Positions 1-64,000 of a DNA stretch of 64,000 bases are shown here, in pieces. A program made the position numbers and the translations under genes. The stretch's first letter is position 1, and every line of letters begins with the position of its first letter. The stretch is from Prevotellamassilia timonensis (lineage in GTDB: Bacteria; Bacteroidota; Bacteroidia; Bacteroidales; Bacteroidaceae): the NCBI RefSeq assembly GCF_900106785.1, contig NZ_LT629845.1:373028-437027 (forward strand). Direction: 5' to 3'. The notes beneath the pieces are model-generated. The model was not told the DNA's origin. It did no database searches and was given only the letters and a program-made list of their open reading frames with translations.

Positions 1-1
1 T

Positions 2-1279
2 GACGAGATATGGAAGGCAGGTCCTGCCATACAGAATACGCTGCTGACGGTGCTGAATGAAAAATTGTTCCGCAATGGTAATAAAGAGCTGCACTTGCCG
101 CTAAAATTGCTGGTGGCAGCTTCGAACGAACTTCCGGCCCAAGGCGAAGGACTCGAAGCCCTGTGGGACCGCTTTGTTATTCGCGTAGTGTGCCGTTGCA
201 TACAGAGTGAATCGGTTTTCAGGCAAATGCTATGCTGCGACGATGACGAGCCATGTGCCGACGAGGAGGTGGCAGAGCCTATTACCGCAGATGAATATGC
301 CCTTTGGCAACGTGAGGCACACAAAGTGGCATTGAGTCAGGATTTGCTCGAATCCATATCGTGTATCCGCCAAGAGTTTAAGCGTGTAGAGATTGAGAAT
401 ACGGAGTTGCCACGTAGCATATATGTGAGCGACCGTCGTTGGAAACACATTGCTGCCTTGTTGCGCACATCGGCCTATTTACAGGGGCGCACATCGGCCA
501 CGCGTGCCGACCTGCTGACAATGTATCATTGCTTGTGGAATGAGCCTGTTGAGATAGCAGCTGTCAGGTCAATTGTTATAAAGTCAATATTCGCCCCTCA
601 CGTTCAGCGCCTCGAAACCTTGGCCGCTGGTGTGAAGGCCGACTTGCGTGCCCGCCGTGCCGACGAGGCTTTGGCCAAAGCTGTGCGCGAGAATGACCAC
701 CGCGATGACGATTTGCTGATTGTCGACCGCTTCTTTTATCAGATTGAAAATCATGGTACGGGCCATACCTATGTGTTTGTAACCGACTTTAAGCGTATGC
801 CGGTACGCAGCAAATTGGCAGCACCGGCACAAGGGGTGATTTATAAAGACCCAACGCACAACGGGCGGCAAATAGTGCGTTTGTTCTCGCCTGACATCAT
901 GGCCGGCATTCCGCGTCAAAACCGCGAGCAGGTGACGTTGTGCCGCGACAGCGATCACATATATATAAATGGTATAGCATTCAAAATGCGCCATGTGGGA
1001 GCTGCTGTAATGAATCCGGCAGATGGCAGTATCGGTGGGTTGTTTGACAATGCAAATGTGGCGTCAAACGCTGATGTGGCATCAACCACAACTTATGCAC
1101 ATTACGAGGACGATGTGGAGCAGGTATGTAATGACGCCGACTCCTTGAAACGGGCTTTGGAGCAGAACATCTTTGTGAGTGACGACGACCGCAAGGAGGT
1201 TGATGCTTACTTGCAGTCATTTTACAAGCAAGTGGCTTTGTGCCGCGTTGATATACGCCGATTGCTGTATGACGAATGA
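2..1279 (+). CDS. ravA: RavA-like MoxR-family AAA+ ATPase, 5' end outside the window
   Basis: The reading frame is open from base 2, so the gene starts before the window. The first visible residues, DEIWKAGPAIQNTLLTVLNE, are the Walker B segment of RavA/MoxR ATPases, followed by a sensor-1-like LLVAASNELP; the Walker A half is not visible. The remaining roughly 380 residues match the RavA layout of an ATPase C-terminal part followed by a long alpha/beta domain. RavA works with the VWA protein ViaA, and here the next gene is a ViaA homologue whose start overlaps this stop codon by 11 bp, so the two are translationally coupled. In enterobacteria the pair acts as a chaperone-like complex on respiratory complexes; its role in Bacteroidales is not known to me. 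Identification is firm, role is inferred. Confidence 0.88.
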   Translation, partial: DEIWKAGPAIQNTLLTVLNEKLFRNGNKELHLPLKLLVAASNELPAQGEGLEALWDRFVIRVVCRCIQSESVFRQMLCCDDDEPCADEEVAEPITADEYALWQREAHKVALSQDLLESISCIRQEFKRVEIENTELPRSIYVSDRRWKHIAALLRTSAYLQGRTSATRADLLTMYHCLWNEPVEIAAVRSIVIKSIFAPHVQRLETLAAGVKADLRARRADEALAKAVRENDHRDDDLLIVDRFFYQIENHGTGHTYVFVTDFKRMPVRSKLAAPAQGVIYKDPTHNGRQIVRLFSPDIMAGIPRQNREQVTLCRDSDHIYINGIAFKMRHVGAAVMNPADGSIGGLFDNANVASNADVASTTTYAHYEDDVEQVCNDADSLKRALEQNIFVSDDDRKEVDAYLQSFYKQVALCRVDIRRLLYDE

Positions 1280-2714
1280 GCCAGCCTTTTATATGAAAAT
1301 GCTCCACGCCTTTGTCAACTCAGGCGAGGAACCCGATGCCCTTACGTGCGAGTGTGATGTTCTGGCGCAATACCTGTGTACAGCCATGCACGATGCGCAG
1401 GTAAAGGCACTGGTGCTTAATGACGAGGTGGCTGCGCGTGTGTTTGTAGATACAATGGCGCAATTCGTCAGTCTTAACTTGCAAAAGGCTGCCTACCAAA
1501 TGCAGCGGTGCAGCTATGAACGCAAACAAATAGCCGAAGCGGCAGAATGGAGCCACATCAAGCGGCGCGACAACTGGCAGGCCTTGGTGCAGATGATGGA
1601 CGACAAATATGCAGCACAGGGGTTTGACAAGGGCTTTTACAATCGTGAATTTGGCGAAAAGGGGCAATCAGACGATGATGCTTTATGGCAAACGTTGCTC
1701 AATGATTGGCAAAATAATTTGGACTTGCGCCTGGCTCTGCACCAACGCGAATTTTTGGAGAGCCGGCGCGAGTTGCAGAACCGCTTGTTGCACAACAACC
1801 TGAAGGCTGTTACCCAATATGTACAGCAGCATGGTGTGAACCGGGAGCGCTTTTATCAGTCGTGGGCACTGATGGGCGGTCGTTGGAATGTGGTGGAATA
1901 CGAGCGTTTGCAGCAGGTGGTCGACTTTCAGCGCCGCTATCCCGTCCTGCAGACTATAACCGACCGCATGGGACGGGTGGCCGATGCTTTGGGCCACAAG
2001 CGCATAGGCTATAGCCAGGGAAATGAGGAGCAAATGCACCATGCCTCGCAAAGCGACATAACGGGCATCAGTGTGGGGCGCGACTTGGGGGCTTTGTTGC
2101 CAACAGAGTTGGCGCAATATGCCGATGCCGACATGGAGGACGTTTTTTTGCAGAAATATGTGACGGGGCGTTTGCAAACGTTTGACTACCAAAGTCGCAC
2201 GCTTAATGCGGCACGGGGTTTGCACACCAAGCCAGCGCGGCCGTGCGGCCCAATGGTTGTATGTGTGGATATGTCTGGCAGTATGATGGGCGAGCCAAGC
2301 AAGGTGGCCCTTTCGCTCATGATGAGTTTGTGCGAAATGTGCACATCGAAGCGGCGTAATTGCTATTTGATAGCTTTTAGCGTGCAGGCACAACCCATCG
2401 ATGTGCTCAACGACCGCACGCAACTCTTGCAATTTTTCAACCGCCGTGCTGCGGGTGACACCGATGCCAGGCGCGCGCTCGATGCCATGTTTGCGTTGCT
2501 GAATGGCAATTCGCGTTATGCTGGTGCCGACGTGCTTTGGGTGACGGACTTCCGCATTCCTTTGCCGCCACCAACGTATTTTCTGCAAATAGAGCGTTTG
2601 AGGCATGAAGGCACCCGCTTTTATGGGTTGCAACTTGGCATAGCTGAAAATCATTGGTTGCCTTATTTTGATGAAATGTTCAAGATAGAGGACATCAAAA
2701 TGGAGGTGCGATAA
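1269..2714 (+). CDS. viaA: ViaA-like VWA-domain protein, RavA partner
   Basis: The start chosen is the ATG at 1269, which overlaps the ravA stop; an upstream ATG at 1179 would add 30 residues lying entirely inside ravA. From 1269 the protein is 481 aa, nearly the same as E. coli ViaA. The N-terminal two thirds is helical and charged. The C-terminal third is a von Willebrand A domain with a MIDAS motif D-M-S-G-S at about residues 334-338 and a second acidic strand DVLWVTDFR. The family supplies the metal-binding adaptor for the RavA ATPase. No signal peptide or membrane segment is seen, so it is cytoplasmic or peripheral. The gene is the last of its unit: 130 bp without a gene follow. Confidence 0.9.
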   Translation: MTNEPAFYMKMLHAFVNSGEEPDALTCECDVLAQYLCTAMHDAQVKALVLNDEVAARVFVDTMAQFVSLNLQKAAYQMQRCSYERKQIAEAAEWSHIKRRDNWQALVQMMDDKYAAQGFDKGFYNREFGEKGQSDDDALWQTLLNDWQNNLDLRLALHQREFLESRRELQNRLLHNNLKAVTQYVQQHGVNRERFYQSWALMGGRWNVVEYERLQQVVDFQRRYPVLQTITDRMGRVADALGHKRIGYSQGNEEQMHHASQSDITGISVGRDLGALLPTELAQYADADMEDVFLQKYVTGRLQTFDYQSRTLNAARGLHTKPARPCGPMVVCVDMSGSMMGEPSKVALSLMMSLCEMCTSKRRNCYLIAFSVQAQPIDVLNDRTQLLQFFNRRAAGDTDARRALDAMFALLNGNSRYAGADVLWVTDFRIPLPPPTYFLQIERLRHEGTRFYGLQLGIAENHWLPYFDEMFKIEDIKMEVR

Positions 2715-2846
2715 CTTTTTACACCTTTGTTATGTAGCAAAACTGTAATGAGGCGCGTCTGATAGGTATAAGCAACTGTCCAGACCTGTTTTGCATGGGA
2801 AACGACCTCTGCTGATTGTATGACACAATATAGAACATAGACTTAA

Positions 2847-5339
2847 ATGAACAAAATCACCCTATTGACACTATTATTGCCTTTTTCGCCCCTCGTGGCA
2901 GTGTATGGTCAGAGCAATTATACCATAAAAGGCACATTGTGCGACTCCTTGACCCGTCAGCCAGAGGCATACGCCACGGTGCGACTGCTCGGAGTGCCGT
3001 CAATGAAACCGCTGAAAGCTAACACCACACAGCTTGATGGCAAATTTAGCATTACTGCTTCAAAGCCTGGAAAATACGTGCTTGAGCTTATGTCGATTGG
3101 CAAGGCTCCCGTACGCCGGCAGATAACGTTGGCAGCAGATAAGCGTATGGTTGATACTGATACGCTGTACATAAAGGAATACAACTCTACTTTAGGGGTA
3201 GCAACCGTGACGGCACAACGCCCATTGGTTAAGGCCGAACTGGACAAACTGACGTATTCGATAGCCGATGACCCTGACGCTAAAACCAACACGGTGCTTG
3301 AAATGTTGCGCAAGGTGCCGATGGTGACGGTTGATGGTGAGGATAACATCAAGGTGAACGGAAATGCCAGCTTTAAGGTGTATGTCGACGGAAAGCCCAA
3401 CCAAATGATGAGTGCCAATCCGTCTATGATATTCAAAGCTTATCCGGCTTCGGCTATTCAAAAGATAGAGGTTATTACCAATCCTGGCGCAAAATATGAT
3501 GCCGAGGGGGTGGCTGGTGTGCTTAATATCATAACCAACACCAAGACTTCGACGTCGGGCTATACCGTGACGGCAAATGCTTCGGTTGGTAATCGTGGCG
3601 AAATGGGGTCGTTGATGGGAATGGCACAGTTTGGCAAATTCATGATTTCTGCACACTATGGTGCGGGGTATCACGATCAACCTAATACCACTACTAACGT
3701 TGAACGCGAATTGTATGGCGAAAATGACAGTCATTTGTTGAAATCGGACACGGAATCGGAGTCGCACGGCATTTTTCAGTTTGGTAACCTCGACGCCAGT
3801 TATGAATTTACTAAAAAGGACTTGTTGAGTGTGTCGGCTGGCATTCATGGCTGGAACGGTCGTAACAGCAATATTTCGCTGAACCAGATGTTTAGGGTTG
3901 ACGGATCGCCTTATTACAGCTATCATGTGGCATCGAAAACAAAGAGCCTGTATCGCAGCATAAACGCTTCGGCCGATTACCAGCACGCTTTTACTGATGA
4001 CACCAAACTGACTATGTCATACCGCTACGACAACAGTCCGCAAACGACAAAGGTAAAGACGTGGAATGACCAGTTGACCAATCTGCCCGAAAACTTTGGT
4101 TTGAAGGATCTTGACACAGACCCGGACAATTTGTCATACGAACATACGGCACAGGTGGATTTTACCACGCCTTTAGACAAAAAGAAAACCCACACAATGG
4201 CAACGGGCGTGAAGTATATTCGTCGTGTCAACCGAAGCAACAGTGTGGAGTATTCGCGCCCAGCTGGTAGTGATGCCGACATGCAACTTGACGAGGAACG
4301 CTCATTGCGCTACCGCCATACGGGTAACATTGCCGCCGCTTATCTGGAATATAACTTGAAAAAGGGCAAGTGGAGCGCAATGGCCGGAAGCCGATATGAG
4401 TATTACAAGGTAGATGTGAGCTATCCCGATGGTAAGCGTGAGGCTTTTGGCACACACATGAGCGATTGGGTGCCTTCGATAAGTGCCGGTTTTAATTTGA
4501 GCGACGGCAAAATGTTGAAGGCTGGATATAATATGCGTATAGGACGTCCGGACATTAGCTATCTCTCACCTTATAAGGTGTCTTATTCGCCTGAGGCAGT
4601 AACGTATGGTAATCCAGACTTGAAGAGCGAAAAGTCGCACAATTTGGATTTAACTTACAGCATGTTTGGTCCGAAACTCACGTTTAATGCGTCACTCAAC
4701 TATTCATTCTCCAACAATGGTATGGTGTCGTATAGTTTTGTTGATGAGAATGGCGTGGCCAACACCACTTATGGCGGATTTCAACATTCAAAGATGACGA
4801 TGCTGTCAACCTATATTAACTGGACTGTTTTTAAGTGTACTACAATCAATCTGAACGCTTCGGCAAGTTATTCTGATTATAAGGCCCATGTGTTGGGTAG
4901 TCATAATTCTGGTTTTTCAGCAAACTTGTGGGGCGGATTGCAGCAAACGATGCCGTGGAAACTCAAACTTGGTCTTTGGCTCGGCGGCAACACACGTCAG
5001 GTTACCTTGCAGGGTAAGGCTCCAGGCTTCTTTTTCTATAGTCTGAGCTTGAGCCGTTCATTCTTGAAGGAGGACCGTTTGGGCATCAATTTGCAAGCTG
5101 GCAACTTTATCGGACGTTATACTCACTTCCGTACCTCAACTGTCACTAATCAAATGCGCTATGTTTCAGATACCCGCAATGACATGATGCGTTTGAGCAT
5201 TGGCGTAAGTTACCGCCTTGGCTCACTGAAGTCGGGAGTGAAGAAGGTGGACCGAAGCATCGAAAATGATGATGTGATGCGAACCGGAAATAGTTCGGGC
5301 GCAAGCGGAGACGCTAATGCAGGAGGCGGACAACAATAA
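2847..5339 (+). CDS. TonB-linked outer membrane beta-barrel protein (OMP_b-brl_3 type)
   Basis: An 830-aa protein with a signal peptide (cleavage near VYGQ, about residue 22). Residues 25-115 form a CarboxypepD-regulatory-like beta-sandwich (GTLCDSLTRQPEAYATVRL), residues 120-230 a plug domain (VKVNGNASFKVYVDGKPNQM, IQKIEVITNPGAKYDAEG), and the rest a beta-barrel of alternating aromatic strands. This layout is typical of the Bacteroidetes family often annotated as outer membrane beta-barrel or TonB-dependent receptor. It lacks an adjacent SusD, so it is not a classical Sus pair. The substrate is unknown. The last ten residues are a Gly/Ala/Gln-rich tail rather than the usual aromatic barrel end. 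The gene stands alone and is followed by a strong hairpin shared with the convergent lipid kinase. Confidence 0.85.
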   Translation: MNKITLLTLLLPFSPLVAVYGQSNYTIKGTLCDSLTRQPEAYATVRLLGVPSMKPLKANTTQLDGKFSITASKPGKYVLELMSIGKAPVRRQITLAADKRMVDTDTLYIKEYNSTLGVATVTAQRPLVKAELDKLTYSIADDPDAKTNTVLEMLRKVPMVTVDGEDNIKVNGNASFKVYVDGKPNQMMSANPSMIFKAYPASAIQKIEVITNPGAKYDAEGVAGVLNIITNTKTSTSGYTVTANASVGNRGEMGSLMGMAQFGKFMISAHYGAGYHDQPNTTTNVERELYGENDSHLLKSDTESESHGIFQFGNLDASYEFTKKDLLSVSAGIHGWNGRNSNISLNQMFRVDGSPYYSYHVASKTKSLYRSINASADYQHAFTDDTKLTMSYRYDNSPQTTKVKTWNDQLTNLPENFGLKDLDTDPDNLSYEHTAQVDFTTPLDKKKTHTMATGVKYIRRVNRSNSVEYSRPAGSDADMQLDEERSLRYRHTGNIAAAYLEYNLKKGKWSAMAGSRYEYYKVDVSYPDGKREAFGTHMSDWVPSISAGFNLSDGKMLKAGYNMRIGRPDISYLSPYKVSYSPEAVTYGNPDLKSEKSHNLDLTYSMFGPKLTFNASLNYSFSNNGMVSYSFVDENGVANTTYGGFQHSKMTMLSTYINWTVFKCTTINLNASASYSDYKAHVLGSHNSGFSANLWGGLQQTMPWKLKLGLWLGGNTRQVTLQGKAPGFFFYSLSLSRSFLKEDRLGINLQAGNFIGRYTHFRTSTVTNQMRYVSDTRNDMMRLSIGVSYRLGSLKSGVKKVDRSIENDDVMRTGNSSGASGDANAGGGQQ

Positions 5340-5363
5340 CCGATGCAATGACTTATTGCATAC

Positions 5364-5405
5364 AACAAAGGCGTGTTTCGTGATGGTGCGAAACACGCCT
5401 TTGTT
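5364..5405. terminator. Bidirectional hairpin terminator between convergent genes
   Basis: A perfect 17-bp inverted repeat (5364-5380 with 5389-5405, 8-nt loop) lies between the end of the TonB-type barrel gene and the end of the convergent lipid kinase gene. It probably ends transcripts from both sides. Confidence 0.75.
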
Positions 5406-5437
5406 ATGGGTATATAACCCTTTGTAAGGGCGAAGTG

Positions 5438-6364
5438 TTATGGTATCAAGAACTCAATCTCCTCGGGCATGATGCCGATGTTGATGGATTGGGCGTGGCC
5501 ATGGTATGTGCGGCCGTCAAAGCTCAAGGGGGCATGGCCGAGCTTTGTAAATTCGACATGGCGGGTGCGCCACACTTTTACACCGCGGTGACTCAGGAAA
5601 CGTCCTGTGAACAGCAACCACAGTCCATGAAATATCTGAAATATGGCAGGCTTTGATACAAGCGTGATGTCAAGCAGACCATTGTATGGCACAGCACTTG
5701 GCGTTTGTCCGTATCCGTGTGCCGAACCGATGCAAATGCTCATGGCGCTTTGCTCGATGTGTTCGCCGCTCATGTCAAATACGTATCTGAAATTCATGCG
5801 CTGGAACAATAGCAGCAGTGCAGAGAAAAAGTATGAGATGGTTTTGAAACCGAACCAGTTGCTTGTCTTGCGTTTCAAATTTGTGATGGACGATGCTACG
5901 CCAAGGTTAACACAATCGAGAAAGTACAGCTGTTTGTTTTGACCGTCGGCATCGGCTATTTGAATTGTGCCTACATCAACCTTGCGGGTGTGCTGAAATA
6001 TTAAGGCGTCTATCGTATTTTTGTAATCATCGGTGTGCATGCCCCAAAATTTGGCAAAGTCATTGCCAAAGCCGTTGGGTATGACGCCAAGCACAGGGTG
6101 TTTGCCCGATGGCGACGCTGTAGACATAATGCCGCAAATGGCGTGGTTAAGGGCCGAATCGCCGCCGACAATAATGATGGTGGCGTAACCGGTACGCGTC
6201 ATCATGGCAGCCAATCGTTCAACCGAACCTGCTCCCTCGCTTTGCACGTAGTCAAAGTTGACGCCTTTCTCTTCAAGATATTGGCGTATCTTTTTCCAAC
6301 GCTTTTGTGTATGGGCAGAGCCCTCTTTCGGGCAGTATATGATGCCCCATGAATTTGCTGGCAT
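5438..6364 (-). CDS. Diacylglycerol kinase-family lipid kinase (DagK/YegS/BmrU type)
   Basis: A 308-aa protein with the two signature blocks of the DAGK catalytic domain: GGDSALNHA at residues 67-75 (family form GGDGTxNE) and PNGFGNDFAKF at about 96-106 (family form PxGTGNDFAR). The N-terminal half is the nucleotide-binding alpha/beta domain and the C-terminal half the beta-sandwich that binds the lipid. The usual GGDGT is GGDSA here, a deviation at the ATP-binding glycine loop, but the rest of the fold is intact. It lies 46 bp downstream of miaA on the same strand and is likely co-transcribed with it. The lipid substrate cannot be told from sequence. Confidence 0.82.
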   Translation of the reverse strand: MPANSWGIIYCPKEGSAHTQKRWKKIRQYLEEKGVNFDYVQSEGAGSVERLAAMMTRTGYATIIIVGGDSALNHAICGIMSTASPSGKHPVLGVIPNGFGNDFAKFWGMHTDDYKNTIDALIFQHTRKVDVGTIQIADADGQNKQLYFLDCVNLGVASSITNLKRKTSNWFGFKTISYFFSALLLLFQRMNFRYVFDMSGEHIEQSAMSICIGSAHGYGQTPSAVPYNGLLDITLVSKPAIFQIFHGLWLLFTGRFLSHRGVKVWRTRHVEFTKLGHAPLSFDGRTYHGHAQSINIGIMPEEIEFLIP

Positions 6365-6410
6365 AGTTAGTTAAATGTTGATGTACGTGTTGAGTTAGTG
6401 AAGGGGCTTA

Positions 6411-7301
6411 TTATAAATCGGTGATGTTGATGTTAACGGCTTCTTCAGCTTTAAGCCAATGAATTTCGATGCCACGGCGCTCCATGCCCCTGAACCATGT
6501 CATTTGCCGTTTGGCAAACTGATGTATGGCTATTTCGAGTTGCCTGAACATTTCGTCATAGCTGAGTTTGTTTATGGCATATAGTGTAAGATATTTGTAT
6601 TCGAGTCCGTAGTATATCAAATCATCAGGTTGAATGCCTTCGGCAAGTAGATGCCTTATTTCGTCTACCATACCGGCGTCAAGACGTTGCTTGAGACGTT
6701 GGGTAATGCGCTTGCGGCGTGTATCGCGGTCCACATCGATACCAATGTTATATGATGTGAGGGTGGGAAATGGACGGTCGTCTATGGGGGTGTGCTTGTA
6801 GTATTCAGCAATTTCAATAGCTCTGATTGCACGTTGAGCAGAATCGACGTCCGTAGAGTTGTGCAACACTTTGTATTGGCTCAAAATTTGCGTCAGCTCA
6901 TCGAGCGTTTTGTCTTTCAACCTTTCTCGCAACTGAGGGTTCTGTGGCACTGGCGACAGGCGGTAGCTGCGCAGAATGCTTTCGAGGTATAGGCCCGTAC
7001 CTCCACACACAATCACCCGTTTACCTCGTGAGCGAATGTCATTGTAGGCTTTGAGAAAGTCCTGCTGATATTCAAACACATTGTATTTTGTGCCTGGTTC
7101 GACAATATCAATCAAGTGGTAAGGTATTTGCTTGCCATTGATGGTATAGTCATCAAGGTCTTTGCCTGTGCCGAGGTCCATGCGCCGATATACCTGTCTG
7201 CTGTCGGCACTGATAATTTCGGCATCGAGCCGTTCGGCCAATTTTACGGCAACGCTTGTTTTGCCTGAGGCGGTGGGGCCAAGTATTGTTATGATGTCCA
7301 C
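6411..7301 (-). CDS. miaA: tRNA dimethylallyltransferase MiaA
   Basis: A 296-aa protein that transfers a dimethylallyl group to N6 of A37 in tRNAs reading UNN codons. The Walker A loop GPTASGKT is at residues 8-15, followed by the family motif DSRQVYRRMDLGTGK and the tRNA-contacting YYGLEYKYLT and FAKRQMTWFRG segments near the C-terminus. Length is normal for the family. It is the first gene of a two-gene unit with the lipid kinase downstream. Its upstream region is made of four tandem 73-bp repeats, each of which carries a Bacteroidetes -7 box pointing toward miaA; the closest one lies about 35 bp from the start codon. Confidence 0.95.
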   Translation of the reverse strand: MDIITILGPTASGKTSVAVKLAERLDAEIISADSRQVYRRMDLGTGKDLDDYTINGKQIPYHLIDIVEPGTKYNVFEYQQDFLKAYNDIRSRGKRVIVCGGTGLYLESILRSYRLSPVPQNPQLRERLKDKTLDELTQILSQYKVLHNSTDVDSAQRAIRAIEIAEYYKHTPIDDRPFPTLTSYNIGIDVDRDTRRKRITQRLKQRLDAGMVDEIRHLLAEGIQPDDLIYYGLEYKYLTLYAINKLSYDEMFRQLEIAIHQFAKRQMTWFRGMERRGIEIHWLKAEEAVNINITDL

Positions 7302-7333
7302 TGTGTGTTATTTGCTGTTTACTTATTGTTGTT

Positions 7334-7633
7334 GCAAAGATAGCGCAAGGCGAGAGCAGAACGTCAAGCTTGCTTGTTCGTTATGCCGAGCCGCAGCCTA
7401 TCTTATGCAAAGATAGCGCAAGGCGAGAGCAGAACGTCAAGCTTGCTTGTTCGTTATGCCGAGCCGCAGCCTATCTTATGCAAAGATTGCGCAAGGCGAG
7501 AGCAGAATGTCAAGCTTGCTTGTTCGTTATGCCGAGCCGCAGCCTATCTTATGCAAAGATTGCGCAAGGCGAGAGCAGAATGTCAAGCTTGCTTGTTCGT
7601 TATGCCGAGCCGCGGCCTATCTTATGCAAAGAT
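7334..7633. repeat. Four tandem copies of a 73-bp intergenic repeat
   Basis: The sequence beginning GCAAAGATAGCGCAAGGCGA recurs at 7334, 7407, 7480, 7553 and starts again at 7626, an exact 73-bp period. Copies differ at only a few bases (AACGTC versus AATGTC, GATAGCG versus GATTGCG, GCAGCC versus GCGGCC). The region has several open frames that simply repeat the same peptide every 73 bp and are not genes. On the minus strand three of the five unit starts read TATCTTTG (7334, 7407 and 7626), matching the Bacteroidetes -7 consensus TAnnTTTG, and two read AATCTTTG. A single diverged copy is found at 34164-34246 upstream of the wzc-type gene. Confidence 0.95.
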
Positions 7634-7676
7634 ACTAAATGCGGGCAACTGGCGGGCCATGCTGGTGTAAAAAAAT

Positions 7677-7709
7677 AGCCGCCACTAAGCGTAGAGCTTA
7701 GTGGCGGCT
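7677..7709 (-). terminator. Rho-independent terminator of gapA
   Basis: A perfect 14-bp stem (7677-7690 with 7696-7709) and a 5-nt loop, followed on the minus strand by ATTTTTTT. It sits 36 bp past the gapA stop codon and is an unusually clean intrinsic terminator. Confidence 0.92.
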
Positions 7710-7745
7710 GTTAAAGGTCTAAGTTTCTGAACTTAAAGCAACGGA

Positions 7746-8777
<1,032 letters not shown>

Positions 8778-8877
8778 CTATTTGTGTGGTTAATATTTCT
8801 GTTAATGAACTCTGAGTTGGAAGCAGAAATCAGTGCTTTGCTTTCAAGGCATTGTCACTTATTTCCTTATTCCACCG

Positions 8878-8885
8878 CAAAAGTA
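8878..8885 (-). promoter_or_regulatory. gapA promoter -7 box TACTTTTG
   Basis: TACTTTTG on the minus strand matches the Bacteroidetes TAnnTTTG -7 element. It implies a leader of about 115 nt for gapA. A matching TTTG at the -33 distance is not clear, so the call rests on the -7 box and position. Confidence 0.55.
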
Positions 8886-8897
8886 CAAAAACCTTTT

Positions 8898-8905
8898 TAT
8901 TTTTG
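8898..8905 (+). promoter_or_regulatory. mscL promoter -7 box TATTTTTG
   Basis: TATTTTTG matches TAnnTTTG and lies 31 bp before the mscL start codon. It is back-to-back with the gapA box at 8878-8885, so the two polymerases would compete for overlapping DNA. Confidence 0.55.
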
Positions 8906-8936
8906 CACCATGTTTAATCATTAAATTTTCAAAAAC

Positions 8937-9353
8937 ATGAAATCGGCTTTCTTGCAAGAGTTTAAGGAGTTTGCTGTAAAGGGTAATGCCATTGATATGG
9001 CAGTAGGTGTAATTATCGGTGGCGCTTTTGGCAAAATAGTTTCTTCTATTGTCAATGACTTGTTTATGCCGCCCATTGGCTGGCTGATTGGCGGTATTGA
9101 TTTTAAGGACCTGAAGTATGATTTGCCTGTTAATCCGTTGAATGAGGGTGGCGAACCTGTTAGTATTGCTTATGGCAATTTCTTGCAGACTTGCATCGAC
9201 TTCATTATTATCGCATTTTGCGTTTTCATGTTGGTGCGTCTTATTATGAAGCTCTCGCGCAAGAAAAAAGAGGCTGCGCAGCCCAAGGCTCCTGCCGAAC
9301 CTTCTGAGGAAGTAAAGTTGTTGCGCGAAATACGTGATGCGTTGCAGAAGTAA
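8937..9353 (+). CDS. mscL: Large-conductance mechanosensitive channel MscL
   Basis: A 138-aa inner-membrane channel that opens under membrane tension and releases solutes during osmotic downshock. The N-terminal amphipathic helix ([20 protein letters not shown]) leads into TM1 ([24 protein letters not shown]), a short periplasmic loop, TM2 ([19 protein letters not shown]) and a charged cytoplasmic helix ([14 protein letters not shown]...LLREIRDAL). All landmarks of the family are present and the length is normal. It is a single-gene unit followed by a hairpin shared with the convergent lysozyme gene. Confidence 0.96.
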
Positions 9354-9393
9354 GCACTTATATAATAAATATATGTGTGAGACTTTTCATGAT

Positions 9394-9454
9394 ACAACGA
9401 ACCGCTGTCGTCGGCATGAATATGATTGTTCGTGCAGAGACAGCGGTTTGTTGT
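9394..9454. terminator. Bidirectional hairpin between mscL and the GH25 gene
   Basis: A 16-bp stem with one mismatch (9394-9409 with 9439-9454) and a 29-nt loop, placed between two convergent genes. It can stop transcription in both directions. Confidence 0.7.
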
Positions 9455-9491
9455 GTTTTGAATGTACTATATATATAATGTAGGGTATACG

Positions 9492-10334
9492 CTACATCAT
9501 TACTTGATTGAGCGAGAAATTGCCCATTATTTTCGAACGGTCAACGTGTCCTCTGATACCCGGAATAGATCCTGTTTGAGTGTACTGCCACATAATATAG
9601 TCCTTCCCGTCGTTAAGGGTGGGGGAGTCGCTGCGGTATCGGGCTATCATGAAGTGGTAGTCGGTAAATTCGCCTTGCAAGTAACGGTTGTAAAAGTTGT
9701 GGTATGTGTAGAGCAAGGGCTTCTTGCCGTAGTAAGCAGTCACTTTCTCTATAAATGAGCGCAGGTCGGCAATAAAGTCCTCTGAGCTTACCGAACCACG
9801 GTGTTCAATGTCGATAATAGGCACTAAATCCTGATTCTCGGTCTTTACCACAGAAGTCATGTTATCAAACTGTTTCTTCCAGTCCACGTTGGGACGGTAA
9901 AAGTGGTAACTACCTACACTCAGCCCCACGCGGCGCGCTTCGGTCAAATTGCGCTCGTAAGTGTCATCAACTAGTGAGGCACCTTCTGTCGCTTTGAGAT
10001 AAACGTACGAAATGGGCGTGCCGTTTACCACTTTGTCCCAATCGATATTGCCTTGGTAGTGCGATACGTCAATGCCTTCTTTGTATTTCGAATTGATGCG
10101 TGCGTTTGATGTACGTATAAATACGGCGGCAGCGTGCACCATACGCTTTTCGCCAATAGCTTTAACTGGCACAACGTCTGGCTCTGTAGCCACGTATGCA
10201 GCCATGCCGCGTCCGTTGTCCTTATCTTTTTTGCGTGCATGAGAAGTTGACGGTATCATGAAAGCAATAGAAAGGAGCAGGGCGCAACCGCTCAGTTTAT
10301 GTATTTTGTTCAGAATAGTCGATTTTATCTCCAT
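9492..10334 (-). CDS. Secreted GH25-family lysozyme-like muramidase
   Basis: A 280-aa protein of glycoside hydrolase family 25, which cleaves the beta-1,4 bond between N-acetylmuramic acid and N-acetylglucosamine in peptidoglycan. Residues 1-33 look like a signal peptide (LSGCALLLSIAFMIPSTSHA). The domain starts at GIDVSHYQG with D89 and carries the catalytic pair D175 and E177 in PIIDIEHRG; the closing WQYTQTGSIPGIRGHVDRS block is present. About 50 residues of basic, low-complexity sequence separate signal and domain. It is monocistronic. A TAACTTTG box lies only 5 bp upstream of the ATG, so the transcript may be nearly leaderless. Confidence 0.88.
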   Translation of the reverse strand: MEIKSTILNKIHKLSGCALLLSIAFMIPSTSHARKKDKDNGRGMAAYVATEPDVVPVKAIGEKRMVHAAAVFIRTSNARINSKYKEGIDVSHYQGNIDWDKVVNGTPISYVYLKATEGASLVDDTYERNLTEARRVGLSVGSYHFYRPNVDWKKQFDNMTSVVKTENQDLVPIIDIEHRGSVSSEDFIADLRSFIEKVTAYYGKKPLLYTYHNFYNRYLQGEFTDYHFMIARYRSDSPTLNDGKDYIMWQYTQTGSIPGIRGHVDRSKIMGNFSLNQVMM

Positions 10335-10339
10335 GTTGG

Positions 10340-10347
10340 CAAAGTTA
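10340..10347 (-). promoter_or_regulatory. Promoter -7 box TAACTTTG immediately before the GH25 start
   Basis: TAACTTTG matches the Bacteroidetes -7 consensus and is followed after 5 bp by the ATG of the GH25 gene. A TTGG, one base off TTTG, is found 19 bp further upstream. Confidence 0.5.
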
Positions 10348-10490
10348 TGAAAATAATTGCGTTATGCCAAGCAAAGATGCCTGTTGTTATGTTTATTTTA
10401 CAAAACTTTGCCAGACGGGGCCTTGATTTTGAAAAAGTGAAAGGTGTTTTTAAGATGGTTGTTGGCAAATTGACGGGTTGTCGAGCATTA

Positions 10491-10679
10491 TTATAAAGGT
10501 AGCAGTTCTCTGAATCGACGTTCGTTCTCTTGTTTCTTTTCTTCGTCAAATCCTTGTTCGGCTTGCCATGCGTTAAATGCGCGTATGGCCAAAGTGTGCA
10601 TTTGGGCCTTGCCGGCATTCAGTCCGCTTAAGAAAGGGCGGTTGGGCAAGTGTGTGCGATTAAAATTTCCGTCTGCCAT
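10491..10679 (-). CDS. Small conserved-type protein of unknown function, 62 aa
   Basis: A 62-aa, highly charged soluble protein starting MADGNFNRTHLPNRPFLSGL and continuing GKAQMHTLAIRAFNAWQAEQG. I recall small Bacteroidales proteins with the same MADGNFNR opening and a GxAQM segment, which supports this being a real gene, but I know no function for them. No signal peptide, membrane segment or metal motif is seen. It lies on the minus strand between the GH25 gene and the divergent pgk gene and is probably transcribed from the shared 330-bp intergenic region. Confidence 0.65.
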   Translation of the reverse strand: MADGNFNRTHLPNRPFLSGLNAGKAQMHTLAIRAFNAWQAEQGFDEEKKQENERRFRELLPL

Positions 10680-10860
10680 GTTGTCTAAAATGTTCGTTTA
10701 AGTGATGTTCGCAAATGTGCTTGCAACTTGATTGCGCCGCAAAATTACGCACAAAGGGCGAATGCTGGGGAGCGAAAAGTAAAAATAAAAGCGTAAATCG
10801 CACAAAGCAGACTAAAAATGTGCCAAAAGCACCCGCTTGGTAGTTTTTTTAGCCAAAACT

Positions 10861-10891
10861 TTTGCCTTTCGCTCCGATTGCATTAACTTTG
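10861..10891 (+). promoter_or_regulatory. pgk promoter, TTTG-N19-TAACTTTG
   Basis: TTTG at 10861-10864 and TAACTTTG at 10884-10891 are separated by exactly 19 bp, the spacing of the Bacteroidetes primary sigma factor consensus. Transcription would start near 10898, giving a leader of about 110 nt for pgk. The rest of the 10680-11006 gap is AT-rich and shows no further gene. Confidence 0.8.
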
Positions 10892-11006
10892 CTGCATAAA
10901 ATTATGCGCGCAGCGGCAGATTGTGGAGCGCCAGTATGGTGTGGCCGGCTGAATGTTGTGTGCAAATAGTGAAAATATTAAACTTTCAAATAAATAAGTA
11001 TTCGCT

Positions 11007-12257
11007 ATGACTATTGAAACTTGCGACTTCAAAGGCAAGAAGGTAATTGTTCGCGTGGACTTCAATGTACCTCTTGATGACAATGGTAACATCACAGACG
11101 ACACCCGTATTCGTGGTGCCCTCCCCACTCTTAAGAAGGTACTCGCCGATGGTGGTTCACTCATCATTATGAGTCACATGGGCAAGCCCAAAGGCAAGGT
11201 AAACCCCAAATTCTCTCTCGGCCAGATTGTTGATGCCGTTAGCGAAAAATTGGGTGTAAAGGTACAGTTCGCTCCTGATTGTGCCAAGGCACAGGACGCT
11301 GCCGCAGCTCTCAAGCCCGGTGAAGTGCTCTTGCTCGAAAACCTCCGCTTCTACCCTGAAGAGGAAGGCAAGCCTGTAGGCATCGACAAGGAAGATCCTA
11401 AGTACGATGAGGCAAAGAAGGAAATGAAGGCCCGTCAGAAGGATTTTGCTAAGACATTGGCTTCATACGCTGACATCTACATCAACGACGCCTTTGGTAC
11501 AGCACACCGCAAGCACGCTTCAACTGCTGTAATCGCTGACAACTTCGACGCTGACCACAAGATGCTTGGCTATCTTATGGAGAAGGAAGTTCAGGCTGTT
11601 GACAATGTGTTGAGCAACATCAAGCACCCCTTCACAGCTATTATGGGTGGCTCAAAGGTTTCAACCAAGATTGGTATTATCGAAAACCTTCTCGGCAAGG
11701 TTGACAACCTCATTCTTTGCGGTGGTATGACCTACACATTCGCCAAGGCTCAGGGTGGTCATATCGGTAAGTCTATCTGCGAGGACGACAAGCTCGACGT
11801 AGCACTCGACGTAATCAAGAAGGCTAAGGAAAATGGTGTAAACCTCGTACTTGGTACTGACTGCATTGCCGGTGATGACTTCAAGAATGATTGCAACACT
11901 CAGATTTGCCCTGCCAATGCCATTCCCGAAGGTTGGGAAGGCCTTGATGCAGGTCCCGAAACCCGCAAGGCATTTGCCAAGGTTATCGAAGATGCCAAGA
12001 CTATCCTTTGGAATGGTCCTGCAGGTGTGTTCGAAATGGACAACTTCGCTGGTGGTTCAAAGGCCATTGCCGAGGCTATTGCCAAGGCTACAGCCAATGG
12101 CGCTTTCTCACTCATCGGTGGTGGCGACTCAGTAGCTTGCATCAACAAGTTTGGCATGGCCGACAAGGTGTCTTACATCTCAACAGGTGGTGGTGCATTG
12201 CTCGAGGCTATCGAAGGCAAGGTGCTTCCTGGTATCGCAGCCATCAAGGGCGAGTAA
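11007..12257 (+). CDS. pgk: Phosphoglycerate kinase
   Basis: A 416-aa glycolytic enzyme that makes ATP from 1,3-bisphosphoglycerate. The substrate-binding [19 protein letters not shown] is near the N-terminus, [16 protein letters not shown] in the middle, the nucleotide-binding [16 protein letters not shown] and [13 protein letters not shown] near the C-terminus. Length and order fit bacterial PGK. Codon bias resembles that of gapA. It has its own strong promoter and a hairpin terminator, so it is transcribed alone, separate from gapA although both serve the same pathway. Confidence 0.97.
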
Positions 12258-12326
12258 TATGGCATTTCGGCCAAATTGCCGTTGGGCTTACTGATGTGCA
12301 AGTGGCTTGAAACGTTGCTTTAAGTA

Positions 12327-12386
12327 GAGTTTAGAAGTTTAAGAGGTGGCATATATAGTATGCCTTCCTTCTAAACTTCTAAACTC
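12327..12386 (+). terminator. Terminator of pgk
   Basis: A 15-bp stem (12327-12341 pairing with 12372-12386) is followed by TTATTCTTTTTT. An inner CATA/TATG pairing extends the structure. Confidence 0.75.
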
Positions 12387-12611
12387 TTATTCTTTTTTAT
12401 ACAAGTCCTTCCTGTGCATGGCCGCATCGGGGAGTACACCGCTGAGGCTTGCGACCTCTACAAAATAACACGCAATATAAAGATAATCTCTAAGCATGTG
12501 CTCGGGTCTAATTTTACACTGAAGGTGCATTATGGTAAAGCTGATAATCACCTGATTAGTACAACTCCATATCTGTAAAAATAGAATCCTTGCATACAAT
12601 AAATACTGAAA
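12387..12611. other. Gene-free interval before the substrate-binding lipoprotein gene
   Basis: Together with the pgk terminator this makes a gap of about 350 bp. Beyond the terminator I see no gene, no repeat shared with the rest of the window and no exact TAnnTTTG box; the promoter of the following gene must lie here. Confidence 0.5.
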
Positions 12612-13442
12612 ATGAAACTTCTGACAACTCTGTTTGTGGTAATGATGGCTGTCGTTGTGTCGTGTACAGACCGAAAGCCCGCCAGCCAATTCAATTTTGG
12701 CACCGAGCCATACGACTCCGCGGCATTACATGTCGCCTTAGTCCCCAACCGTGATTGTCTCCCCATATATTATGCCGAGCGAACCGGCATTTATGACTCG
12801 CTTGGTCTGCACTTGCAGATAGCCACCTATCCCTCGCAGATGGACTGCGACACCACCCTTATGGGCCGCATAGCCGATGGCGGTTGGGCCGATGGCGTGC
12901 GTATGGCGCACCATGGTGCACGTATGGCTGGCTTAAAAGTGATGTGGACAGGTTCGCAACGTTGGGAGCTGTTTACATGTGGCACACTCCGACTGCGCGA
13001 GGTAAAGTCGCTCGCCGGCCGCACAGTGGGCATAGCCCGTCATTCGGCTGAAAGCGAACTGTTACGTCTTGTGCTGCAATCGGCCAAGGTAAACGCCGAC
13101 AATGTATATTATCCACAAATCAACAACTTAAATCTTCGCGCCCAAATGCTGACTGGCGACCAGATAGATGCGGCCATGTTGTGCTGGCCCTATACCTCAT
13201 TGGCTTACTCTGAAGGGCACAAGTGCATTTATGCCCAACGCTTTGCCAGTTCAAAAGGTTGCTTTGTGATGAAATCCAAACGTATGGCAGACGCGTCAAA
13301 GCGTCAACAGTGGCAGCTGTTCGAAAAGGGACGCCGTATGGCACTCGACTCCATACGCATTAAGGGCCCAAAGGCTTACAGCATTATCCTGCAAAAGGAT
13401 TACGGATTGCCAAAGGCCGTAGCTGATACAATAAAATATTGA
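12612..13442 (+). CDS. Lipoprotein of the periplasmic substrate-binding (SsuA/NMT1-like) fold
   Basis: A 276-aa protein with a lipoprotein signal, lipobox AVVVSC with the acylated Cys at 18. The remainder looks like a type 2 periplasmic binding protein: LHVALVPNRDCLPIYYAERTG, then the hinge-and-lobe segment LAGRTVGIARHSAESELLRLVL, and IDAAMLCWPYTSLAYSEG. This pattern is shared by ABC-transporter binding proteins for sulfonates, taurine or thiamine precursors. No permease or ATPase gene is nearby; the next gene is a cytoplasmic TPR protein 60 bp downstream. It may therefore be an orphan binding protein, or a sensor. The ligand cannot be predicted. Confidence 0.7.
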   Translation: MKLLTTLFVVMMAVVVSCTDRKPASQFNFGTEPYDSAALHVALVPNRDCLPIYYAERTGIYDSLGLHLQIATYPSQMDCDTTLMGRIADGGWADGVRMAHHGARMAGLKVMWTGSQRWELFTCGTLRLREVKSLAGRTVGIARHSAESELLRLVLQSAKVNADNVYYPQINNLNLRAQMLTGDQIDAAMLCWPYTSLAYSEGHKCIYAQRFASSKGCFVMKSKRMADASKRQQWQLFEKGRRMALDSIRIKGPKAYSIILQKDYGLPKAVADTIKY

Positions 13443-13502
13443 TTGCGCACTTGCAAAATGAAATAATGTTGCAAAGGTTATAATAGCCATAATAGTACAA
13501 AG

Positions 13503-15599
13503 ATGAACACCCAAACTTACCAATATTTGCATAAAGATGTGATTGAGGCCTTAAAAGGCAACCATTTGCTTTTGGCCTTGCAATCGTTGCAAGGGTTGGC
13601 AGCAACCCTGAAGTCGTGGAGTGTGAAAGAGGAGGTTGACACCTTGGCCGACTCATATCAAATGATGTTAAGCTACATGGCCAAGGGGGCTGACGATCCT
13701 CAGCGCCACAAAATGTATGCAGGTTTTGTGCGCAGAGCCTACGAGCTGGCCGATGTGCTCGAAAGGGTGGGAGAAATCTCTTCCGACACATCATATTATG
13801 CTACGTGTCTGCGCACCTTGCAGCAGTTGCGTGGTGCACAATATCAGTTAGCCGATTTGTTGTCGCCCGATGCGCCAGTGCGCGACATGTTCGATGCCGT
13901 ATGGCTTTCAGGCGCCTGGACAGCTGACGAAGAAATTGCTGCGGCCAATTATATGGCAGCAGACACTATCCCCGTAGAACATAAAGCACTATTGCTGAGT
14001 GCTGCCACCTTGGCTGCAATGCGTTTTTTCGATGTAGCCAAATACCGGTTGCTGCTTGACAATGCCTTGGTGCTCGAAACGAAACTACGTGTAAGAGCCT
14101 TGACGGGATTGGTCTTTGTACACATTGTTCATGCCTCGCGCTTGGCCATGTATCCCGAGGTTGAGGCGCGTCTCAAACTCATGTCTGATTTGCCCAGTTT
14201 TGTGAGCGAACTTGAGTTGTTGCAGACGCAGATGTTCTTGAGTCTGGAAACTAAACGCATTGAAAAAAGTCTGCAAAACGAAATAATTCCGCAGATGATG
14301 AAGCGCATGAAAGATTTGCGCATTGACAAGTCGCTTGGCATAGACGATATTAAGGAACGATTGGACGAAGCAGACTTTAATCCTGAATGGAACGATGACG
14401 GAACGCCCTCAAAATTAAGCGAATACATGAAGGAGTTTGTAGCATTACAACAACGTGGTGCCGACATGTATATGGGCTCGTTCAAGGTGTTGAAGCAGCG
14501 GTTCCCATTTTTCAATATAGCTTGTAATTGGTTTTGGCCATTCACCATGCAGCACCCCGAACTGCCGGCTGGCCTTGAAAAGAACAAACTCGTAAAACTG
14601 ATGATAAACAATGCAGGGCTTTGCGATTCCGACAAATATTCGTTCTGCTTGATGGCTCTGCAGTTGCCGCTTGATGCCGGTTCCGACAAGGCTGCAAAAA
14701 TGCAAGAAAGCCTGGCAGACATCGATTTGCCAGCTCCCATGGAGCGTGATGCCGCAGAGCGTTACAAAGATGAGTTGCGCTCTTATGTACAAGGCTTTTA
14801 CCGCTTTTGCAATTTGTACATACATCGCGAGGCTTTTGTCAATCCGTTCCAACGCAATCTCTTTATAGCCGATTACAGCCCGTTCGACAATATTATGAAC
14901 GACGAGGAACTGCTTGTACGCATGGCTGACTTCGTTTTCAAAGACAAGTCATACGACCTTGCGCGCAGTTTGTACGAGCGTGTGCCGGTCGGTGCGCGTA
15001 CCAATGGCCTGTTGCAGAGACTTGGTTATTGCTACGAACAAGTGGCCGATTTTGTACGTGCCCGTGCACTTTACGAACAGGCCAATGCGCTCAAACCACA
15101 ATCAGATTGGACACTTCGTCATTTGGCCGTTTGCAACCGCAATGCCGGCGACTACGAAGAGGCTCTGTCATGTTACAACGACTTGGCCGAAATGCAGCCC
15201 GAAGATGCAGCATTGGCGTTGCGCCAAGCCGAATGTCTGATATATTTGCAACGTTACGACGAGGCGTTCAAATATCTGTTCAAAGCCAATTATTTGGCTC
15301 CTCAGTCAGGCAATTCTGAGCGTGCTTTGGCATGGTGTTCATTGCTGACAGCTAAATATGAACAGGCCGAAAAATATTACACCAAAGTGCTGGCCAACCA
15401 ACCCACACCAACCGACTTTCTTAATGCAGGGCATGCAGCCTGGCTCGGAGGCAATCTGCCTCTGGCGGTAACGCGCTACAAACGGGCTTTGCCACACGAC
15501 AATGCCTTGCACTTCCTCGACGATGACAAAGCCATGTTGCTTAAGGCCGGACTGTCTGAGGCCGACTTGGCCATGATGACTGACCTTGTAGCAAACTGA
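13503..15599 (+). CDS. Large TPR-repeat protein of unknown function
   Basis: A 698-aa protein without signal peptide or membrane segments. The N-terminal 450 residues are helical and not recognised. From about residue 470 to 680 there are tetratricopeptide-like repeats (for example YDLARSLYERVPVGARTNGLLQRLGYCYEQ, DFVRARALYEQANALKP, DYEEALSCYNDLAEMQPEDAALALRQAECLIYLQRYDEAFKYL). TPRs mediate protein-protein binding. The gene lies between a binding-protein-like lipoprotein (60 bp upstream) and a secreted esterase (27 bp downstream) on the same strand and may form one unit with them. No function can be assigned. Confidence 0.8.
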   Translation: MNTQTYQYLHKDVIEALKGNHLLLALQSLQGLAATLKSWSVKEEVDTLADSYQMMLSYMAKGADDPQRHKMYAGFVRRAYELADVLERVGEISSDTSYYATCLRTLQQLRGAQYQLADLLSPDAPVRDMFDAVWLSGAWTADEEIAAANYMAADTIPVEHKALLLSAATLAAMRFFDVAKYRLLLDNALVLETKLRVRALTGLVFVHIVHASRLAMYPEVEARLKLMSDLPSFVSELELLQTQMFLSLETKRIEKSLQNEIIPQMMKRMKDLRIDKSLGIDDIKERLDEADFNPEWNDDGTPSKLSEYMKEFVALQQRGADMYMGSFKVLKQRFPFFNIACNWFWPFTMQHPELPAGLEKNKLVKLMINNAGLCDSDKYSFCLMALQLPLDAGSDKAAKMQESLADIDLPAPMERDAAERYKDELRSYVQGFYRFCNLYIHREAFVNPFQRNLFIADYSPFDNIMNDEELLVRMADFVFKDKSYDLARSLYERVPVGARTNGLLQRLGYCYEQVADFVRARALYEQANALKPQSDWTLRHLAVCNRNAGDYEEALSCYNDLAEMQPEDAALALRQAECLIYLQRYDEAFKYLFKANYLAPQSGNSERALAWCSLLTAKYEQAEKYYTKVLANQPTPTDFLNAGHAAWLGGNLPLAVTRYKRALPHDNALHFLDDDKAMLLKAGLSEADLAMMTDLVAN

Positions 15600-15626
15600 T
15601 GCACGTCCCAATATTAAAACGACTTT

Positions 15627-16946
15627 ATGAACAAGCTATATTTACTTATACTTAGTCTTTTTAGTCTGTGTGTAAATGCTCAAAATCAAGGTGATATAGA
15701 GCATTATTTCACGCAAACCTTTAATAATAGCAACGCGGTTGTAGCCCCTTCGGCACGTGTTTCTGTCAGTCGGCTAAATGCCAAGCGTGCCCTTGTTTGG
15801 CAAGCTTGGTGTAAGGCAAACAAGGCGGCAGCATACCATCTGCCGGCTACTGATAGTCTTGGGAGCACGACCGACAAATGGCTGTTGCCCGACACGCTCG
15901 AGCCGCATGCCGTCATGCCGTTCTATTATGGCTGCAAGGGTAGCAAGCCCGAGGCAGGTTATCCCCTTTACGTCTATCTGCATGGTTCGGGTCCCAAGCA
16001 GCAAGAGTGGCAAACCGGACTGATACTCGCCAAGCGCTTTGCCGATACCCCTTCGTTGTATTTCATTCCGCAAATACCCAACGAGGGCGAATGGTACCGA
16101 TGGTGGCAGCGCAGCAAGCAAGTGGCATGGTCCAACTTGCTGCGTGAGGCAATGCTCTCGCCCGATGTCAATCCTAACCGCTTGTATGTGTTTGGCATAT
16201 CCGAGGGCGGTTATGGGTCGCAACGTCTGGCTTCGTTCTATGCCGACTATTGGGCTGCAGCGGGGCCGATGGCTGGTGGCGAACCCTTGAAGAATGCACC
16301 AGTTGAAAATTTGGAGAACATCGGCTTTTCGTTTCGCACAGGTGCCAACGATGCCGGTTTTTATCGCAACCGACTGACAGGTTATACCAAGGAGGCGCTC
16401 GACAGCATGGAAGCCCTTTATCCTGCCGGCTTCAGACACAAAGTTGAACTCATACCCGGACGCCAGCATTTTATCGACTATTCAGTCACCACACCGTGGT
16501 TGTCGCATTTTACACGAAATCCATACCCCAAGCATTTTATATGGGAGGATTTTGAAATGGACGGTCTGCATCGTACGGGTTTTTACAATATTAAGGTAAA
16601 CAAACGCCCGGCAACCGAATGCCGCACACGCTATGATGTAAACATCGCTGCAAACGAGGTAAATATTGTGGTAGAAGATGTGCACTACACCACCGTGGAG
16701 CGTGACCCTGTATATGGTATCGAATTAAAGTTTGCCCGTCATTACACACCAGCCCGGGGCGGCAGTTTCACACTCTATCTTGACGAGCATCTGGTTGATT
16801 TGTCCCAACCTGTCAAGGTGGTAGTAAATGGCAAAACCATTTGCGAGCGCCGTTTGCGGCTTGACGTGAAAAACATGGTGCAATCGCTTGCCACCTATTT
16901 TGACCCCGAGCGCATTTATCCCGCAGCTGTCGAGGTGGTTTATTAG
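15627..16946 (+). CDS. Secreted alpha/beta-hydrolase (esterase-like)
   Basis: A 439-aa protein with a signal peptide (MNKLYLLILSLFSLCVNAQ). The oxyanion-hole segment YLHGSGP is at about 117-123 and the nucleophile elbow G-I-S-E-G at 190-194 places the catalytic Ser at 192; a His in GRQHFIDYS or WLSHF could complete the triad. The C-terminal 130 residues read as a beta-rich accessory domain (KFARHYTPARGGSFTLYLDEH). The closest families are polyhydroxybutyrate-depolymerase-like or feruloyl-esterase-like secreted hydrolases. It follows the TPR gene by 27 bp. Substrate unknown; a carbohydrate ester is plausible for this group of organisms. Confidence 0.75.
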   Translation: MNKLYLLILSLFSLCVNAQNQGDIEHYFTQTFNNSNAVVAPSARVSVSRLNAKRALVWQAWCKANKAAAYHLPATDSLGSTTDKWLLPDTLEPHAVMPFYYGCKGSKPEAGYPLYVYLHGSGPKQQEWQTGLILAKRFADTPSLYFIPQIPNEGEWYRWWQRSKQVAWSNLLREAMLSPDVNPNRLYVFGISEGGYGSQRLASFYADYWAAAGPMAGGEPLKNAPVENLENIGFSFRTGANDAGFYRNRLTGYTKEALDSMEALYPAGFRHKVELIPGRQHFIDYSVTTPWLSHFTRNPYPKHFIWEDFEMDGLHRTGFYNIKVNKRPATECRTRYDVNIAANEVNIVVEDVHYTTVERDPVYGIELKFARHYTPARGGSFTLYLDEHLVDLSQPVKVVVNGKTICERRLRLDVKNMVQSLATYFDPERIYPAAVEVVY

Positions 16947-17028
16947 GGTGATGGCAGTGTAGGCAAGTGTATGTGGTGCTTGCACAAGTCTGTGTGCACT
17001 CCCTTAATTTATAAAATGTAAAACAGCC

Positions 17029-17457
17029 TGCACTCTGCACTTTTGCTATTTAACTCATTGATATTCAATGCAAAAAGTAGTGTAGACAACTCTACACTTC
17101 GTCTGCACTTTATCTGCACTCATCTGCACTTTGTTTGCACGCTTCGTGAGTGTCGGTGCGAGTGCAGACAGCCATCGTATGCCACATTGTGCTTGCGGCT
17201 TTTGTGTAACGGGCGACAGACTTTTCAGCCGGAGAAACAGGCAAGCCGCTCCCCCGTAACTCTACAAACGTAGTGGCACGACTGTCTGCCACGCGACATA
17301 TTACCTGTGCAATCATATTTGCACTTTAAGATAGATGTGGCTTTCCATAGTGTAGACGGGTAGTGCAGATGCTGTGTAGACAAAGTGTAGGTAGTGTCTA
17401 CACACTTAAAATATTTGATAATCAATTAGTTAGACCGTAAAAGTGTAGAGTGTAGAC
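17029..17457. repeat. Inverted-repeat iteron element A (429 bp)
   Basis: Both ends carry the same module in opposite orientation. The left arm has CTGCACTCTGCACTTTT, then TAACTCATTGATATTCAA (17051-17068), then GTGTAGAC; the right arm is its imperfect mirror, with TTGATAATCAATTAGTTA at 17415-17432 and GTGTAGAGTGTAGAC at the end. Between and around these are about a dozen copies of GTGYAGAC in both orientations. The centre holds CCGGAGAAACAG (17229-17240) followed by a CTCCC that could pair with the GGAG. No open frame looks coding. Elements B and C have the same plan. It fills most of the gap between the esterase gene and the metalloprotease gene. Confidence 0.85.
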
Positions 17458-17516
17458 AAATTGCACGAAAAAACATGACGCGCGTGCGCGCGAGGCTAAC
17501 ACCCTTTTATTCAAAG

Positions 17517-18224
17517 ATGGACAACACAACAATTACTTACGAGGGCATACAATTAACGGTCAGCATAAAGGCTGTCAAGGCACTACGCATGGTGGTACGC
17601 CGTGATGGTAGTGTGTCGCTGGTTGTGCCCCTGTGGTGCGACAAAAACAAAGTCATGGACTTTTTGAACGACAAAAAAGATTGGCTGCGAAATGCCGTGG
17701 CAAAATCCAAACAACGTTTAGAAAAGCAAAAGGACTATTGGTTCCACGATTATGCAGAGGGCGAGTTGTTCACCTACTTAGGAAACCGTTACCCGCTTCA
17801 TTACCGCTTGACAGAAAAAGGGGTACCGCAAGCCGAACTAAAAGATGGTCAGCTTGTAGTGAGCTCGTCGCGCTGGCTCACACCGCAGCAAGCCATGTTG
17901 GTAATCAATGCGTGGTACGCAAAACAGTTCAAAACGCTTGTCAAGAGTTATCTTGCCTATTGGCTTCCACGCATGAATGAGGCGCCACTTTCGGTTGTGC
18001 GCTACAAGGTTATGAAGTCGCGTTGGGGCAGTATGATGCCAGCCTCACGTGTCGTGTGTTTTAATTTTAACCTTGTGTTTTACCCTGAGCGGTGTCTTGA
18101 AATGGTCGTAGTACACGAGTTGTGCCACCTCAAGGAGCCTTCGCACAACCGCCATTTTCATGAATTGATGGCCAGTTATTTGCCTGACTACAAGGCAAGA
18201 GCGCTTATATTAAAGGAAAACTAA
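17517..18224 (+). CDS. YgjP/SprT-like zinc metallopeptidase (DUF45)
   Basis: The start is taken at the ATG at 17517 (MDNTTITYEG); the longer frame from 17475 adds 14 basic residues lying next to iteron element A. The protein is 235 aa. The zinc site is HELCH at 200-204 with a third His at about 210 (HNRHFHELM), the M48/SprT-like arrangement. The N-terminal half (LRMVVRRDGSVSLVVPLWCDK...FLNDKKDWL) and the K/R-W-G-S segment (KSRWGSM) are hallmarks of the DUF45/YgjP family. It is probably cytoplasmic. Members are often near restriction systems, but here it stands alone. Confidence 0.85.
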   Translation: MDNTTITYEGIQLTVSIKAVKALRMVVRRDGSVSLVVPLWCDKNKVMDFLNDKKDWLRNAVAKSKQRLEKQKDYWFHDYAEGELFTYLGNRYPLHYRLTEKGVPQAELKDGQLVVSSSRWLTPQQAMLVINAWYAKQFKTLVKSYLAYWLPRMNEAPLSVVRYKVMKSRWGSMMPASRVVCFNFNLVFYPERCLEMVVVHELCHLKEPSHNRHFHELMASYLPDYKARALILKEN

Positions 18225-18435
18225 AGAAATATGCGTCTATATGTCTAAAAATCAGGACTATAATAAATCTCTTGTATAGCGTGTATGGCCCAAAATCTTG
18301 TATCTGTATTCGTTTCTGTTTGCCATTTTTGCCCTTACATGGGCAAATATCATTAAATATAATAAAACCGATGTAAAAGGATATTCGTATATTTGACCGC
18401 AAATCACTTGTATTATTCAACAAAATAAGAATGCT

Positions 18436-20427
18436 ATGAAACGAATATTACGATTTTTGGCGGCCGTGGTGTTATTAAGCATCATGGGTACGGTGCAAAC
18501 ATGGGCAGAATTTACTTTGTCGTCAGATGGTGCTGCACTCGCGGCAGAGAGCTATCCACGCCGTATGGTGATGGAGGAGGCCACTGCTACATGGTGTGGC
18601 TGGTGTCCTCAGGGCATTGTGGCCATAGATGGCCTTAAACGCGATTTTCCCGACAACTTTTTAGCCATTGCTATACACGGAAACGGGGATAAAATGGCGT
18701 ATGTTGACGAATATGGCTTGCAGGTTAATAGTTATCCTTCAGCCTTTCTCAATCGCCAAAGTACGTCAGTGAGCTATTCGTGGCTAAAACGACAAATAGA
18801 AAAGGCCGGACTGACAACTGATAAAATGGTGCGCATTGACAGCGTAACCTATGTTGAGGCCGATGAGGCGTATAAGGTGTATACAACCACACGTGTGGCC
18901 AATTTTTTGGAAAATGCACAACTGCGCTTGGTGTATGTGGTGACAGAGGATAGTGTGGGCCCTTATAAACAAACGAATAATTTTGCTGGTGAAAGTGAGG
19001 AGATGGGTGGATTTGAGAACTTGCCAACAAAGGTGGAAATGCTGTATTCGGACGTTGCGCGCTTCATTTATCTCAGTTGTGACGGGCTGGAGGGTAGTGT
19101 GCCATCAACGTTGGAGGCCTGCAAGGATTATGCTTATGTGGCAAACGTATCTGCAAACTTTAATTGTGACGACTATGGAAAGTTGCAACTCACGGTGATG
19201 CTCTACGATGCTGCCACAAATACCATCGTGAATGCGGATCGTATGCCATTGCCTAAGCGCACCGATTTGGATAAAACGCTGACTATTGATATGGGGCAAG
19301 AACCTGGTACGCTGAAGGAGAAGTTGGGCAATGATTTGTACAAGGTGCGTACTTTAGTTGTTAGTGGTAAGATAAATGGTGATGATTTGGCTACGCTCCG
19401 TGATATGGTGGGGTGTACTGACAATAAAACGCCCAAACTTGCAAATTTGGATTTAAGTGCAGCGCAGATAGTAAAAGGTGGTGTCTATATGGATGACAAA
19501 GAGCTGGATAAAGATAATCATTTGCCAGATTTGGCCTTTGAACGTGCTGTGTCTTTGCGTTCTATTACTGTTCCGAGTACATTGCGTTCTATTGGTTATG
19601 CGGCGTTTCAAGATACCTATTCGTTGCGTGAGGTGAACCTTAATGAAGGATTGGTGGAAATAGACACTTGGGCATTTGCTTCTTGGAACGTAGAAAGTTC
19701 TCTTGAAAAAATAAATATCCCGTCTACAGTGAGGTCGTTTCAAGGCACGACATTTGCTTCTTGTTATAAACTGAAAGATTTCACCTTCCACCCAGATAAT
19801 CCTTATTATACGTTTGATGGAATAGCTGTATACACAAAAGATTACGGACAAATAGTGCATATTATCCCTTCTTATGATGGTATGTTGCCTTTGCCTGATG
19901 AGTGCCGCACGGTGCAATGGAGCTCTCTTCGTTCGGGTAAGTTAAAAGGCTTTGTGGGTAAAAATGTAATAGAAATAGGTGGGCATGCTTTTGCTGACCT
20001 GTGGAGTGCAGATTATTTGGCTTTTGGTAGTAAATTAAAAAGAGTAGGAATTGGTCCGTTTAGCTATGCGCGACTAAATAGATTATATTTGGGGTGTCAT
20101 GACATACCTGATGGTGAGTATGTGGATTATGTTGATGGTGTATATAGTGATTATTGGGACGCTTATAAAAAAGTTACACTCTATGTGCCACGCGATGCGG
20201 TTGACAAATTTCAGAAGCATCGTGTGTGGGGCATGGCTAAAGAGGTGTTACCTATCGAAGATACGGAATTTGCCTATCTTGCCGATTCGGAACTTGATGC
20301 GGTGGACGAGGTCGAGACTTCGTCAACGGCTATGCCACATAGCATATATTCACCCACAGGTGTGAAGCTCAACAGGCCAATAAAAGGTTTGAATATTGTT
20401 GATGGTAAAAAGGTGATGGTGAAGTAA
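18436..20427 (+). CDS. Secreted Omp28/thioredoxin-like protein with BspA-type leucine-rich repeats
   Basis: A 663-aa protein with a signal peptide (RFLAAVVLLSIMGTVQTWA). Residues 40-125 form a thioredoxin-like domain with W-C54-G-W-C57, as in Omp28-related proteins, followed by a beta-rich region to about 290. Residues 300-560 contain BspA-like leucine-rich repeats (LRSITVPSTLRSIGYAAFQDTYSLREVNLNEG, LEKINIPSTVRSFQGTTF). The C-terminus SIYSPTGVKLNRPIKGLNIV...VMVK resembles the C-terminal sorting tails of Prevotella surface proteins exported by the type IX system. A redox domain joined to an adhesion-type repeat domain suggests a surface protein acting on disulfides of partners; this is inference. 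A TATATTTG box lies at 18388-18395. It is transcribed alone. Confidence 0.8.
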   Translation: MKRILRFLAAVVLLSIMGTVQTWAEFTLSSDGAALAAESYPRRMVMEEATATWCGWCPQGIVAIDGLKRDFPDNFLAIAIHGNGDKMAYVDEYGLQVNSYPSAFLNRQSTSVSYSWLKRQIEKAGLTTDKMVRIDSVTYVEADEAYKVYTTTRVANFLENAQLRLVYVVTEDSVGPYKQTNNFAGESEEMGGFENLPTKVEMLYSDVARFIYLSCDGLEGSVPSTLEACKDYAYVANVSANFNCDDYGKLQLTVMLYDAATNTIVNADRMPLPKRTDLDKTLTIDMGQEPGTLKEKLGNDLYKVRTLVVSGKINGDDLATLRDMVGCTDNKTPKLANLDLSAAQIVKGGVYMDDKELDKDNHLPDLAFERAVSLRSITVPSTLRSIGYAAFQDTYSLREVNLNEGLVEIDTWAFASWNVESSLEKINIPSTVRSFQGTTFASCYKLKDFTFHPDNPYYTFDGIAVYTKDYGQIVHIIPSYDGMLPLPDECRTVQWSSLRSGKLKGFVGKNVIEIGGHAFADLWSADYLAFGSKLKRVGIGPFSYARLNRLYLGCHDIPDGEYVDYVDGVYSDYWDAYKKVTLYVPRDAVDKFQKHRVWGMAKEVLPIEDTEFAYLADSELDAVDEVETSSTAMPHSIYSPTGVKLNRPIKGLNIVDGKKVMVK

Positions 20428-20444
20428 AGCGCGAACTCTATGTG

Positions 20445-20502
20445 CCAACCCTTAAATCCGCTATTTGTTTAGGAACGAATGGTGAGCGGATTTAAGGGTT
20501 GG
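20445..20502 (+). terminator. Hairpin terminator after the Omp28/LRR gene
   Basis: A perfect 18-bp stem (20445-20462 with 20485-20502) with a 22-nt loop, 18 bp past the stop codon. No T-tract follows directly. Confidence 0.75.
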
Positions 20503-20611
20503 CTGCGTGTGATGCCCACGTTTTAGGGGTAGAGTAGGCGGAGTGAAGCTCTTTTTACGAAACGTTGTGTACTTAATTGCGAGAACCTTAGCAGAGTTGT
20601 AACTTTTTTCG

Positions 20612-20619
20612 TATCTTTG
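20612..20619 (+). promoter_or_regulatory. Promoter -7 box TATCTTTG of the PurF-like gene
   Basis: TATCTTTG matches TAnnTTTG and lies 25 bp before the start codon. A good -33 element at 19-21 bp is not evident. Confidence 0.5.
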
Positions 20620-20644
20620 CCCACAAAACCAAAGAATTCGGCGA

Positions 20645-22531
20645 ATGGAACCTTTGAAACATGAGTGCGGTGTAGCCATGGTGCGATTACTCAAGCCGCT
20701 CTCTTATTATGAAAAGAAATATGGCACGTGGATGTACGGCTTGAACAAGCTGTATTTGCTGATGGAAAAGCAGCATAACCGCGGTCAAGAAGGTGCGGGG
20801 CTGGCATGCGTGAAAATGCAGGCGGCTCCAGGTGAGGAGTTTATGTTTCGGCAACGCGGCCTTGGCGGCGGAGCCATTCAAGAGATTTTTGGTAACGTAC
20901 ATAAGGAATTAGCTGATTTCACAAGCGAACAATTGCATGACGCGGACTTTGCGGCCCGTTATGTTCCGTTTGCTGGCGAAATATATATGGGCCACCTCCG
21001 GTATTCGACTACTGGCAAGAGTGGCCTTTCGTATGTCCACCCGTTTTTGCGCCGCAGCAACTGGCGCGCCAAGAATTTGTGCATCTGCGCCAACTTCAAC
21101 ATGACAAACGTGATGGAGATATTCAACGAGATAGCTGTGAAAGGCCAGCATCCGCGTATGGTGTCGGACACATATATCTTACTTGAACAACTCGGTCATC
21201 GCCTTGACCGCGAGAGCGAACGCTGCTTTGTTGAGGCTAAGAAGTTGGGGCTCGAAAATATGGACATCACGCGCTACATTGAGGACAATATTAACCTGTG
21301 CAACGTGCTGAAGAAGGCTGCACCCGTGTGGGACGGTGGTTATGTGCTGTGTGGCGTGACCGGTTCGGGCGAGATGTTCACCATGCGCGACCCTTGGGGC
21401 ATACGTCCTGCGTTTTATTACAAAGATGACGAATTGATGGTTGTAGCCTCAGAGCGTCCTGTCATACAAACGGCTTTGGACGTGGAGGCTGACATGGTGC
21501 ATGAGCTGCAGCCTGGTCAGGGCATCTTTATGAATAAATGCGGAGAAGTGCATACCGAACAGGTAATTGAGGCTAAAAAATATGCTGCTTGTTCGTTTGA
21601 GCGCGTGTACTTCAGCCGTGGCTCGGACAAGGATATCTATAATGAACGCAAGGAACTCGGCCGTACCTTGGTTGAGCCTATATTGAAGGCTGTCAACAAT
21701 GAGTTAGACAATACCGTGTTTGGCTATATTCCTAATACAGCTGAGGCCGCCTATTATGGCATGCTGCAGGGTTTTAACGAATATCTTAACCGACAGAAGG
21801 CAGAAGATATTGAAAAGCTCGGTGCAAATGTCACACACGAAAAGCTGCATGAAATATTGTCGCGCCGTATCCGCGCTGAAAAGGTGGCATGGAAGGATAT
21901 CAAGATGCGCACATTCATAGCTGAGGGCAATTCGCGCAACGATTTGGCTGCTCATGTTTATGACATCACTTATGGCTCGGTGCGTCCGGGCGTTGATAAT
22001 CTTGTGGTAATAGACGACAGTATTGTGCGTGGTACGACACTGCGTGAGAGCATCATACGCATCATGGACCGTTTGCACCCGCGTCGCATAGTAGTGGTAA
22101 GCTCGTCGCCGCAGGTGCGCTACCCCGATTATTATGGCATAGACATGGCGCACATGGAGGAGTTTATAGCCTTCCGCGCAGCCATAGAACTGCATAAGGA
22201 ACGTGGCATTGAAGCACGCTTGGACGTTATATATCAGCGCTGTAAGGCACAACTGAATTTGCCCAAAGAGCAGGTGGTGAACTATGTGCGCGATGTGTAC
22301 GAACCATTCACCTCGGAGGATATATCTGAGAAAATGGCCGAAATGCTCCGCCCCGAAGGTGTAACAACCGAAATACATATTGTGTATCAAAGTATTGAAG
22401 GGCTGCATAAGGCTTGTCCGCATTCACCAGGCGATTGGTATTTCTCTGGTCATTATCCGACGCCTGGAGGCAACAAGCGTGTGAATGAAGCCTTTGTGAA
22501 TTTCTACGAAAACTCTTATAAAACGAAATAG
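20645..22531 (+). CDS. PurF-family amidophosphoribosyltransferase-like protein, long form
   Basis: A 628-aa two-domain enzyme. The N-terminal Ntn-hydrolase glutaminase has Cys8 (MEPLKHECGVAMV), implying removal of a seven-residue propeptide, then QHNRGQEGAG and GHLRYSTTGKSGLSYVHPF. The C-terminal phosphoribosyltransferase carries the PRPP loop VVIDDSIVRGTTLRES at about 454-469. It is over 100 residues longer than typical PurF (about 500), with an extra region around residues 370-440 and a C-terminal extension. It lies directly upstream of carA and carB on the same strand, an arrangement I recall from other Bacteroidales. It may be a paralogue of the purine-pathway enzyme; a role tied to pyrimidine or carbamoyl-phosphate metabolism is inferred from context only. 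Confidence 0.8.
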   Translation: MEPLKHECGVAMVRLLKPLSYYEKKYGTWMYGLNKLYLLMEKQHNRGQEGAGLACVKMQAAPGEEFMFRQRGLGGGAIQEIFGNVHKELADFTSEQLHDADFAARYVPFAGEIYMGHLRYSTTGKSGLSYVHPFLRRSNWRAKNLCICANFNMTNVMEIFNEIAVKGQHPRMVSDTYILLEQLGHRLDRESERCFVEAKKLGLENMDITRYIEDNINLCNVLKKAAPVWDGGYVLCGVTGSGEMFTMRDPWGIRPAFYYKDDELMVVASERPVIQTALDVEADMVHELQPGQGIFMNKCGEVHTEQVIEAKKYAACSFERVYFSRGSDKDIYNERKELGRTLVEPILKAVNNELDNTVFGYIPNTAEAAYYGMLQGFNEYLNRQKAEDIEKLGANVTHEKLHEILSRRIRAEKVAWKDIKMRTFIAEGNSRNDLAAHVYDITYGSVRPGVDNLVVIDDSIVRGTTLRESIIRIMDRLHPRRIVVVSSSPQVRYPDYYGIDMAHMEEFIAFRAAIELHKERGIEARLDVIYQRCKAQLNLPKEQVVNYVRDVYEPFTSEDISEKMAEMLRPEGVTTEIHIVYQSIEGLHKACPHSPGDWYFSGHYPTPGGNKRVNEAFVNFYENSYKTK

Positions 22532-22615
22532 TACAGATGTTTGCCGGTAACGCAGTGCTGATTATGCCGGTAATCTATGCATACTCTACTTATAAATCTA
22601 CATCAACTCAATAAT

Positions 22616-23701
22616 ATGCGTAACGTAACACTTGTTCTTGACGACGGAACCAAATTTCATGGTAAGTCGTTTGGTTATGAAGCTCCTGTAGCAGGCGAAG
22701 TGGTTTTCAACACAGCCATGATGGGTTATCCCGAAAGTTTGACAGACCCTTCGTATGCAGGACAGCTCATGACTCTTACATATCCGCTTGTGGGCAATTA
22801 TGGTGTGCCACCTTTCACAATCGGTGATGATAAATTGGCCACTTACATGGAGAGTGACCGCATTTATGCTTCGGCTATTATCGTGAGCGATTATAGCGAG
22901 CAGTACAGTCATTGGAATGCTGTGGAAAGTTTGGGGGACTGGCTGAAACGCGAAAAGGTGCCAGGCATTACGGGCATCGACACGCGCGAACTTACCAAAG
23001 TGTTGCGTGAACATGGTGTGATGATGGGTAAGATATTGTTTGATGATGAGCCCAACAACGTTCCTACGGCAGAGTATGAGGGGGTTAATTATGTGGCTAA
23101 AGTGTCATGCAAGGAAATCATTCGTTACAACGAAGGCGAGAACCGCAAGAAAGTGGTGCTCGTTGACTGTGGCGTGAAGAATAACATCATTCGTTGCTTG
23201 ATAAAGCGCGGGGTAGAGGTTATTCGTGTGCCTTGGAACTACGATTTCAATGACATGGAATTTGATGGCCTGTTCCTGGCAAATGGTCCTGGCGACCCGG
23301 ACACTTGTGTGGAGGCAGTCGAGAATATTCGCAAGTTCTTGAACAATCCGGTTGTACGTCCTTGCATGGGTATTTGTATGGGTAATCAGTTGCTGTCGAA
23401 GGCCGCAGGTGCCAGCATCTACAAGTTGAAGTATGGACACCGCAGTCACAACCAGCCAGTGCGTATGGTTGGCACAAACCGTTGCTTCGTTACATCGCAA
23501 AACCACGGCTATGCAGTAGACAACCGTACACTGCCTGCTGAATGGGAACCCTACTTTGTCAATATGAATGATGGCTCGAACGAGGGTGTGCGCCACAAGA
23601 CCAATCCTTGGTTCTCGGCTCAGTTCCACCCAGAGGCTTGTTCCGGTCCTGTTGATACGGAATTCCTTTTTGACGAGTTTGTAAAGTTGCTGAATAAATA
23701 A
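22616..23701 (+). CDS. carA: Carbamoyl-phosphate synthase small (glutaminase) subunit
   Basis: The start is the ATG at 22616 (MRNVTLVLDDGTKFHGKSFG); the in-frame ATG at 22577 adds 13 unrelated residues. The 361-aa protein has the CarA-specific N-terminal domain (GEVVFNTAMMGYPESLTDPSYAGQ) and a class I glutamine amidotransferase domain with the nucleophile Cys at about 254 in PCMGICMGNQ and the His-Glu pair in FHPEAC. It supplies ammonia to CarB for carbamoyl phosphate, the precursor of pyrimidines and arginine. carB follows after 97 bp on the same strand and the pair is probably one operon with the PurF-like gene. Confidence 0.96.
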   Translation: MRNVTLVLDDGTKFHGKSFGYEAPVAGEVVFNTAMMGYPESLTDPSYAGQLMTLTYPLVGNYGVPPFTIGDDKLATYMESDRIYASAIIVSDYSEQYSHWNAVESLGDWLKREKVPGITGIDTRELTKVLREHGVMMGKILFDDEPNNVPTAEYEGVNYVAKVSCKEIIRYNEGENRKKVVLVDCGVKNNIIRCLIKRGVEVIRVPWNYDFNDMEFDGLFLANGPGDPDTCVEAVENIRKFLNNPVVRPCMGICMGNQLLSKAAGASIYKLKYGHRSHNQPVRMVGTNRCFVTSQNHGYAVDNRTLPAEWEPYFVNMNDGSNEGVRHKTNPWFSAQFHPEACSGPVDTEFLFDEFVKLLNK

Positions 23702-23798
23702 TATATCCAAAGGGTGAAATAGTGCTGGGGCTGTAACCTGCTACATTCATGGTAGTGTGGTAGCCTCAGAGTATGCTCACCATCGAAATATCCAAGCT

Positions 23799-26700
23799 AT
23801 GACTACAATAAAGAAAGTTCTCCTTCTCGGTTCGGGCGCACTTAAAATTGGTGAGGCTGGCGAGTTTGACTATTCAGGTTCGCAGGCCCTCAAGGCTCTG
23901 AAAGAGGAGGGTATCGAAACAATACTTATCAATCCGAACATCGCCACGGTGCAAACTTCGGAGGGCGTGGCAGACCGTATCTACTTTTTGCCGGTAACAC
24001 CTTACTTTGTTGAGCGCGTAATCGAAAAGGAACGTCCCGAAGGCATCATGTTGGCATTTGGCGGACAAACCGCTCTTAACTGCGGTGTAAAACTCTTTGA
24101 AAACGGTGTGCTCGAAAAGTACAATCTCAAGGTGCTTGGCACACCGGTACAGGCCATCATGGATACGGAGGACCGTGAACTGTTTGTTGAGAAGTTGAAC
24201 GAAATCAACGTTAAGACAATCAAGAGCGAGGCTTGCGAAAATGTAGAGCAGGCTCGCAAGGCCGCTGCCGAATTGGGCTATCCTGTCATTCTGCGTGCCG
24301 CCTACGCTTTGGGCGGACTTGGATCGGGCTTCTGCGACAATGAGGAAGAACTCGACAAATTGGCTGAAAAGGCTTTCTCTTTCTCACCACAGGTGCTTGT
24401 AGAGAAGAGCTTGAAGGGTTGGAAAGAAGTGGAATATGAGGTTGTGCGCGACCGCTTTGACAACTGTATTACAGTTTGTAATATGGAGAACTTCGACCCG
24501 TTAGGCATTCATACGGGTGAGAGTATTGTGATTGCGCCTTCGCAGACGCTGACAAACTCTGAATATCATAAGCTGCGCGAACTCTCTATCCGCATTGTAC
24601 GCCATGTGGGCATTGTGGGTGAGTGTAACGTGCAATACGCTTTCGACCCCAACAGCGAGGATTATCGCGTAATCGAGGTTAATGCCCGTTTGTCGCGCTC
24701 TTCGGCTTTGGCATCAAAGGCTACTGGTTACCCCTTGGCTTTTGTGGCTGCTAAATTGGGCTTGGGCTACGGCTTGTTCGACTTGAAGAACTCTGTAACC
24801 AAAACAACTTCGGCTTTCTTTGAGCCGGCATTGGACTATGTGGTATGTAAGATACCGCGTTGGGACTTGGGCAAATTCCATGGCGTAGACCGCGAACTTG
24901 GTTCGTCAATGAAGTCTGTTGGTGAGGTTATGGCCATCGGCCGCACCTTTGAGGAGGTTATTCAGAAGGGCTTGCGCATGATTGGCCAGGGCATGCATGG
25001 CTTTGTTGACAACAAGGAACTCAAGATTGACAATGTGGACGAGGCTTTGAAAGAGCCTACCGACAAGCGTATCTTTGTTATTGAAAAGGCATTCAATGCA
25101 GGTTACACCATCGATCAAATTCATGAATTGACAAAGATTGACCGTTGGTTCTTGCAGAAGCTTTATAAAATACATGAGACGGATAGGGAACTGCATGCTT
25201 GCACCTCAATCAATGTGCTCGACAACGAATTGTTGCGTAAGGCAAAGGTGCAGGGCTTTACCGATTTCCAGATAGCTCGTGCCGTAGGCATGGAGAAGGA
25301 GATGGACATCGAAAAGGCTATTCTTGCGGTACGTGCACGTCGTAAGCAGGCCGGCATTCTGCCCGTTGTAAAGCAGATTGATACTTTGGCTGCCGAATAT
25401 CCCGCTCAGACCAATTACTTGTATCTGACATATAGTGGCATTGCTCACGACATTCGATTTGAAAATGACAAGCGCTCGGTTGTTGTGCTCGGTTCGGGTG
25501 CATATCGCATTGGTTCGTCTGTAGAGTTTGACTGGTGTGGTGTGCAGGCACTCAATACTATCCGCAGGGAGGGCTATCGCTCAATCATGATCAACTACAA
25601 CCCCGAGACTGTGTCGACGGACTATGACATGTGCGACCGACTCTACTTTGATGAGCTGACATTTGAGCGTGTAATGGATATTCTCGACTTAGAGTGTCCT
25701 TATGGCGTGATTGTGAGCACGGGAGGTCAGATTCCGAACAACTTGGCCATGCGCCTCGATGCTGAAAATATCAACTTGCTTGGCACACAAGCCAAATATA
25801 TTGATAATGCAGAGGACCGTGAGAAATTCTCTGAAATGTTGAATCGCATCGGTGTAGACCAGCCTGAGTGGAGCGCGTTGACTTCGATGGACGATATCCA
25901 GCACTTTATTGAGCGTGTTGGTTTCCCCGTATTGGTGCGTCCGTCGTATGTGCTCTCGGGTGCAGCCATGAACGTGTGCTCAAATCAGGAGGAACTCGAG
26001 CGCTTCTTGAAGTTGGCTGCCAATGTGTCGAAAAAGCACCCTGTGGTTGTGAGCCGCTTCATGCAGCACGCCAAGGAAGTAGAAATGGATGCTGTAGCCA
26101 AAGATGGCGAAATCATTGCATACGCCATATCTGAGCATATCGAATTTGCAGGTGTGCACTCTGGTGATGCTACAATTCAGTTCCCGCCGCAGAAACTTTA
26201 TGTTGAAACGGCACGTCGCATCAAGAAGATTTCAAAGCAAATTGCCAAGGAACTCCATATTTCTGGTCCATTCAACATTCAGTATCTGGCCCGCGAAAAC
26301 GATATCAAGGTTATTGAGTGTAACTTGCGTGCATCGCGTTCGTTCCCGTTCGTGAGCAAGGTGCTTAAAATCAACCTTATTGAGCTGGCTACACGCATTA
26401 TGCTCGGCTTGCCGGTTGAAAAGCCTGCAAAGAGTTTGTTCGACCTCGATTATGTAGGTGTCAAGGCATCGCAGTTCTCATTCAACCGCTTGCAGAAGGC
26501 CGACCCCGTGTTGGGTGTCGATATGGCTTCGACAGGCGAAGTAGGTTGTTTGGGCGAAGATTCGCGTTCGGCATTGCTCAAGGCCATGTTGTCAGTAGGC
26601 CAGCGTGTGCCCGAAAAGAATATTCTGCTTTCAACAGGTGATGGCAAGCAAAAGGCTGAAATGTTGGCTGCTTGTGCTATGCTGCGCGACCATGGTTATA

Positions 26701-27017
26701 AATTGTTCGCCACACCGGGTACAAGCCGCTATCTTGACGAAAACGGCATAGAAAACACTTTGGTGCATTGGCCCAGCGAGGAAGGACAACAGCCTCAGGC
26801 ACTCGACATGTTGCACAACAAGGACATCGATATGGTGGTAAATGTGACCAAGAACTTGTCGACGGGTGAATTGAGTAATGGTTACAAGATACGTCGTGCT
26901 GCTATCGACTTGAACATTCCTTTGATAACCAATGCCCGATTGGCATCGGCTTTCATCTACGCTTTCTGCACACAGAAACTTGACGATCTCGAAATCAAGT
27001 GCTGGCAGGAGTATTGA
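23799..27017 (+). CDS. carB: Carbamoyl-phosphate synthase large subunit
   Basis: The start is taken at 23799 (MTTIKKVLLLGSGALKIGEAGEFDYSG), where homology begins; the frame is open back to 23757. The 1072-aa protein has two homologous ATP-grasp halves: the first (GQTALNCGVKLF, GGLGSGFCDN) makes and uses carboxyphosphate, the second (SVVVLGSGAYRIGSSVEFDWCG, GGQIPNNLAM, VLSGAAMNV) phosphorylates carbamate. The C-terminal MGS-like regulatory domain (LFATPGTSRYLDENGIENTL) is present and is where allosteric effectors bind. Full length, no frame break. It pairs with CarA upstream. Confidence 0.97.
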   Translation: MTTIKKVLLLGSGALKIGEAGEFDYSGSQALKALKEEGIETILINPNIATVQTSEGVADRIYFLPVTPYFVERVIEKERPEGIMLAFGGQTALNCGVKLFENGVLEKYNLKVLGTPVQAIMDTEDRELFVEKLNEINVKTIKSEACENVEQARKAAAELGYPVILRAAYALGGLGSGFCDNEEELDKLAEKAFSFSPQVLVEKSLKGWKEVEYEVVRDRFDNCITVCNMENFDPLGIHTGESIVIAPSQTLTNSEYHKLRELSIRIVRHVGIVGECNVQYAFDPNSEDYRVIEVNARLSRSSALASKATGYPLAFVAAKLGLGYGLFDLKNSVTKTTSAFFEPALDYVVCKIPRWDLGKFHGVDRELGSSMKSVGEVMAIGRTFEEVIQKGLRMIGQGMHGFVDNKELKIDNVDEALKEPTDKRIFVIEKAFNAGYTIDQIHELTKIDRWFLQKLYKIHETDRELHACTSINVLDNELLRKAKVQGFTDFQIARAVGMEKEMDIEKAILAVRARRKQAGILPVVKQIDTLAAEYPAQTNYLYLTYSGIAHDIRFENDKRSVVVLGSGAYRIGSSVEFDWCGVQALNTIRREGYRSIMINYNPETVSTDYDMCDRLYFDELTFERVMDILDLECPYGVIVSTGGQIPNNLAMRLDAENINLLGTQAKYIDNAEDREKFSEMLNRIGVDQPEWSALTSMDDIQHFIERVGFPVLVRPSYVLSGAAMNVCSNQEELERFLKLAANVSKKHPVVVSRFMQHAKEVEMDAVAKDGEIIAYAISEHIEFAGVHSGDATIQFPPQKLYVETARRIKKISKQIAKELHISGPFNIQYLARENDIKVIECNLRASRSFPFVSKVLKINLIELATRIMLGLPVEKPAKSLFDLDYVGVKASQFSFNRLQKADPVLGVDMASTGEVGCLGEDSRSALLKAMLSVGQRVPEKNILLSTGDGKQKAEMLAACAMLRDHGYKLFATPGTSRYLDENGIENTLVHWPSEEGQQPQALDMLHNKDIDMVVNVTKNLSTGELSNGYKIRRAAIDLNIPLITNARLASAFIYAFCTQKLDDLEIKCWQEY

Positions 27018-27043
27018 TGATGTTTTAATGCAATGATACACTT

Positions 27044-27094
27044 CGGGTACATGATTCAGAGAGAATAATCAGTCTCTTTGGAACCATGTACCCG
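27044..27094 (+). terminator. Stem-loop after carB
   Basis: A perfect 10-bp stem CGGGTACATG/CATGTACCCG (27044-27053 with 27085-27094) encloses a second short hairpin (AGAGA/TCTCT). There is no T-tract, so it may be a processing or Rho-type 3' end rather than a classical terminator. Confidence 0.5.
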
Positions 27095-27160
27095 ATGTGC
27101 CTTTAAGGGGAGGTGTCTCTGAGATAGCTTGAAGAAACCTACTTACAAATTATAGCAACT

Positions 27161-28141
27161 ATGGAACATGTACGTTGGGGCTTCATCGGTTGTGGTGAAG
27201 TGACCGAAAAAAAGAGTGGCCCGGCTTTCAATTTGATTGAAGGATCTGAAGTTGTGGCAGTGATGAGTCGCAGGGCTGATCGTGCACAGTCGTATGCTGA
27301 GCGTCATGGCGTGAAGCGTTGGTACACCGATCCGCAAGCTCTGCTGAATGATCCTGAAGTGAATGCAGTTTATATAGCTACTCCGCCATCAACACATGCC
27401 ACTTATGCCATAATGGCAATGAAAAGCGGCAAGGCCGTATATGTGGAGAAACCTATGGCCTCGAACTATGAGGACTGCTGTCGTATCAACCGTATAGCTG
27501 AGAAAACGGGTGTGCCGTGTTTCGTGGCCTATTATCGGCGTTATTTGCCATACTTCATCAAGGTAAAGGACTTGGTTAATTCGGGCGCTGTGGGCAAGGT
27601 CGTAAATGTGCAAATACGCTTTGCAGTGCCGCCGCGTGATTTGGATTACAACAAAACTAACTTGCCGTGGCGTGTGCAGGCCGACATTGCTGGTGGGGGC
27701 TATTTCTACGATTTGGCACCGCATCAAATAGATTTATTGCAAGAGATGTTTGGCCCTATACTCGAGGCTGAGGGTATGAAAGCAAACCGTGGCGGATTAT
27801 ATCCCACCGAGGACTCTGTAAGTGCTTGTTTTAAGTTTGGCAACGGATTGCCAGGTTCTGGCTCATGGTGCTTTGTAGCACACGAATCGGCAAAGGAAGA
27901 CCGCATCGACATAGTGGGCGATAAAGGGTCGTTGTCTTTTTCGGTATTCACTTACCAACCCATTGTGTTGCAAAATGAAAACGGGCGTCAAGAGTTTGCT
28001 GTTGAAAACCCTCCCTATGTGCAGTTGCCCCTAATCAAGTTAGTGGTCGAACATTTGCAAGACAAAGCTATTTGTACTTGTGACTGTGTGAGTGCAACAC
28101 CTGTTAATTGGGTGGTAGACCGTATTTTGGGCAAGTTGTAA
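27161..28141 (+). CDS. Gfo/Idh/MocA-family oxidoreductase
   Basis: A 326-aa NAD(P)-dependent dehydrogenase. The N-terminal Rossmann domain has GFIGCGEVTEKKSGPAF and the family signature EKPMASNYEDC (around residue 98) with the conserved Lys; the C-terminal substrate domain includes GGGYFYDLAPHQIDLLQ with the His typical of the active site. Substrates of the family are sugars, inositols or biliverdin-like compounds; none can be picked here. It lies after carB behind a stem-loop and before a DUF4421 gene, with no sugar-pathway neighbours. Cytoplasmic. Confidence 0.85.
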   Translation: MEHVRWGFIGCGEVTEKKSGPAFNLIEGSEVVAVMSRRADRAQSYAERHGVKRWYTDPQALLNDPEVNAVYIATPPSTHATYAIMAMKSGKAVYVEKPMASNYEDCCRINRIAEKTGVPCFVAYYRRYLPYFIKVKDLVNSGAVGKVVNVQIRFAVPPRDLDYNKTNLPWRVQADIAGGGYFYDLAPHQIDLLQEMFGPILEAEGMKANRGGLYPTEDSVSACFKFGNGLPGSGSWCFVAHESAKEDRIDIVGDKGSLSFSVFTYQPIVLQNENGRQEFAVENPPYVQLPLIKLVVEHLQDKAICTCDCVSATPVNWVVDRILGKL

Positions 28142-28237
28142 GCGATACAATAATGGCCGCTGATATATGTTGATTTGTATTAGGAACATCTATTACGTAC
28201 TGCTATTAACGATTTAATAAGAAACATATCTGTCGCT

Positions 28238-29377
28238 TTGGTGTTGGCTTTTGAAGTCAACACTTTTGTGCATGCCGAGGAGGTGGGTGAAAGAGTACAC
28301 GCTGCCGACTCGTTGCACGCCAATATGGAGCTTGCGGACAGTGCCGTGACAGAAACGCGCATGCAGCATATAAAGAAGAAGGTAAAGCACGCGGGAAATG
28401 TTTTTTATCGTTTTGTCAAGAACTTCGACAATTACGACACAACTTATATATCGCCCAACTACTACAACTTTACGGCGATGCTGCAAAATACAAATTCTTT
28501 TCAGACGTATAAGTTTCAAGGAAGGAATGAAGATGGTTTAAGACAAACGATATCAACCCAACCGGCTCCGAGTGTGAAGGTTGGTCCATATTTCGGTTGG
28601 CGTTGGATATTTTTGGGTTACACGTTCGACGTTGCCCATCCCAAGGCAATAAGCAAAAGCACAGAGTTCAACTTTAGTTTGTATAGCGCGATGCTCGGGT
28701 GCGACTTCATTTATATCAAGAATACAGGCAACTTCAGACTGCGCCGCACCACAGGTTTTGAAGGTGTTGGCAACAAAGATTTTTACAACGTAGACTTTCG
28801 TGGTCTTAATGCAAAAACGGTGTCGTTCAGTGCCTATTATGTGTTTAATCATAAGCATTTTTCCTATCCTGCGGCATACAATCAAAGCACGGTGCAGCGC
28901 AAAAGTTGTGGCTCAATGCTCTTGGGCATGGGGTACAGCAAACAGGAGGTGAATTTTGATTACACGCAGTTGCCGTCCGATTTATTGGGCACGGGTAATG
29001 ATGAGAGAATTGTCGACGAATTGAAATTCTCCAGAATTAGTTATGATTATTACTTTGTCAGCACGGGCTACGGCTATAATTGGGTGTTTGCGCGTAATTG
29101 CTTGTTCGGTGCATCGGTCATGCCTTCGGTGGGTATTCGCAAGATGAGTGGTGAGAAACTAAAGGGTGATGAGTTGTTTAATGACCTGCGTAACTTCAGT
29201 TTCGACTGCACATCGCGATTGGGGTTGGTTTGGAACAATGCTCATTGGTTTGCCGGTGCTTCGTTTATCAGCCATCTGTATCTGTATCGCAAGCAGCGTT
29301 TCAGTTTGGCTAATTCTGTAAACTTTTGCAACGTGTACGTGGGCTTCTTCTTTAATCGCAAAAAGCAATACAGGTAA
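28238..29377 (+). CDS. DUF4421 outer-membrane-type protein
   Basis: A protein of about 380 aa of the Bacteroidetes DUF4421 family, recognised by VKNFDNYDTTYISPNYYNFTAMLQNTNSFQTYKF and a series of short aromatic beta-strands ending in NVYVGFFFNRKK, consistent with a small outer-membrane barrel. Function unknown. The start is uncertain: there is no ATG in frame at the right place. The frame is open back to 28184 and encodes a signal-peptide-like LIRNISVALVLAFEVNTFVHA, so initiation would have to be at a non-ATG codon (TTG at 28238 cuts into the hydrophobic part; ATT at 28205 would keep it). A frameshift near 28180 is the alternative. Confidence 0.75.
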   Translation: MVLAFEVNTFVHAEEVGERVHAADSLHANMELADSAVTETRMQHIKKKVKHAGNVFYRFVKNFDNYDTTYISPNYYNFTAMLQNTNSFQTYKFQGRNEDGLRQTISTQPAPSVKVGPYFGWRWIFLGYTFDVAHPKAISKSTEFNFSLYSAMLGCDFIYIKNTGNFRLRRTTGFEGVGNKDFYNVDFRGLNAKTVSFSAYYVFNHKHFSYPAAYNQSTVQRKSCGSMLLGMGYSKQEVNFDYTQLPSDLLGTGNDERIVDELKFSRISYDYYFVSTGYGYNWVFARNCLFGASVMPSVGIRKMSGEKLKGDELFNDLRNFSFDCTSRLGLVWNNAHWFAGASFISHLYLYRKQRFSLANSVNFCNVYVGFFFNRKKQYR

Positions 29378-29434
29378 CCTCGCTGCTTATAGGTAGGTGT
29401 ACAAAACTGTTTCGATCACCCGCTAAACAAAATG

Positions 29435-29482
29435 CAATCTCCGCATGAGTGTTTGTAGTCTGCAAAACTCATGCGGAGATTG
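29435..29482. terminator. Bidirectional terminator between DUF4421 and the wzc-type gene
   Basis: A perfect 16-bp stem (29435-29450 with 29467-29482) with a 16-nt loop lies between the convergent DUF4421 gene and the original 3' end of the tyrosine kinase gene at 29513. Confidence 0.75.
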
Positions 29483-29512
29483 TGTTTGGTCTCAATGTCT
29501 AATGAAACTTAT

Positions 29513-29540
29513 TTATGAGAGCCCTTGTTGTCGAAATAGC
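29513..29540 (-). pseudogene. Displaced 3' end of the wzc-type kinase gene
   Basis: On the minus strand this piece reads YFDNKGSHK then stop. It continues exactly the frame interrupted at 31679, once the IS66 element and one copy of the 8-bp duplication are removed. The original protein would have ended YSSYFDNKGSHK and been about 811 aa. Confidence 0.9.
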
Positions 29541-29610
29541 GTAAGCATCCCATGCAGGCCGTATTGAAAAGACTCCAATAAAGTCCGAATTTTGCAGGCA
29601 AAAAGTACTT

Positions 29611-29973
29611 ATGTTTTGTCTGAACGAAAATAACATCTACCATCTCTATACTCAAGGCATAGATATGCGAAAGGGCGTTGAAGGACTTTGCGGCATTATT
29701 CGTACATATCAGTATAGTCCTACCAATCAAGAAGTCTATGTTTTTGCAAACAAATCGCGTACTCTGGTAAAAATGCTCCATTGGGAACGTGGAGGGTTTG
29801 TAGTATATTACAAACGGCTTGAACAAGGCAGGCTCAGCCCTTCCATCTTTCATCATAAAAATGCGGCAGTCTTTATAGATATAAGATGGGATGAAATGGT
29901 GCTGCTCATGGAAGGCATCAGACTTGGAACAAAAAGGCGAAAACGATATAATATTATCAAAGAAAAACTTTGA
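29611..29973 (+). CDS. tnpB: IS66 family accessory protein TnpB (Orf2)
   Basis: A 120-aa protein of the IS66 Orf2 family, recognised by YTQGIDMRKGVEGLCGIIR, VYVFANKSRTLVKMLHWERGGFVVYYKRLEQG and DIRWDEMVLLMEGI. It is required with the transposase for IS66 transposition, with an unknown biochemical role. The transposase gene follows 38 bp downstream. Confidence 0.93.
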   Translation: MFCLNENNIYHLYTQGIDMRKGVEGLCGIIRTYQYSPTNQEVYVFANKSRTLVKMLHWERGGFVVYYKRLEQGRLSPSIFHHKNAAVFIDIRWDEMVLLMEGIRLGTKRRKRYNIIKEKL

Positions 29974-30011
29974 TAATCAAAGATATTTTCGCAACTTTAC
30001 TCTCATAATAA

Positions 30012-31601
30012 ATGAGAGCGCCAAATATGAATACGATACAGGAATACATAGAATTACTTGCAGTTCGCAACGAACAGATTCGCGAGCTGCAAGAACGTAT
30101 TTCTGGATTGGAAAACGAATTGAGCAAGCGGGAAATAGAACTTTCCAACTTGAAACGTCTGCATTTTGGGCAAAGCTCAGAAAAGATGAAAAAGCCCGAA
30201 TCGTTGGAACCAATGCCGTTGTTCCCCGAATACGACGAGGCCACTGTCGAGGCCATAGACAATACATTGCCTCCAATAGCTCCTTCGGAAATCGTCGACG
30301 CGATAGAGGAAGAAACCAAGCAGCGCAAGGCAAAGAAAAAAACTGAGCAAAAGTCAAAGCAACAACGCGAACGCAGGACACTCAGACTTCCGGACAACCT
30401 GGAAAGAGAAGTTGTCACCTTATATCCTGACGGCTATGATTCAGAAGAAATGAAAATCATAGGCAAGGACAGCACCATCACCCTGGAAAGACGCACGCAA
30501 GAATACTACCTAAAAGAGGTTGTACGAGTAATCTGCATCAATAAATCTGAAAAAGGCAGTACTCGTCCACGAGTGATGCAACACCCTTTATTGCCGCGGA
30601 TTTCAGAACACGGCTATTTGGGCGACAGCATGATCGTCAACATTCTTGTAGATAAATTCTGCCATCATTTACCCGAATACCGTCAAGCTAAAATCTTCCG
30701 TGAACATGGGCTGGACATACCAACCAGTACAATAAACAGGGCGGTCCATCAAGCTATAGACAAGCTCTACCCCATTTATTATGCCCAAATGAAAGCGGTG
30801 CTGCGTTCTCCCTATGTACATATGGACGAAACAGTTGTAAGCGTAAACGACCGCAAGGACAAAACCCGTAAGGCGTATCTATGGGATATGGTAGACGGCA
30901 GTCCGCAAAACAAAGGACTATTCTTCTATTACCGAGAAGGTTCACGTTCGCAACAAGTGATGCAACTTATGTTGGACGGGTATAAAGGCGCAGTACAAAC
31001 AGACGGATACAAATCCTATGAAGCACTAGAGCAGACACGGTGGATAACACTTCTGCACTGCATGGCTCATGCACGCCGCAAGTTTGAAAACATAAAGGGT
31101 CAGTATCCTCAAGACATACAGGTCGTACTTAAATACTTCGCCCTCCTCTACCAAATCGAAGCCAATCTCAAAGAACGCCACGCATCTTTGGAAGAAATAC
31201 AAAAAGAGCGAGAAGAAAAGTCTGTCCCCATCTTAAATAAAATAGAACAATGGCTGAAGCAAAAAAGCCTTGTAACAACTCCCAAAAGTTCTCTTGGCGA
31301 GGCAATCAGCTATACCCTTAAGCGTTGGGACAAACTATGTGCTTACGTCACCAATGGCATGTATAACATAGACAATAATCCTGTTGAGCGTAGCATACGT
31401 CCCATTGCCCTTGGGCGTAAGAACTGGCTGTTTATAAAGAATGATGAAAGTGGTGAAGACTTAGCTGTAATATCAACACTTATCCAAACCTGTGAACTCT
31501 TGGGAATAAATCCAAAGGATTGGTTATCCAAGACGTTTTCCAAAATCGCCGGGCAAAATAATTACGATCCAGAAACATTGCTACCTTATCATTACGTATA
31601 A
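30012..31601 (+). CDS. tnpC: IS66 family transposase (TnpC)
   Basis: A 529-aa transposase. The N-terminus has a coiled coil (NEQIRELQERISGLENELSK) and the IS66 helix-turn-helix LKRLHFGQSSEK. A zinc-finger-like and linker region follows, then the DDE domain: Asp in HMDETVVSV (about 270), Asp in QTDGYKSYE (about 330), Glu in NNPVERSIRPIALGRKNWLF (about 458). All catalytic residues are present, so the enzyme should be active. An alternative start is the ATG at 30027 (MNTIQEYIELLAV). The stop codon lies inside a 24-bp stem that forms the terminator at the end of the IS. Confidence 0.96.
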   Translation: MRAPNMNTIQEYIELLAVRNEQIRELQERISGLENELSKREIELSNLKRLHFGQSSEKMKKPESLEPMPLFPEYDEATVEAIDNTLPPIAPSEIVDAIEEETKQRKAKKKTEQKSKQQRERRTLRLPDNLEREVVTLYPDGYDSEEMKIIGKDSTITLERRTQEYYLKEVVRVICINKSEKGSTRPRVMQHPLLPRISEHGYLGDSMIVNILVDKFCHHLPEYRQAKIFREHGLDIPTSTINRAVHQAIDKLYPIYYAQMKAVLRSPYVHMDETVVSVNDRKDKTRKAYLWDMVDGSPQNKGLFFYYREGSRSQQVMQLMLDGYKGAVQTDGYKSYEALEQTRWITLLHCMAHARRKFENIKGQYPQDIQVVLKYFALLYQIEANLKERHASLEEIQKEREEKSVPILNKIEQWLKQKSLVTTPKSSLGEAISYTLKRWDKLCAYVTNGMYNIDNNPVERSIRPIALGRKNWLFIKNDESGEDLAVISTLIQTCELLGINPKDWLSKTFSKIAGQNNYDPETLLPYHYV

Positions 31602-34090
31602 AACAAATAAGCCAAAGTCAATCTATCAGGACTTTGGCTTATTTGTTTTATACAATACGGCCTGCATGGGATGCTTACGAAATAGCTGGAATACCCATGG
31701 CTGTTGTAGCCATAGCTATAGCCGTATCTAAAGTTGCCGTAGCGGCTGCTTACGTATTTGGTGCCGTTAAGCACAAGTGCCATATTCTTGAATACCCCCT
31801 TTTGGTAGAGTTCTTCAATGTCTTTCAAACTACGTCTGTCCATGAGACCAACGCGTATGACAAACAGGTTGGCATCAGCGTAGTCCTTGATAATACTTGT
31901 GTCTGTCACTATGTCAATAGGTGGACAGTCAAGTATGATGTAATCGTACTCATTGCGCAGCTTGTCGAGCATATCGTTCATCTTAGGGCTCAAAAGCAAT
32001 TCTGCGGGGTTGGGCGGCAGTACGCCAACGGGTAGTATGTCGAAATTGAAACCTTTAGGATTGTGTTGTATAAGTTTAGCCACGTCATCTTCAATTCCGC
32101 AAAGATATGCAGACAATCCCTGTGCTTGTGTTTCGCCAAATGTGCTGAGTGAGGCATGACGCATGTCAAAGTCTATAGCCAATACCCGACAGTCTTTAAG
32201 AGCTAAAGCCTCGCTCAAGTTGGCAGATATAAAGCTTTTGCCAGCTCCGATGTTGAAACTTGTAACCAGAATAATCTTTTTGTCTGCGCCAAAAGGTTTG
32301 ATGAAATAGTCCAGTTTGGTGCGCAGCACCCTGAAAGACTCGTTAATTAAGTCGCGGCAATCCTTCTTGACATACACCTGTCGTTTGGCGTTATCTTTGT
32401 GACTCTTCCATAGTTTTTTACCACCGCTTAAAAAATGTGGAATTTCGCCAATCAATGGAATGCTCAATTTTTCAAGATCACTGCGTCCGCGCACCGTGTG
32501 GTTGAGCGTCTGCATCAGGAACATGATGCCGGCTGGCACACATACACCGATGGCTAATGCAATGAGCAACACTATGTTTTTACGTGGCGAAGTAGGATAC
32601 TTACTTCCTATAGGTGGCTGAATGATGCGTGTGTTCCATGCCGTGTAAGTCTTCGACAGTTCGTTCTCCTCACGTTTTTGCAGCAAATAAATGTAGAGTG
32701 CTTCCTTAACCTTTTGTTGGCGTCCCACAGAGAGCAACTGCTTTACCTGTTGCGGAGCAGCAGCCAATTTCTCATTAGTCAGCGCTTCAGTGTTTTGCCA
32801 ACTGTTCACTTGCGATTGCAGTTGCACAATAAGGTTGTCAAGTGAGCGCACGATAGTTTGTCGCTGTTGGGCCAAGTCGTTGTTGAACTTTTGAACGAGG
32901 GGCGAGTTCTCGCTGCTGTTAACAAGCACATCGTTGCGCGAACTGACAGTTTTGTTGTAGTTGTCAATCATCGTTTCAATGCCAGTACTGCCAATGCCTG
33001 TGTTAGTGGGCAAGTATTGGTTGTGCTTGCTGTGGTCGTTAAGATATTCGCGTATGTAACGTGCCACCCCCAGTTGGTTGTTCAGTTGCAGAATTTGGTC
33101 GTTGTTTTTAGAATTCTGTGCCATATACATATTTGATGCTGCGTCAATGTCTGGCATCTTGTTCTGGCTCTTGTAGTCAGAAATCTTTTGGTCAACATCG
33201 CCCAATTCTTTAGACAACGTGTTCAAGCGGTTGGTGATGAACTCAAAAGTGCTTTCGGCCACTCTGTTACGGTCCTTCAGCCATTGTTCGTTATACACGT
33301 CAATGAGTTTACACAATATGTCCTCGGCCCGTTGTTTGTCCTCATCAGTGATGCTGATGTCAACAATAGTCGACTCCTTATCGGTCAAGCTCACGTTCAA
33401 CCTGCTGTTGTACATATTGCCAACAACTTCAAGTGGAATTTTGTTTACGGTGATATCGTCGCTAAAGAAATGCTTGTGCCAGTACTGCGTGGGCTGTATC
33501 ACCACAACGCCTACAGGTGTGCGGGCAAACGTTCCCATTTTTATGGTCACACGTTTGTCAATTTTACCCCCCCCATTTTCAAAGTCCCAAAGTTCGGCAG
33601 TCTGGTTGGCGTGCAGGCGCATTTTGAAGGAGAGCATATCGTCGTCATTAGCTTGCGGCAGCAACAATTTGATAGGTGATTCCTCATATAAAGGCACATC
33701 GTGCAGTCCTTGTTCCACCTTCATTTGTACATCAAGATGCAGGCGCTTAGCCACTTCCTGCATCACGACAGGTGCGCCAATGGTGTACATTTCGTTTTTG
33801 ATGTTGGTGTTTGTACCCAACATGCCGCTAAGGTTTTGAAAGTCTTGTGACAAGGAGGCTACCCCTGAGCCTGAAGGCTTACCATCTTCGTTCTTAATGA
33901 GAATAGACGTGCTGCGTGTGTAAGTAGGTGTAGTCCGCAGCATGCAAAAAACAGCAATGCACAATGTGATGGCTACGGAAATAGCAATCCAATACCAATT
34001 CTGCAATAATTGTAGGGCAAAATCTAATAGGTTGAATTCATTAACTTCTTGATCGTTATCTCGTGCATCACGTAAATCCTCTGTATTCAT
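31592..34090 (-). CDS. Exopolysaccharide chain-length determinant / BY-kinase (Wzc type), C-terminus altered by IS66
   Basis: An 832-aa inner-membrane protein. The first transmembrane helix is at about 30-53 (WYWIAISVAITLCIAVFCML), then a large periplasmic Wzz-like region with coiled coils, a second helix near residue 505 (NIVLLIALAIGVCVPAGIMFLM), and the cytoplasmic tyrosine kinase: Walker A FNIGAGKS around 612-618, Walker A' VLAIDFDMR, Walker B YIILDCPP. The C-terminus has the Tyr-rich autophosphorylation cluster (YGNFRYGYSYGYNSHGYSSYF). IS66 entered right after this cluster, replacing the last seven residues with 28 residues read from the IS end. Such kinases regulate capsule or exopolysaccharide polymerisation. 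A 74-bp repeat with promoter-like boxes lies upstream. No other polysaccharide genes are in the window. Confidence 0.9.
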   Translation of the reverse strand: MNTEDLRDARDNDQEVNEFNLLDFALQLLQNWYWIAISVAITLCIAVFCMLRTTPTYTRSTSILIKNEDGKPSGSGVASLSQDFQNLSGMLGTNTNIKNEMYTIGAPVVMQEVAKRLHLDVQMKVEQGLHDVPLYEESPIKLLLPQANDDDMLSFKMRLHANQTAELWDFENGGGKIDKRVTIKMGTFARTPVGVVVIQPTQYWHKHFFSDDITVNKIPLEVVGNMYNSRLNVSLTDKESTIVDISITDEDKQRAEDILCKLIDVYNEQWLKDRNRVAESTFEFITNRLNTLSKELGDVDQKISDYKSQNKMPDIDAASNMYMAQNSKNNDQILQLNNQLGVARYIREYLNDHSKHNQYLPTNTGIGSTGIETMIDNYNKTVSSRNDVLVNSSENSPLVQKFNNDLAQQRQTIVRSLDNLIVQLQSQVNSWQNTEALTNEKLAAAPQQVKQLLSVGRQQKVKEALYIYLLQKREENELSKTYTAWNTRIIQPPIGSKYPTSPRKNIVLLIALAIGVCVPAGIMFLMQTLNHTVRGRSDLEKLSIPLIGEIPHFLSGGKKLWKSHKDNAKRQVYVKKDCRDLINESFRVLRTKLDYFIKPFGADKKIILVTSFNIGAGKSFISANLSEALALKDCRVLAIDFDMRHASLSTFGETQAQGLSAYLCGIEDDVAKLIQHNPKGFNFDILPVGVLPPNPAELLLSPKMNDMLDKLRNEYDYIILDCPPIDIVTDTSIIKDYADANLFVIRVGLMDRRSLKDIEELYQKGVFKNMALVLNGTKYVSSRYGNFRYGYSYGYNSHGYSSYFVSIPCRPYCIKQISQSPDRLTLAYLFYT
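31596..31653. terminator. Strong hairpin at the right end of IS66
   Basis: A perfect 24-bp stem (31596-31619 with 31630-31653) with a 10-nt loop overlaps the tnpC stop codon and abuts the right inverted repeat. It would end tnpC transcripts and, on the other strand, the transcript of the interrupted kinase gene. Confidence 0.85.
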
Positions 34091-34163
34091 GTCTAATATA
34101 AGTAGTAACGGTGGTTAGACTATTAAATAAATGTTTGTAGCGCGGTGGCGCCGTTTATCTTAT

Positions 34164-34246
34164 GCAAAGATAGTGCAAGGTGAGTGCAGAACGTCAAGCT
34201 TGCTTGAACGTTATGCCGAACCGCAGCCTTATCTTATGCAAAGGTA
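34164..34246. repeat. Single diverged copy of the 73-bp repeat, upstream of the wzc-type gene
   Basis: One unit of 74 bp (next unit start at 34238) shares GCAAAGATAGTGCAAGG and CAAGCTTGCTTG with the tandem array at 7334-7633. On the minus strand it carries TATCTTTG (34172-34165) and TACCTTTG (34246-34239), both fitting the -7 consensus and pointing to the kinase gene. Confidence 0.85.
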
Positions 34247-34340
34247 AATATTTATTTGAAAATACAAAGTTTACATGTACGAGTTTGTTTACAGGTTCTA
34301 CATAAATTGTAGAAAGTGTTGTTAAATGATCATTTGTGCT

Positions 34341-35153
34341 TCAGTGCGTTCTTTTGCACAACTGCCAAAAGGCAACAGCCGATGCGGCGGCCACATTTAG
34401 TGAGTCCACACCATGTGCCATGGGTATGCGTACGGTGTAGTCAGCCTCCTCAATAGTGTGTTTGGGTAGTCCGTCGCCTTCGGTGCCCATAATGATGGCA
34501 AGTTTTTCCTCATTAGCCAAGGCTGGGTCGTCAAGCGAAACCGATTTGTCGGTGAGTGCCATGGCCACGGTCTTAAATCCTAACGATTTGAGTCCGCTTA
34601 TATCTTCCTCGTCAATCCAGGTCCAGGGAACGAGAAAGATTGATCCCATCGACACGCGCACAGCTCGGCGATTGAGTGGGTCGCAAGAGTTGCGTGTTAA
34701 AATGACGGCCTCGATGCCTAATGCTGCTGCAGAACGGAAAATGGCACCAATGTTGGTAGTGTCCACCACGCCGTCAATGACCACTATGCGTTGAGCGCCC
34801 TCCAGTGTTGCAGCGAGTGTGGGTGGCGCAGGCCGTTTCATGGCACAGAGCACGCCGCGCGTGAGTTTGTAACCTGTGAGTGAGGCAAGCACATCGCGGC
34901 TACCGGTGTAGATGGGTATGTCGTTGCCGAGTTGACTTACGATGTCGGCGGCGTCACCATTGATGTGCTTGCTTTCGGTAAGCAGAGCCACAGGCTCGTA
35001 ACCTGCCTGCATGGCAACCTTTATCACCTTTGGGCTTTCAACAATGAAGATGCCTTTTTCAGGTTCGAGTTTGTTGCGTAGTTGAGCTTCGGTAAGCGTG
35101 CTGAATATTTCAACCCCGGGGTGGTCAATGCTGTCGATGTGTATGATGTTCAT
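34341..35153 (-). CDS. TrmH/SpoU-family RNA 2'-O-methyltransferase
   Basis: A 270-aa protein. The N-terminal part is an SpoU substrate-binding-like domain (EKGIFIVESPKVIKVAMQAGYEP). The SPOUT methyltransferase domain has the three family motifs: NIGAIFRSAAALG, IIMGTEGDGLPKHTIEEADYTVRIPM and DSLNVAAASAVAFW, which form the trefoil knot that binds S-adenosylmethionine. Targets in the family are rRNA or tRNA riboses; which one cannot be told. It is monocistronic between the kinase gene and the tRNA-Lys cluster. Confidence 0.88.
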   Translation of the reverse strand: MNIIHIDSIDHPGVEIFSTLTEAQLRNKLEPEKGIFIVESPKVIKVAMQAGYEPVALLTESKHINGDAADIVSQLGNDIPIYTGSRDVLASLTGYKLTRGVLCAMKRPAPPTLAATLEGAQRIVVIDGVVDTTNIGAIFRSAAALGIEAVILTRNSCDPLNRRAVRVSMGSIFLVPWTWIDEEDISGLKSLGFKTVAMALTDKSVSLDDPALANEEKLAIIMGTEGDGLPKHTIEEADYTVRIPMAHGVDSLNVAAASAVAFWQLCKRTH

Positions 35154-35227
35154 GTTAGAAATGCTGTTTTTTAGTTCAAGTATACATACAAAAAAAGACT
35201 GAAGTTTGTCAACCTCAGTCTCTTTTG

Positions 35228-35300
35228 TACACTCTCAGGGGTTCGAACCCTGGACCCACTGATTAAGAGTCAGTTGCTCTACCAACTGAGCTAAGAGTGC
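35228..35300 (-). tRNA. tRNA-Lys (anticodon CTT), copy 1
   Basis: A 73-nt cloverleaf on the minus strand: acceptor GCACTCT/AGAGTGT with discriminator A, D-arm TAGCTCAGTTGGTAGAGCA, anticodon arm ACTGA-CTCTTAA-TCAGT with anticodon CTT, variable GGGTC, T-arm CAGGGTTCGAACCCTG. The terminal CCA is not encoded. Identical to the other two copies. Confidence 0.95.
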
Positions 35301-35320
35301 AAAATAATTTGCTTGATAAG

Positions 35321-35393
35321 TACACTCTCAGGGGTTCGAACCCTGGACCCACTGATTAAGAGTCAGTTGCTCTACCAACTGAGCTAAGAGTGC
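35321..35393 (-). tRNA. tRNA-Lys (anticodon CTT), copy 2
   Basis: Same 73-nt sequence and fold as copy 1, 20 bp away. The short spacer and shared strand suggest one tRNA transcript. Confidence 0.95.
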
Positions 35394-35438
35394 ATTTTGC
35401 AAAAACCGGAAATGATTGGCGTATGAAAAAATCCTTTG

Positions 35439-35511
35439 TACACTCTCAGGGGTTCGAACCCTGGACCCACTGATTAAGAGTCAGTTGCTCTACCAACTGA
35501 GCTAAGAGTGC
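35439..35511 (-). tRNA. tRNA-Lys (anticodon CTT), copy 3
   Basis: Same 73-nt sequence as the other copies, 45 bp further upstream in transcription order, so it is the first of the three to be made. Confidence 0.95.
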
Positions 35512-35697
35512 AAGTCTCATTTCCGTTTTGCGAGTGCAAAGGTACGGCTTTCTGGTATAACGACCAAATTTTTCAAGTGTTTTTTTTGCTCGTTAGCCAT
35601 TTCGGACGCGAATGAATGGTGTGCAGGCATTAGAGTGTTGTGTAGAATAAATGACATTTTTGCGTATGTTCCCTCCATAGTTGTTTATGTAAAAAGT

Positions 35698-36136
35698 GTC
35701 TGCACTCTGCACTAATCGTATTAAATTTTCTGATAATCATGGTTTTACGGCGTGTAGATAAAGTCAAAATCCGTCTACACTGCTATCTACACTTGTCTGC
35801 ACTAAAGGCTTGCTTGCATTTTCACATCTTTGTTTGCCTAAGGCTGCAAAATTGTTTGTACGGAACGGAAAATAAATATAGGGAGGGCGAAAAAACTGTA
35901 ACTCCGACAGAATTATCGCTCTCCCTATACAGGATTATCTTGTTGTCATGACACATTTTGATGAGTGCAGGTGCCCACATATTGGCATGTGCCCACGGCG
36001 TGATTGTGCCGGTGCAGACAAGTGCAAGCAAGTGCAGACACGTGCAGAGAGGAGTGTAGACGGATTTTGACTTTGTCTACACGCTGTAATGGTCTGAATA
36101 TCAGTGTTTTAAGTGTGATTAGTGTAGAGTGCAGAC
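35698..36136. repeat. Inverted-repeat iteron element B (439 bp)
   Basis: Terminal arms of about 105 bp are inverted copies of each other. The best-kept part is 31 bp long (35751-35781 against 36053-36083) with one mismatch. Each arm holds GTCTGCACT and GTCTACACT iterons and an AT-rich core with TGATAATCA (35731-35739) or its mirror TGAATATCA (36095-36103). The centre, read on the minus strand, has TCGGAGTTACAG followed by CGCCCTCCCT, the same hairpin core as in elements A and C. It occupies most of the gap between the tRNA-Lys cluster and the DUF1460 gene; no coding frame is convincing. Confidence 0.87.
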
Positions 36137-36194
36137 AAAATGCCAAATAAAAAATGATGGGGATTCTGCTTGGCACTGACTACACTTGTCATGT

Positions 36195-37124
36195 TTATTT
36201 CAGCCTTAGCAGTCTGATTCCGATTGATGATGGGTGCTCTTTGAGATATTGGTAGAGCGTTTTGGGTTCCTCAACAACTTTGTGATGAATAGATGAAGCA
36301 TTGAGCAGGTGAAGGTGGTTGTCCTTTCCCCATACTGCAAATCCGAGATGCGAGTAGTCTATACCATCTTTGCGTGTCACAATGGCCACAATGTCACCAT
36401 TGTGTATGCTCGATAGTTCCTTGGGGGTGAGCCGGGTTTTGTTTGCTGGCAAGAAAAATCCGTCGGGGCCGTTGTATTGTTGTTCGAGTTGCTTGATGCT
36501 GTCCACCCATTCGGGGTGAGCTTTCAAAAACTTGTATTTGTTGGGGTGGGCAGACATATAGTGATTTTGCACATTGATGGGGGCGGTAAAGTGCACGGCA
36601 TCTTTAACGTGCTCTATCAGTCCCTTGTCAATGTTGTCGTGCATCCACCATGTAAAATAGTGCAGACGCGACAGGTAACCGTTCATCTCGCCATGCCAGT
36701 AGCGCAGAGTTTCCAGATTTTTGCAATATGCCTCGAATGTACTTTCGCCCTGGCGTTTTGTCATGGTTAAGGCCAGTGTTGTCTCTACCAGTGTGGTGCA
36801 ATCAAGTTGTTTGAGATTTATGATGAGCTGTTCTGGGTCCTTTTTTTCCAACGTAGAGGCCACGTATGGCACGCCCTTAAATTTGCGTGCATAAAATAGC
36901 ACATCGTCATGCCCCGGTTGCAGTTTGAGTAATTCTACCACTTTGGCAGAGTCGGCAGCAGTGTAAACGCAGTGTTTGAGAATGGTGTCGTTTGTGGTGT
37001 TGGCAGCGACGTTGCTCAGTGTGGCGTCTGGCGTGTCCTGTCGTTCGTTGCTCTTGTTGGCCGTGGTGGATTGGCATGACAGGGCAAATAATGAAAGTAG
37101 AATGGTAGAAATAAATAGTTTCAT
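36195..37124 (-). CDS. DUF1460 lipoprotein, amidase-like NlpC/P60-fold family
   Basis: A 309-aa protein with a lipoprotein signal (LFALSC, acylated Cys17). The DUF1460 domain begins near residue 60 and shows LDCTTLVETTLAL with the putative catalytic Cys at about 109, RYWHGEMNGYLSRLHYFTWWM, and a C-terminal GDIVAIVTRKDGIDYSHLGFAVW with the His of the active site. Characterised members are N-acetylmuramoyl-L-alanine amidase-like enzymes that act on peptidoglycan fragments. It would sit in the periplasm, anchored by lipid. It is transcribed alone. Confidence 0.85.
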   Translation of the reverse strand: MKLFISTILLSLFALSCQSTTANKSNERQDTPDATLSNVAANTTNDTILKHCVYTAADSAKVVELLKLQPGHDDVLFYARKFKGVPYVASTLEKKDPEQLIINLKQLDCTTLVETTLALTMTKRQGESTFEAYCKNLETLRYWHGEMNGYLSRLHYFTWWMHDNIDKGLIEHVKDAVHFTAPINVQNHYMSAHPNKYKFLKAHPEWVDSIKQLEQQYNGPDGFFLPANKTRLTPKELSSIHNGDIVAIVTRKDGIDYSHLGFAVWGKDNHLHLLNASSIHHKVVEEPKTLYQYLKEHPSSIGIRLLRLK

Positions 37125-37232
37125 ACGTAATGCAAAAAGAGCCTATGAATGTTGGTGCGTCATGATGATTGTGTAATTTGTTTCATGTTGCACATAACAC
37201 TCATAAGCTCTTGGCTTAGTAGTTTGTATAAT

Positions 37233-39287
37233 CTATTTGATTAAATCGACAGAGCGGTTGATGAACTTGCTCAAGGCTTCGCCTTTCAGAAGGCCGTTTT
37301 GAAGGAGAGCCAGGTCGATGAGCTGTGCTACGACGGGATTGCTCTTGCCATATTCGGCCCAAACGCCTTTGCGTGCATTCTCTTGAGCCTCAATGTCGTC
37401 GTTGCACTTTTTCATAGTCTCTTTATCGTCGTCGGTCAGTTCTTCGGGCTTCTTGTCCTTTTGATCTTGTTCGATGGCGGTGTGACGTGCCTTGAGTGTG
37501 TTGAGCTCGTTCTCAATGGGCAGCAGTTTGTCGGCCAAGGCAGACTTCATGTCGGAGAGCACCTCTTTAACAAGTCGGTGGTCGGAATTGAGCACCAAAT
37601 TGTACATGTCAGGCATTTCGCCGTAGAACGACATGCCCTGCTGATAGCGGCTGGCGTCCTTCATGCGTCGCATATACTCGCTTTGCGTGATAACAACCGG
37701 TGTGGCTTGCTCGCCCATGGCAGCAGTTTCGACATGGAACTGTGTCTTGTCCATTGTGGGCAGTTCTGATGTGAACACACCGGTGAGTGAGGCTGCTTCG
37801 TCGGCAGGAAGTTCATCCTTGGTTTCGTTGTCCTTTTGGATTATGCGGTCAATGACATCGCCATCTACGCGGCTGAAACGACTCTTTTCAAACTTCTGCT
37901 CCAGCATGCTCACCATGGCAGTGTCGAGTTGACCGTCGAGCAAGAGTACATTGTATCCCTTCGACTTGGCAGTTTCGATGTAGCTGTACTGCTCGTCTTT
38001 GTTGGTGGCGTAGAGGTATATAAGGTTGCCTTCCTTGTCGGTTTGTGCGTCCTTGATAAGGTCGCGGTATTCGTCGTATGTGAAGTATTTGCCGTCAACG
38101 TCTTTGAACAAAGCAAAGGTCTTGGCCTTGTCGTAGAAATCGTTTTCAGACAGCATGCCGTAGTGTATGAACAACTTCAGGTCGTCCCACTTCTGTTCAA
38201 AGTCTTTGCGGTCGGCTTTGAATATAGACTGCAGTCTGTCGCTGACTTTTTTGGTAATGTATGAAGATATTTTCTTTACATTAGAGTCGCTTTGCAGGTA
38301 GCTGCGGCTAACGTTCAGCGGAATGTCGGGCGAGTCGATCACACCATGCAACAATGTGAGGAAGTCTGGCACAATGTTTTCAACCTGGTCGGTTACAAAC
38401 ACTTGGTTGCAGTACAACTGAATTTTGTTGCGATGAATGTCGAGGTTGCTCTTGATGCGTGGGAAGTAGAGTACACCGGTCAGGTTGAAGGGGTAGTCTA
38501 CATTAAGGTGTATCCAGAAGAGGGGGTCGTCAGACATGGGGTAAAGTTCGCGGTAGAACTTCTTGTAGTCTTCGTCCTTGAGTGTCGATGGTGTTTTAGT
38601 CCACAGAGGTGTGGTATCGTTTACGATATTGTCTTTTTCGGTGTCAACTTGCTTGCCGTCTTTCCATTCTGTCTTTTTGCCGAAAGCAATAGGTATGGGT
38701 AAGAAACGGCAGTACTTGGTGAGCAATTCTTGAATTTTGTTCTTTTCCAAGAATTCTACGCAGTCATCTGAAATGTGCAATACAATGTCTGTACCACGGT
38801 CGGCCTTTTCGCAGTCGTCTATTTCAAAGGCGGGTGAACCGTCGCAGGTCCATTTCACACCTTTGGCGTCATCTCTGTAGCTGCGTGTGATGATGTCAAC
38901 ACGGTCAGCCACCATGAATGATGAGTAAAAGCCCAAGCCAAAATGTCCGATGATGGCAGACGCATCGTCTTTGTATTTTTCAAGGAAGTCGTTAGCTCCC
39001 GAGAAGGCTATTTGGTTGATGTATTTGTCAATTTCCTCGGCGGTCATGCCAATACCACGATCGCTGATGGTAAGTGTTTTAGCCTCTTTGTCAACGGCTA
39101 CATGTACTGTGAGGTCGCCCAGCTCGCCTTTGAAGTCGCCCTTCATGGCCAAAGTTTTGAGCTTTTGTGTAGCGTCAACTGCGTTGCTTACTATTTCGCG
39201 AAGAAAAATCTCGTGATCGCTGTAGAGGAATTTCTTGATAACAGGGAATATGTTCTCTGTGGTTATACCGATATTACCTTTTTGCAT
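37233..39287 (-). CDS. htpG: Molecular chaperone HtpG (Hsp90)
   Basis: The start is the ATG at 39287 (MQKGNIGITTENIFPVIKKFLYSDHEIFLREIVSNAVDA), where the family begins; the frame is open to 39410 but the extra 41 residues do not fit Hsp90. The 684-aa chaperone has the GHKL ATPase domain (EIVSNAVDA, DRGIGMTAEEI, GHFGLGFYSSF), a middle domain (IKSNLDIHRNKIQLYCNQVFV, IDSPDIPLNVSRSYLQ) and a C-terminal dimerisation domain. The N-terminal domain contains a long Bacteroidetes-type charged linker. It is monocistronic. Confidence 0.95.
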   Translation of the reverse strand: MQKGNIGITTENIFPVIKKFLYSDHEIFLREIVSNAVDATQKLKTLAMKGDFKGELGDLTVHVAVDKEAKTLTISDRGIGMTAEEIDKYINQIAFSGANDFLEKYKDDASAIIGHFGLGFYSSFMVADRVDIITRSYRDDAKGVKWTCDGSPAFEIDDCEKADRGTDIVLHISDDCVEFLEKNKIQELLTKYCRFLPIPIAFGKKTEWKDGKQVDTEKDNIVNDTTPLWTKTPSTLKDEDYKKFYRELYPMSDDPLFWIHLNVDYPFNLTGVLYFPRIKSNLDIHRNKIQLYCNQVFVTDQVENIVPDFLTLLHGVIDSPDIPLNVSRSYLQSDSNVKKISSYITKKVSDRLQSIFKADRKDFEQKWDDLKLFIHYGMLSENDFYDKAKTFALFKDVDGKYFTYDEYRDLIKDAQTDKEGNLIYLYATNKDEQYSYIETAKSKGYNVLLLDGQLDTAMVSMLEQKFEKSRFSRVDGDVIDRIIQKDNETKDELPADEAASLTGVFTSELPTMDKTQFHVETAAMGEQATPVVITQSEYMRRMKDASRYQQGMSFYGEMPDMYNLVLNSDHRLVKEVLSDMKSALADKLLPIENELNTLKARHTAIEQDQKDKKPEELTDDDKETMKKCNDDIEAQENARKGVWAEYGKSNPVVAQLIDLALLQNGLLKGEALSKFINRSVDLIK

Positions 39288-39364
39288 TGTATTTTGTTGG
39301 TTTAATATGTTTGCTTGTTTTGCATACAAATAATGTGCCAATGTGTAGATATTTGACATTAAAA

Positions 39365-39398
39365 AGCCCACAACCGGACTATAAAGGCGATTGTGGGT
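39365..39398 (-). terminator. Terminator of the sigma factor-helicase operon
   Basis: CCCACAA and TTGTGGG pair around a 17-nt loop, and on the minus strand the stem is followed by CTTTTTAA. It sits 30 bp after the stop of the small protein at 39429 and before the htpG promoter region. Confidence 0.65.
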
Positions 39399-39428
39399 TA
39401 GAAAAGTCATGTATTTTTGTGCAAAATG

Positions 39429-39671
39429 TCAGCGCATGCTGCACCCGCCTCGGGTGGGGCGGTCCATTGTAGAATTGGCTTTGATTTCTCCTGCATGTCT
39501 TTCGCTGAATTCGAGGTTGATTTCTGCCAACTCCTTCAATCCGAAGATGTAGTCGTCGTACATGTCGTCCATGTCAATGCCTTCGCAGTCGGCACCGCCA
39601 AAGTTCAGCGCGTTTTTTACGATTTCAATGCGCTCCTCAGTTGTTGTATCTTTTATCAGTAAACTCTTCAT
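39429..39671 (-). CDS. Small acidic protein, 80 aa, unknown function
   Basis: An 80-aa protein starting MKSLLIKDTTTEERIEIVKN and containing an acidic patch GIDMDDMYDDYIFGLKELAEIN. I recall small Bacteroidales proteins with the same MxSLLIKDTTxEER opening, so the gene is likely real. It begins 9 bp after the stop of the Pif1-like helicase gene on the same strand and is probably co-translated with it. Function unknown; no membrane or metal motif. Confidence 0.7.
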   Translation of the reverse strand: MKSLLIKDTTTEERIEIVKNALNFGGADCEGIDMDDMYDDYIFGLKELAEINLEFSERHAGEIKANSTMDRPTRGGCSMR

Positions 39672-39680
39672 GTCAAAGTG

Positions 39681-42194
39681 TTAGTTATAATCTTTAATGT
39701 ATCCCAGTTTGAGCATAGACAGTTTGATGTCGTTAAAGCTGATGTCGTCGCCCATGCTATTGCGTATGTCGGTCAGACGCTGCTCTTTGGAGTAGGGGTG
39801 GGTGGCAAAGTAGGCTTTGGTACGCTCAAAGTTGGCGGGCGACACCAAGTCGTCAAATTTAACCTCGCCGGAACTGATGTATCGTGCAAGGTGTGATATG
39901 ATGGTGCTCAGTGCCAGCTCGCGCTCATCGGCAATAGCTTGAGGCTTTTTGCCTTCGAGGTACAGGCGCAAGGTCTTTTCGTAGGTCTTTTCTTTGGGTT
40001 CCTTGGGCGCCTCGGGCTGCTGTTCAGCTGGCTGTTGCAAAACACTGTCGGGCATGGCTGGCTTAAGATTGTGCTCTTGTGCATAGGCTTTAATGAGCTC
40101 CAATAATTCTGCGCCATATTTTTCCATGCTCTTGTTGCCAAAGTGGGGCATTCTGATCAGATACTTCGTTTCGGTGGGCACGTAATTGGCCATGGCAATC
40201 AGCGCTTTGGTGTTAAGCACCATGTAGGCCGGTACGCCATCGGCAGTGGCACGTTGGGCACGCCATGCTTTGAGCCGGTAGTACAGGTCACCGTTTTTGA
40301 TCTCAGTCGGTATACTCTCCTTGTCTGTGCTCTTGGTTGTGCCGTTTTTCTGGGTTGGACTGCTCTTCGTGTTGCTGCTTTCTTCGATCTGCAACAATAT
40401 CTTGGCACGATTTTGCAGATAACTGCTTGTTGTAAATCCTTCGTCGGCAGCAATCTCAAGGAGCTTGATGTGCAGGCGCACTTGCAGCAACAGGTCGGAT
40501 CGTGTTGTTGTAAGGCGTTTCTTGGTTGCCGCATTGTCAATGTCGATTTGCGTGTTTTCTATCAATTCGCGCACATCGTACAATTTGTCGGCAAAGTATT
40601 CTGCGCCTTTTCTGATGCGCACTTGTAGCGCCTCGTTTTCAACATCGCCATTTAAGTTATGCAGCATTTGTGTGTATTGTTGGTGAAATGTGCCTGACAC
40701 GTTCATTACTTGCATGTCGAAGATGCGCAGCATATCTTCATACACCCTTGTGGTGCTTGCGTATGTTGATGACAAAAACTCTTGGAATATGCGTGTCATG
40801 CTTGCCAGTCCGATGCGCTCCTTTTCAAAATTGAATAGCTCGGCCACCAAGTGCAGACTGTAGTTGTGACGCATCAGTGTCAGTTTGTCATTGTCTACAC
40901 GGCGCTTTGTCATTTCGTTGTTGTATGCGTCAATGTGCTTGTCGGCAATAATGGCCGATTGGCTGATGCGCGATGTCAGCACAATGCCTTCGAGTGTGCG
41001 GCAGCGGCTAAGGGCTACGTAAGTTTGGCCGTGTGCAAAGGCACTCGAGGCGTCAATCATCACATGGTTGAAGGTAAGCCCCTGGCTCTTGTGAATGGTG
41101 ATGGCCCATGCCAATTTTACGGGGTATTGTTCAAAAGTGCCGTCTACTTTCTCTTTTATTTCCTTAGTCTTTTCGTCAAGGACGTAGCGTGTGTTTTCCC
41201 AAACGTCTTTGTGTACCTCGATAAGTTGTTCGGGGTCGGATTTGGGACTTACTGTAAAACCGTCGTTGCTTATTTTGACAACCTCGCCGATCATGCCATT
41301 AAAGTAGCGCTTGTCTGTGTCATTCTTTACAAACATTACTTGTGCACCGCATTTGAGGGTCAAATTCAGGTCGGTGGGGTAGGCGTATTCAGGAAAATTG
41401 CCTTTAATGGTGGCATCGTATGTGTAGGGCTGTGCATCAAGCATCTCCATTTCATGAGAGTTGATGTTGTGTGCCTGGTAGTTGTGGGTGACTAATTGAA
41501 TATAGCCGTCTTCATTTTCGGGACGAAATCCTGGGATATACCGACTGTTTAATTTGTCAAGCACTTGCTGGCTGACATTGCCAATGCGTATGTGGTTGAG
41601 CAATGACAAAAATTCAGGGTCGCTTTGGCGGTAAACCGTTTCAAGCTCGACGGTAGCGTAATTGGTCTTTTGCAAGGCCAGGCTGCTGAAAAAGTAAGGC
41701 GTGGCGTAGAACTGTTTGAGCATATCCCACTCCTCGTCCTTTACGACCGGTGCCAATTGTTGCAAATCGCCAATAAGCAGCAGTTGCACTCCGCCAAACG
41801 GAAGGCTGCTGTGGCGGTAGCGTTTCAGTGTGTCGTCTACGGCATCGAGCAGGTCGGCGCGCACCATGCTTATTTCGTCAATAACGAGTAAGTCGAGGGT
41901 ACGCAACAGTTTTATTTTTTGCTTGTTCATGCCGTATGTGCGCTGTTTTTCTGTATAGGTGGCGCCAGGCACAAAGGGGGCAAATGATAATTGAAAAAAT
42001 GAGTGTATGGTTGTTCCGCCAGCGTTAATGGCCGCAATGCCGGTTGGGGCAAGTACCACCATACGCTTGGGCGACTCAGAACGAAGCCGACGCAGGAAAG
42101 TTGTCTTTCCTGTGCCGGCTTTACCTGTAAGGAACAAACTGGTGTCTGTCGTTTCTATAATCTTTCGAGCTAACTCGATTTGCGGGTTCTCCAT
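39681..42194 (-). CDS. Pif1/RecD-like helicase with HRDC and HTH_40 domains
   Basis: A protein of about 837 aa (an ATG at 42200 gives two more residues). The superfamily 1 helicase core has Walker A GKAGTGKT at 24-31, TGIAAINAGGTTIHSFF (motif Ia), LLVIDEISMVRAD (Walker B), GDLQQLAPV and the C-terminal VTIHKSQGLTF and YVALSRCR motifs. After residue 640 there is an HRDC domain (LKAWRAQRATADGVPAYMVLNTKALIAMA) and then a helix-turn-helix domain (YLEGKKPQAIADERELALSTIISHLARY). This combination is common in Bacteroidetes and is thought to act in DNA repair or replication. It lies in an operon behind an ECF sigma factor. Confidence 0.88.
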   Translation of the reverse strand: MENPQIELARKIIETTDTSLFLTGKAGTGKTTFLRRLRSESPKRMVVLAPTGIAAINAGGTTIHSFFQLSFAPFVPGATYTEKQRTYGMNKQKIKLLRTLDLLVIDEISMVRADLLDAVDDTLKRYRHSSLPFGGVQLLLIGDLQQLAPVVKDEEWDMLKQFYATPYFFSSLALQKTNYATVELETVYRQSDPEFLSLLNHIRIGNVSQQVLDKLNSRYIPGFRPENEDGYIQLVTHNYQAHNINSHEMEMLDAQPYTYDATIKGNFPEYAYPTDLNLTLKCGAQVMFVKNDTDKRYFNGMIGEVVKISNDGFTVSPKSDPEQLIEVHKDVWENTRYVLDEKTKEIKEKVDGTFEQYPVKLAWAITIHKSQGLTFNHVMIDASSAFAHGQTYVALSRCRTLEGIVLTSRISQSAIIADKHIDAYNNEMTKRRVDNDKLTLMRHNYSLHLVAELFNFEKERIGLASMTRIFQEFLSSTYASTTRVYEDMLRIFDMQVMNVSGTFHQQYTQMLHNLNGDVENEALQVRIRKGAEYFADKLYDVRELIENTQIDIDNAATKKRLTTTRSDLLLQVRLHIKLLEIAADEGFTTSSYLQNRAKILLQIEESSNTKSSPTQKNGTTKSTDKESIPTEIKNGDLYYRLKAWRAQRATADGVPAYMVLNTKALIAMANYVPTETKYLIRMPHFGNKSMEKYGAELLELIKAYAQEHNLKPAMPDSVLQQPAEQQPEAPKEPKEKTYEKTLRLYLEGKKPQAIADERELALSTIISHLARYISSGEVKFDDLVSPANFERTKAYFATHPYSKEQRLTDIRNSMGDDISFNDIKLSMLKLGYIKDYN

Positions 42195-42212
42195 TGACAA
42201 TGTGTCTGTTTG

Positions 42213-42701
42213 TTATTTTGTCATTTTCTTAAAAGCCTTGCGTCCGAACGCTCTCTCGGCACTGATGGCCTTCACAAGTTTGCATGCACCGACTATTTTG
42301 CGCAGGCGTGTGCAGTATTGCTGCTCTATGCGCAACGATTTCTTTTGCAGTTCGGCCACCTCTGCCAACACACGTTGACAGTCATATTCGTTCATATTAT
42401 GCTCTGCCGCGTGACGTAGTGCACGTCCCTTTTGATGCTCAAGGTTGCGCTGCTTTTCCCTCATTTCGAAGAATAGGGGGAAGAAAGTCCGGGCCTCGGC
42501 AGGTGTAAATCCAGCCGCTTTGGTGATGTGTTCGGTAAGGTCGCGTCGGAATTGCTCAGGGTTGAATTTTCTTGGCGGCCGGTTGTTTGGTGCATCAGGA
42601 GGCTGTGGTTGCATTGTTTGGCATGAAGCGGCGTGTGCTTCAGGCGTGTTTAATGTCAAGCAGCACAAGGTGGCAAGCAAACAAAGTATTTTAGTAATCA
42701 T
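42213..42701 (-). CDS. Secreted protein, possibly CpxP/Spy-like
   Basis: The start is set at 42701 (MITKILCLLATLCCLTL), which gives a clean signal peptide ending at EAHA; a frame to 42728 adds nine residues. The mature part of about 135 residues is helical, basic and rich in Arg/Lys/Gln (FNPEQFRRDLTEHITKAAGFTPAEARTFFPLFFEMREKQR). Helical periplasmic proteins of this look often follow ECF sigma/anti-sigma pairs in Bacteroidetes and resemble CpxP/Spy sensors. The start overlaps the preceding gene by 11 bp. Function inferred only from context. Confidence 0.65.
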   Translation of the reverse strand: MITKILCLLATLCCLTLNTPEAHAASCQTMQPQPPDAPNNRPPRKFNPEQFRRDLTEHITKAAGFTPAEARTFFPLFFEMREKQRNLEHQKGRALRHAAEHNMNEYDCQRVLAEVAELQKKSLRIEQQYCTRLRKIVGACKLVKAISAERAFGRKAFKKMTK

Positions 42702-43038
42702 AGTCGTAGGCTTCAATATTATTGGCATTTGCCATCATCAAATAGTCATAGGCCGCATCGGCATGCGAATCGCTGTTGCTGGACTGTGCTGAAATATGTG
42801 TATCCACATCAGACATTTGGCTCTGTTGTATTTGCGAGAACAGTACAAGCAGCGCTGCCACGCAAGCAGCGCCAAGCCATGGTATCCAGCGCACAATGAA
42901 CATGTTGTGCGCCTTTTGCACACATTGTGCCGATGCTGCGATGCGCTGCATCATCAACTCCGGAAAACTTGCCAAATAGTTTTCGGGTACGACAAATGGA
43001 TTGTGCTTTTTTGAAATATTTGTATCGAATGTGCTCAT
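42691..43038 (-). CDS. Small membrane protein, candidate anti-sigma factor
   Basis: A 115-aa protein with a cytoplasmic N-terminus of about 48 residues (NPFVVPENYLASFPELMMQRI), one transmembrane helix (WIPWLGAACVAALLVLFSQI) and a short acidic periplasmic tail. It is encoded 71 bp after the ECF sigma factor. The NPF-PENYF-type opening is common in small Bacteroidetes proteins in this position. It lacks a recognisable zinc anti-sigma motif, so the anti-sigma role is inferred from topology and neighbours. Confidence 0.6.
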   Translation of the reverse strand: MSTFDTNISKKHNPFVVPENYLASFPELMMQRIAASAQCVQKAHNMFIVRWIPWLGAACVAALLVLFSQIQQSQMSDVDTHISAQSSNSDSHADAAYDYLMMANANNIEAYDYDY

Positions 43039-43109
43039 TGCGTTACAGTTATTTGGTCATATCACGATAATATGTCTTTATCTCTATGACACATAAAACG
43101 CATAAAAGT

Positions 43110-43646
43110 TTAATCGTGTGCGTTAAAATACTCCTCAATTTTCTTCACTGCCAAATGATACGATGCTTTGAGCGCTCCCACGCTGGTTTCAAGCATAGTG
43201 CTCATATCCTCGTATTTCATTTCGTCGAAGTATTTAAGGTTAAACACAATGCGTTGTTTTTCAGGCAGGGTAGCTATAGCTTGTTGCAGCATCAATTCAG
43301 TTTCGTCGCCATCAAAATAAGGGTCACTTTCAAGCGACCGCATGTTGGCATCGTCCTCAGTGTCCAAACTGTCTGTAGTATGTTGCCTTTGCAGGAGAGA
43401 CAAAGCCTCGTTCATGGCGATGCGGTATAGCCATGTGGATATTTGGCAGTCACCCCTAAAGGAGTCCAATGCCTGCCACGCTTTCATATAGGTGTTTTGC
43501 AACACGTCGTCGGCATCATCATGGTATTGTACAATACGTCGGATTTGCGTGTACAATTTTGGAGTCGTGTCACGCACCATGGCCGCAAAGGCCTGAGTCC
43601 GTGTGTCGGGGTTGCGCAGGGTGTCAATGCTATATGCCACTATCAT
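43110..43646 (-). CDS. ECF-type RNA polymerase sigma factor
   Basis: A 178-aa sigma-70 family protein. Region 2 is visible in HDDADDVLQNTYMKAWQALDSF and CQISTWLYRIAMNEAL; region 4 in LPEKQRIVFNLKYFDEMKYEDMSTMLETSVGALKASYHLAVKKI. There is no region 1 or 3, as usual for extracytoplasmic-function sigmas. It is followed by a small membrane protein and a secreted helical protein, the standard envelope-sensing layout, and then by a helicase gene. The regulon is unknown. Confidence 0.92.
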   Translation of the reverse strand: MIVAYSIDTLRNPDTRTQAFAAMVRDTTPKLYTQIRRIVQYHDDADDVLQNTYMKAWQALDSFRGDCQISTWLYRIAMNEALSLLQRQHTTDSLDTEDDANMRSLESDPYFDGDETELMLQQAIATLPEKQRIVFNLKYFDEMKYEDMSTMLETSVGALKASYHLAVKKIEEYFNAHD

Positions 43647-43665
43647 GTTGCAGCGCCATGCCGTT

Positions 43666-44013
43666 TTAGCCCGCTACGCTGATGCGTCGCGTGGTTTTGT
43701 TGATGTTGAGTAAGTATACACCCTTTCCCAGCGAGAAACGTACCGTTTTGTCGTTGCTGTCAATGTGCGCTACATATTTCAGTTTTCCCACAATGTCGTA
43801 CACCTTCAGGGTGGCTCCTTGACAGTTGACAGCGTGCACTTGAATGCTGGTGCCGCTTACCGAAACGTCCACATGGTTCGCTTCGTCGTTAATACCTTGC
43901 ATCTCGGTTGATTCAGCAAGTGGCGCCGAAGGGTCGACGGGCGATGCCATGGCCGCAGCCGGGGCTGAGAATACAAGTAAACTTATGATAGTAAGTAGTA
44001 TATGTTGTTTCAT
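43666..44013 (-). CDS. Small secreted protein with a sorting-domain-like C-terminus
   Basis: A 115-aa protein with a signal peptide (LTIISLLVFSAPAAAMA). After a low-complexity acidic stretch the last 70 residues read VDVSVSGTSIQVHAVNCQGATLKVYDIVGKLKYV...RFSLGKGVYLLNINKTTRRI, the pattern of a type IX secretion C-terminal sorting domain, but with nothing sizeable to carry. It starts the operon: 19 bp separate its stop from the sigma factor start. It could be the remnant of a larger surface protein or a small secreted signal. Confidence 0.6.
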   Translation of the reverse strand: MKQHILLTIISLLVFSAPAAAMASPVDPSAPLAESTEMQGINDEANHVDVSVSGTSIQVHAVNCQGATLKVYDIVGKLKYVAHIDSNDKTVRFSLGKGVYLLNINKTTRRISVAG

Positions 44014-44135
44014 ATGTTGTTGAAATTATGATGGCGTGGCAGTATCAATTTGCAAGATTACACTTTACGCCTAATATAAATATGCTTACAAAAGTATGAC
44101 TTATCCTCCAATGGTGCAAATTATTAGTGGCTTTT

Positions 44136-44166
44136 TTTGTCGCCCTTGTTTTTATTCGTACTTTTG
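44136..44166 (+). promoter_or_regulatory. thi operon promoter, TTTG-N19-TACTTTTG
   Basis: TTTG at 44136-44139 and TACTTTTG at 44159-44166 are separated by 19 bp, the exact Bacteroidetes consensus layout. The transcript would begin about 44172, just before the TPP riboswitch. Confidence 0.8.
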
Positions 44167-44180
44167 TGCGCAATTCAAAA

Positions 44181-44265
44181 GAGCTAAGGGGTGTACGCCT
44201 ATTTGGGCGTGCTGAGATTATACCCTCGGAACCTGCACCAGGTCATGCTGGCGAAGGAAAAGCTC
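44181..44265 (+). ncRNA. TPP (THI-box) riboswitch
   Basis: The conserved THI-box elements are present in order: AGGGGTG, a short P3 stem, GCTGAGATTATACCC, GGAACCTG, then CAGGTCATGCTGGCGAAGG. P1 is formed by GAGCT (44181) and AGCTC (44261-44265). The motif binds thiamine pyrophosphate and lowers expression of the downstream thiE and thiC when thiamine is plentiful. The thiE start codon is 26 nt after the closing stem, so control of translation initiation is likely. The thiE frame runs through the riboswitch by chance. Confidence 0.95.
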
Positions 44266-44291
44266 ATAAAATAATCGTATATTATATTTAT

Positions 44292-44912
44292 ATGGTTCCA
44301 GTACAATTTATTACCCACACCACAGCCACCATAGGCTATGAAGACTCAGCTATGTTGGCTCTGCGGGGTGGTTGCAAATGGATTCAGCTGCGCATGAAAA
44401 ATGCGTCGGACGATGAGGTTGAGCCCATTGCAGTGCGTTTGCTCGAGCAGTGTCGCAAAAATCAAGCCACATTCATATTGGACGACAGAGTGGAACTCTG
44501 TAAAAAGATAAAGGCTGATGGTGTGCATCTGGGCAAACATGATATGCCCGTTGATGAGGCGCGCGAGGTGTTGGGACACGATTTCATTATTGGGGGCACT
44601 GCCAACACCATAGACGATATCAGGCAACTCAAACGCCTTAGTGCTGATTATGTTGGTTGCGGCCCGTTCAGATTTACGACGACTAAAGAGAAATTGTCAC
44701 CGGTGATAGGTCTGGAAGGTTACAAACAAATTATGCAGCAGGTTGAGCACGAAGCATTGCGCATACCAATATGTGCCATAGGCGGAATTGAACTCGATGA
44801 TGTGATGCCTATTCTCGAAACGGGGGTACATGGCATAGCTGTGAGTGGTGCCATACTGCGTGCTGACGACCCTGTGCAAATGATGCAGAGTTTTTTGAAC
44901 GCTGACAAATAA
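44292..44912 (+). CDS. thiE: Thiamine-phosphate synthase
   Basis: The start is the ATG at 44292, after the riboswitch; an upstream in-frame ATG at 44127 would place the riboswitch inside the gene. The 206-aa TIM barrel joins the pyrimidine and thiazole halves of thiamine. Family motifs visible are GGCKWIQLRMKN, ILDDRVELCKKIKADGVHLGKHD, DYVGCGPFRFTTTK and AIGGIELDDVMPILETGVHGIAVSGAI. thiC follows on the same strand, separated by a MITE-like repeat. Other thi genes (thiS, G, H, D) are not in the window. Confidence 0.94.
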   Translation: MVPVQFITHTTATIGYEDSAMLALRGGCKWIQLRMKNASDDEVEPIAVRLLEQCRKNQATFILDDRVELCKKIKADGVHLGKHDMPVDEAREVLGHDFIIGGTANTIDDIRQLKRLSADYVGCGPFRFTTTKEKLSPVIGLEGYKQIMQQVEHEALRIPICAIGGIELDDVMPILETGVHGIAVSGAILRADDPVQMMQSFLNADK

Positions 44913-44913
44913 A

Positions 44914-45001
44914 TAGGTGTTCAAAATACTCTTTATCTGGAACGTGCTTTCAAAGTGAAAATGACACCTGCTGATTGTATAAAATAATTTTGAACACCTA
45001 C
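44914..45001. repeat. Short copy of the GTAGGTGTTCAAAAT MITE-like repeat inside the thi operon
   Basis: An 88-bp copy with inverted ends TAGGTGTTCAAAAT and ATTTTGAACACCTA. It keeps the terminal parts (ATGACACCTGCTGATTGTAT) of the longer copies at 52608-52788 and 59155-59369 but lacks their middle. It lies between thiE and thiC and would form a 14-bp stem in the mRNA. Confidence 0.85.
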
Positions 45002-45012
45002 TAAATAAATAG

Positions 45013-46713
<1,701 letters not shown>

Positions 46714-46782
46714 TGAGGTGCAGGTGATGTGCGTGCATGGTTGTTGCACGCAATGCAACATGGCCTGTTGATATAGAAAAGA

Positions 46783-46832
46783 CGTGGCCCCAAGGCAGAT
46801 TTCTATTTCTGGAATCTTGCTTTGAGGCCACG
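46783..46832. terminator. Bidirectional terminator between thiC and the PAP2 phosphatase
   Basis: CGTGGCC...GGCCACG close a long imperfect hairpin (46783-46832) followed by CCCTTTTT on the plus strand. The two flanking genes are convergent. Confidence 0.75.
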
Positions 46833-46866
46833 CCCTTTTTGCATCAGTAGGCGTATTGCAGTCTGT

Positions 46867-47598
46867 TTACTTCACCTTGCCGGCTTTCTTCAACTTTGCA
46901 AATTCTTTTTTGGCTTTGGCTAATTGTGTGCAAAAGCCTTCGTCTGCATGCAGGCGTGCCACGAGTCCGCTGGCCACCACTCGGCCTGCATCAACATCGC
47001 TTTGATAGTGAACACCGCAAATAACACGACTTTGGCCAAACTCAAATCCACGTTTCAGTATCTCGTTTTGGCGGTCAATGTTAATTTCGGCAAGCACCAA
47101 GGCTGTAGCCCAACCAATGGCGGTATGGCCTGATGGGTAAGAGCCATTTGTGGCGAGCCACTTTTCAGCACCGGGGGTTAGTGATTGTTCGCCAAATAAC
47201 ATGAATGGGCGCATGCGCATATAGTAGTTCTTTGCGCTTCGTGTAGACAAATCGCCTGCGTCCTCCTGCATACGGCTTATGAGTGTATATATTTCGGGCG
47301 TTTCTTCTTTAGATATTTTGATTCCGAAAGCATCAGAAAAGGCGTTTGACAATCCGACACCGCCCAAATTGGCGTCTTCGGCAGCCTGTTTGCCGCGTGG
47401 AGTGATACGTTGCATCTTTCCCCACTTGTATTGCGCTTCGTCGTAATTGAACTGTGCACTACCGGGTTGGGGTGGGGGTGGAAGCAGCTCAAGGCTATTG
47501 GCCACTTGGTCTGGTTTCAGGAAAGTGTTTTGCGCTTGGCAGAAAGTAGACATTGCAAGCATCGCGCATGAGGCAATGAATAGGACTCTTTTTCTCAT
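46867..47598 (-). CDS. Periplasmic class A-type acid phosphatase (PAP2 family)
   Basis: A 243-aa protein with a signal peptide (MRKRVLFIASCAMLAMSTFCQA). The three PAP2 motifs are K-x6-RP-like KNYYMRMRPF, PSGH in GSYPSGHTAIGW, and SR-x5-H-x3-D in SRVICGVHYQSDVDAGR, giving the catalytic His pair. The Gly-Ser-hydrophobic N-terminal region and length match bacterial non-specific acid phosphatases (PhoN type). It would hydrolyse phosphomonoesters in the periplasm. It is transcribed alone. Confidence 0.88.
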   Translation of the reverse strand: MRKRVLFIASCAMLAMSTFCQAQNTFLKPDQVANSLELLPPPPQPGSAQFNYDEAQYKWGKMQRITPRGKQAAEDANLGGVGLSNAFSDAFGIKISKEETPEIYTLISRMQEDAGDLSTRSAKNYYMRMRPFMLFGEQSLTPGAEKWLATNGSYPSGHTAIGWATALVLAEINIDRQNEILKRGFEFGQSRVICGVHYQSDVDAGRVVASGLVARLHADEGFCTQLAKAKKEFAKLKKAGKVK

Positions 47599-47748
47599 AG
47601 AAATGTGCTTTTGTAGTTGGGCAGATATTCAAAACAATGACGTGCAAGTTGTAATGATGCCATCATGGTTATGAGCATCTGCTGATATATTGTTCTTTTG
47701 CAAAGTTACACTATGTTTTGTAAAGAGAAAAGCGCGTGGCCAACAAAA

Positions 47749-47781
47749 AAGGCCGCATACCTATTAGAGGTACGCAGCCTT
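47749..47781 (-). terminator. Terminator of the rpmB-rpmG-DUF4295 operon
   Basis: An imperfect 14-bp stem around CTAAT is followed on the minus strand by CCTTTTTTG. It lies 67 bp past the DUF4295 stop. Confidence 0.85.
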
Positions 47782-47848
47782 GTGTATGATTTACGATAGC
47801 CTTTGTGTAGGCATCGCAAGAATCAATTAATTATTGCCGAACTTCAGA

Positions 47849-48007
47849 TTAGTTCTTGAAGAAGTCCTTAACAGCTTCGTTAGGAACCATCTGTTCGTCA
47901 AAGATATAAGCACCAGTCTTGGGGCTCTTTACCATCTTGATTACCTTGGTGTAAGAGCGTCCATCGGTCTTACCTTCTTGAAGTGTAGCGACTGTTTTCT
48001 TTGCCAT
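47849..48007 (-). CDS. DUF4295 small protein linked to ribosomal genes
   Basis: A 52-aa basic protein starting MAKKTVATLQEGKTDGRSYT and ending PNEAVKDFFKN. It is the DUF4295 family, found in Bacteroidetes directly downstream of the L28 and L33 genes and probably ribosome-associated. The same order holds here: the gene starts 13 bp after the L33 stop. It is shorter than 60 aa and easily missed. Confidence 0.92.
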   Translation of the reverse strand: MAKKTVATLQEGKTDGRSYTKVIKMVKSPKTGAYIFDEQMVPNEAVKDFFKN

Positions 48008-48020
48008 GGTTTACTGTGGT

Positions 48021-48212
48021 TTATTTGATTTCTTTGTGGATGGTCATTCTGCGAAGAATGGGGTTATACTTCTTCAACTCCAAACGTTCGGGAGTGTTTT
48101 TGCGGTTCTTCGTTGTGATGTAACGTGATGTTCCAGGAAGGCCGCTTTCTTTCATTTCAGTGCATTCGAGGATAACCTGAACGCGGTTGCCTTTAGCTTT
48201 CTTTCCAGCCAT
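48021..48212 (-). CDS. rpmG: 50S ribosomal protein L33
   Basis: A 63-aa protein with the L33 pattern [42 protein letters not shown]. It has no zinc-binding cysteine pairs (one Cys only), so it is a zinc-independent form. It is the middle gene of the rpmB-rpmG-DUF4295 operon, 14 bp from rpmB. Confidence 0.96.
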
Positions 48213-48226
48213 TTTATTCTACAATT

Positions 48227-48487
48227 TTAGCCGATTACTTTAATATTTTTCCAATCGCAATATCCCTTGGCTACGGCGCTGTTGAGAGCGGCGTCCAAGC
48301 CGACCTTGTTGATGAGGCGCAGACCAGCAGCGCTGATGCGGAGTGTGATCCAGCAGTCCTGTTCAACGTAGTAGAACTTCTTAGTGAACAAGTTTACATC
48401 AAACGAGCGCTTTGTGCGACGCTTCGAGTGAGAAACGTTGTTGCCAATCATGGCTTTCTTTCCTGTAATTTGACAAATCTTAGACAT
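48227..48487 (-). CDS. rpmB: 50S ribosomal protein L28
   Basis: An 86-aa protein with the L28 signature [33 protein letters not shown] and [20 protein letters not shown]. It is the first gene of a three-gene ribosomal operon with a consensus promoter about 160 bp upstream, leaving a leader of roughly 150 nt. Confidence 0.97.
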
Positions 48488-48644
48488 TGCTTTCGCTTTG
48501 TTTCTTTGTTGTTTGATTAGAAGTGTAGCGGTTTTCGGTATTTATTCTCCTATGACTGGGTTTCAGAATTTTGTTGTTGCGTAATCTTGGGGTGGTTTTT
48601 CTTACATTGACCAGTCAACGGACATACTATCCGCTTACGGGGTG

Positions 48645-48675
48645 CAAAGGTAGTAACTTTTTATTTAATGACAAA
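48645..48675 (-). promoter_or_regulatory. rpmB operon promoter, TTTG-N19-TACCTTTG
   Basis: On the minus strand TTTG (48675-48672) and TACCTTTG (48652-48645) are 19 bp apart, the exact consensus. It explains most of the 48488-48819 gap; I see no gene in the rest of that gap. Confidence 0.8.
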
Positions 48676-48819
48676 GCAAACGACTTATTTTTCAGTCATT
48701 TTGTGCCTAAGACAGACTTTGAATCGAATAAAAAGTCAATAACCATTGCCTTCATCTTTGTAGTTGAGACAAGTCCTGCCTTTTGGTCATCGTCAAGATT
48801 ACGAAACTTTACATTAGAG

Positions 48820-49518
48820 CTAATGGCAAACGTTCTTGTTATCTCGATAGGGGCATAACAGAAACAAGGTGGAATAGGTCGCTGCGGTTGGAGACGTTTT
48901 TATCACAGCCGCAATGGCATTGCCACAGGTGCTTGCACCGCCCGCTGTAGCTTGCACCCAACCGGCCACCATGCAGCGCAGCCAGCGCCCAAACACCATG
49001 CGCCACAGCGCATCGGTGCTCACCCGTTCGGCCAGTGGACCCACGCGGTCGGTGCCGTCCCACTGAGGCAGGGCCTGCAAATAAGCGCTGAAGGGGTGAT
49101 ACCGCGGCATGTAGGCCGACTCCACAATGCGGTCCACATCATTGTTCCACACCATGCAGCCCCGTTTGTGCAAGTCAATCACCATCGTGTTGCGCACCAG
49201 TTTGCTCACGGGCACAAACCCTTTGTCCGCCTGGTCGCGCCGTTGTGCTTCGGGTGTGCGGTCAAGCACATTATAGCGAATGTCGTACAGTTCGTCCATA
49301 AGACTGATGGCTTGTTCGGTCAGACCGCAGTTCGTGGTGCTGCCAGTTGTTTGCGGTGCGCAGTCAGTGTCGTTGCGCATGCGTTTTTTCCGCTGGGGTG
49401 TTACAGTGTTTTTACTTTGTGGTTCCAGGCTATGCGCGATAACATCTATCAGTTTGTCCACGCCACGTTTCACAATGGCATCAGCATAGCGCAGCATTCT
49501 GTTAAGCATTCGTTTCAT
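48820..49518 (-). pseudogene. Truncated VirE-type primase/helicase gene
   Basis: A frame of about 232 codons from the ATG at 49518 (MKRMLNRMLRYADAIVKRG). Residues from about 60 on resemble the start of the VirE/DUF3987-type P-loop domain of Bacteroidetes mobile elements: LMDELYDIRYNVLDRTPEAQ, YHPFSAYLQALPQWDGTDRVGPLAE, FGRWLRCMVAGWV and GNAIAAVI. Just where the Walker A loop (GKST) should follow, homology stops and the frame runs on for about 20 unrelated residues to a stop. The ATPase half is therefore missing and the protein cannot be functional as a helicase. Iteron element C lies 155 bp upstream of its start. Confidence 0.72.
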
Positions 49519-49672
49519 GGTAGTCAATACAATTTGGTTTGATATAAAAGTAAAGTGCTGCAAAGGTAACACTAAGGCATTGCACCCAACAAAAAAAGTG
49601 TACAATTTGTACACAAATATTTGCCCCATCGCCGTCATCCCTCATGTAAAAGAGAGTGCGTGCTTTTACTGC

Positions 49673-50022
49673 CATCTTACACTTTTTGTACGTAACAAGT
49701 TGATATACAGACGTTTCAAGAGTGTAAGATGATTCCAAAGTATCTTACACACCCTTGCACACATCTTACACACCTTACCCCGCAGCCTCGCAGTCAACAT
49801 GGACGTATGCAGTAGATAATACGGCACAAGGACGCAGAAAAATCAGTCGGAGCAACAGACTTTTCTGCTCCCCTATGCCGTGATACTGTTCTCCCGTGCT
49901 TGTGCCGTGTGGCAGCATATGGGTTGTGTAGGTTGTGTGTAGGTGGAATTTGTAGTATCTTACACTGAGTAAAGTGTTGACAATCAATGAGTTGTAACGT
50001 ATTAGTGTAAGATGTAAGATAC
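49673..50022. repeat. Inverted-repeat iteron element C (350 bp), upstream of the VirE remnant
   Basis: It has the same plan as elements A and B with a different iteron. CATCTTACACT and its mirror GTGTAAGATG recur six to seven times in both orientations. The AT-rich core is TAACAAGTTGATATACAG at 49693-49710 on the left and TTGACAATCAATGAGTT at 49977-49993 on the right, whose complement is AACTCATTGATTGTCAA. The centre has TCGGAGCAACAGAC (49847-49860) followed by a CTCCCC that can pair with GGAG. No credible coding frame. Confidence 0.85.
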
Positions 50023-50053
50023 TCGGTATGTAAGTTGTTGTAGTATGGTAAAA

Positions 50054-50671
50054 GTCACAAATGCAACATTTCCTGACTTCGTCAATGCGTCACCCAAATC
50101 GATTATAGCGGGCTGACAAGGTAGAATATGTCTTATTCTACATTGGGAGCAACGAGCCTTGTCCTTTGCTTTAAGGGCTGTTCGCCCTTGTGCCGCTTAC
50201 CGCGGGAGACATAAGAACATAAGCTACATAAGTAACATAAGGCTGACGCCGTGTTTTTTTACATAAGTTGAGGCTGGGCTTTCCGCCCAGCCTGTAAGAT
50301 ACATAAGGGCTGACGCCTGATAAAGAGAACGCTTTAATTGTGTTCCATTATGTTATCACGACAAACTACATTAGAGCCAATGACACGGCGCCAGCCTTAT
50401 GTCTCTTACAAGCAGGGCGGGCAGCCCTGCCTCAGCTTATGTAAAAAACCACGGCGTCAGCCTTATGTTACTTATGTAGCTTATGTACTTATGTCTTCGC
50501 GGTAAGCGGTACAAGGGCGAACAGCCCTTAAAAGAGCAAAACAAGGTCCGCTTCTTTGCTTGCGTCACCCTACGTCACCCAATTTAATTACGTAACTCGT
50601 TGATTTTCAATACGCACTATATAATGGCGCAAAAAAGTGATGAAGTCAGGAGTCACAAATGCAACTTTTTT
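50054..50671. repeat. Direct repeats flanking palindrome D
   Basis: GTCACAAATGCAAC followed by a T-rich run occurs at 50054-50067 and again at 50652-50665 in the same orientation. CCTGACTTCGTCA at the left (50072-50084) is mirrored by TGATGAAGTCAGG at the right (50638-50650). The palindrome may therefore be inserted in, or nested inside, an older element of the same family. Confidence 0.7.
50156..50546. repeat. Large palindrome D with ACATAAG iterons
   Basis: Two arms of about 160 bp (50156-50317 and 50388-50546) are inverted near-copies around a 70-nt spacer. Each arm holds four ACATAAG units spaced 8-9 bp, a fifth after a T-run, and two small hairpins: AAGGGC-loop-GCCCTT and GGCTGGGC-loop-GCCCAGCC (in the right arm GCAGGGC/GCCCTGC). 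The small hairpins have changed on both sides of their stems, so pairing is kept. Just outside the right arm are two GTCACCC repeats and the core TAACTCGTTGATTTTCAA (50593-50610) seen in elements A and C. Confidence 0.85.
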
Positions 50672-50717
50672 TGTCTTGATTCTTTTAGTGTAAACAAGCG
50701 AACGGACGCAAGCGACA

Positions 50718-50784
50718 AACGCTATCACTAAGCGTTAGCTCTAAGCGCTATCACCAAACGCTAGCTCTAAGCGCTAGCTCTAAT
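50718..50784. repeat. Short tandem repeats of AAGCGCTAGCTCT
   Basis: Imperfect 12-14 bp units (CTAAGCGTTAGCT, CTAAGCGCTATCAC, CAAACGCTAGCT, CTAAGCGCTAGCT) follow each other. Each holds the palindrome AGCGCT or a near form. Not coding. Confidence 0.75.
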
Positions 50785-50826
50785 GGGGGCGACTTTTGTG
50801 CAAGTTATGCCCTTGTTATAGCCAAA

Positions 50827-50892
50827 CAGAGCAGAAAGTTTGCAGTGCGCCTCTATTTTGTTGGGGCGCAAGTCTGTAAACTTTCTGCTCTG
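50827..50892 (-). terminator. Terminator downstream of the CinA-family gene
   Basis: CAGAGCAGAAAGTTT pairs with AAACTTTCTGCTCTG across a 32-nt loop that contains a second GCGCC/GGGCGC pairing. It lies 54 bp past the stop of the gene at 50946. Confidence 0.7.
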
Positions 50893-50945
50893 ATGTGACA
50901 ATGTATGATATAGAGTGTGAACGTCGTTCCCTTTACGACAGTTCT

Positions 50946-51467
50946 TTACTCGGCAGCATCTTCGGGTTTTTCCTCGCCCTTGATATAGTCGAGCAACATG
51001 TGCATGGCTGCGTTTGTGGCCGAGGCCAAGTTCTTGTCGCGGCCGTTGTCTTCTTCAATCATGCGCGTTTCAATGTGGTCGGCATTGCCAACTGCAATCC
51101 AAATTGTGCCAACAATGACGCCAGCTTTGCCGCCATCGGGGCCGCCAGGACCTGCATAGCCGCTAATGGCTACGGCATAGTCAGTGTTAAACAACTTGTT
51201 GGCGCCGATGACCATTTGGCGTACAACCTCCTCGCATACGGGAGTTTGCTCTTCAATCACTTTGGCGTCAACGCCCAGAATGTTCTCTTTTACTTCGTCA
51301 GCATAGCATACCAAGCCACCTTTGTAGTAGTTTGAACTGCCCGGCACTGCTGTAATAACGCTGGCAATGCGGCCGGCGGTGCAGCTTTCGGCTGTGGCAA
51401 GAGTCTTGCACTCACGCCACATAATTTCGTTGATTTCCTTGCTTACAAGTTTGAGGTCTAAATCCAT
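50946..51467 (-). CDS. pncC: CinA-family nicotinamide-nucleotide amidase (PncC)
   Basis: A 173-aa protein equal to the C-terminal domain of CinA: AESCTAGRIASVITAVPGSSNYYKGGLVCYADEVKENILGV, EEVVRQMVIGANKLFNTDYAVAISGYAGPGG, GTIWIAVG. This stand-alone form deamidates nicotinamide mononucleotide to nicotinate mononucleotide in NAD recycling. The N-terminal MoeA-like domain of full CinA is absent, as in E. coli PncC. It lies downstream of tsaD on the same strand, 98 bp apart. Confidence 0.92.
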   Translation of the reverse strand: MDLDLKLVSKEINEIMWRECKTLATAESCTAGRIASVITAVPGSSNYYKGGLVCYADEVKENILGVDAKVIEEQTPVCEEVVRQMVIGANKLFNTDYAVAISGYAGPGGPDGGKAGVIVGTIWIAVGNADHIETRMIEEDNGRDKNLASATNAAMHMLLDYIKGEEKPEDAAE

Positions 51468-51565
51468 TGTATGTCTTTTTAGCGGGTGGCCGTTTTGTTG
51501 TGTGTTGAGCCACCTCTAAGTTGTAATTTCGTATGATATGTATAATGTACGTGTGACAGCGTAGC

Positions 51566-52582
51566 TTAGAGCGTGGTGCGTGAGTAGGCCGGTTTGTCAA
51601 TCGGACAGAAGTCTTTGTCCTGATATTTGTAATGGCCTGTGATGGCAATCATGGCAGCGTTGTCCGTTGTGTATGAAAAGCGCGGTATGTAAATATGCCA
51701 TCCTTTTTCCTCGGCACGTTGCTTGAAGGCGTTGCGCAGTCCTGTGTTGGCCGATACACCACCCGACAGGGCTACATGGTTAATGCCGGTTTGTTTGACC
51801 GCCAGGTCCAACTTCTTCATCAATATGTCAACGATAGTGCGTTCAAGCGAGGCTGCCAAATCCTCTTTATGGTGTTCAATAAAGTCGGGGTCTTCCTTAA
51901 TCTGGTCGCGAAGGAAATACAGGAAAGATGTTTTCAGTCCCGAAAAACTATAGTCAAGTCCGGGTATGTGCGGCTTGGCAAATTTGTAGGCGTCGGGATT
52001 GCCCTGACGTGCGAGTTTGTCAATGATAGGTCCGCCAGGATAGCCAAATCCCATCACCTTGGAGCATTTATCCATTGCTTCGCCCGCAGCATCGTCAATA
52101 GTCTGTCCTAATATTTCGAGTTTGTTGTAGGCATTAACTTTGACTATTTGCGAGTTGCCACCGCTGACCAATAAACATAGGAAGGGGTAGGGAGGTACTT
52201 CGTGCACATCGTCTTTCGTTTGGATAAAATGAGCCAAAATGTGGCCTTGCAGGTGGTTGGCTTCGATCAAAGGTACGCCGAGTGCGGTAGCAAGTCCTTT
52301 GGCAAACGATACGCCCACAAGCAGCGACCCCATCAGGCCTGGGCCAAGTGTTACAGCCACAGCCGACAATTCCTCTTTGTCGACACCGGCTTGTTTCAGC
52401 GCTTGGTCAACAACGGGCACGATGTTTTGCTGGTGTGCGCGTGAGGCCAGTTCGGGCACCACGCCACCGTATGCCTTGTGCACAGCTTGACTTGCTGTGA
52501 CATTGCTCAGCAGAAAGCCATCGCGCATGACAGCCGCTGAAGTGTCGTCGCAACTCGATTCTATAGCAAGTATTGTAGTCAT
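51566..52582 (-). CDS. tsaD: tRNA N6-adenosine threonylcarbamoyltransferase
   Basis: A 338-aa protein that transfers the threonylcarbamoyl group to A37 of ANN-decoding tRNAs. ASKHA-fold motifs are complete: ILAIESSCDDTSAAV at the start, the metal ligands H110 and H114 in ANHLQGHILAH, LLVSGGNSQIV, and the C-terminal YTTDNAAMIAITG. Length is normal. Immediately upstream of its start is a MITE-like repeat (52608-52788). Partner genes tsaB, tsaC and tsaE are not in the window. Confidence 0.96.
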   Translation of the reverse strand: MTTILAIESSCDDTSAAVMRDGFLLSNVTASQAVHKAYGGVVPELASRAHQQNIVPVVDQALKQAGVDKEELSAVAVTLGPGLMGSLLVGVSFAKGLATALGVPLIEANHLQGHILAHFIQTKDDVHEVPPYPFLCLLVSGGNSQIVKVNAYNKLEILGQTIDDAAGEAMDKCSKVMGFGYPGGPIIDKLARQGNPDAYKFAKPHIPGLDYSFSGLKTSFLYFLRDQIKEDPDFIEHHKEDLAASLERTIVDILMKKLDLAVKQTGINHVALSGGVSANTGLRNAFKQRAEEKGWHIYIPRFSYTTDNAAMIAITGHYKYQDKDFCPIDKPAYSRTTL

Positions 52583-52607
52583 TCGTTGTATTCGTAAATG
52601 TATGTAA

Positions 52608-52788
52608 GTAGGTGTTCAAAATTATTTTATACAATCAGTAGGTGTCATTTTCACATTGAAAGCACATTCTCGAGGCGCATCTGTCCCCTTCGATCTCGGT
52701 CACATAGCCCGCTATGTTCCCTCACCCGAAGGAAACATCTGCGTCCCGATAATGCACTTTCAATGTAAAAATAATTTTGAACACCTAC
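52608..52788. repeat. MITE-like repeat, 181-bp copy upstream of tsaD
   Basis: The ends are inverted: GTAGGTGTTCAAAATTATTT at 52608 and AAATAATTTTGAACACCTAC at 52769-52788. Inside is a second inverted pair, TTTTCACATTGAAAGCA and TGCACTTTCAATGTAAA. It has no coding capacity. Related copies are at 44914-45001, 58527-58602 and 59155-59369. Confidence 0.9.
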
Positions 52789-53000
52789 TTGTGTTGTGTG
52801 ATGCAATCGGGATTGATGTAATCTGCAAAAATCCTGCAATTGTGTTGAAGCGTAGGCTGGTTTAGTTGCCCTGTTTATGGTAAAAAGGGTGTTGTGCTCA
52901 TTTCGTCGTAACTTTGTTTACACCAATTATAAGGGCGTTCATGCGACATAAAGCATAGTAGCTTGCTTGCACGCTAACCAACTTGTATGCGTCAACTAAA

Positions 53001-53858
53001 TTAGTAAGTCAGAACCTCCAATCCGTGTTCGGTCATCAAGAAGGTGTGTTCCCATTGTGCAGAGGGCAGTTCGTCCTCCGTCACGACCGTCCAGCCATCT
53101 TCTTCATCGATAAACACGTGCCAATCGCCCATGTTGATCATGGGTTCAATGGTAAACACCATGCCCGGTACGAGCAACATGCCATTGTGGTGTGTGTTGT
53201 AATGGTCAACCTCAGGGTCCTCGTGAAATTCTAATCCCACGCCGTGGCCGCACAGGTCTTTTACCACACTGAAGCCATTCTTTTTGGCATGCTTCTCAAT
53301 AGCCTTGCCGATGTCTCCTACAAAGCCCCATGGTTTTGCAGCTTCGGCACCAATTTCAAGGCATTCCTTTGTTACGCGCACCAACTTCTCCTTTTCGGGC
53401 GAAGTCTTGCCAATGATAAACATGCGCGAGGCGTCACTGTAGTAGCCGTCAAGAATTGTACTCACGTCAACGTTGATGATGTCGCCCTCTTCAAGTACCT
53501 CGAATTCAGACGGAATGCCGTGGCAAACCACCTCGTTGATGCTTGTACACACGCTTTTGGGAAAGCCCTCGTAGTTGAGTGGTGCGGGTATAGCGCCATG
53601 AGCCACGGTGTAGTCGTACACCAGCTTGTCAATGTCCTCAGTGCTCATGCCTGCATGAATTTCTTTTTCTACCAGGTCAAGCACGCCAGTGTTCACTTCG
53701 CAAGAGCGCTTTATGCCTTCTATTTGTTCAGGCGTTTTTATAAGTTTGCGCGTAGGTACGAGTTCACCGCGATTTTGGTAGCTCAGTATGCGTTTGTCGA
53801 AATCTGTAGGTTCTTGCCCCTTGGGCACATACCAATTTCTCTTAATTCTTTTCAACAT
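53001..53858 (-). CDS. map: Type I methionine aminopeptidase
   Basis: The start is the ATG at 53858 (MLKRIKRNWYVPKGQEPTDF); the frame is open to 53924, but that part covers the promoter. The 285-aa enzyme removes N-terminal methionine. The five metal ligands of the pita-bread fold can be placed in INVDVSTILDGYYSDASRMF (two Asp), GHGVGLEFHE (His), VFTIEPMI (Glu) and the C-terminal VVTEDELPSAQWEHT (Glu). The N-terminal extension of about 40 residues (YQNRGELVPTRKLIKTPEQ) is common in Bacteroidetes. Monocistronic. Confidence 0.95.
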   Translation of the reverse strand: MLKRIKRNWYVPKGQEPTDFDKRILSYQNRGELVPTRKLIKTPEQIEGIKRSCEVNTGVLDLVEKEIHAGMSTEDIDKLVYDYTVAHGAIPAPLNYEGFPKSVCTSINEVVCHGIPSEFEVLEEGDIINVDVSTILDGYYSDASRMFIIGKTSPEKEKLVRVTKECLEIGAEAAKPWGFVGDIGKAIEKHAKKNGFSVVKDLCGHGVGLEFHEDPEVDHYNTHHNGMLLVPGMVFTIEPMINMGDWHVFIDEEDGWTVVTEDELPSAQWEHTFLMTEHGLEVLTY

Positions 53859-53894
53859 GATAGTTTGTAATGTGGCGCTTAGCCACTTTTGGTG

Positions 53895-53925
53895 CAAAGT
53901 TAGTGCAAACCGAATGCCCTGCAAA
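53895..53925 (-). promoter_or_regulatory. map promoter, TTTG-N19-TAACTTTG
   Basis: On the minus strand TTTG (53925-53922) and TAACTTTG (53902-53895) are exactly 19 bp apart. It lies 36 bp upstream of the chosen start codon and argues against the longer frame. Confidence 0.82.
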
Positions 53926-53994
53926 GCGAAAAAATATTTTTTTTCGGTTTACAGGGCTGAGGTGCCGCCTAACTTGGCGTGAAAAGCTGGCTAC

Positions 53995-55623
53995 TTACTC
54001 ATAGCCGGAGTTTTGTTTGAGTTTCTTGTTCAAGTCCAAACATTTCTGCGGAATAGGGAATACGGTAGTAAAGCCAGTATTCTCATTGTCAATAGGGGTG
54101 CGCTGGTCGTATGCTTTTGTGTATTTGCCAAATCGAATGAGGTCTTGACGTCTCCAGCCTTCCCATACCAATTCTAAGAGTCGCTCTTTGAGAATGTTGT
54201 CCAAATTGGCTTCGACGTGAGGCATACCAACTCTATCTCTTACGGCATTAAGCTCTGCTGCACCGTTCTCGTTATTGCGTATTTTCGCCTCGGCTTCCAT
54301 CAACAAGGCGTCGGCATATCTGAAAAGCACAATGTCGTTGTCAACCTGCCTGCCATCTGAATAGGCGGTTCTGTCCACTTCGTATTTTCCGACACGTGCA
54401 CCAGCCGTTTGTTTATATGGGCTGTAACTGAGGTTTAGTTTCAGCTCCAGCGGCATGTACACCAAAGGCTTTCCGTTGTCCAGATATATCTTTTTGTTGT
54501 CAACGAACACCGTGTCTGCGTAGAAATTGATATGAAATCTGTTGTCAACATGGTTTGTGCCGTAGCCGAACGCTTTGACGGTAGAAACTGTTGCACTGGT
54601 GCCGTTCTCAGATGAACCGCCATAAGCTCCGCCATGCTTGTAGTGACGTGAGCGGAACAGATAATGATATTCGTTGAGGTAGAGGTTCTTGTCCAATGGA
54701 ATGGTGAAGATGTTCTCTTTGGAGTTTTCATTGTGCACGGCGAAGTTTGAGGCATAGTCACTTTCCAGTTCATAGCCTTCTTGTTTTAGTTGTTCGCAAT
54801 ACCAGATGCAGGTTTCCCAAGCGTTCTTCTTTTCACCATTGACAGTGAAGTAGATGTCCTTACCTTCTAATTGTTTGCCGTCAGTCCAGTTGTCATCGGT
54901 GTAAATCTCCGCATTAAGGGCAAGCTTTGCAAGAAGAAAGTTGACGACAGGGCGCGTGATGCGTCCGTAATAGTTGCCCTCCTTGTTGGAATGCTTGTCG
55001 GCAAGCAGTGGAGCCACATCTTGCAATTCGTCAATGATAAACTTGAATACCTCGCTTCTTTCGCTTTGCACCACATGTTTCAGCTCTACATCGTATGATG
55101 TCACAATAGGCACCCGTCCGAACATGTCCATTGCATAGTAGTAGAACAAAGCACGTACCGCCCTCACCTCTGCTGTGAAGTTTCTCGTTTGCTCTGCTGT
55201 GAGCTGACTCTTGTGACTGTCAATAACCGAGAGTGACTGGTTGGATAACACAATCACCTTGAACAGATATTTCCACACATTATATAAATAGACATCGTTG
55301 GCGCTCCACTTGTGCTGATACATATTCTCCCACAGGCCGCCGTCATACCAGTCGCCGCCACGTATTGGGTTCATCGCCTCGTCGGTTGTAAGCGTGTTGT
55401 AATCATATATGCCGCGGCAGGTGCCTTGAAGCCCTTCAGACTCTTGGTTGCTGCCGATATGGTTGTATAGTGAAGCCACGGCGTTTTTGTATATGTTGTC
55501 AGCATTATTGTAGATGGCCTCTTGGTCAAGTTGGTCCTTGGGATTTTCGTCCAAGCAACTGAAGAGGCATAGCGTTACTGACATTATGAATATGTAGCTG
55601 ATGTATCTTTTCATATTCTTCAT
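53995..55623 (-). CDS. SusD/RagB-family nutrient-binding lipoprotein
   Basis: A 542-aa surface lipoprotein with lipobox LFSC (acylated Cys about 23) followed by LDENPKDQL, the usual start of SusD mature proteins. The TPR-like SusD fold is seen in NIYKNAVASLYNHIG, FTAEVRAVRALFYYYAMDMFGRVPIVT, and the C-terminal FRYADALLMEAEAKIRNNENGAAELNAVRDRVGMP and RRQDLIRFGKYTKA. It binds the ligand above the SusC barrel. Its gene starts 3 bp after the susC stop, so the pair is coupled. No glycosidase, sensor or sulfatase gene is next to them, so the ligand cannot be guessed. Confidence 0.93.
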   Translation of the reverse strand: MKNMKRYISYIFIMSVTLCLFSCLDENPKDQLDQEAIYNNADNIYKNAVASLYNHIGSNQESEGLQGTCRGIYDYNTLTTDEAMNPIRGGDWYDGGLWENMYQHKWSANDVYLYNVWKYLFKVIVLSNQSLSVIDSHKSQLTAEQTRNFTAEVRAVRALFYYYAMDMFGRVPIVTSYDVELKHVVQSERSEVFKFIIDELQDVAPLLADKHSNKEGNYYGRITRPVVNFLLAKLALNAEIYTDDNWTDGKQLEGKDIYFTVNGEKKNAWETCIWYCEQLKQEGYELESDYASNFAVHNENSKENIFTIPLDKNLYLNEYHYLFRSRHYKHGGAYGGSSENGTSATVSTVKAFGYGTNHVDNRFHINFYADTVFVDNKKIYLDNGKPLVYMPLELKLNLSYSPYKQTAGARVGKYEVDRTAYSDGRQVDNDIVLFRYADALLMEAEAKIRNNENGAAELNAVRDRVGMPHVEANLDNILKERLLELVWEGWRRQDLIRFGKYTKAYDQRTPIDNENTGFTTVFPIPQKCLDLNKKLKQNSGYE

Positions 55624-55626
55624 TTC

Positions 55627-58326
55627 TTAAAATTGTACACTCAATCCCAATGAATAAGTACGGTACAAAGGATAGTTGCGCTTGTCGTCAATACCCATTG
55701 TGCTGTTCACCACATAGCTGTTTATCATTGGAGTCAGCCCTTTGTAGCCTGTAATTGTTCCAAGATTGCTGATGTTGCACGACACACGCAATGAGCGAAT
55801 GACCATACTCTTTAATGGTATGTTGTAGCCTATTGTCAGATGCTCGAAGTTCAGATAGTTGCCTTTCTCAAGCCAATAGTCAGAGACTCTTTGGTCGGTG
55901 ATGTTCTTCTGTGGAGCGTTTTTCAGCACATTGTAGTCGGGGAAACATGCCATGCTGGTGTAAGCCAACCCCGTTCCGTTGAATATTTTGTGGCCGAAAG
56001 CACCATTCATTTGCAGGGCTATATAGAAGTCCTTATATCTGAAGCTGATGTTTGAACCAAGAGTTACCTTGGGTGTGGCTTGTCCGGCAATGTATCTGTC
56101 GCCGCCATCGCTCAAGTCCACTTTGCCGTTGTGGTCAATATCCTCTATGTCGTAAGAGTAGCTGCCGTTCTCGTTTTTGACGAGTCCCTTGCAGTGTGGA
56201 AGGTAAAACACGCCAAGAGGCTGTCCTACAATTTGATAGACAACATTGTTGTCGCCGCCGTTCTGCCCAGCCCCGTCCAGTGAACCGATGGCGGTGATGT
56301 TTGCCGCCGTCATGCTCATTCCTTTATAGTCCCCGCTCAGTGATATGAGTTTGTTGCTTTGGAAGGACAGGTTCATGTTTATGTTCAACTCCATGTCTTT
56401 CTTGTTTATTGGCTGTACGGACAAGCCAAACTCAAATCCTCGGTTGGACATAGAGCCGATGTTTGCCAGCAATGTGTTGAAGGCGAATGGCGGAACGGGA
56501 ACCTCGTAGGCATAGAGCATGTCGGAAGTTTCTGAATAGTAGTACTCAGCCGTGAGCATAAGGCGATTGGCAAAAAGGCCGATGTCGGCACCGATGTTGA
56601 AGGTCTTTTTGGTTTCCCACTTCAAGTCGGGATTGTTGTTTCTCACCATTCCGAGCGTCACCGTAGGCGAGCTGTTGACAGGTACAATGCCATTCTGTCT
56701 CACGGTGTTCATCGTTGTATAGGCTGAGATGCCTCCAAGGTTGCCTGCCTGTCCAAACCCTGTACGGAGCTTGAGCATCGACAGCGGTTTTATATTGGCA
56801 AGGAAGGCTTCCTTTTTCATGTCCCAAGTGAATGACACGGACGGGAAGAACCCCCATGTCTTGTTGTCGCCAACCATTGAAGAGCCGTCACCACGTGCAT
56901 TGGCAGATACTGTGTAACGGTCGAGCAATGTGTATGTGACGCTTCCCATTACAGATGCCAGGGCCTGGTCTTCGTAGGTGCTTTCTGTGCCACCATAAGG
57001 GCGGGCTGCGGTAGCTCCCAGATTGTTATAACCGAAATCGTTTGTTGGAATGCCTTTGGCGTAGACCCAAAAGGCTGTTTTTGTTAGCTTACGATATTCA
57101 CTGTTCGCTTCTGCCGAGATTTTGTGTATGCCGAATTGCTTTTTGAAACTGAGAGCCACATTGCCGAGCCATTCCTCTTTCTTAAACTCGCCACGATATA
57201 CGTTGCCTTGCGCCCATACCCATGTGGGACAGAACATGCCGTTTTCGGTAGAACCATAAAGGTATGATGCGAATGTGGAAATGCGCCAGTTGGGATTGAA
57301 GTCGTAGCTCAGTTTTATGTGTGCGTCAAAGTTCAAATCCTTAGAGTCATTCTTCTCATCAAGCAATATGCCTGGAGGATTGATGCGGGTGGCAGACCCG
57401 TTCTTCAGCCAGTTACCATTCTTGTCAGTTCCAGCCGGGAATGTCGGATTTTGGCAAGCTGCAGAATAAAACAGCATCTGGGTGTCAAAGATGTCATGGT
57501 CCTTAAATGACGAACCGAACACCCCGAAGTCTCCCGTGAGTTTGTTGTTGAAGGCTTTTTGTGTTACGTCAACTTTGGCAACAAAAACTTTATAATCCAT
57601 TCTCTTGATGATGGTGTTGTGATCCATCACCCCGAAAGACGCACGATAGTTTGACTGTGGCGTTCCGCCGCTAAATGCAAAGTAATGGTTGTTGACCATG
57701 CCTGTGCGTGTTATCACCTTGTAATTATCGGTGTTGAAGCCCCCGTCGTTGCAATATATGCCCAAAGCCTTTGCTGTGGCTACATATTCTTCGGCGTTGA
57801 GCATGTCGAGATGTTTGTACATCTGCTCGAATCCGATGTTCCCCTCATACGATATTTGGAACCCTCGGCCAGTTCCCTTTTTGGTTTTTACTTCTATTAC
57901 GCCCGACGCACCGCGTGAGCCGTACATGGCAGTTTCGGCGGCATTCTTCAAAATTTTGAAGCTCTCGATGTCGGCAGGATAGATGGTTGAAAGTGTAAGT
58001 ACGTCGGAAGTGACGCCATCAATCAGCACCAATGGGTCGTTGCCTCCGATGATAGAGGTGGTGCCACGCACACGCACACTGTTGAGCATGGCCATTCGGT
58101 CAAGTCCGTTGGAGGTTACGTTGACACCAGCAGCTTGGCCGCTCAGTACATCAAGGGCGTTGTTGACTCCTCCCCTTGAGGAGTGGCTGTCCGCCATCTT
58201 TATAATAGTGTTCCTGTTTTCAATGGTATCCTTTTGTTCTGTTGGAGTTTGCTGTTGTGCATGAGCCAAAGAACTGCAAAAGAGTGCAATGGTAAGGAAC
58301 GTAAATTCTTTTTTACTCTTTGCCAT
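55627..58326 (-). CDS. SusC/RagA-family TonB-linked outer membrane protein, short N-terminus
   Basis: An 899-aa outer-membrane transporter. The signal peptide ends near SLAHAQ. The plug domain carries VNNALDVLSGQAAGVNVTSNG, VRVRGTTSIIGGNDPLVLIDGV and AAETAMYGSRGASGVIEVKTK, the SusC signature. The barrel closes with YRTYSLGLSVQF, ending in the expected Phe. The CarboxypepD-regulatory-like domain normally found before the plug is absent: only about 35 residues separate signal and plug. It is followed directly by susD. A TTG-N20-TAACTTTG promoter lies at 58399-58369. Confidence 0.93.
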   Translation of the reverse strand: MAKSKKEFTFLTIALFCSSLAHAQQQTPTEQKDTIENRNTIIKMADSHSSRGGVNNALDVLSGQAAGVNVTSNGLDRMAMLNSVRVRGTTSIIGGNDPLVLIDGVTSDVLTLSTIYPADIESFKILKNAAETAMYGSRGASGVIEVKTKKGTGRGFQISYEGNIGFEQMYKHLDMLNAEEYVATAKALGIYCNDGGFNTDNYKVITRTGMVNNHYFAFSGGTPQSNYRASFGVMDHNTIIKRMDYKVFVAKVDVTQKAFNNKLTGDFGVFGSSFKDHDIFDTQMLFYSAACQNPTFPAGTDKNGNWLKNGSATRINPPGILLDEKNDSKDLNFDAHIKLSYDFNPNWRISTFASYLYGSTENGMFCPTWVWAQGNVYRGEFKKEEWLGNVALSFKKQFGIHKISAEANSEYRKLTKTAFWVYAKGIPTNDFGYNNLGATAARPYGGTESTYEDQALASVMGSVTYTLLDRYTVSANARGDGSSMVGDNKTWGFFPSVSFTWDMKKEAFLANIKPLSMLKLRTGFGQAGNLGGISAYTTMNTVRQNGIVPVNSSPTVTLGMVRNNNPDLKWETKKTFNIGADIGLFANRLMLTAEYYYSETSDMLYAYEVPVPPFAFNTLLANIGSMSNRGFEFGLSVQPINKKDMELNINMNLSFQSNKLISLSGDYKGMSMTAANITAIGSLDGAGQNGGDNNVVYQIVGQPLGVFYLPHCKGLVKNENGSYSYDIEDIDHNGKVDLSDGGDRYIAGQATPKVTLGSNISFRYKDFYIALQMNGAFGHKIFNGTGLAYTSMACFPDYNVLKNAPQKNITDQRVSDYWLEKGNYLNFEHLTIGYNIPLKSMVIRSLRVSCNISNLGTITGYKGLTPMINSYVVNSTMGIDDKRNYPLYRTYSLGLSVQF

Positions 58327-58368
58327 CTTGTATATCTCTTTATATGGGTGTTAATGAAATTGTAAGGA

Positions 58369-58399
58369 CAAAGTTAAGGCTATGTGGCTAATATTGCAA
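58369..58399 (-). promoter_or_regulatory. susC promoter, TTG-N20-TAACTTTG
   Basis: On the minus strand TTG (58399-58397) and TAACTTTG (58376-58369) are 20 bp apart. It lies 43 bp upstream of the susC start codon. Confidence 0.65.
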
Positions 58400-58526
58400 T
58401 CGTATATCAACAAATTTGTGTAATGTCAGTTGTTTTATTTCAGAATTATAAGAACCGCCCTTAAAAGGTAGGACGCCCAAAATTGGCATCAAAAACGAGA
58501 CCGTTTCGGGGATCTTTAAGTTGTTT

Positions 58527-58602
58527 GAGAAACCCTCACACGAAGGGGATTCCTGCGTCCCGATAACGCACTTTCAATGTAAAAATAATTTTGAACACCT
58601 AC
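58527..58602. repeat. Partial copy of the MITE-like repeat at the 3' end of the DUF6155 gene
   Basis: This is only the right half of the repeat: GAAACCCTCACACGAAGG, then TGCGTCCCGATAACGCAC and AAATAATTTTGAACACCTAC, ending at 58602. The next base begins the stop codon (on the minus strand) of the DUF6155 gene. Confidence 0.85.
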
Positions 58603-59121
58603 TCATCCATCCTTGCCATCCTCATATATGTCTTCAATGATATTCGCAAAGTCATAGCCGCTTCCGTCTGTCCATTTTACGCACTGCTGAAGTCGCTTGT
58701 CAAACTTCTCCCAAAGTCCGTTTTCGGCAACGTACTGGACGGTTTTGTCAAAGTTGCTTTCCACGGAGTAATAATAATCTTCCCACATGGCGCCATACTC
58801 GTGGGCTAATTGGAAGGCCCATTCCATATACGACACCATCAGTTCTGCAATTGCATTTTTTGACGGCTTGAACTTCTTGAAGTCTGCCACGGCCTTTCTG
58901 CAAACAGAAAAACGTAACTGCGGGTCTCTCCCTCTCACAGGATAAAATTCCTCACGAATGATGTCCTTGTACTCTTCGAGTTTTCCTTTCTCGTCAGGAC
59001 AGGCATAGTATTCCAAGTATTCCTTGGCTTCCTTTTTGGCGGAATACAGTTCAAGCACCATTCCTATGATTTCATCCTTCGTCATGGATTGAAGCAGTTT
59101 CTTTATCGTTGTTTTTGACAT
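58603..59121 (-). CDS. DUF6155-family protein
   Basis: The start is the ATG at 59121 (MSKTTIKKLLQSMTKDEIIG); a longer frame to 59181 would extend into the MITE-like repeat. The 172-aa, helical, charged protein matches the DUF6155 family in MSKTxxKKxLxxMTKDEII and LYSAKKEAKEYLEYYACPDEKGKLEEYKDII. Function unknown, cytoplasmic. Its stop codon touches one copy of the MITE-like repeat and its start is 33 bp from another, so the gene is framed by repeats. Confidence 0.8.
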   Translation of the reverse strand: MSKTTIKKLLQSMTKDEIIGMVLELYSAKKEAKEYLEYYACPDEKGKLEEYKDIIREEFYPVRGRDPQLRFSVCRKAVADFKKFKPSKNAIAELMVSYMEWAFQLAHEYGAMWEDYYYSVESNFDKTVQYVAENGLWEKFDKRLQQCVKWTDGSGYDFANIIEDIYEDGKDG

Positions 59122-59154
59122 GACAATTCTTTTATTATTTGTTTCTAACTTTAA

Positions 59155-59369
59155 GTAGGTATTCAAAATTATTTTAGACAATCAGTAGGTGCCATTTTCA
59201 CATTGAAAGCACATTATCGGGGCGCAGATGTTCCCTTCGGCCTTGGTCACATAGCCCGCTATAACCCCCTTCGGTTCCCCCGTTATCGGGGGACAGAAAC
59301 CCTCACTCGAAGGGAACATCTGCGTCCTGATAACGCACTTTCAATGAAAAAATAATTTTGAACACCTAC
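59155..59369. repeat. MITE-like repeat, 215-bp copy upstream of DUF6155
   Basis: The longest copy: ends GTAGGTATTCAAAATTATTT and AATAATTTTGAACACCTAC, inner inverted pair CATTTTCACATTGAAAGC and GCACTTTCAATG, and a central region with GGGGCGCAGATGTTCCCTTC mirrored by GAAGGGAACATCTGCGTCC. The whole copy can fold into one long hairpin. Confidence 0.9.
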
Positions 59370-59712
59370 TTAGTTTAGACTACAAAAATACGCAATATCA
59401 TGTATAAGGAAGTATAATTTACTTGGAAAACATGGTAATATGGGCAAATAAGTGGCTTTTTACACAAGAATTTCGCTAAAATCTACAGAATAGCTTAAAA
59501 TGAGCTATTTATGAGTCTTTTATCTCAATAGAGGTAATGATTTGGCAATAGTATCAATTTCTGCAATATGCATACGTTTGCTGTCAAACAACTCTTCTCT
59601 GTTGCAAAGGTACAATAACTACACGAAATAACAATCGTTATGTTGGAATGACTTGACTTATAATGATTGTCGCAAAATTTAATGTATATTTGCAGCATAA
59701 TTCGGTGAATTT
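59370..59712. other. Gene-free AT-rich interval before the restriction-modification locus
   Basis: No gene is seen. A TATATTTG box at 59685-59692 fits the -7 consensus and would serve the HTH gene at 59713; the -33 element is unclear. The sequence is richer in A/T than the neighbouring genes. Confidence 0.5.
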
Positions 59713-59920
59713 ATGAAACGAAACAAGATAAAAAAATGTCTTAGATAGCAGGGGAATATCACAAACTTGGCTGGCAAAACAGTTTGGTAAGAGCTTTAGC
59801 ATGGTCAATAGCGATGCTCGGAATAAATACCAACCCGATTTAGAAACGCTTCTTGAAATATCAAAGATTTTAGAAGTTGACCTCAAGGATTTGATTACGG
59901 ACGAGAACGAAAGAGTGTAA
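59713..59920 (+). pseudogene. Cro/C1-type HTH regulator with a frameshift at an A7 tract
   Basis: The ATG at 59713 gives MKRNKIKKCLR and a stop. One base out of frame the sequence continues LDSRGISQTWLAKQFGKSFSMVN...YQPDLETLLEISKILEVDLKDLITDENERV, a clear XRE-type helix-turn-helix. The break is at a run of seven A (59730-59736); with six A the protein reads MKRNKIKNVLDSRGISQTWL without interruption, 68 aa. Small regulators of this type often control restriction-modification genes, and hsdR starts 60 bp downstream. Either a pseudogene, a switchable tract or a sequencing error. Confidence 0.75.
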
Positions 59921-59980
59921 TGAACTCGTAGTTTTTGTCTTGGCAAGTATGTTGTAGAACTTCTGATAATAAAATATTAT

Positions 59981-62347
59981 TTGAATATGGGCATAAGCAA
60001 AGATTTAACAGAAGAGGACATCAAGTTCCGCTATATCAACGAAGCCATCACAAGCAAGGGATGGTCAAAGGATAGTATATTCATGGAACAGAAGGTTAAA
60101 TTTACTGACGGTAAAATTAGCCTTCATGGTAATTTTGTGCATAGAGAGAAACCGAAGTTTGCCGATTATGTACTTTATGCAAATAAGGCAACACCCATTG
60201 CTATTGTAGAAGCAAAGGATGCCAATCATTCCGTTTCTCATGGATTGCAACAAGCCATGACCTATGCCCAAATGCTTGATGTAAAGTTTGCATACAGTTC
60301 AAATGGTGAAGGTTTTGCCGAACATGACTTCTTGACAGGCAAGGAACGCACTTTTGCCATGGACGAATTTCCAACAAAAGAAGAACTTATTGAAAAATAT
60401 AAAAATGAGTCTAACGATGGAAACGGACTTAATGAGCAAGAGTTGTCTGTCATTGAGCAGCCTTTCTGCACTGGTCAGAATATATTTCCGCCACGGTATT
60501 ATCAGCGCAATGCAGTAAACCGCACAGTTGGTGCCATTGCTAAAGGACAAAACCGTGTGCTTCTTGTCATGGCAACTGGCACCGGCAAAACATATACAGC
60601 ATTTCAGATTGTATGGCGTTTACTTAAAAGTGGTTTGAAGAAGAAAGTGTTGTATCTTGCAGACCGCAACATATTGGTTGACCAATCCATACAGCAGGAT
60701 TTCAAACCATTAGAAAAGGTAACGCACAAGATAGACTACTCAAAAGATAAGAACCACTTGGAAGAATTGGGGTCTTATCAAGTATTCTTTGCACTCTATC
60801 AACAGTTGATTGGGCAGAATGATGCCAAAAACTATAAGGAGTTGTTTCCTAATCCAGACTATTTTGACCTTGTTATCGTTGATGAGTGTCATAGAGGTAG
60901 TGCAAAGGATGATAGCAACTGGCGAAACATTTTGGAATACTTTTCTTCGGCTACTCATATAGGTATGACTGCTACACCTAAAGAAACAAAATACCAGTCA
61001 AGTATTGGCTACTTTGGTGAGCCTATATATACATATAGTCTTAAAAATGGAATTGAGGACGGTTTCCTTGCTCCTTTCAAGGTTATAAACATCACAACCA
61101 ACATTGGCGATGAGTGGAGACCGACAATGGGCCAAAAGGATATAAACGGCAACGAGATAGAAGATCGCATTTATAACAATAGCGACTATGATTATAACAT
61201 TGTTATAGAAGACCGTATAAGGGAAGTTGCGCAAGAGATAACTAACTATCTGAAAAGTACAGATCGCATGGCTAAGACCATTGTGTTCTGTGCTGATGAA
61301 ACTCATGCGGAACGTATGCGTATGGCTTTGGCTAATGCCAATGCTGATATGTGCAAGAAAAATCCCGATTATGTGGTTCGTATAACTGGTAGTGACGAAT
61401 ACGGAAAAGGCAAGTTGGATTATTTCATTTCTGTTGCCGAGAAATATCCTGTCATAGCAACTACAAGTAAGTTGCTTTCAACTGGTGTTGATTGCAAAAT
61501 GACAAAACTGATTGTGCTTGACCAACAAATCGGTTCTATGACAGAGTTCAAGCAGATTATTGGTCGTGGCACTCGTCTTCGTGAGAAAGAAGGAAAGACA
61601 TACTTCACTGTTATGGACTTCCGCAACGTGACCCGATTGTTTGCAGACCCAGATTGGGACGGACCGATTGAAACAGACCCGAACTATCCGCCCAAGCAAA
61701 AAGAGCCTAAGCCATATGTACTTCCTGAAGACGACGAGCCTACAGGTGTGAAAGAACCCAATCCTGAGCCACGCCCGAAGCCGATTGTTGCCAAGGATGG
61801 TTGTCAAGTGATGGTCATTAATAAGGTCGTTTCTGTTTATGACACAAATGGTAAGTTGCTTCGCACGGAAAGTATTACCGACTATACAAAGAAAAGTATC
61901 ATAGACACATACGCTACGATTGACACGTTCACTTCCAAGTGGCAAGAAACCAAGAAAAAGTCAGATATTGCTAAAATGCTTAAAGAAAGTGGCATTGACC
62001 TTGCGGCGTTGAAGCATGACCAAGATATGGACGATGTTGATGATTTCGATTTTATCTGCCATATAGCCTACGGCAAGAAAACACTTACACGACACGAACG
62101 TGCCGAACAAGTGAAGAAACGAGACATATTCAGCAAGTATGGTGAACAGGCACGACTTGTGCTTGAAGCCTTGTTAGATAAGTACACCAAAAAAGGTGTG
62201 TCCGAATTGGAAAGCCTTACTGTGCTTGAAAATGACCCTTTCCGCAAATTGGGTTCAAAGGCAAACATCGTGAAGTTCTTTGGTGGCAAACAAGGCTATC
62301 TTGATGCCGTAAAGGAACTGGAACAATACATATATAATATAGCATAA
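59981..62347 (+). CDS. hsdR: Type I restriction endonuclease subunit R
   Basis: A 788-aa motor and nuclease subunit. The N-terminal HSDR_N nuclease has the D...E-x-K site at D62, E77 and K79 (FADYVLYANKATPIAIVEAK). The superfamily 2 translocase follows: Walker A MATGTGKTYTAF at about 197-208, DEAH-box variant DECH near 301 (LVIVDECHRGSA), TAT in GMTATPKETK, and motif VI QIIGRGTRLREKEGK. The C-terminal region (EcoEI_R_C-like) contacts the methylase. The start could also be the ATG at 59987. hsdM follows 51 bp downstream; hsdS is expected just outside the window. Confidence 0.93.
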   Translation: MNMGISKDLTEEDIKFRYINEAITSKGWSKDSIFMEQKVKFTDGKISLHGNFVHREKPKFADYVLYANKATPIAIVEAKDANHSVSHGLQQAMTYAQMLDVKFAYSSNGEGFAEHDFLTGKERTFAMDEFPTKEELIEKYKNESNDGNGLNEQELSVIEQPFCTGQNIFPPRYYQRNAVNRTVGAIAKGQNRVLLVMATGTGKTYTAFQIVWRLLKSGLKKKVLYLADRNILVDQSIQQDFKPLEKVTHKIDYSKDKNHLEELGSYQVFFALYQQLIGQNDAKNYKELFPNPDYFDLVIVDECHRGSAKDDSNWRNILEYFSSATHIGMTATPKETKYQSSIGYFGEPIYTYSLKNGIEDGFLAPFKVINITTNIGDEWRPTMGQKDINGNEIEDRIYNNSDYDYNIVIEDRIREVAQEITNYLKSTDRMAKTIVFCADETHAERMRMALANANADMCKKNPDYVVRITGSDEYGKGKLDYFISVAEKYPVIATTSKLLSTGVDCKMTKLIVLDQQIGSMTEFKQIIGRGTRLREKEGKTYFTVMDFRNVTRLFADPDWDGPIETDPNYPPKQKEPKPYVLPEDDEPTGVKEPNPEPRPKPIVAKDGCQVMVINKVVSVYDTNGKLLRTESITDYTKKSIIDTYATIDTFTSKWQETKKKSDIAKMLKESGIDLAALKHDQDMDDVDDFDFICHIAYGKKTLTRHERAEQVKKRDIFSKYGEQARLVLEALLDKYTKKGVSELESLTVLENDPFRKLGSKANIVKFFGGKQGYLDAVKELEQYIYNIA

Positions 62348-62398
62348 AATAGAATCTTTTCGAAAAACCAAACGAACAGAGCCAAGCTTGCTTGAACT

Positions 62399-63949
62399 AT
62401 GTCGTGGCGAGAAAAGATGCACAAGGTGAAACAAAATATGAGTTTATCAAATTTCGTAAAACGAGTACGCAATATAATGCGCAATGATGCCGGTATCAAC
62501 GGTGATGCGCAACGCATAGAACAAATGGCGTGGATGCTGTTCTTGAAAGTCTATGACGAGAAAGAGAATGATTGGGAGTTGGACGATGATGATTACAAGT
62601 CTATTATTCCAGAAGAATGCCGTTGGCGCAACTGGGCGCATGACGATGGAAGCGGTAATGCCTTGACTGGTGATGAACTGCTTTCATTTGTCAACAACAC
62701 ATTGTTTGTGAAACTCAAGAACATAGAGGTAACACCAACTACCCCTATCCGTCAGGCGATTGTAAAGACCACATTTGAGGATGCCAACCAATATATGAAA
62801 GATGGAGTTCAACTTCGTCAAGTGCTGAATGTAATTGACGGTTTGAACCTTGGTGACTATGAAGAGAGTCATGCTTTCGGAGAGATATACGAGACTATCC
62901 TTAAAGAAATGCAATCGGCTGGATCGTCTGGTGAGTTCTACACCCCAAGAGCCTTGACCGAGTTTATGGCAGAGATAGTCAATCCGCAGATTGGCGAAAA
63001 AATGGCAGACTTCGCTTGTGGTACAGGAGGTTTCATCACAAGCTGGTTGGGTGAATTGGACAAGAAGGTAAAGACTGCTGAAGACCGCAAAGAGTACAAT
63101 CAGTCTGTATTTGGCATAGAAAAGAAACAATTCCCGTATATGCTATGTGTGACAAACCTGTTGCTGCATGGTATTGACACGCCATTGGTATATCACGACA
63201 ACTCGCTTACAAAAGATGTACTCAACTATACAGACGAAGACAAGTTTGATGTTGTGTTGATGAATCCACCATACGGTGGAAACGAAAAGTCGGATGTCAA
63301 GTCACACTTCCCTTCTGATATGCGCAGTAGCGAGACCGCTGACTTGTTCATGGTTCTCATCATGTACCGACTGAAGAGGAATGGTCGTGCAGCAGTCATT
63401 GTCCCAGACGGTTTCCTGTTTGGAGCGGACAACACAAAGATAGCCATCAAGACCAAGCTGCTCAGAGATTTCAACTTGCATACCATTATCCGTTTGCCTG
63501 GCAGTATCTTTGCACCTTACACTTCGATTGCCACAAACATTTTGTTCTTCGACAATACCAGTGCGGAGGATGCTCCAGAAGGCTTCTCAACGAAGGAAAC
63601 ATGGTTCTATCGTCTCGATATGCCAGAGGGTTACAAGCACTTCTCCAAGACAAAGTCCATGAAGTCGGAACATTGTGACCCAATCCGTGAGTGGTGGAAC
63701 GACCGTAAGGAGATTATTATTGCTGATGGTGACGAGAAATCTCGTTGCTATTCAGTTGAAGACCTTATCGCCACCGATTGCAACTTCGACTTGTGTAAGT
63801 TCCCGAAAGAGGATGAAGAGATCTTGCCTCCTGCCGAACTGCTTGCCGACTATTTCAAGAAGCGCAAGGCTCTTGATCATGAAATTGATAAGACATTGGC
63901 AGAGATACAGCGTATCTTGGGGATAAATGTGAATGTGGACGAATTGTAA
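62399..63949 (+). CDS. hsdM: Type I restriction-modification DNA methyltransferase subunit M
   Basis: A 516-aa N6-adenine methyltransferase. The HsdM N-terminal helical domain (LSNFVKRVRNIMRNDAGINGDAQRIEQMAWMLFLKVYD) precedes the catalytic domain with the SAM-binding FACGTGGF at about 204-211 and the catalytic NPPYGG at about 290-295. The ATG at 62438 (MSLSNFV) may be the true start: the first 13 residues from 62399 come from DNA that resembles the 73-bp intergenic repeat and are not typical of the family. It protects DNA and forms the core of the HsdR2M2S complex. Confidence 0.93.
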   Translation: MSWREKMHKVKQNMSLSNFVKRVRNIMRNDAGINGDAQRIEQMAWMLFLKVYDEKENDWELDDDDYKSIIPEECRWRNWAHDDGSGNALTGDELLSFVNNTLFVKLKNIEVTPTTPIRQAIVKTTFEDANQYMKDGVQLRQVLNVIDGLNLGDYEESHAFGEIYETILKEMQSAGSSGEFYTPRALTEFMAEIVNPQIGEKMADFACGTGGFITSWLGELDKKVKTAEDRKEYNQSVFGIEKKQFPYMLCVTNLLLHGIDTPLVYHDNSLTKDVLNYTDEDKFDVVLMNPPYGGNEKSDVKSHFPSDMRSSETADLFMVLIMYRLKRNGRAAVIVPDGFLFGADNTKIAIKTKLLRDFNLHTIIRLPGSIFAPYTSIATNILFFDNTSAEDAPEGFSTKETWFYRLDMPEGYKHFSKTKSMKSEHCDPIREWWNDRKEIIIADGDEKSRCYSVEDLIATDCNFDLCKFPKEDEEILPPAELLADYFKKRKALDHEIDKTLAEIQRILGINVNVDEL

Positions 63950-63951
63950 AA

Positions 63952-63970
63952 TGTGGGACGGTGTCCCACA
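63952..63970. promoter_or_regulatory. Small palindrome between hsdM and the next gene
   Basis: TGTGGGAC and GTCCCACA form a perfect 8-bp inverted repeat around GGT, 3 bp after the hsdM stop codon. It may be a weak attenuator or a recombination/binding site; no T-tract follows. Confidence 0.55.
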
Positions 63971-63986
63971 AATCTAAAAGATTGGC

Positions 63987-64000
63987 ATGGAGAATAAAGG
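63987..64000 (+). CDS. Start of a further gene, cut by the window end
   Basis: An ATG at 63987 reads MENK and continues out of the window, 37 bp after the hsdM stop. RhuM-type (virulence RhuM) proteins that sit in Bacteroidetes type I restriction operons often begin MENKG, but four residues cannot prove this. hsdS is an alternative. Confidence 0.3.

Follow-up and report, generated by a model that had tools for sequence, protein, structure and literature searches.

We analysed a 64,000-nucleotide stretch of DNA from Prevotellamassilia timonensis (the window); the genome to which it belongs totals 3.48 Mb in 17 contigs. The window contains three elements, A, B and C, each with iterons in both orientations in two inverted arms. 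They lie where an earlier note on this DNA had placed them, and the excess of iterons is far beyond chance: GTGYAGAC occurs 21 times in the window against 3.5 expected (maximum 9 in 100 shuffles), and GTGTAAGAT occurs seven times against 0.47 expected (shuffle maximum 4). The features are as follows, with the strand given where one applies.

17029–17492: element A, A type, with two inverted iteron arms, a centre and a right CG-alternating outer tail; the left limit is that of the earlier note
17058–17067: left AT-rich near-palindrome of A, TTGATATTCA
17206–17260: imperfect central stem-loop of A with CGGAGAAACAG (17230–17240)
17415–17424: right AT-rich near-palindrome of A, TTGATAATCA
17474–17492: alternating CG tract of A, overlapping the listed start (17475) of a YgjP-like ORF
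35690–36140: element B, A type
35730 and 36095: AT-rich near-palindromes of B, CTGATAATCA and TGAATATCA, respectively
35877–35929: central stem-loop of B, whose block reads CTGTAACTCCG on the plus strand (35896–35906)
48865–49518 (G000:C17:421892-422545), minus strand: broken vapE-DUF3874 gene beside C, residues 1–218 of 455, 87% identical to a C-clade copy
49560–49568, minus strand: TACCTTTGC upstream of the vapE remnant, which we take to be a putative promoter-like motif
49598–49614: palindrome GTGTACAATTTGTACAC between C and the vapE remnant
49670–50054: element C, C type, with iteron GTGTAAGAT
49700 and 49977: AT-rich near-palindromes of C, TTGATATACA and TTGACAATCA, respectively
49823–49880: central stem-loop region of C with CGGAGCAACAG (49848–49858)

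The inverted arms described in the earlier note were recovered for B by a repeat finder, which at the settings used returned this arm pair only (107 nt, 80%); the symmetry of A and C was established by reading the sequence and the iteron positions. Each arm of the three elements holds an AT-rich near-palindrome, in agreement with the one AT-rich core per arm that had been proposed, and the common central block is present in A, B and C, with B carrying it on the opposite strand. The true ends lie further out than first given, for example on the right side of A, which continues as AAATTGC...ACATGACGCGCGTGCGCGCGAGG until about 17492 and ends in the CG-alternating tail also found in copies of a related species. 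Conservation of C extends to the right as far as approximately GGTAAAAG in 21 aligned copies. The YgjP-like ORF beside A probably starts further inside than 17475. Alternating CG tracts flank the inverted ends at loci L251–L263 as they do in the window, and could in principle adopt Z-DNA.

Several other features are present in the window. Three tandem tRNA-Lys(CTT) genes with identical scores adjoin element B (35227–35511), and a TPP riboswitch lies at 44177–44276 (Rfam RF00059, 61.4 bits). To the right of C is a large palindrome with 35-nt and 102-nt arms and ACATAAG/CTTATGT repeats (50170–50532); similar repeats also surround the vapE copies in L121–L123. A further inverted-repeat family, with ends near AAGTAGGTGTTCAAAATTATTTT, is found at 52606–52790 and 59152–59372.

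Elements A, B and C are members of families that have dozens of copies dispersed over the chromosome. The terminal doublet of the A type, AGTGYAGAGTGYAGAC, occurs 96 times with at most one mismatch, and its reversed pattern does not occur. These sites group into 52 clusters and include 39 inverted pairs spaced 279–718 bp apart, and the copy search assigns B to the A type. The right end of the C type occurs 50 times with at most two mismatches (reversed control, 0), and in a search with C the best 40 of 78 candidates, C included, match over nearly the full length, the other 39 at 84–92% identity. Copy counts from blast are lower bounds, drawn from the best 40 of 103, 85 and 78 candidates and, in another search, from the best 13 per genome. 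The C type was found in none of 60 other genomes (E 0.001), a set that included 36 from the same genus. Read inwards, 43 compared A-type ends show a weak GGGG box and an A+T stretch outside, with the iteron doublet next; after the doublet come an AT palindrome matching TTGATWATCAA, one iteron in inverted orientation, further iterons and the centre. The elements have inverted ends and are short, non-coding and multi-copy, as MITEs are.

Many C copies have a minus-strand reading frame on their left; this is a vapE-DUF3874 gene, of which the window retains a broken copy. Comparison of C-copy positions with vapE match positions shows 23 places in the genome where vapE sequence adjoins a C element, as four long copies and 19 shorter pieces; with so many, the C type must have been copied about in this lineage. 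When 11 C loci were compared with L079, four proved to have one internal deletion junction in common. Pfam identifies a VapE-like domain and DUF3874 in all 16 proteins, and no primase domain; NCBIfam and the PADLOC defence search gave no match. The predicted fold is the VapE/PriRep1 helicase fold, with 366 residues aligned including the C-terminal part, and the C-terminal domain is a winged helix by fold only (model residues 370–440, order H-E-H-H-E-E, aligned to PriRep1 up to residue 474). A second vapE clade, approximately 67–73% identical, lies beside A-type elements, and a third lies beside an element of a third iteron type that has few other matches, these being partial.

Gene and element are physically linked. 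An iteron array adjoins all eight long vapE loci of the genome (seven full-length; C16:560891 is cut short), upstream of the gene, and the clade matches the iteron type at every one of them. Palindrome GTGTACAANTTGTACAC precedes the gene at loci of all three clades, pointing to one ancestral plan, and palindrome GTGTACAATTTGTACAC has near-identical counterparts at A-type and third-type vapE loci. The likeness between A, B and C therefore exceeds the octamers, since the vapE genes at A- and C-type loci are homologous (67% identity) and have GTGTACAANTTGTACAC in common. The earlier note had compared the elements to origins that diverge in initiator specificity, and had supposed that a protein encoded elsewhere recognises them. 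Homology and linkage back the first idea, and for the second the recognising protein would be the VapE-DUF3874 helicase, which is linked to the same element types elsewhere and left a broken copy beside C. No integrase was present among 20 vapE neighbours scanned (four loci in this genome and five in relatives), which include ClpA, ClpS, UvrD, FtsK, LpxD and TerD; an IS110-type transposase lies near one vapE copy (n = 1).

Other repeats were seen around the fetched copies. The right flanks of C copies (L031–L050), as well as L054, L062 and L064, hold a dispersed element with a GGGGGCGACGCGTCTCGCGTCGGG hairpin and short CTAAACGCAAGCA repeats, which in 11 of 20 copies, judged by eye, is joined to C at a recurrent position. 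A 370-bp palindrome (GGTTAACCCATTCTGATATTATCGCTCACGG) stands on both sides of the intact vapE-C unit of L079 (reverse strand, 3790–4170 and 6160–6525), with relatives in L121 (1270–1640) and L086. One C-type element is located approximately 0.8 kb from dnaA (G000:C2:11466-13135).

Identities between the vapE clades were compared for the ATPase part and for DUF3874. The A and C clades are 81% identical in the ATPase part and 46% in DUF3874, the A and third clades 86% and 69%, and the C and third clades 81% and 53%. L152 and L153, which have one iteron doublet in common, are 99% and 97% identical. Few as these comparisons are, the pattern is as expected from, and suggests, a changed DNA specificity in DUF3874. 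The C-terminal value is lower also in four of four further pairs from other genomes (59 vs 68, 51 vs 83, 85 vs 97 and 60 vs 79), whose iterons were not systematically compared, so faster drift of this domain explains part of the signal.

Within the genus, a vapE relative was found at E 1e-10 in 21 of 58 genomes, the present one included. An automatic scan for upstream repeats at 28 relatives' loci gave a mixed result. Inverted iteron arrays were read in five of six more promising loci (L145, L146, L147, L152 and L153), and L142 (genome G032), the closest by E-value outside the species among the upstream regions read, has no clear symmetric array. The sequence GTGAAGGTTGTGAAAGC, with at most two mismatches, has 87 sites in genome G033 and 93 in G062 (reversed controls, 3 and 4), which hold one and two vapE matches, respectively, the second in G062 being distant. 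The inverted ends recur in all 13 G033 copies fetched (with a mismatch in two of these copies), and outside the ends lie CG-alternating tracts. Of 80 named loci, the upstream sequence of 71 was long enough for a test of repeated 8-mers; an upstream 8-mer exceeding all 30 shuffles was present in 29 of these 71 vs 12 of 76 downstream regions (Fisher p 0.0009), which makes the association of iterons with vapE beyond the genus moderate. Bacteroides ndongoniae (L171, L174, L175 and L177) and Phocaeicola massiliensis (L213, L220, L233 and L237) each have at least four separate vapE-DUF3874-like genes.

The alternative proposal of the earlier note, that these are miniature mobile units, is upheld in part: copies are many and lineage-restricted and some syntenic positions differ, but in the loci examined we found neither a transposase between the arms nor a clean junction or target duplication. 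In approximately 240 kb of pieces aligned between G033 and G062, all seven G033 elements have a counterpart among the G062 sites listed, two of the seven (counterparts at G062 C14:320679 and 335981) being judged from one half-site each. Two of the nine listed G062 elements lack a counterpart in G033, with edges that are not clean in either case. Element borders vary from copy to copy, and the fetched loci showed no transposase enclosed by A- or C-type arms. The 43 elements of G033 are clustered (Rayleigh p about 4e-7, mean 1.40 Mb, contig taken as a circle), and many are 12–40 kb apart; dnaA lies at 1.08 Mb in G033, and the GC skew, computed from 29 stretches of 20 kb each and noisy, switches sign at about 1.7 Mb. 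In the P. timonensis genome, 51 of the 52 A-type clusters are on contigs C14, C16 and C17, which hold 66% of the bases (p 1.3e-8), and C-type copies are evenly spread, with 33 of 50 in the same 66%. Conservation of position in seven of nine cases, unclean differences and regional preference are as compatible with a resident role as with a mobile one.

Many copies have at their centre a stem-loop whose stem varies and whose loop is near TTGCTCCGA. Stem pairs covary in 19 selected sequences (score 0.377 vs 0.195 shuffled, 0/500; slid controls at most 0.147), of which 15 come from A-type or third-type loci and four are C copies hand-picked from 21. The loop motif was matched in 18 of 26 A-type or third-type sources and chosen at lowest fold energy (A, L053, L054, L057, L058, L063, L064 and L070 had no match), and L066, L067 (the same place as L121) and L122 were then excluded; selection by hand and by fold energy biases the set towards pairing. 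A motif-blind fold test, weaker than the covariation result and with one locus present twice among its 27 A-type rows, placed 10 rows at z < -2, with B among them and A not, so that the stem-loop belongs to part of the family and is not general. For the inner region of A, folding did not surpass that of shuffled sequences. Little speaks for the idea that the central block is a structured RNA or terminator. Rfam at gathering score returned only tRNA and the TPP riboswitch over the whole window, with nothing in the elements, and at lax thresholds, run for C and B, it gave two sub-cut-off microRNA models for C and nothing for B. Terminators were rejected on gene context, which has no convergent bias: neighbouring genes are mostly tandem, and convergent in two of 24 A-type rows of this genome and three of 21 G033 rows, with one own locus and two G033 loci counted double.

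The physical link between clade and iteron, the predicted fold, the C-terminal divergence, the copy number and the symmetry of the elements all support one reading: A, B and C most likely serve as origin modules for self-loading initiators of replication of the VapE/SaPI Rep kind. Judged on sequence, we give this a probability of roughly 60%. The families and their matching helicase genes suggest dispersed spare replication origins. The DUF3874 domain would bind the iterons, and VapE hexamers could load on the two arms, open the AT-rich palindromes and then travel apart, whereupon local bidirectional replication could begin. The central stem-loop, if present, might be a priming or control site on the single strands. 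An autonomous unit would consist of iteron element, promoter and vapE, approximately 1.9 kb in the C type; most copies have lost vapE in whole or in part and would depend on VapE supplied in trans. The elements may spread as passengers of VapE-driven replication, by some route of integration.

In SaPI-type replication modules iterons flank an AT-rich segment, and the same arrangement is found here. SaPI Rep/PriRep1 also has the helicase fold and iterons beside the initiator gene, but the SaPI origin is downstream of rep and the present element is upstream of vapE. Unlike SaPIs, the present systems have no Pfam primase domain and no integrase among the scanned neighbours, their two iteron-AT-iteron arms mirror each other, and orphan copies number in the dozens within a single chromosome. 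Because the vapE loci examined hold no integrase, we do not class them as SaPIs or PICIs. That the elements are remains of integrase-integrated SaPI-type phage satellites or plasmids, decayed to their origins, would account for the SaPI-like initiator fold and iteron origin; the lack of an integrase among the 20 scanned neighbours, the lack of a DNA match to the C region (window 49500–50140) in phage or plasmid collections, and some 50 copies that decay alone does not explain make this very improbable. A comparable module is that of SCCmec, where Cch2 is proposed to be a self-loading helicase whose C-terminal domain binds adjacent AAGTG iterons; it is a single module inside a large cassette, and the portions available mention no dispersed orphan origins (PMC7581432).

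Intergenic repeats are known from other Bacteroidales. The MITE BrickBuilt of Porphyromonas gingivalis, with a 23-nt tandem minisatellite and 19 copies in one strain, is likewise intergenic and multi-copy with inverted ends, but the available text reports no link to an initiator (PMC4596501). Such a link sets the present elements apart from MITEs despite their MITE-like size and ends. PINSR of Prevotella intermedia, present in 177 and 184 copies in two strains, resembles them in being lineage-specific and intergenic, with most positions common to strains; the accessible part of that report describes it as 188 bp long and without terminal inverted repeats, and mentions no vapE link (PMC4755523). 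We rejected identity with PINSR, given the 39 A-type inverted-end pairs and their spacing.

Two further explanations were weighed. Terminal inverted repeats, small size, intergenic position, many copies and internal-deletion derivatives, together with several further palindromic repeat families in the fetched loci, would suit ordinary MITEs whose transposase is encoded elsewhere and for which vapE is a captured gene or a frequent neighbour. A MITE with a transposase does not predict that clade and iteron match at all eight loci or that DUF3874 diverges most where iterons differ, and none was seen between the arms in the fetched loci; we regard this explanation as improbable. Only slightly better placed, and still unlikely, are resident chromosome-organising or replication-control sites, in which a domesticated VapE helicase would act on some 40–50 sites spaced along part of the chromosome, for instance to restart or boost replication there. 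The clustering and spacing in G033, the confinement of A-type clusters to three contigs and the seven of nine syntenic elements common to two species are in its favour, but the C type is evenly spread, often accompanied by vapE debris and not found in the 60 other genomes searched; one genome also contains two independent families, and the ends of the replication arms are only unreliably placed.

The reading as origin modules may extend to a new class of transposable element, a tentative proposal that we hold at rather less than even odds. Such elements would consist of an origin and a self-loading helicase only, with no transposase, integrase or nickase; each initiator type would have about 50 orphan origins, and each host lineage and initiator clade its own iteron code, giving several incompatible origin networks per genome. 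A literature search found no paper using the word DUF3874, and among the papers listed on VapE, MITEs or scattered iteron elements of Bacteroidales we saw none that describes these elements. A bacterial chromosome usually has one origin. If the elements are working origins, some Bacteroidales hold dozens of potential extra starts under one helicase. Working origins of this kind would also show how mobile DNA could spread via replication alone. The iteron and DUF3874 differences between paralogous systems in one genome make the specificity code directly testable.
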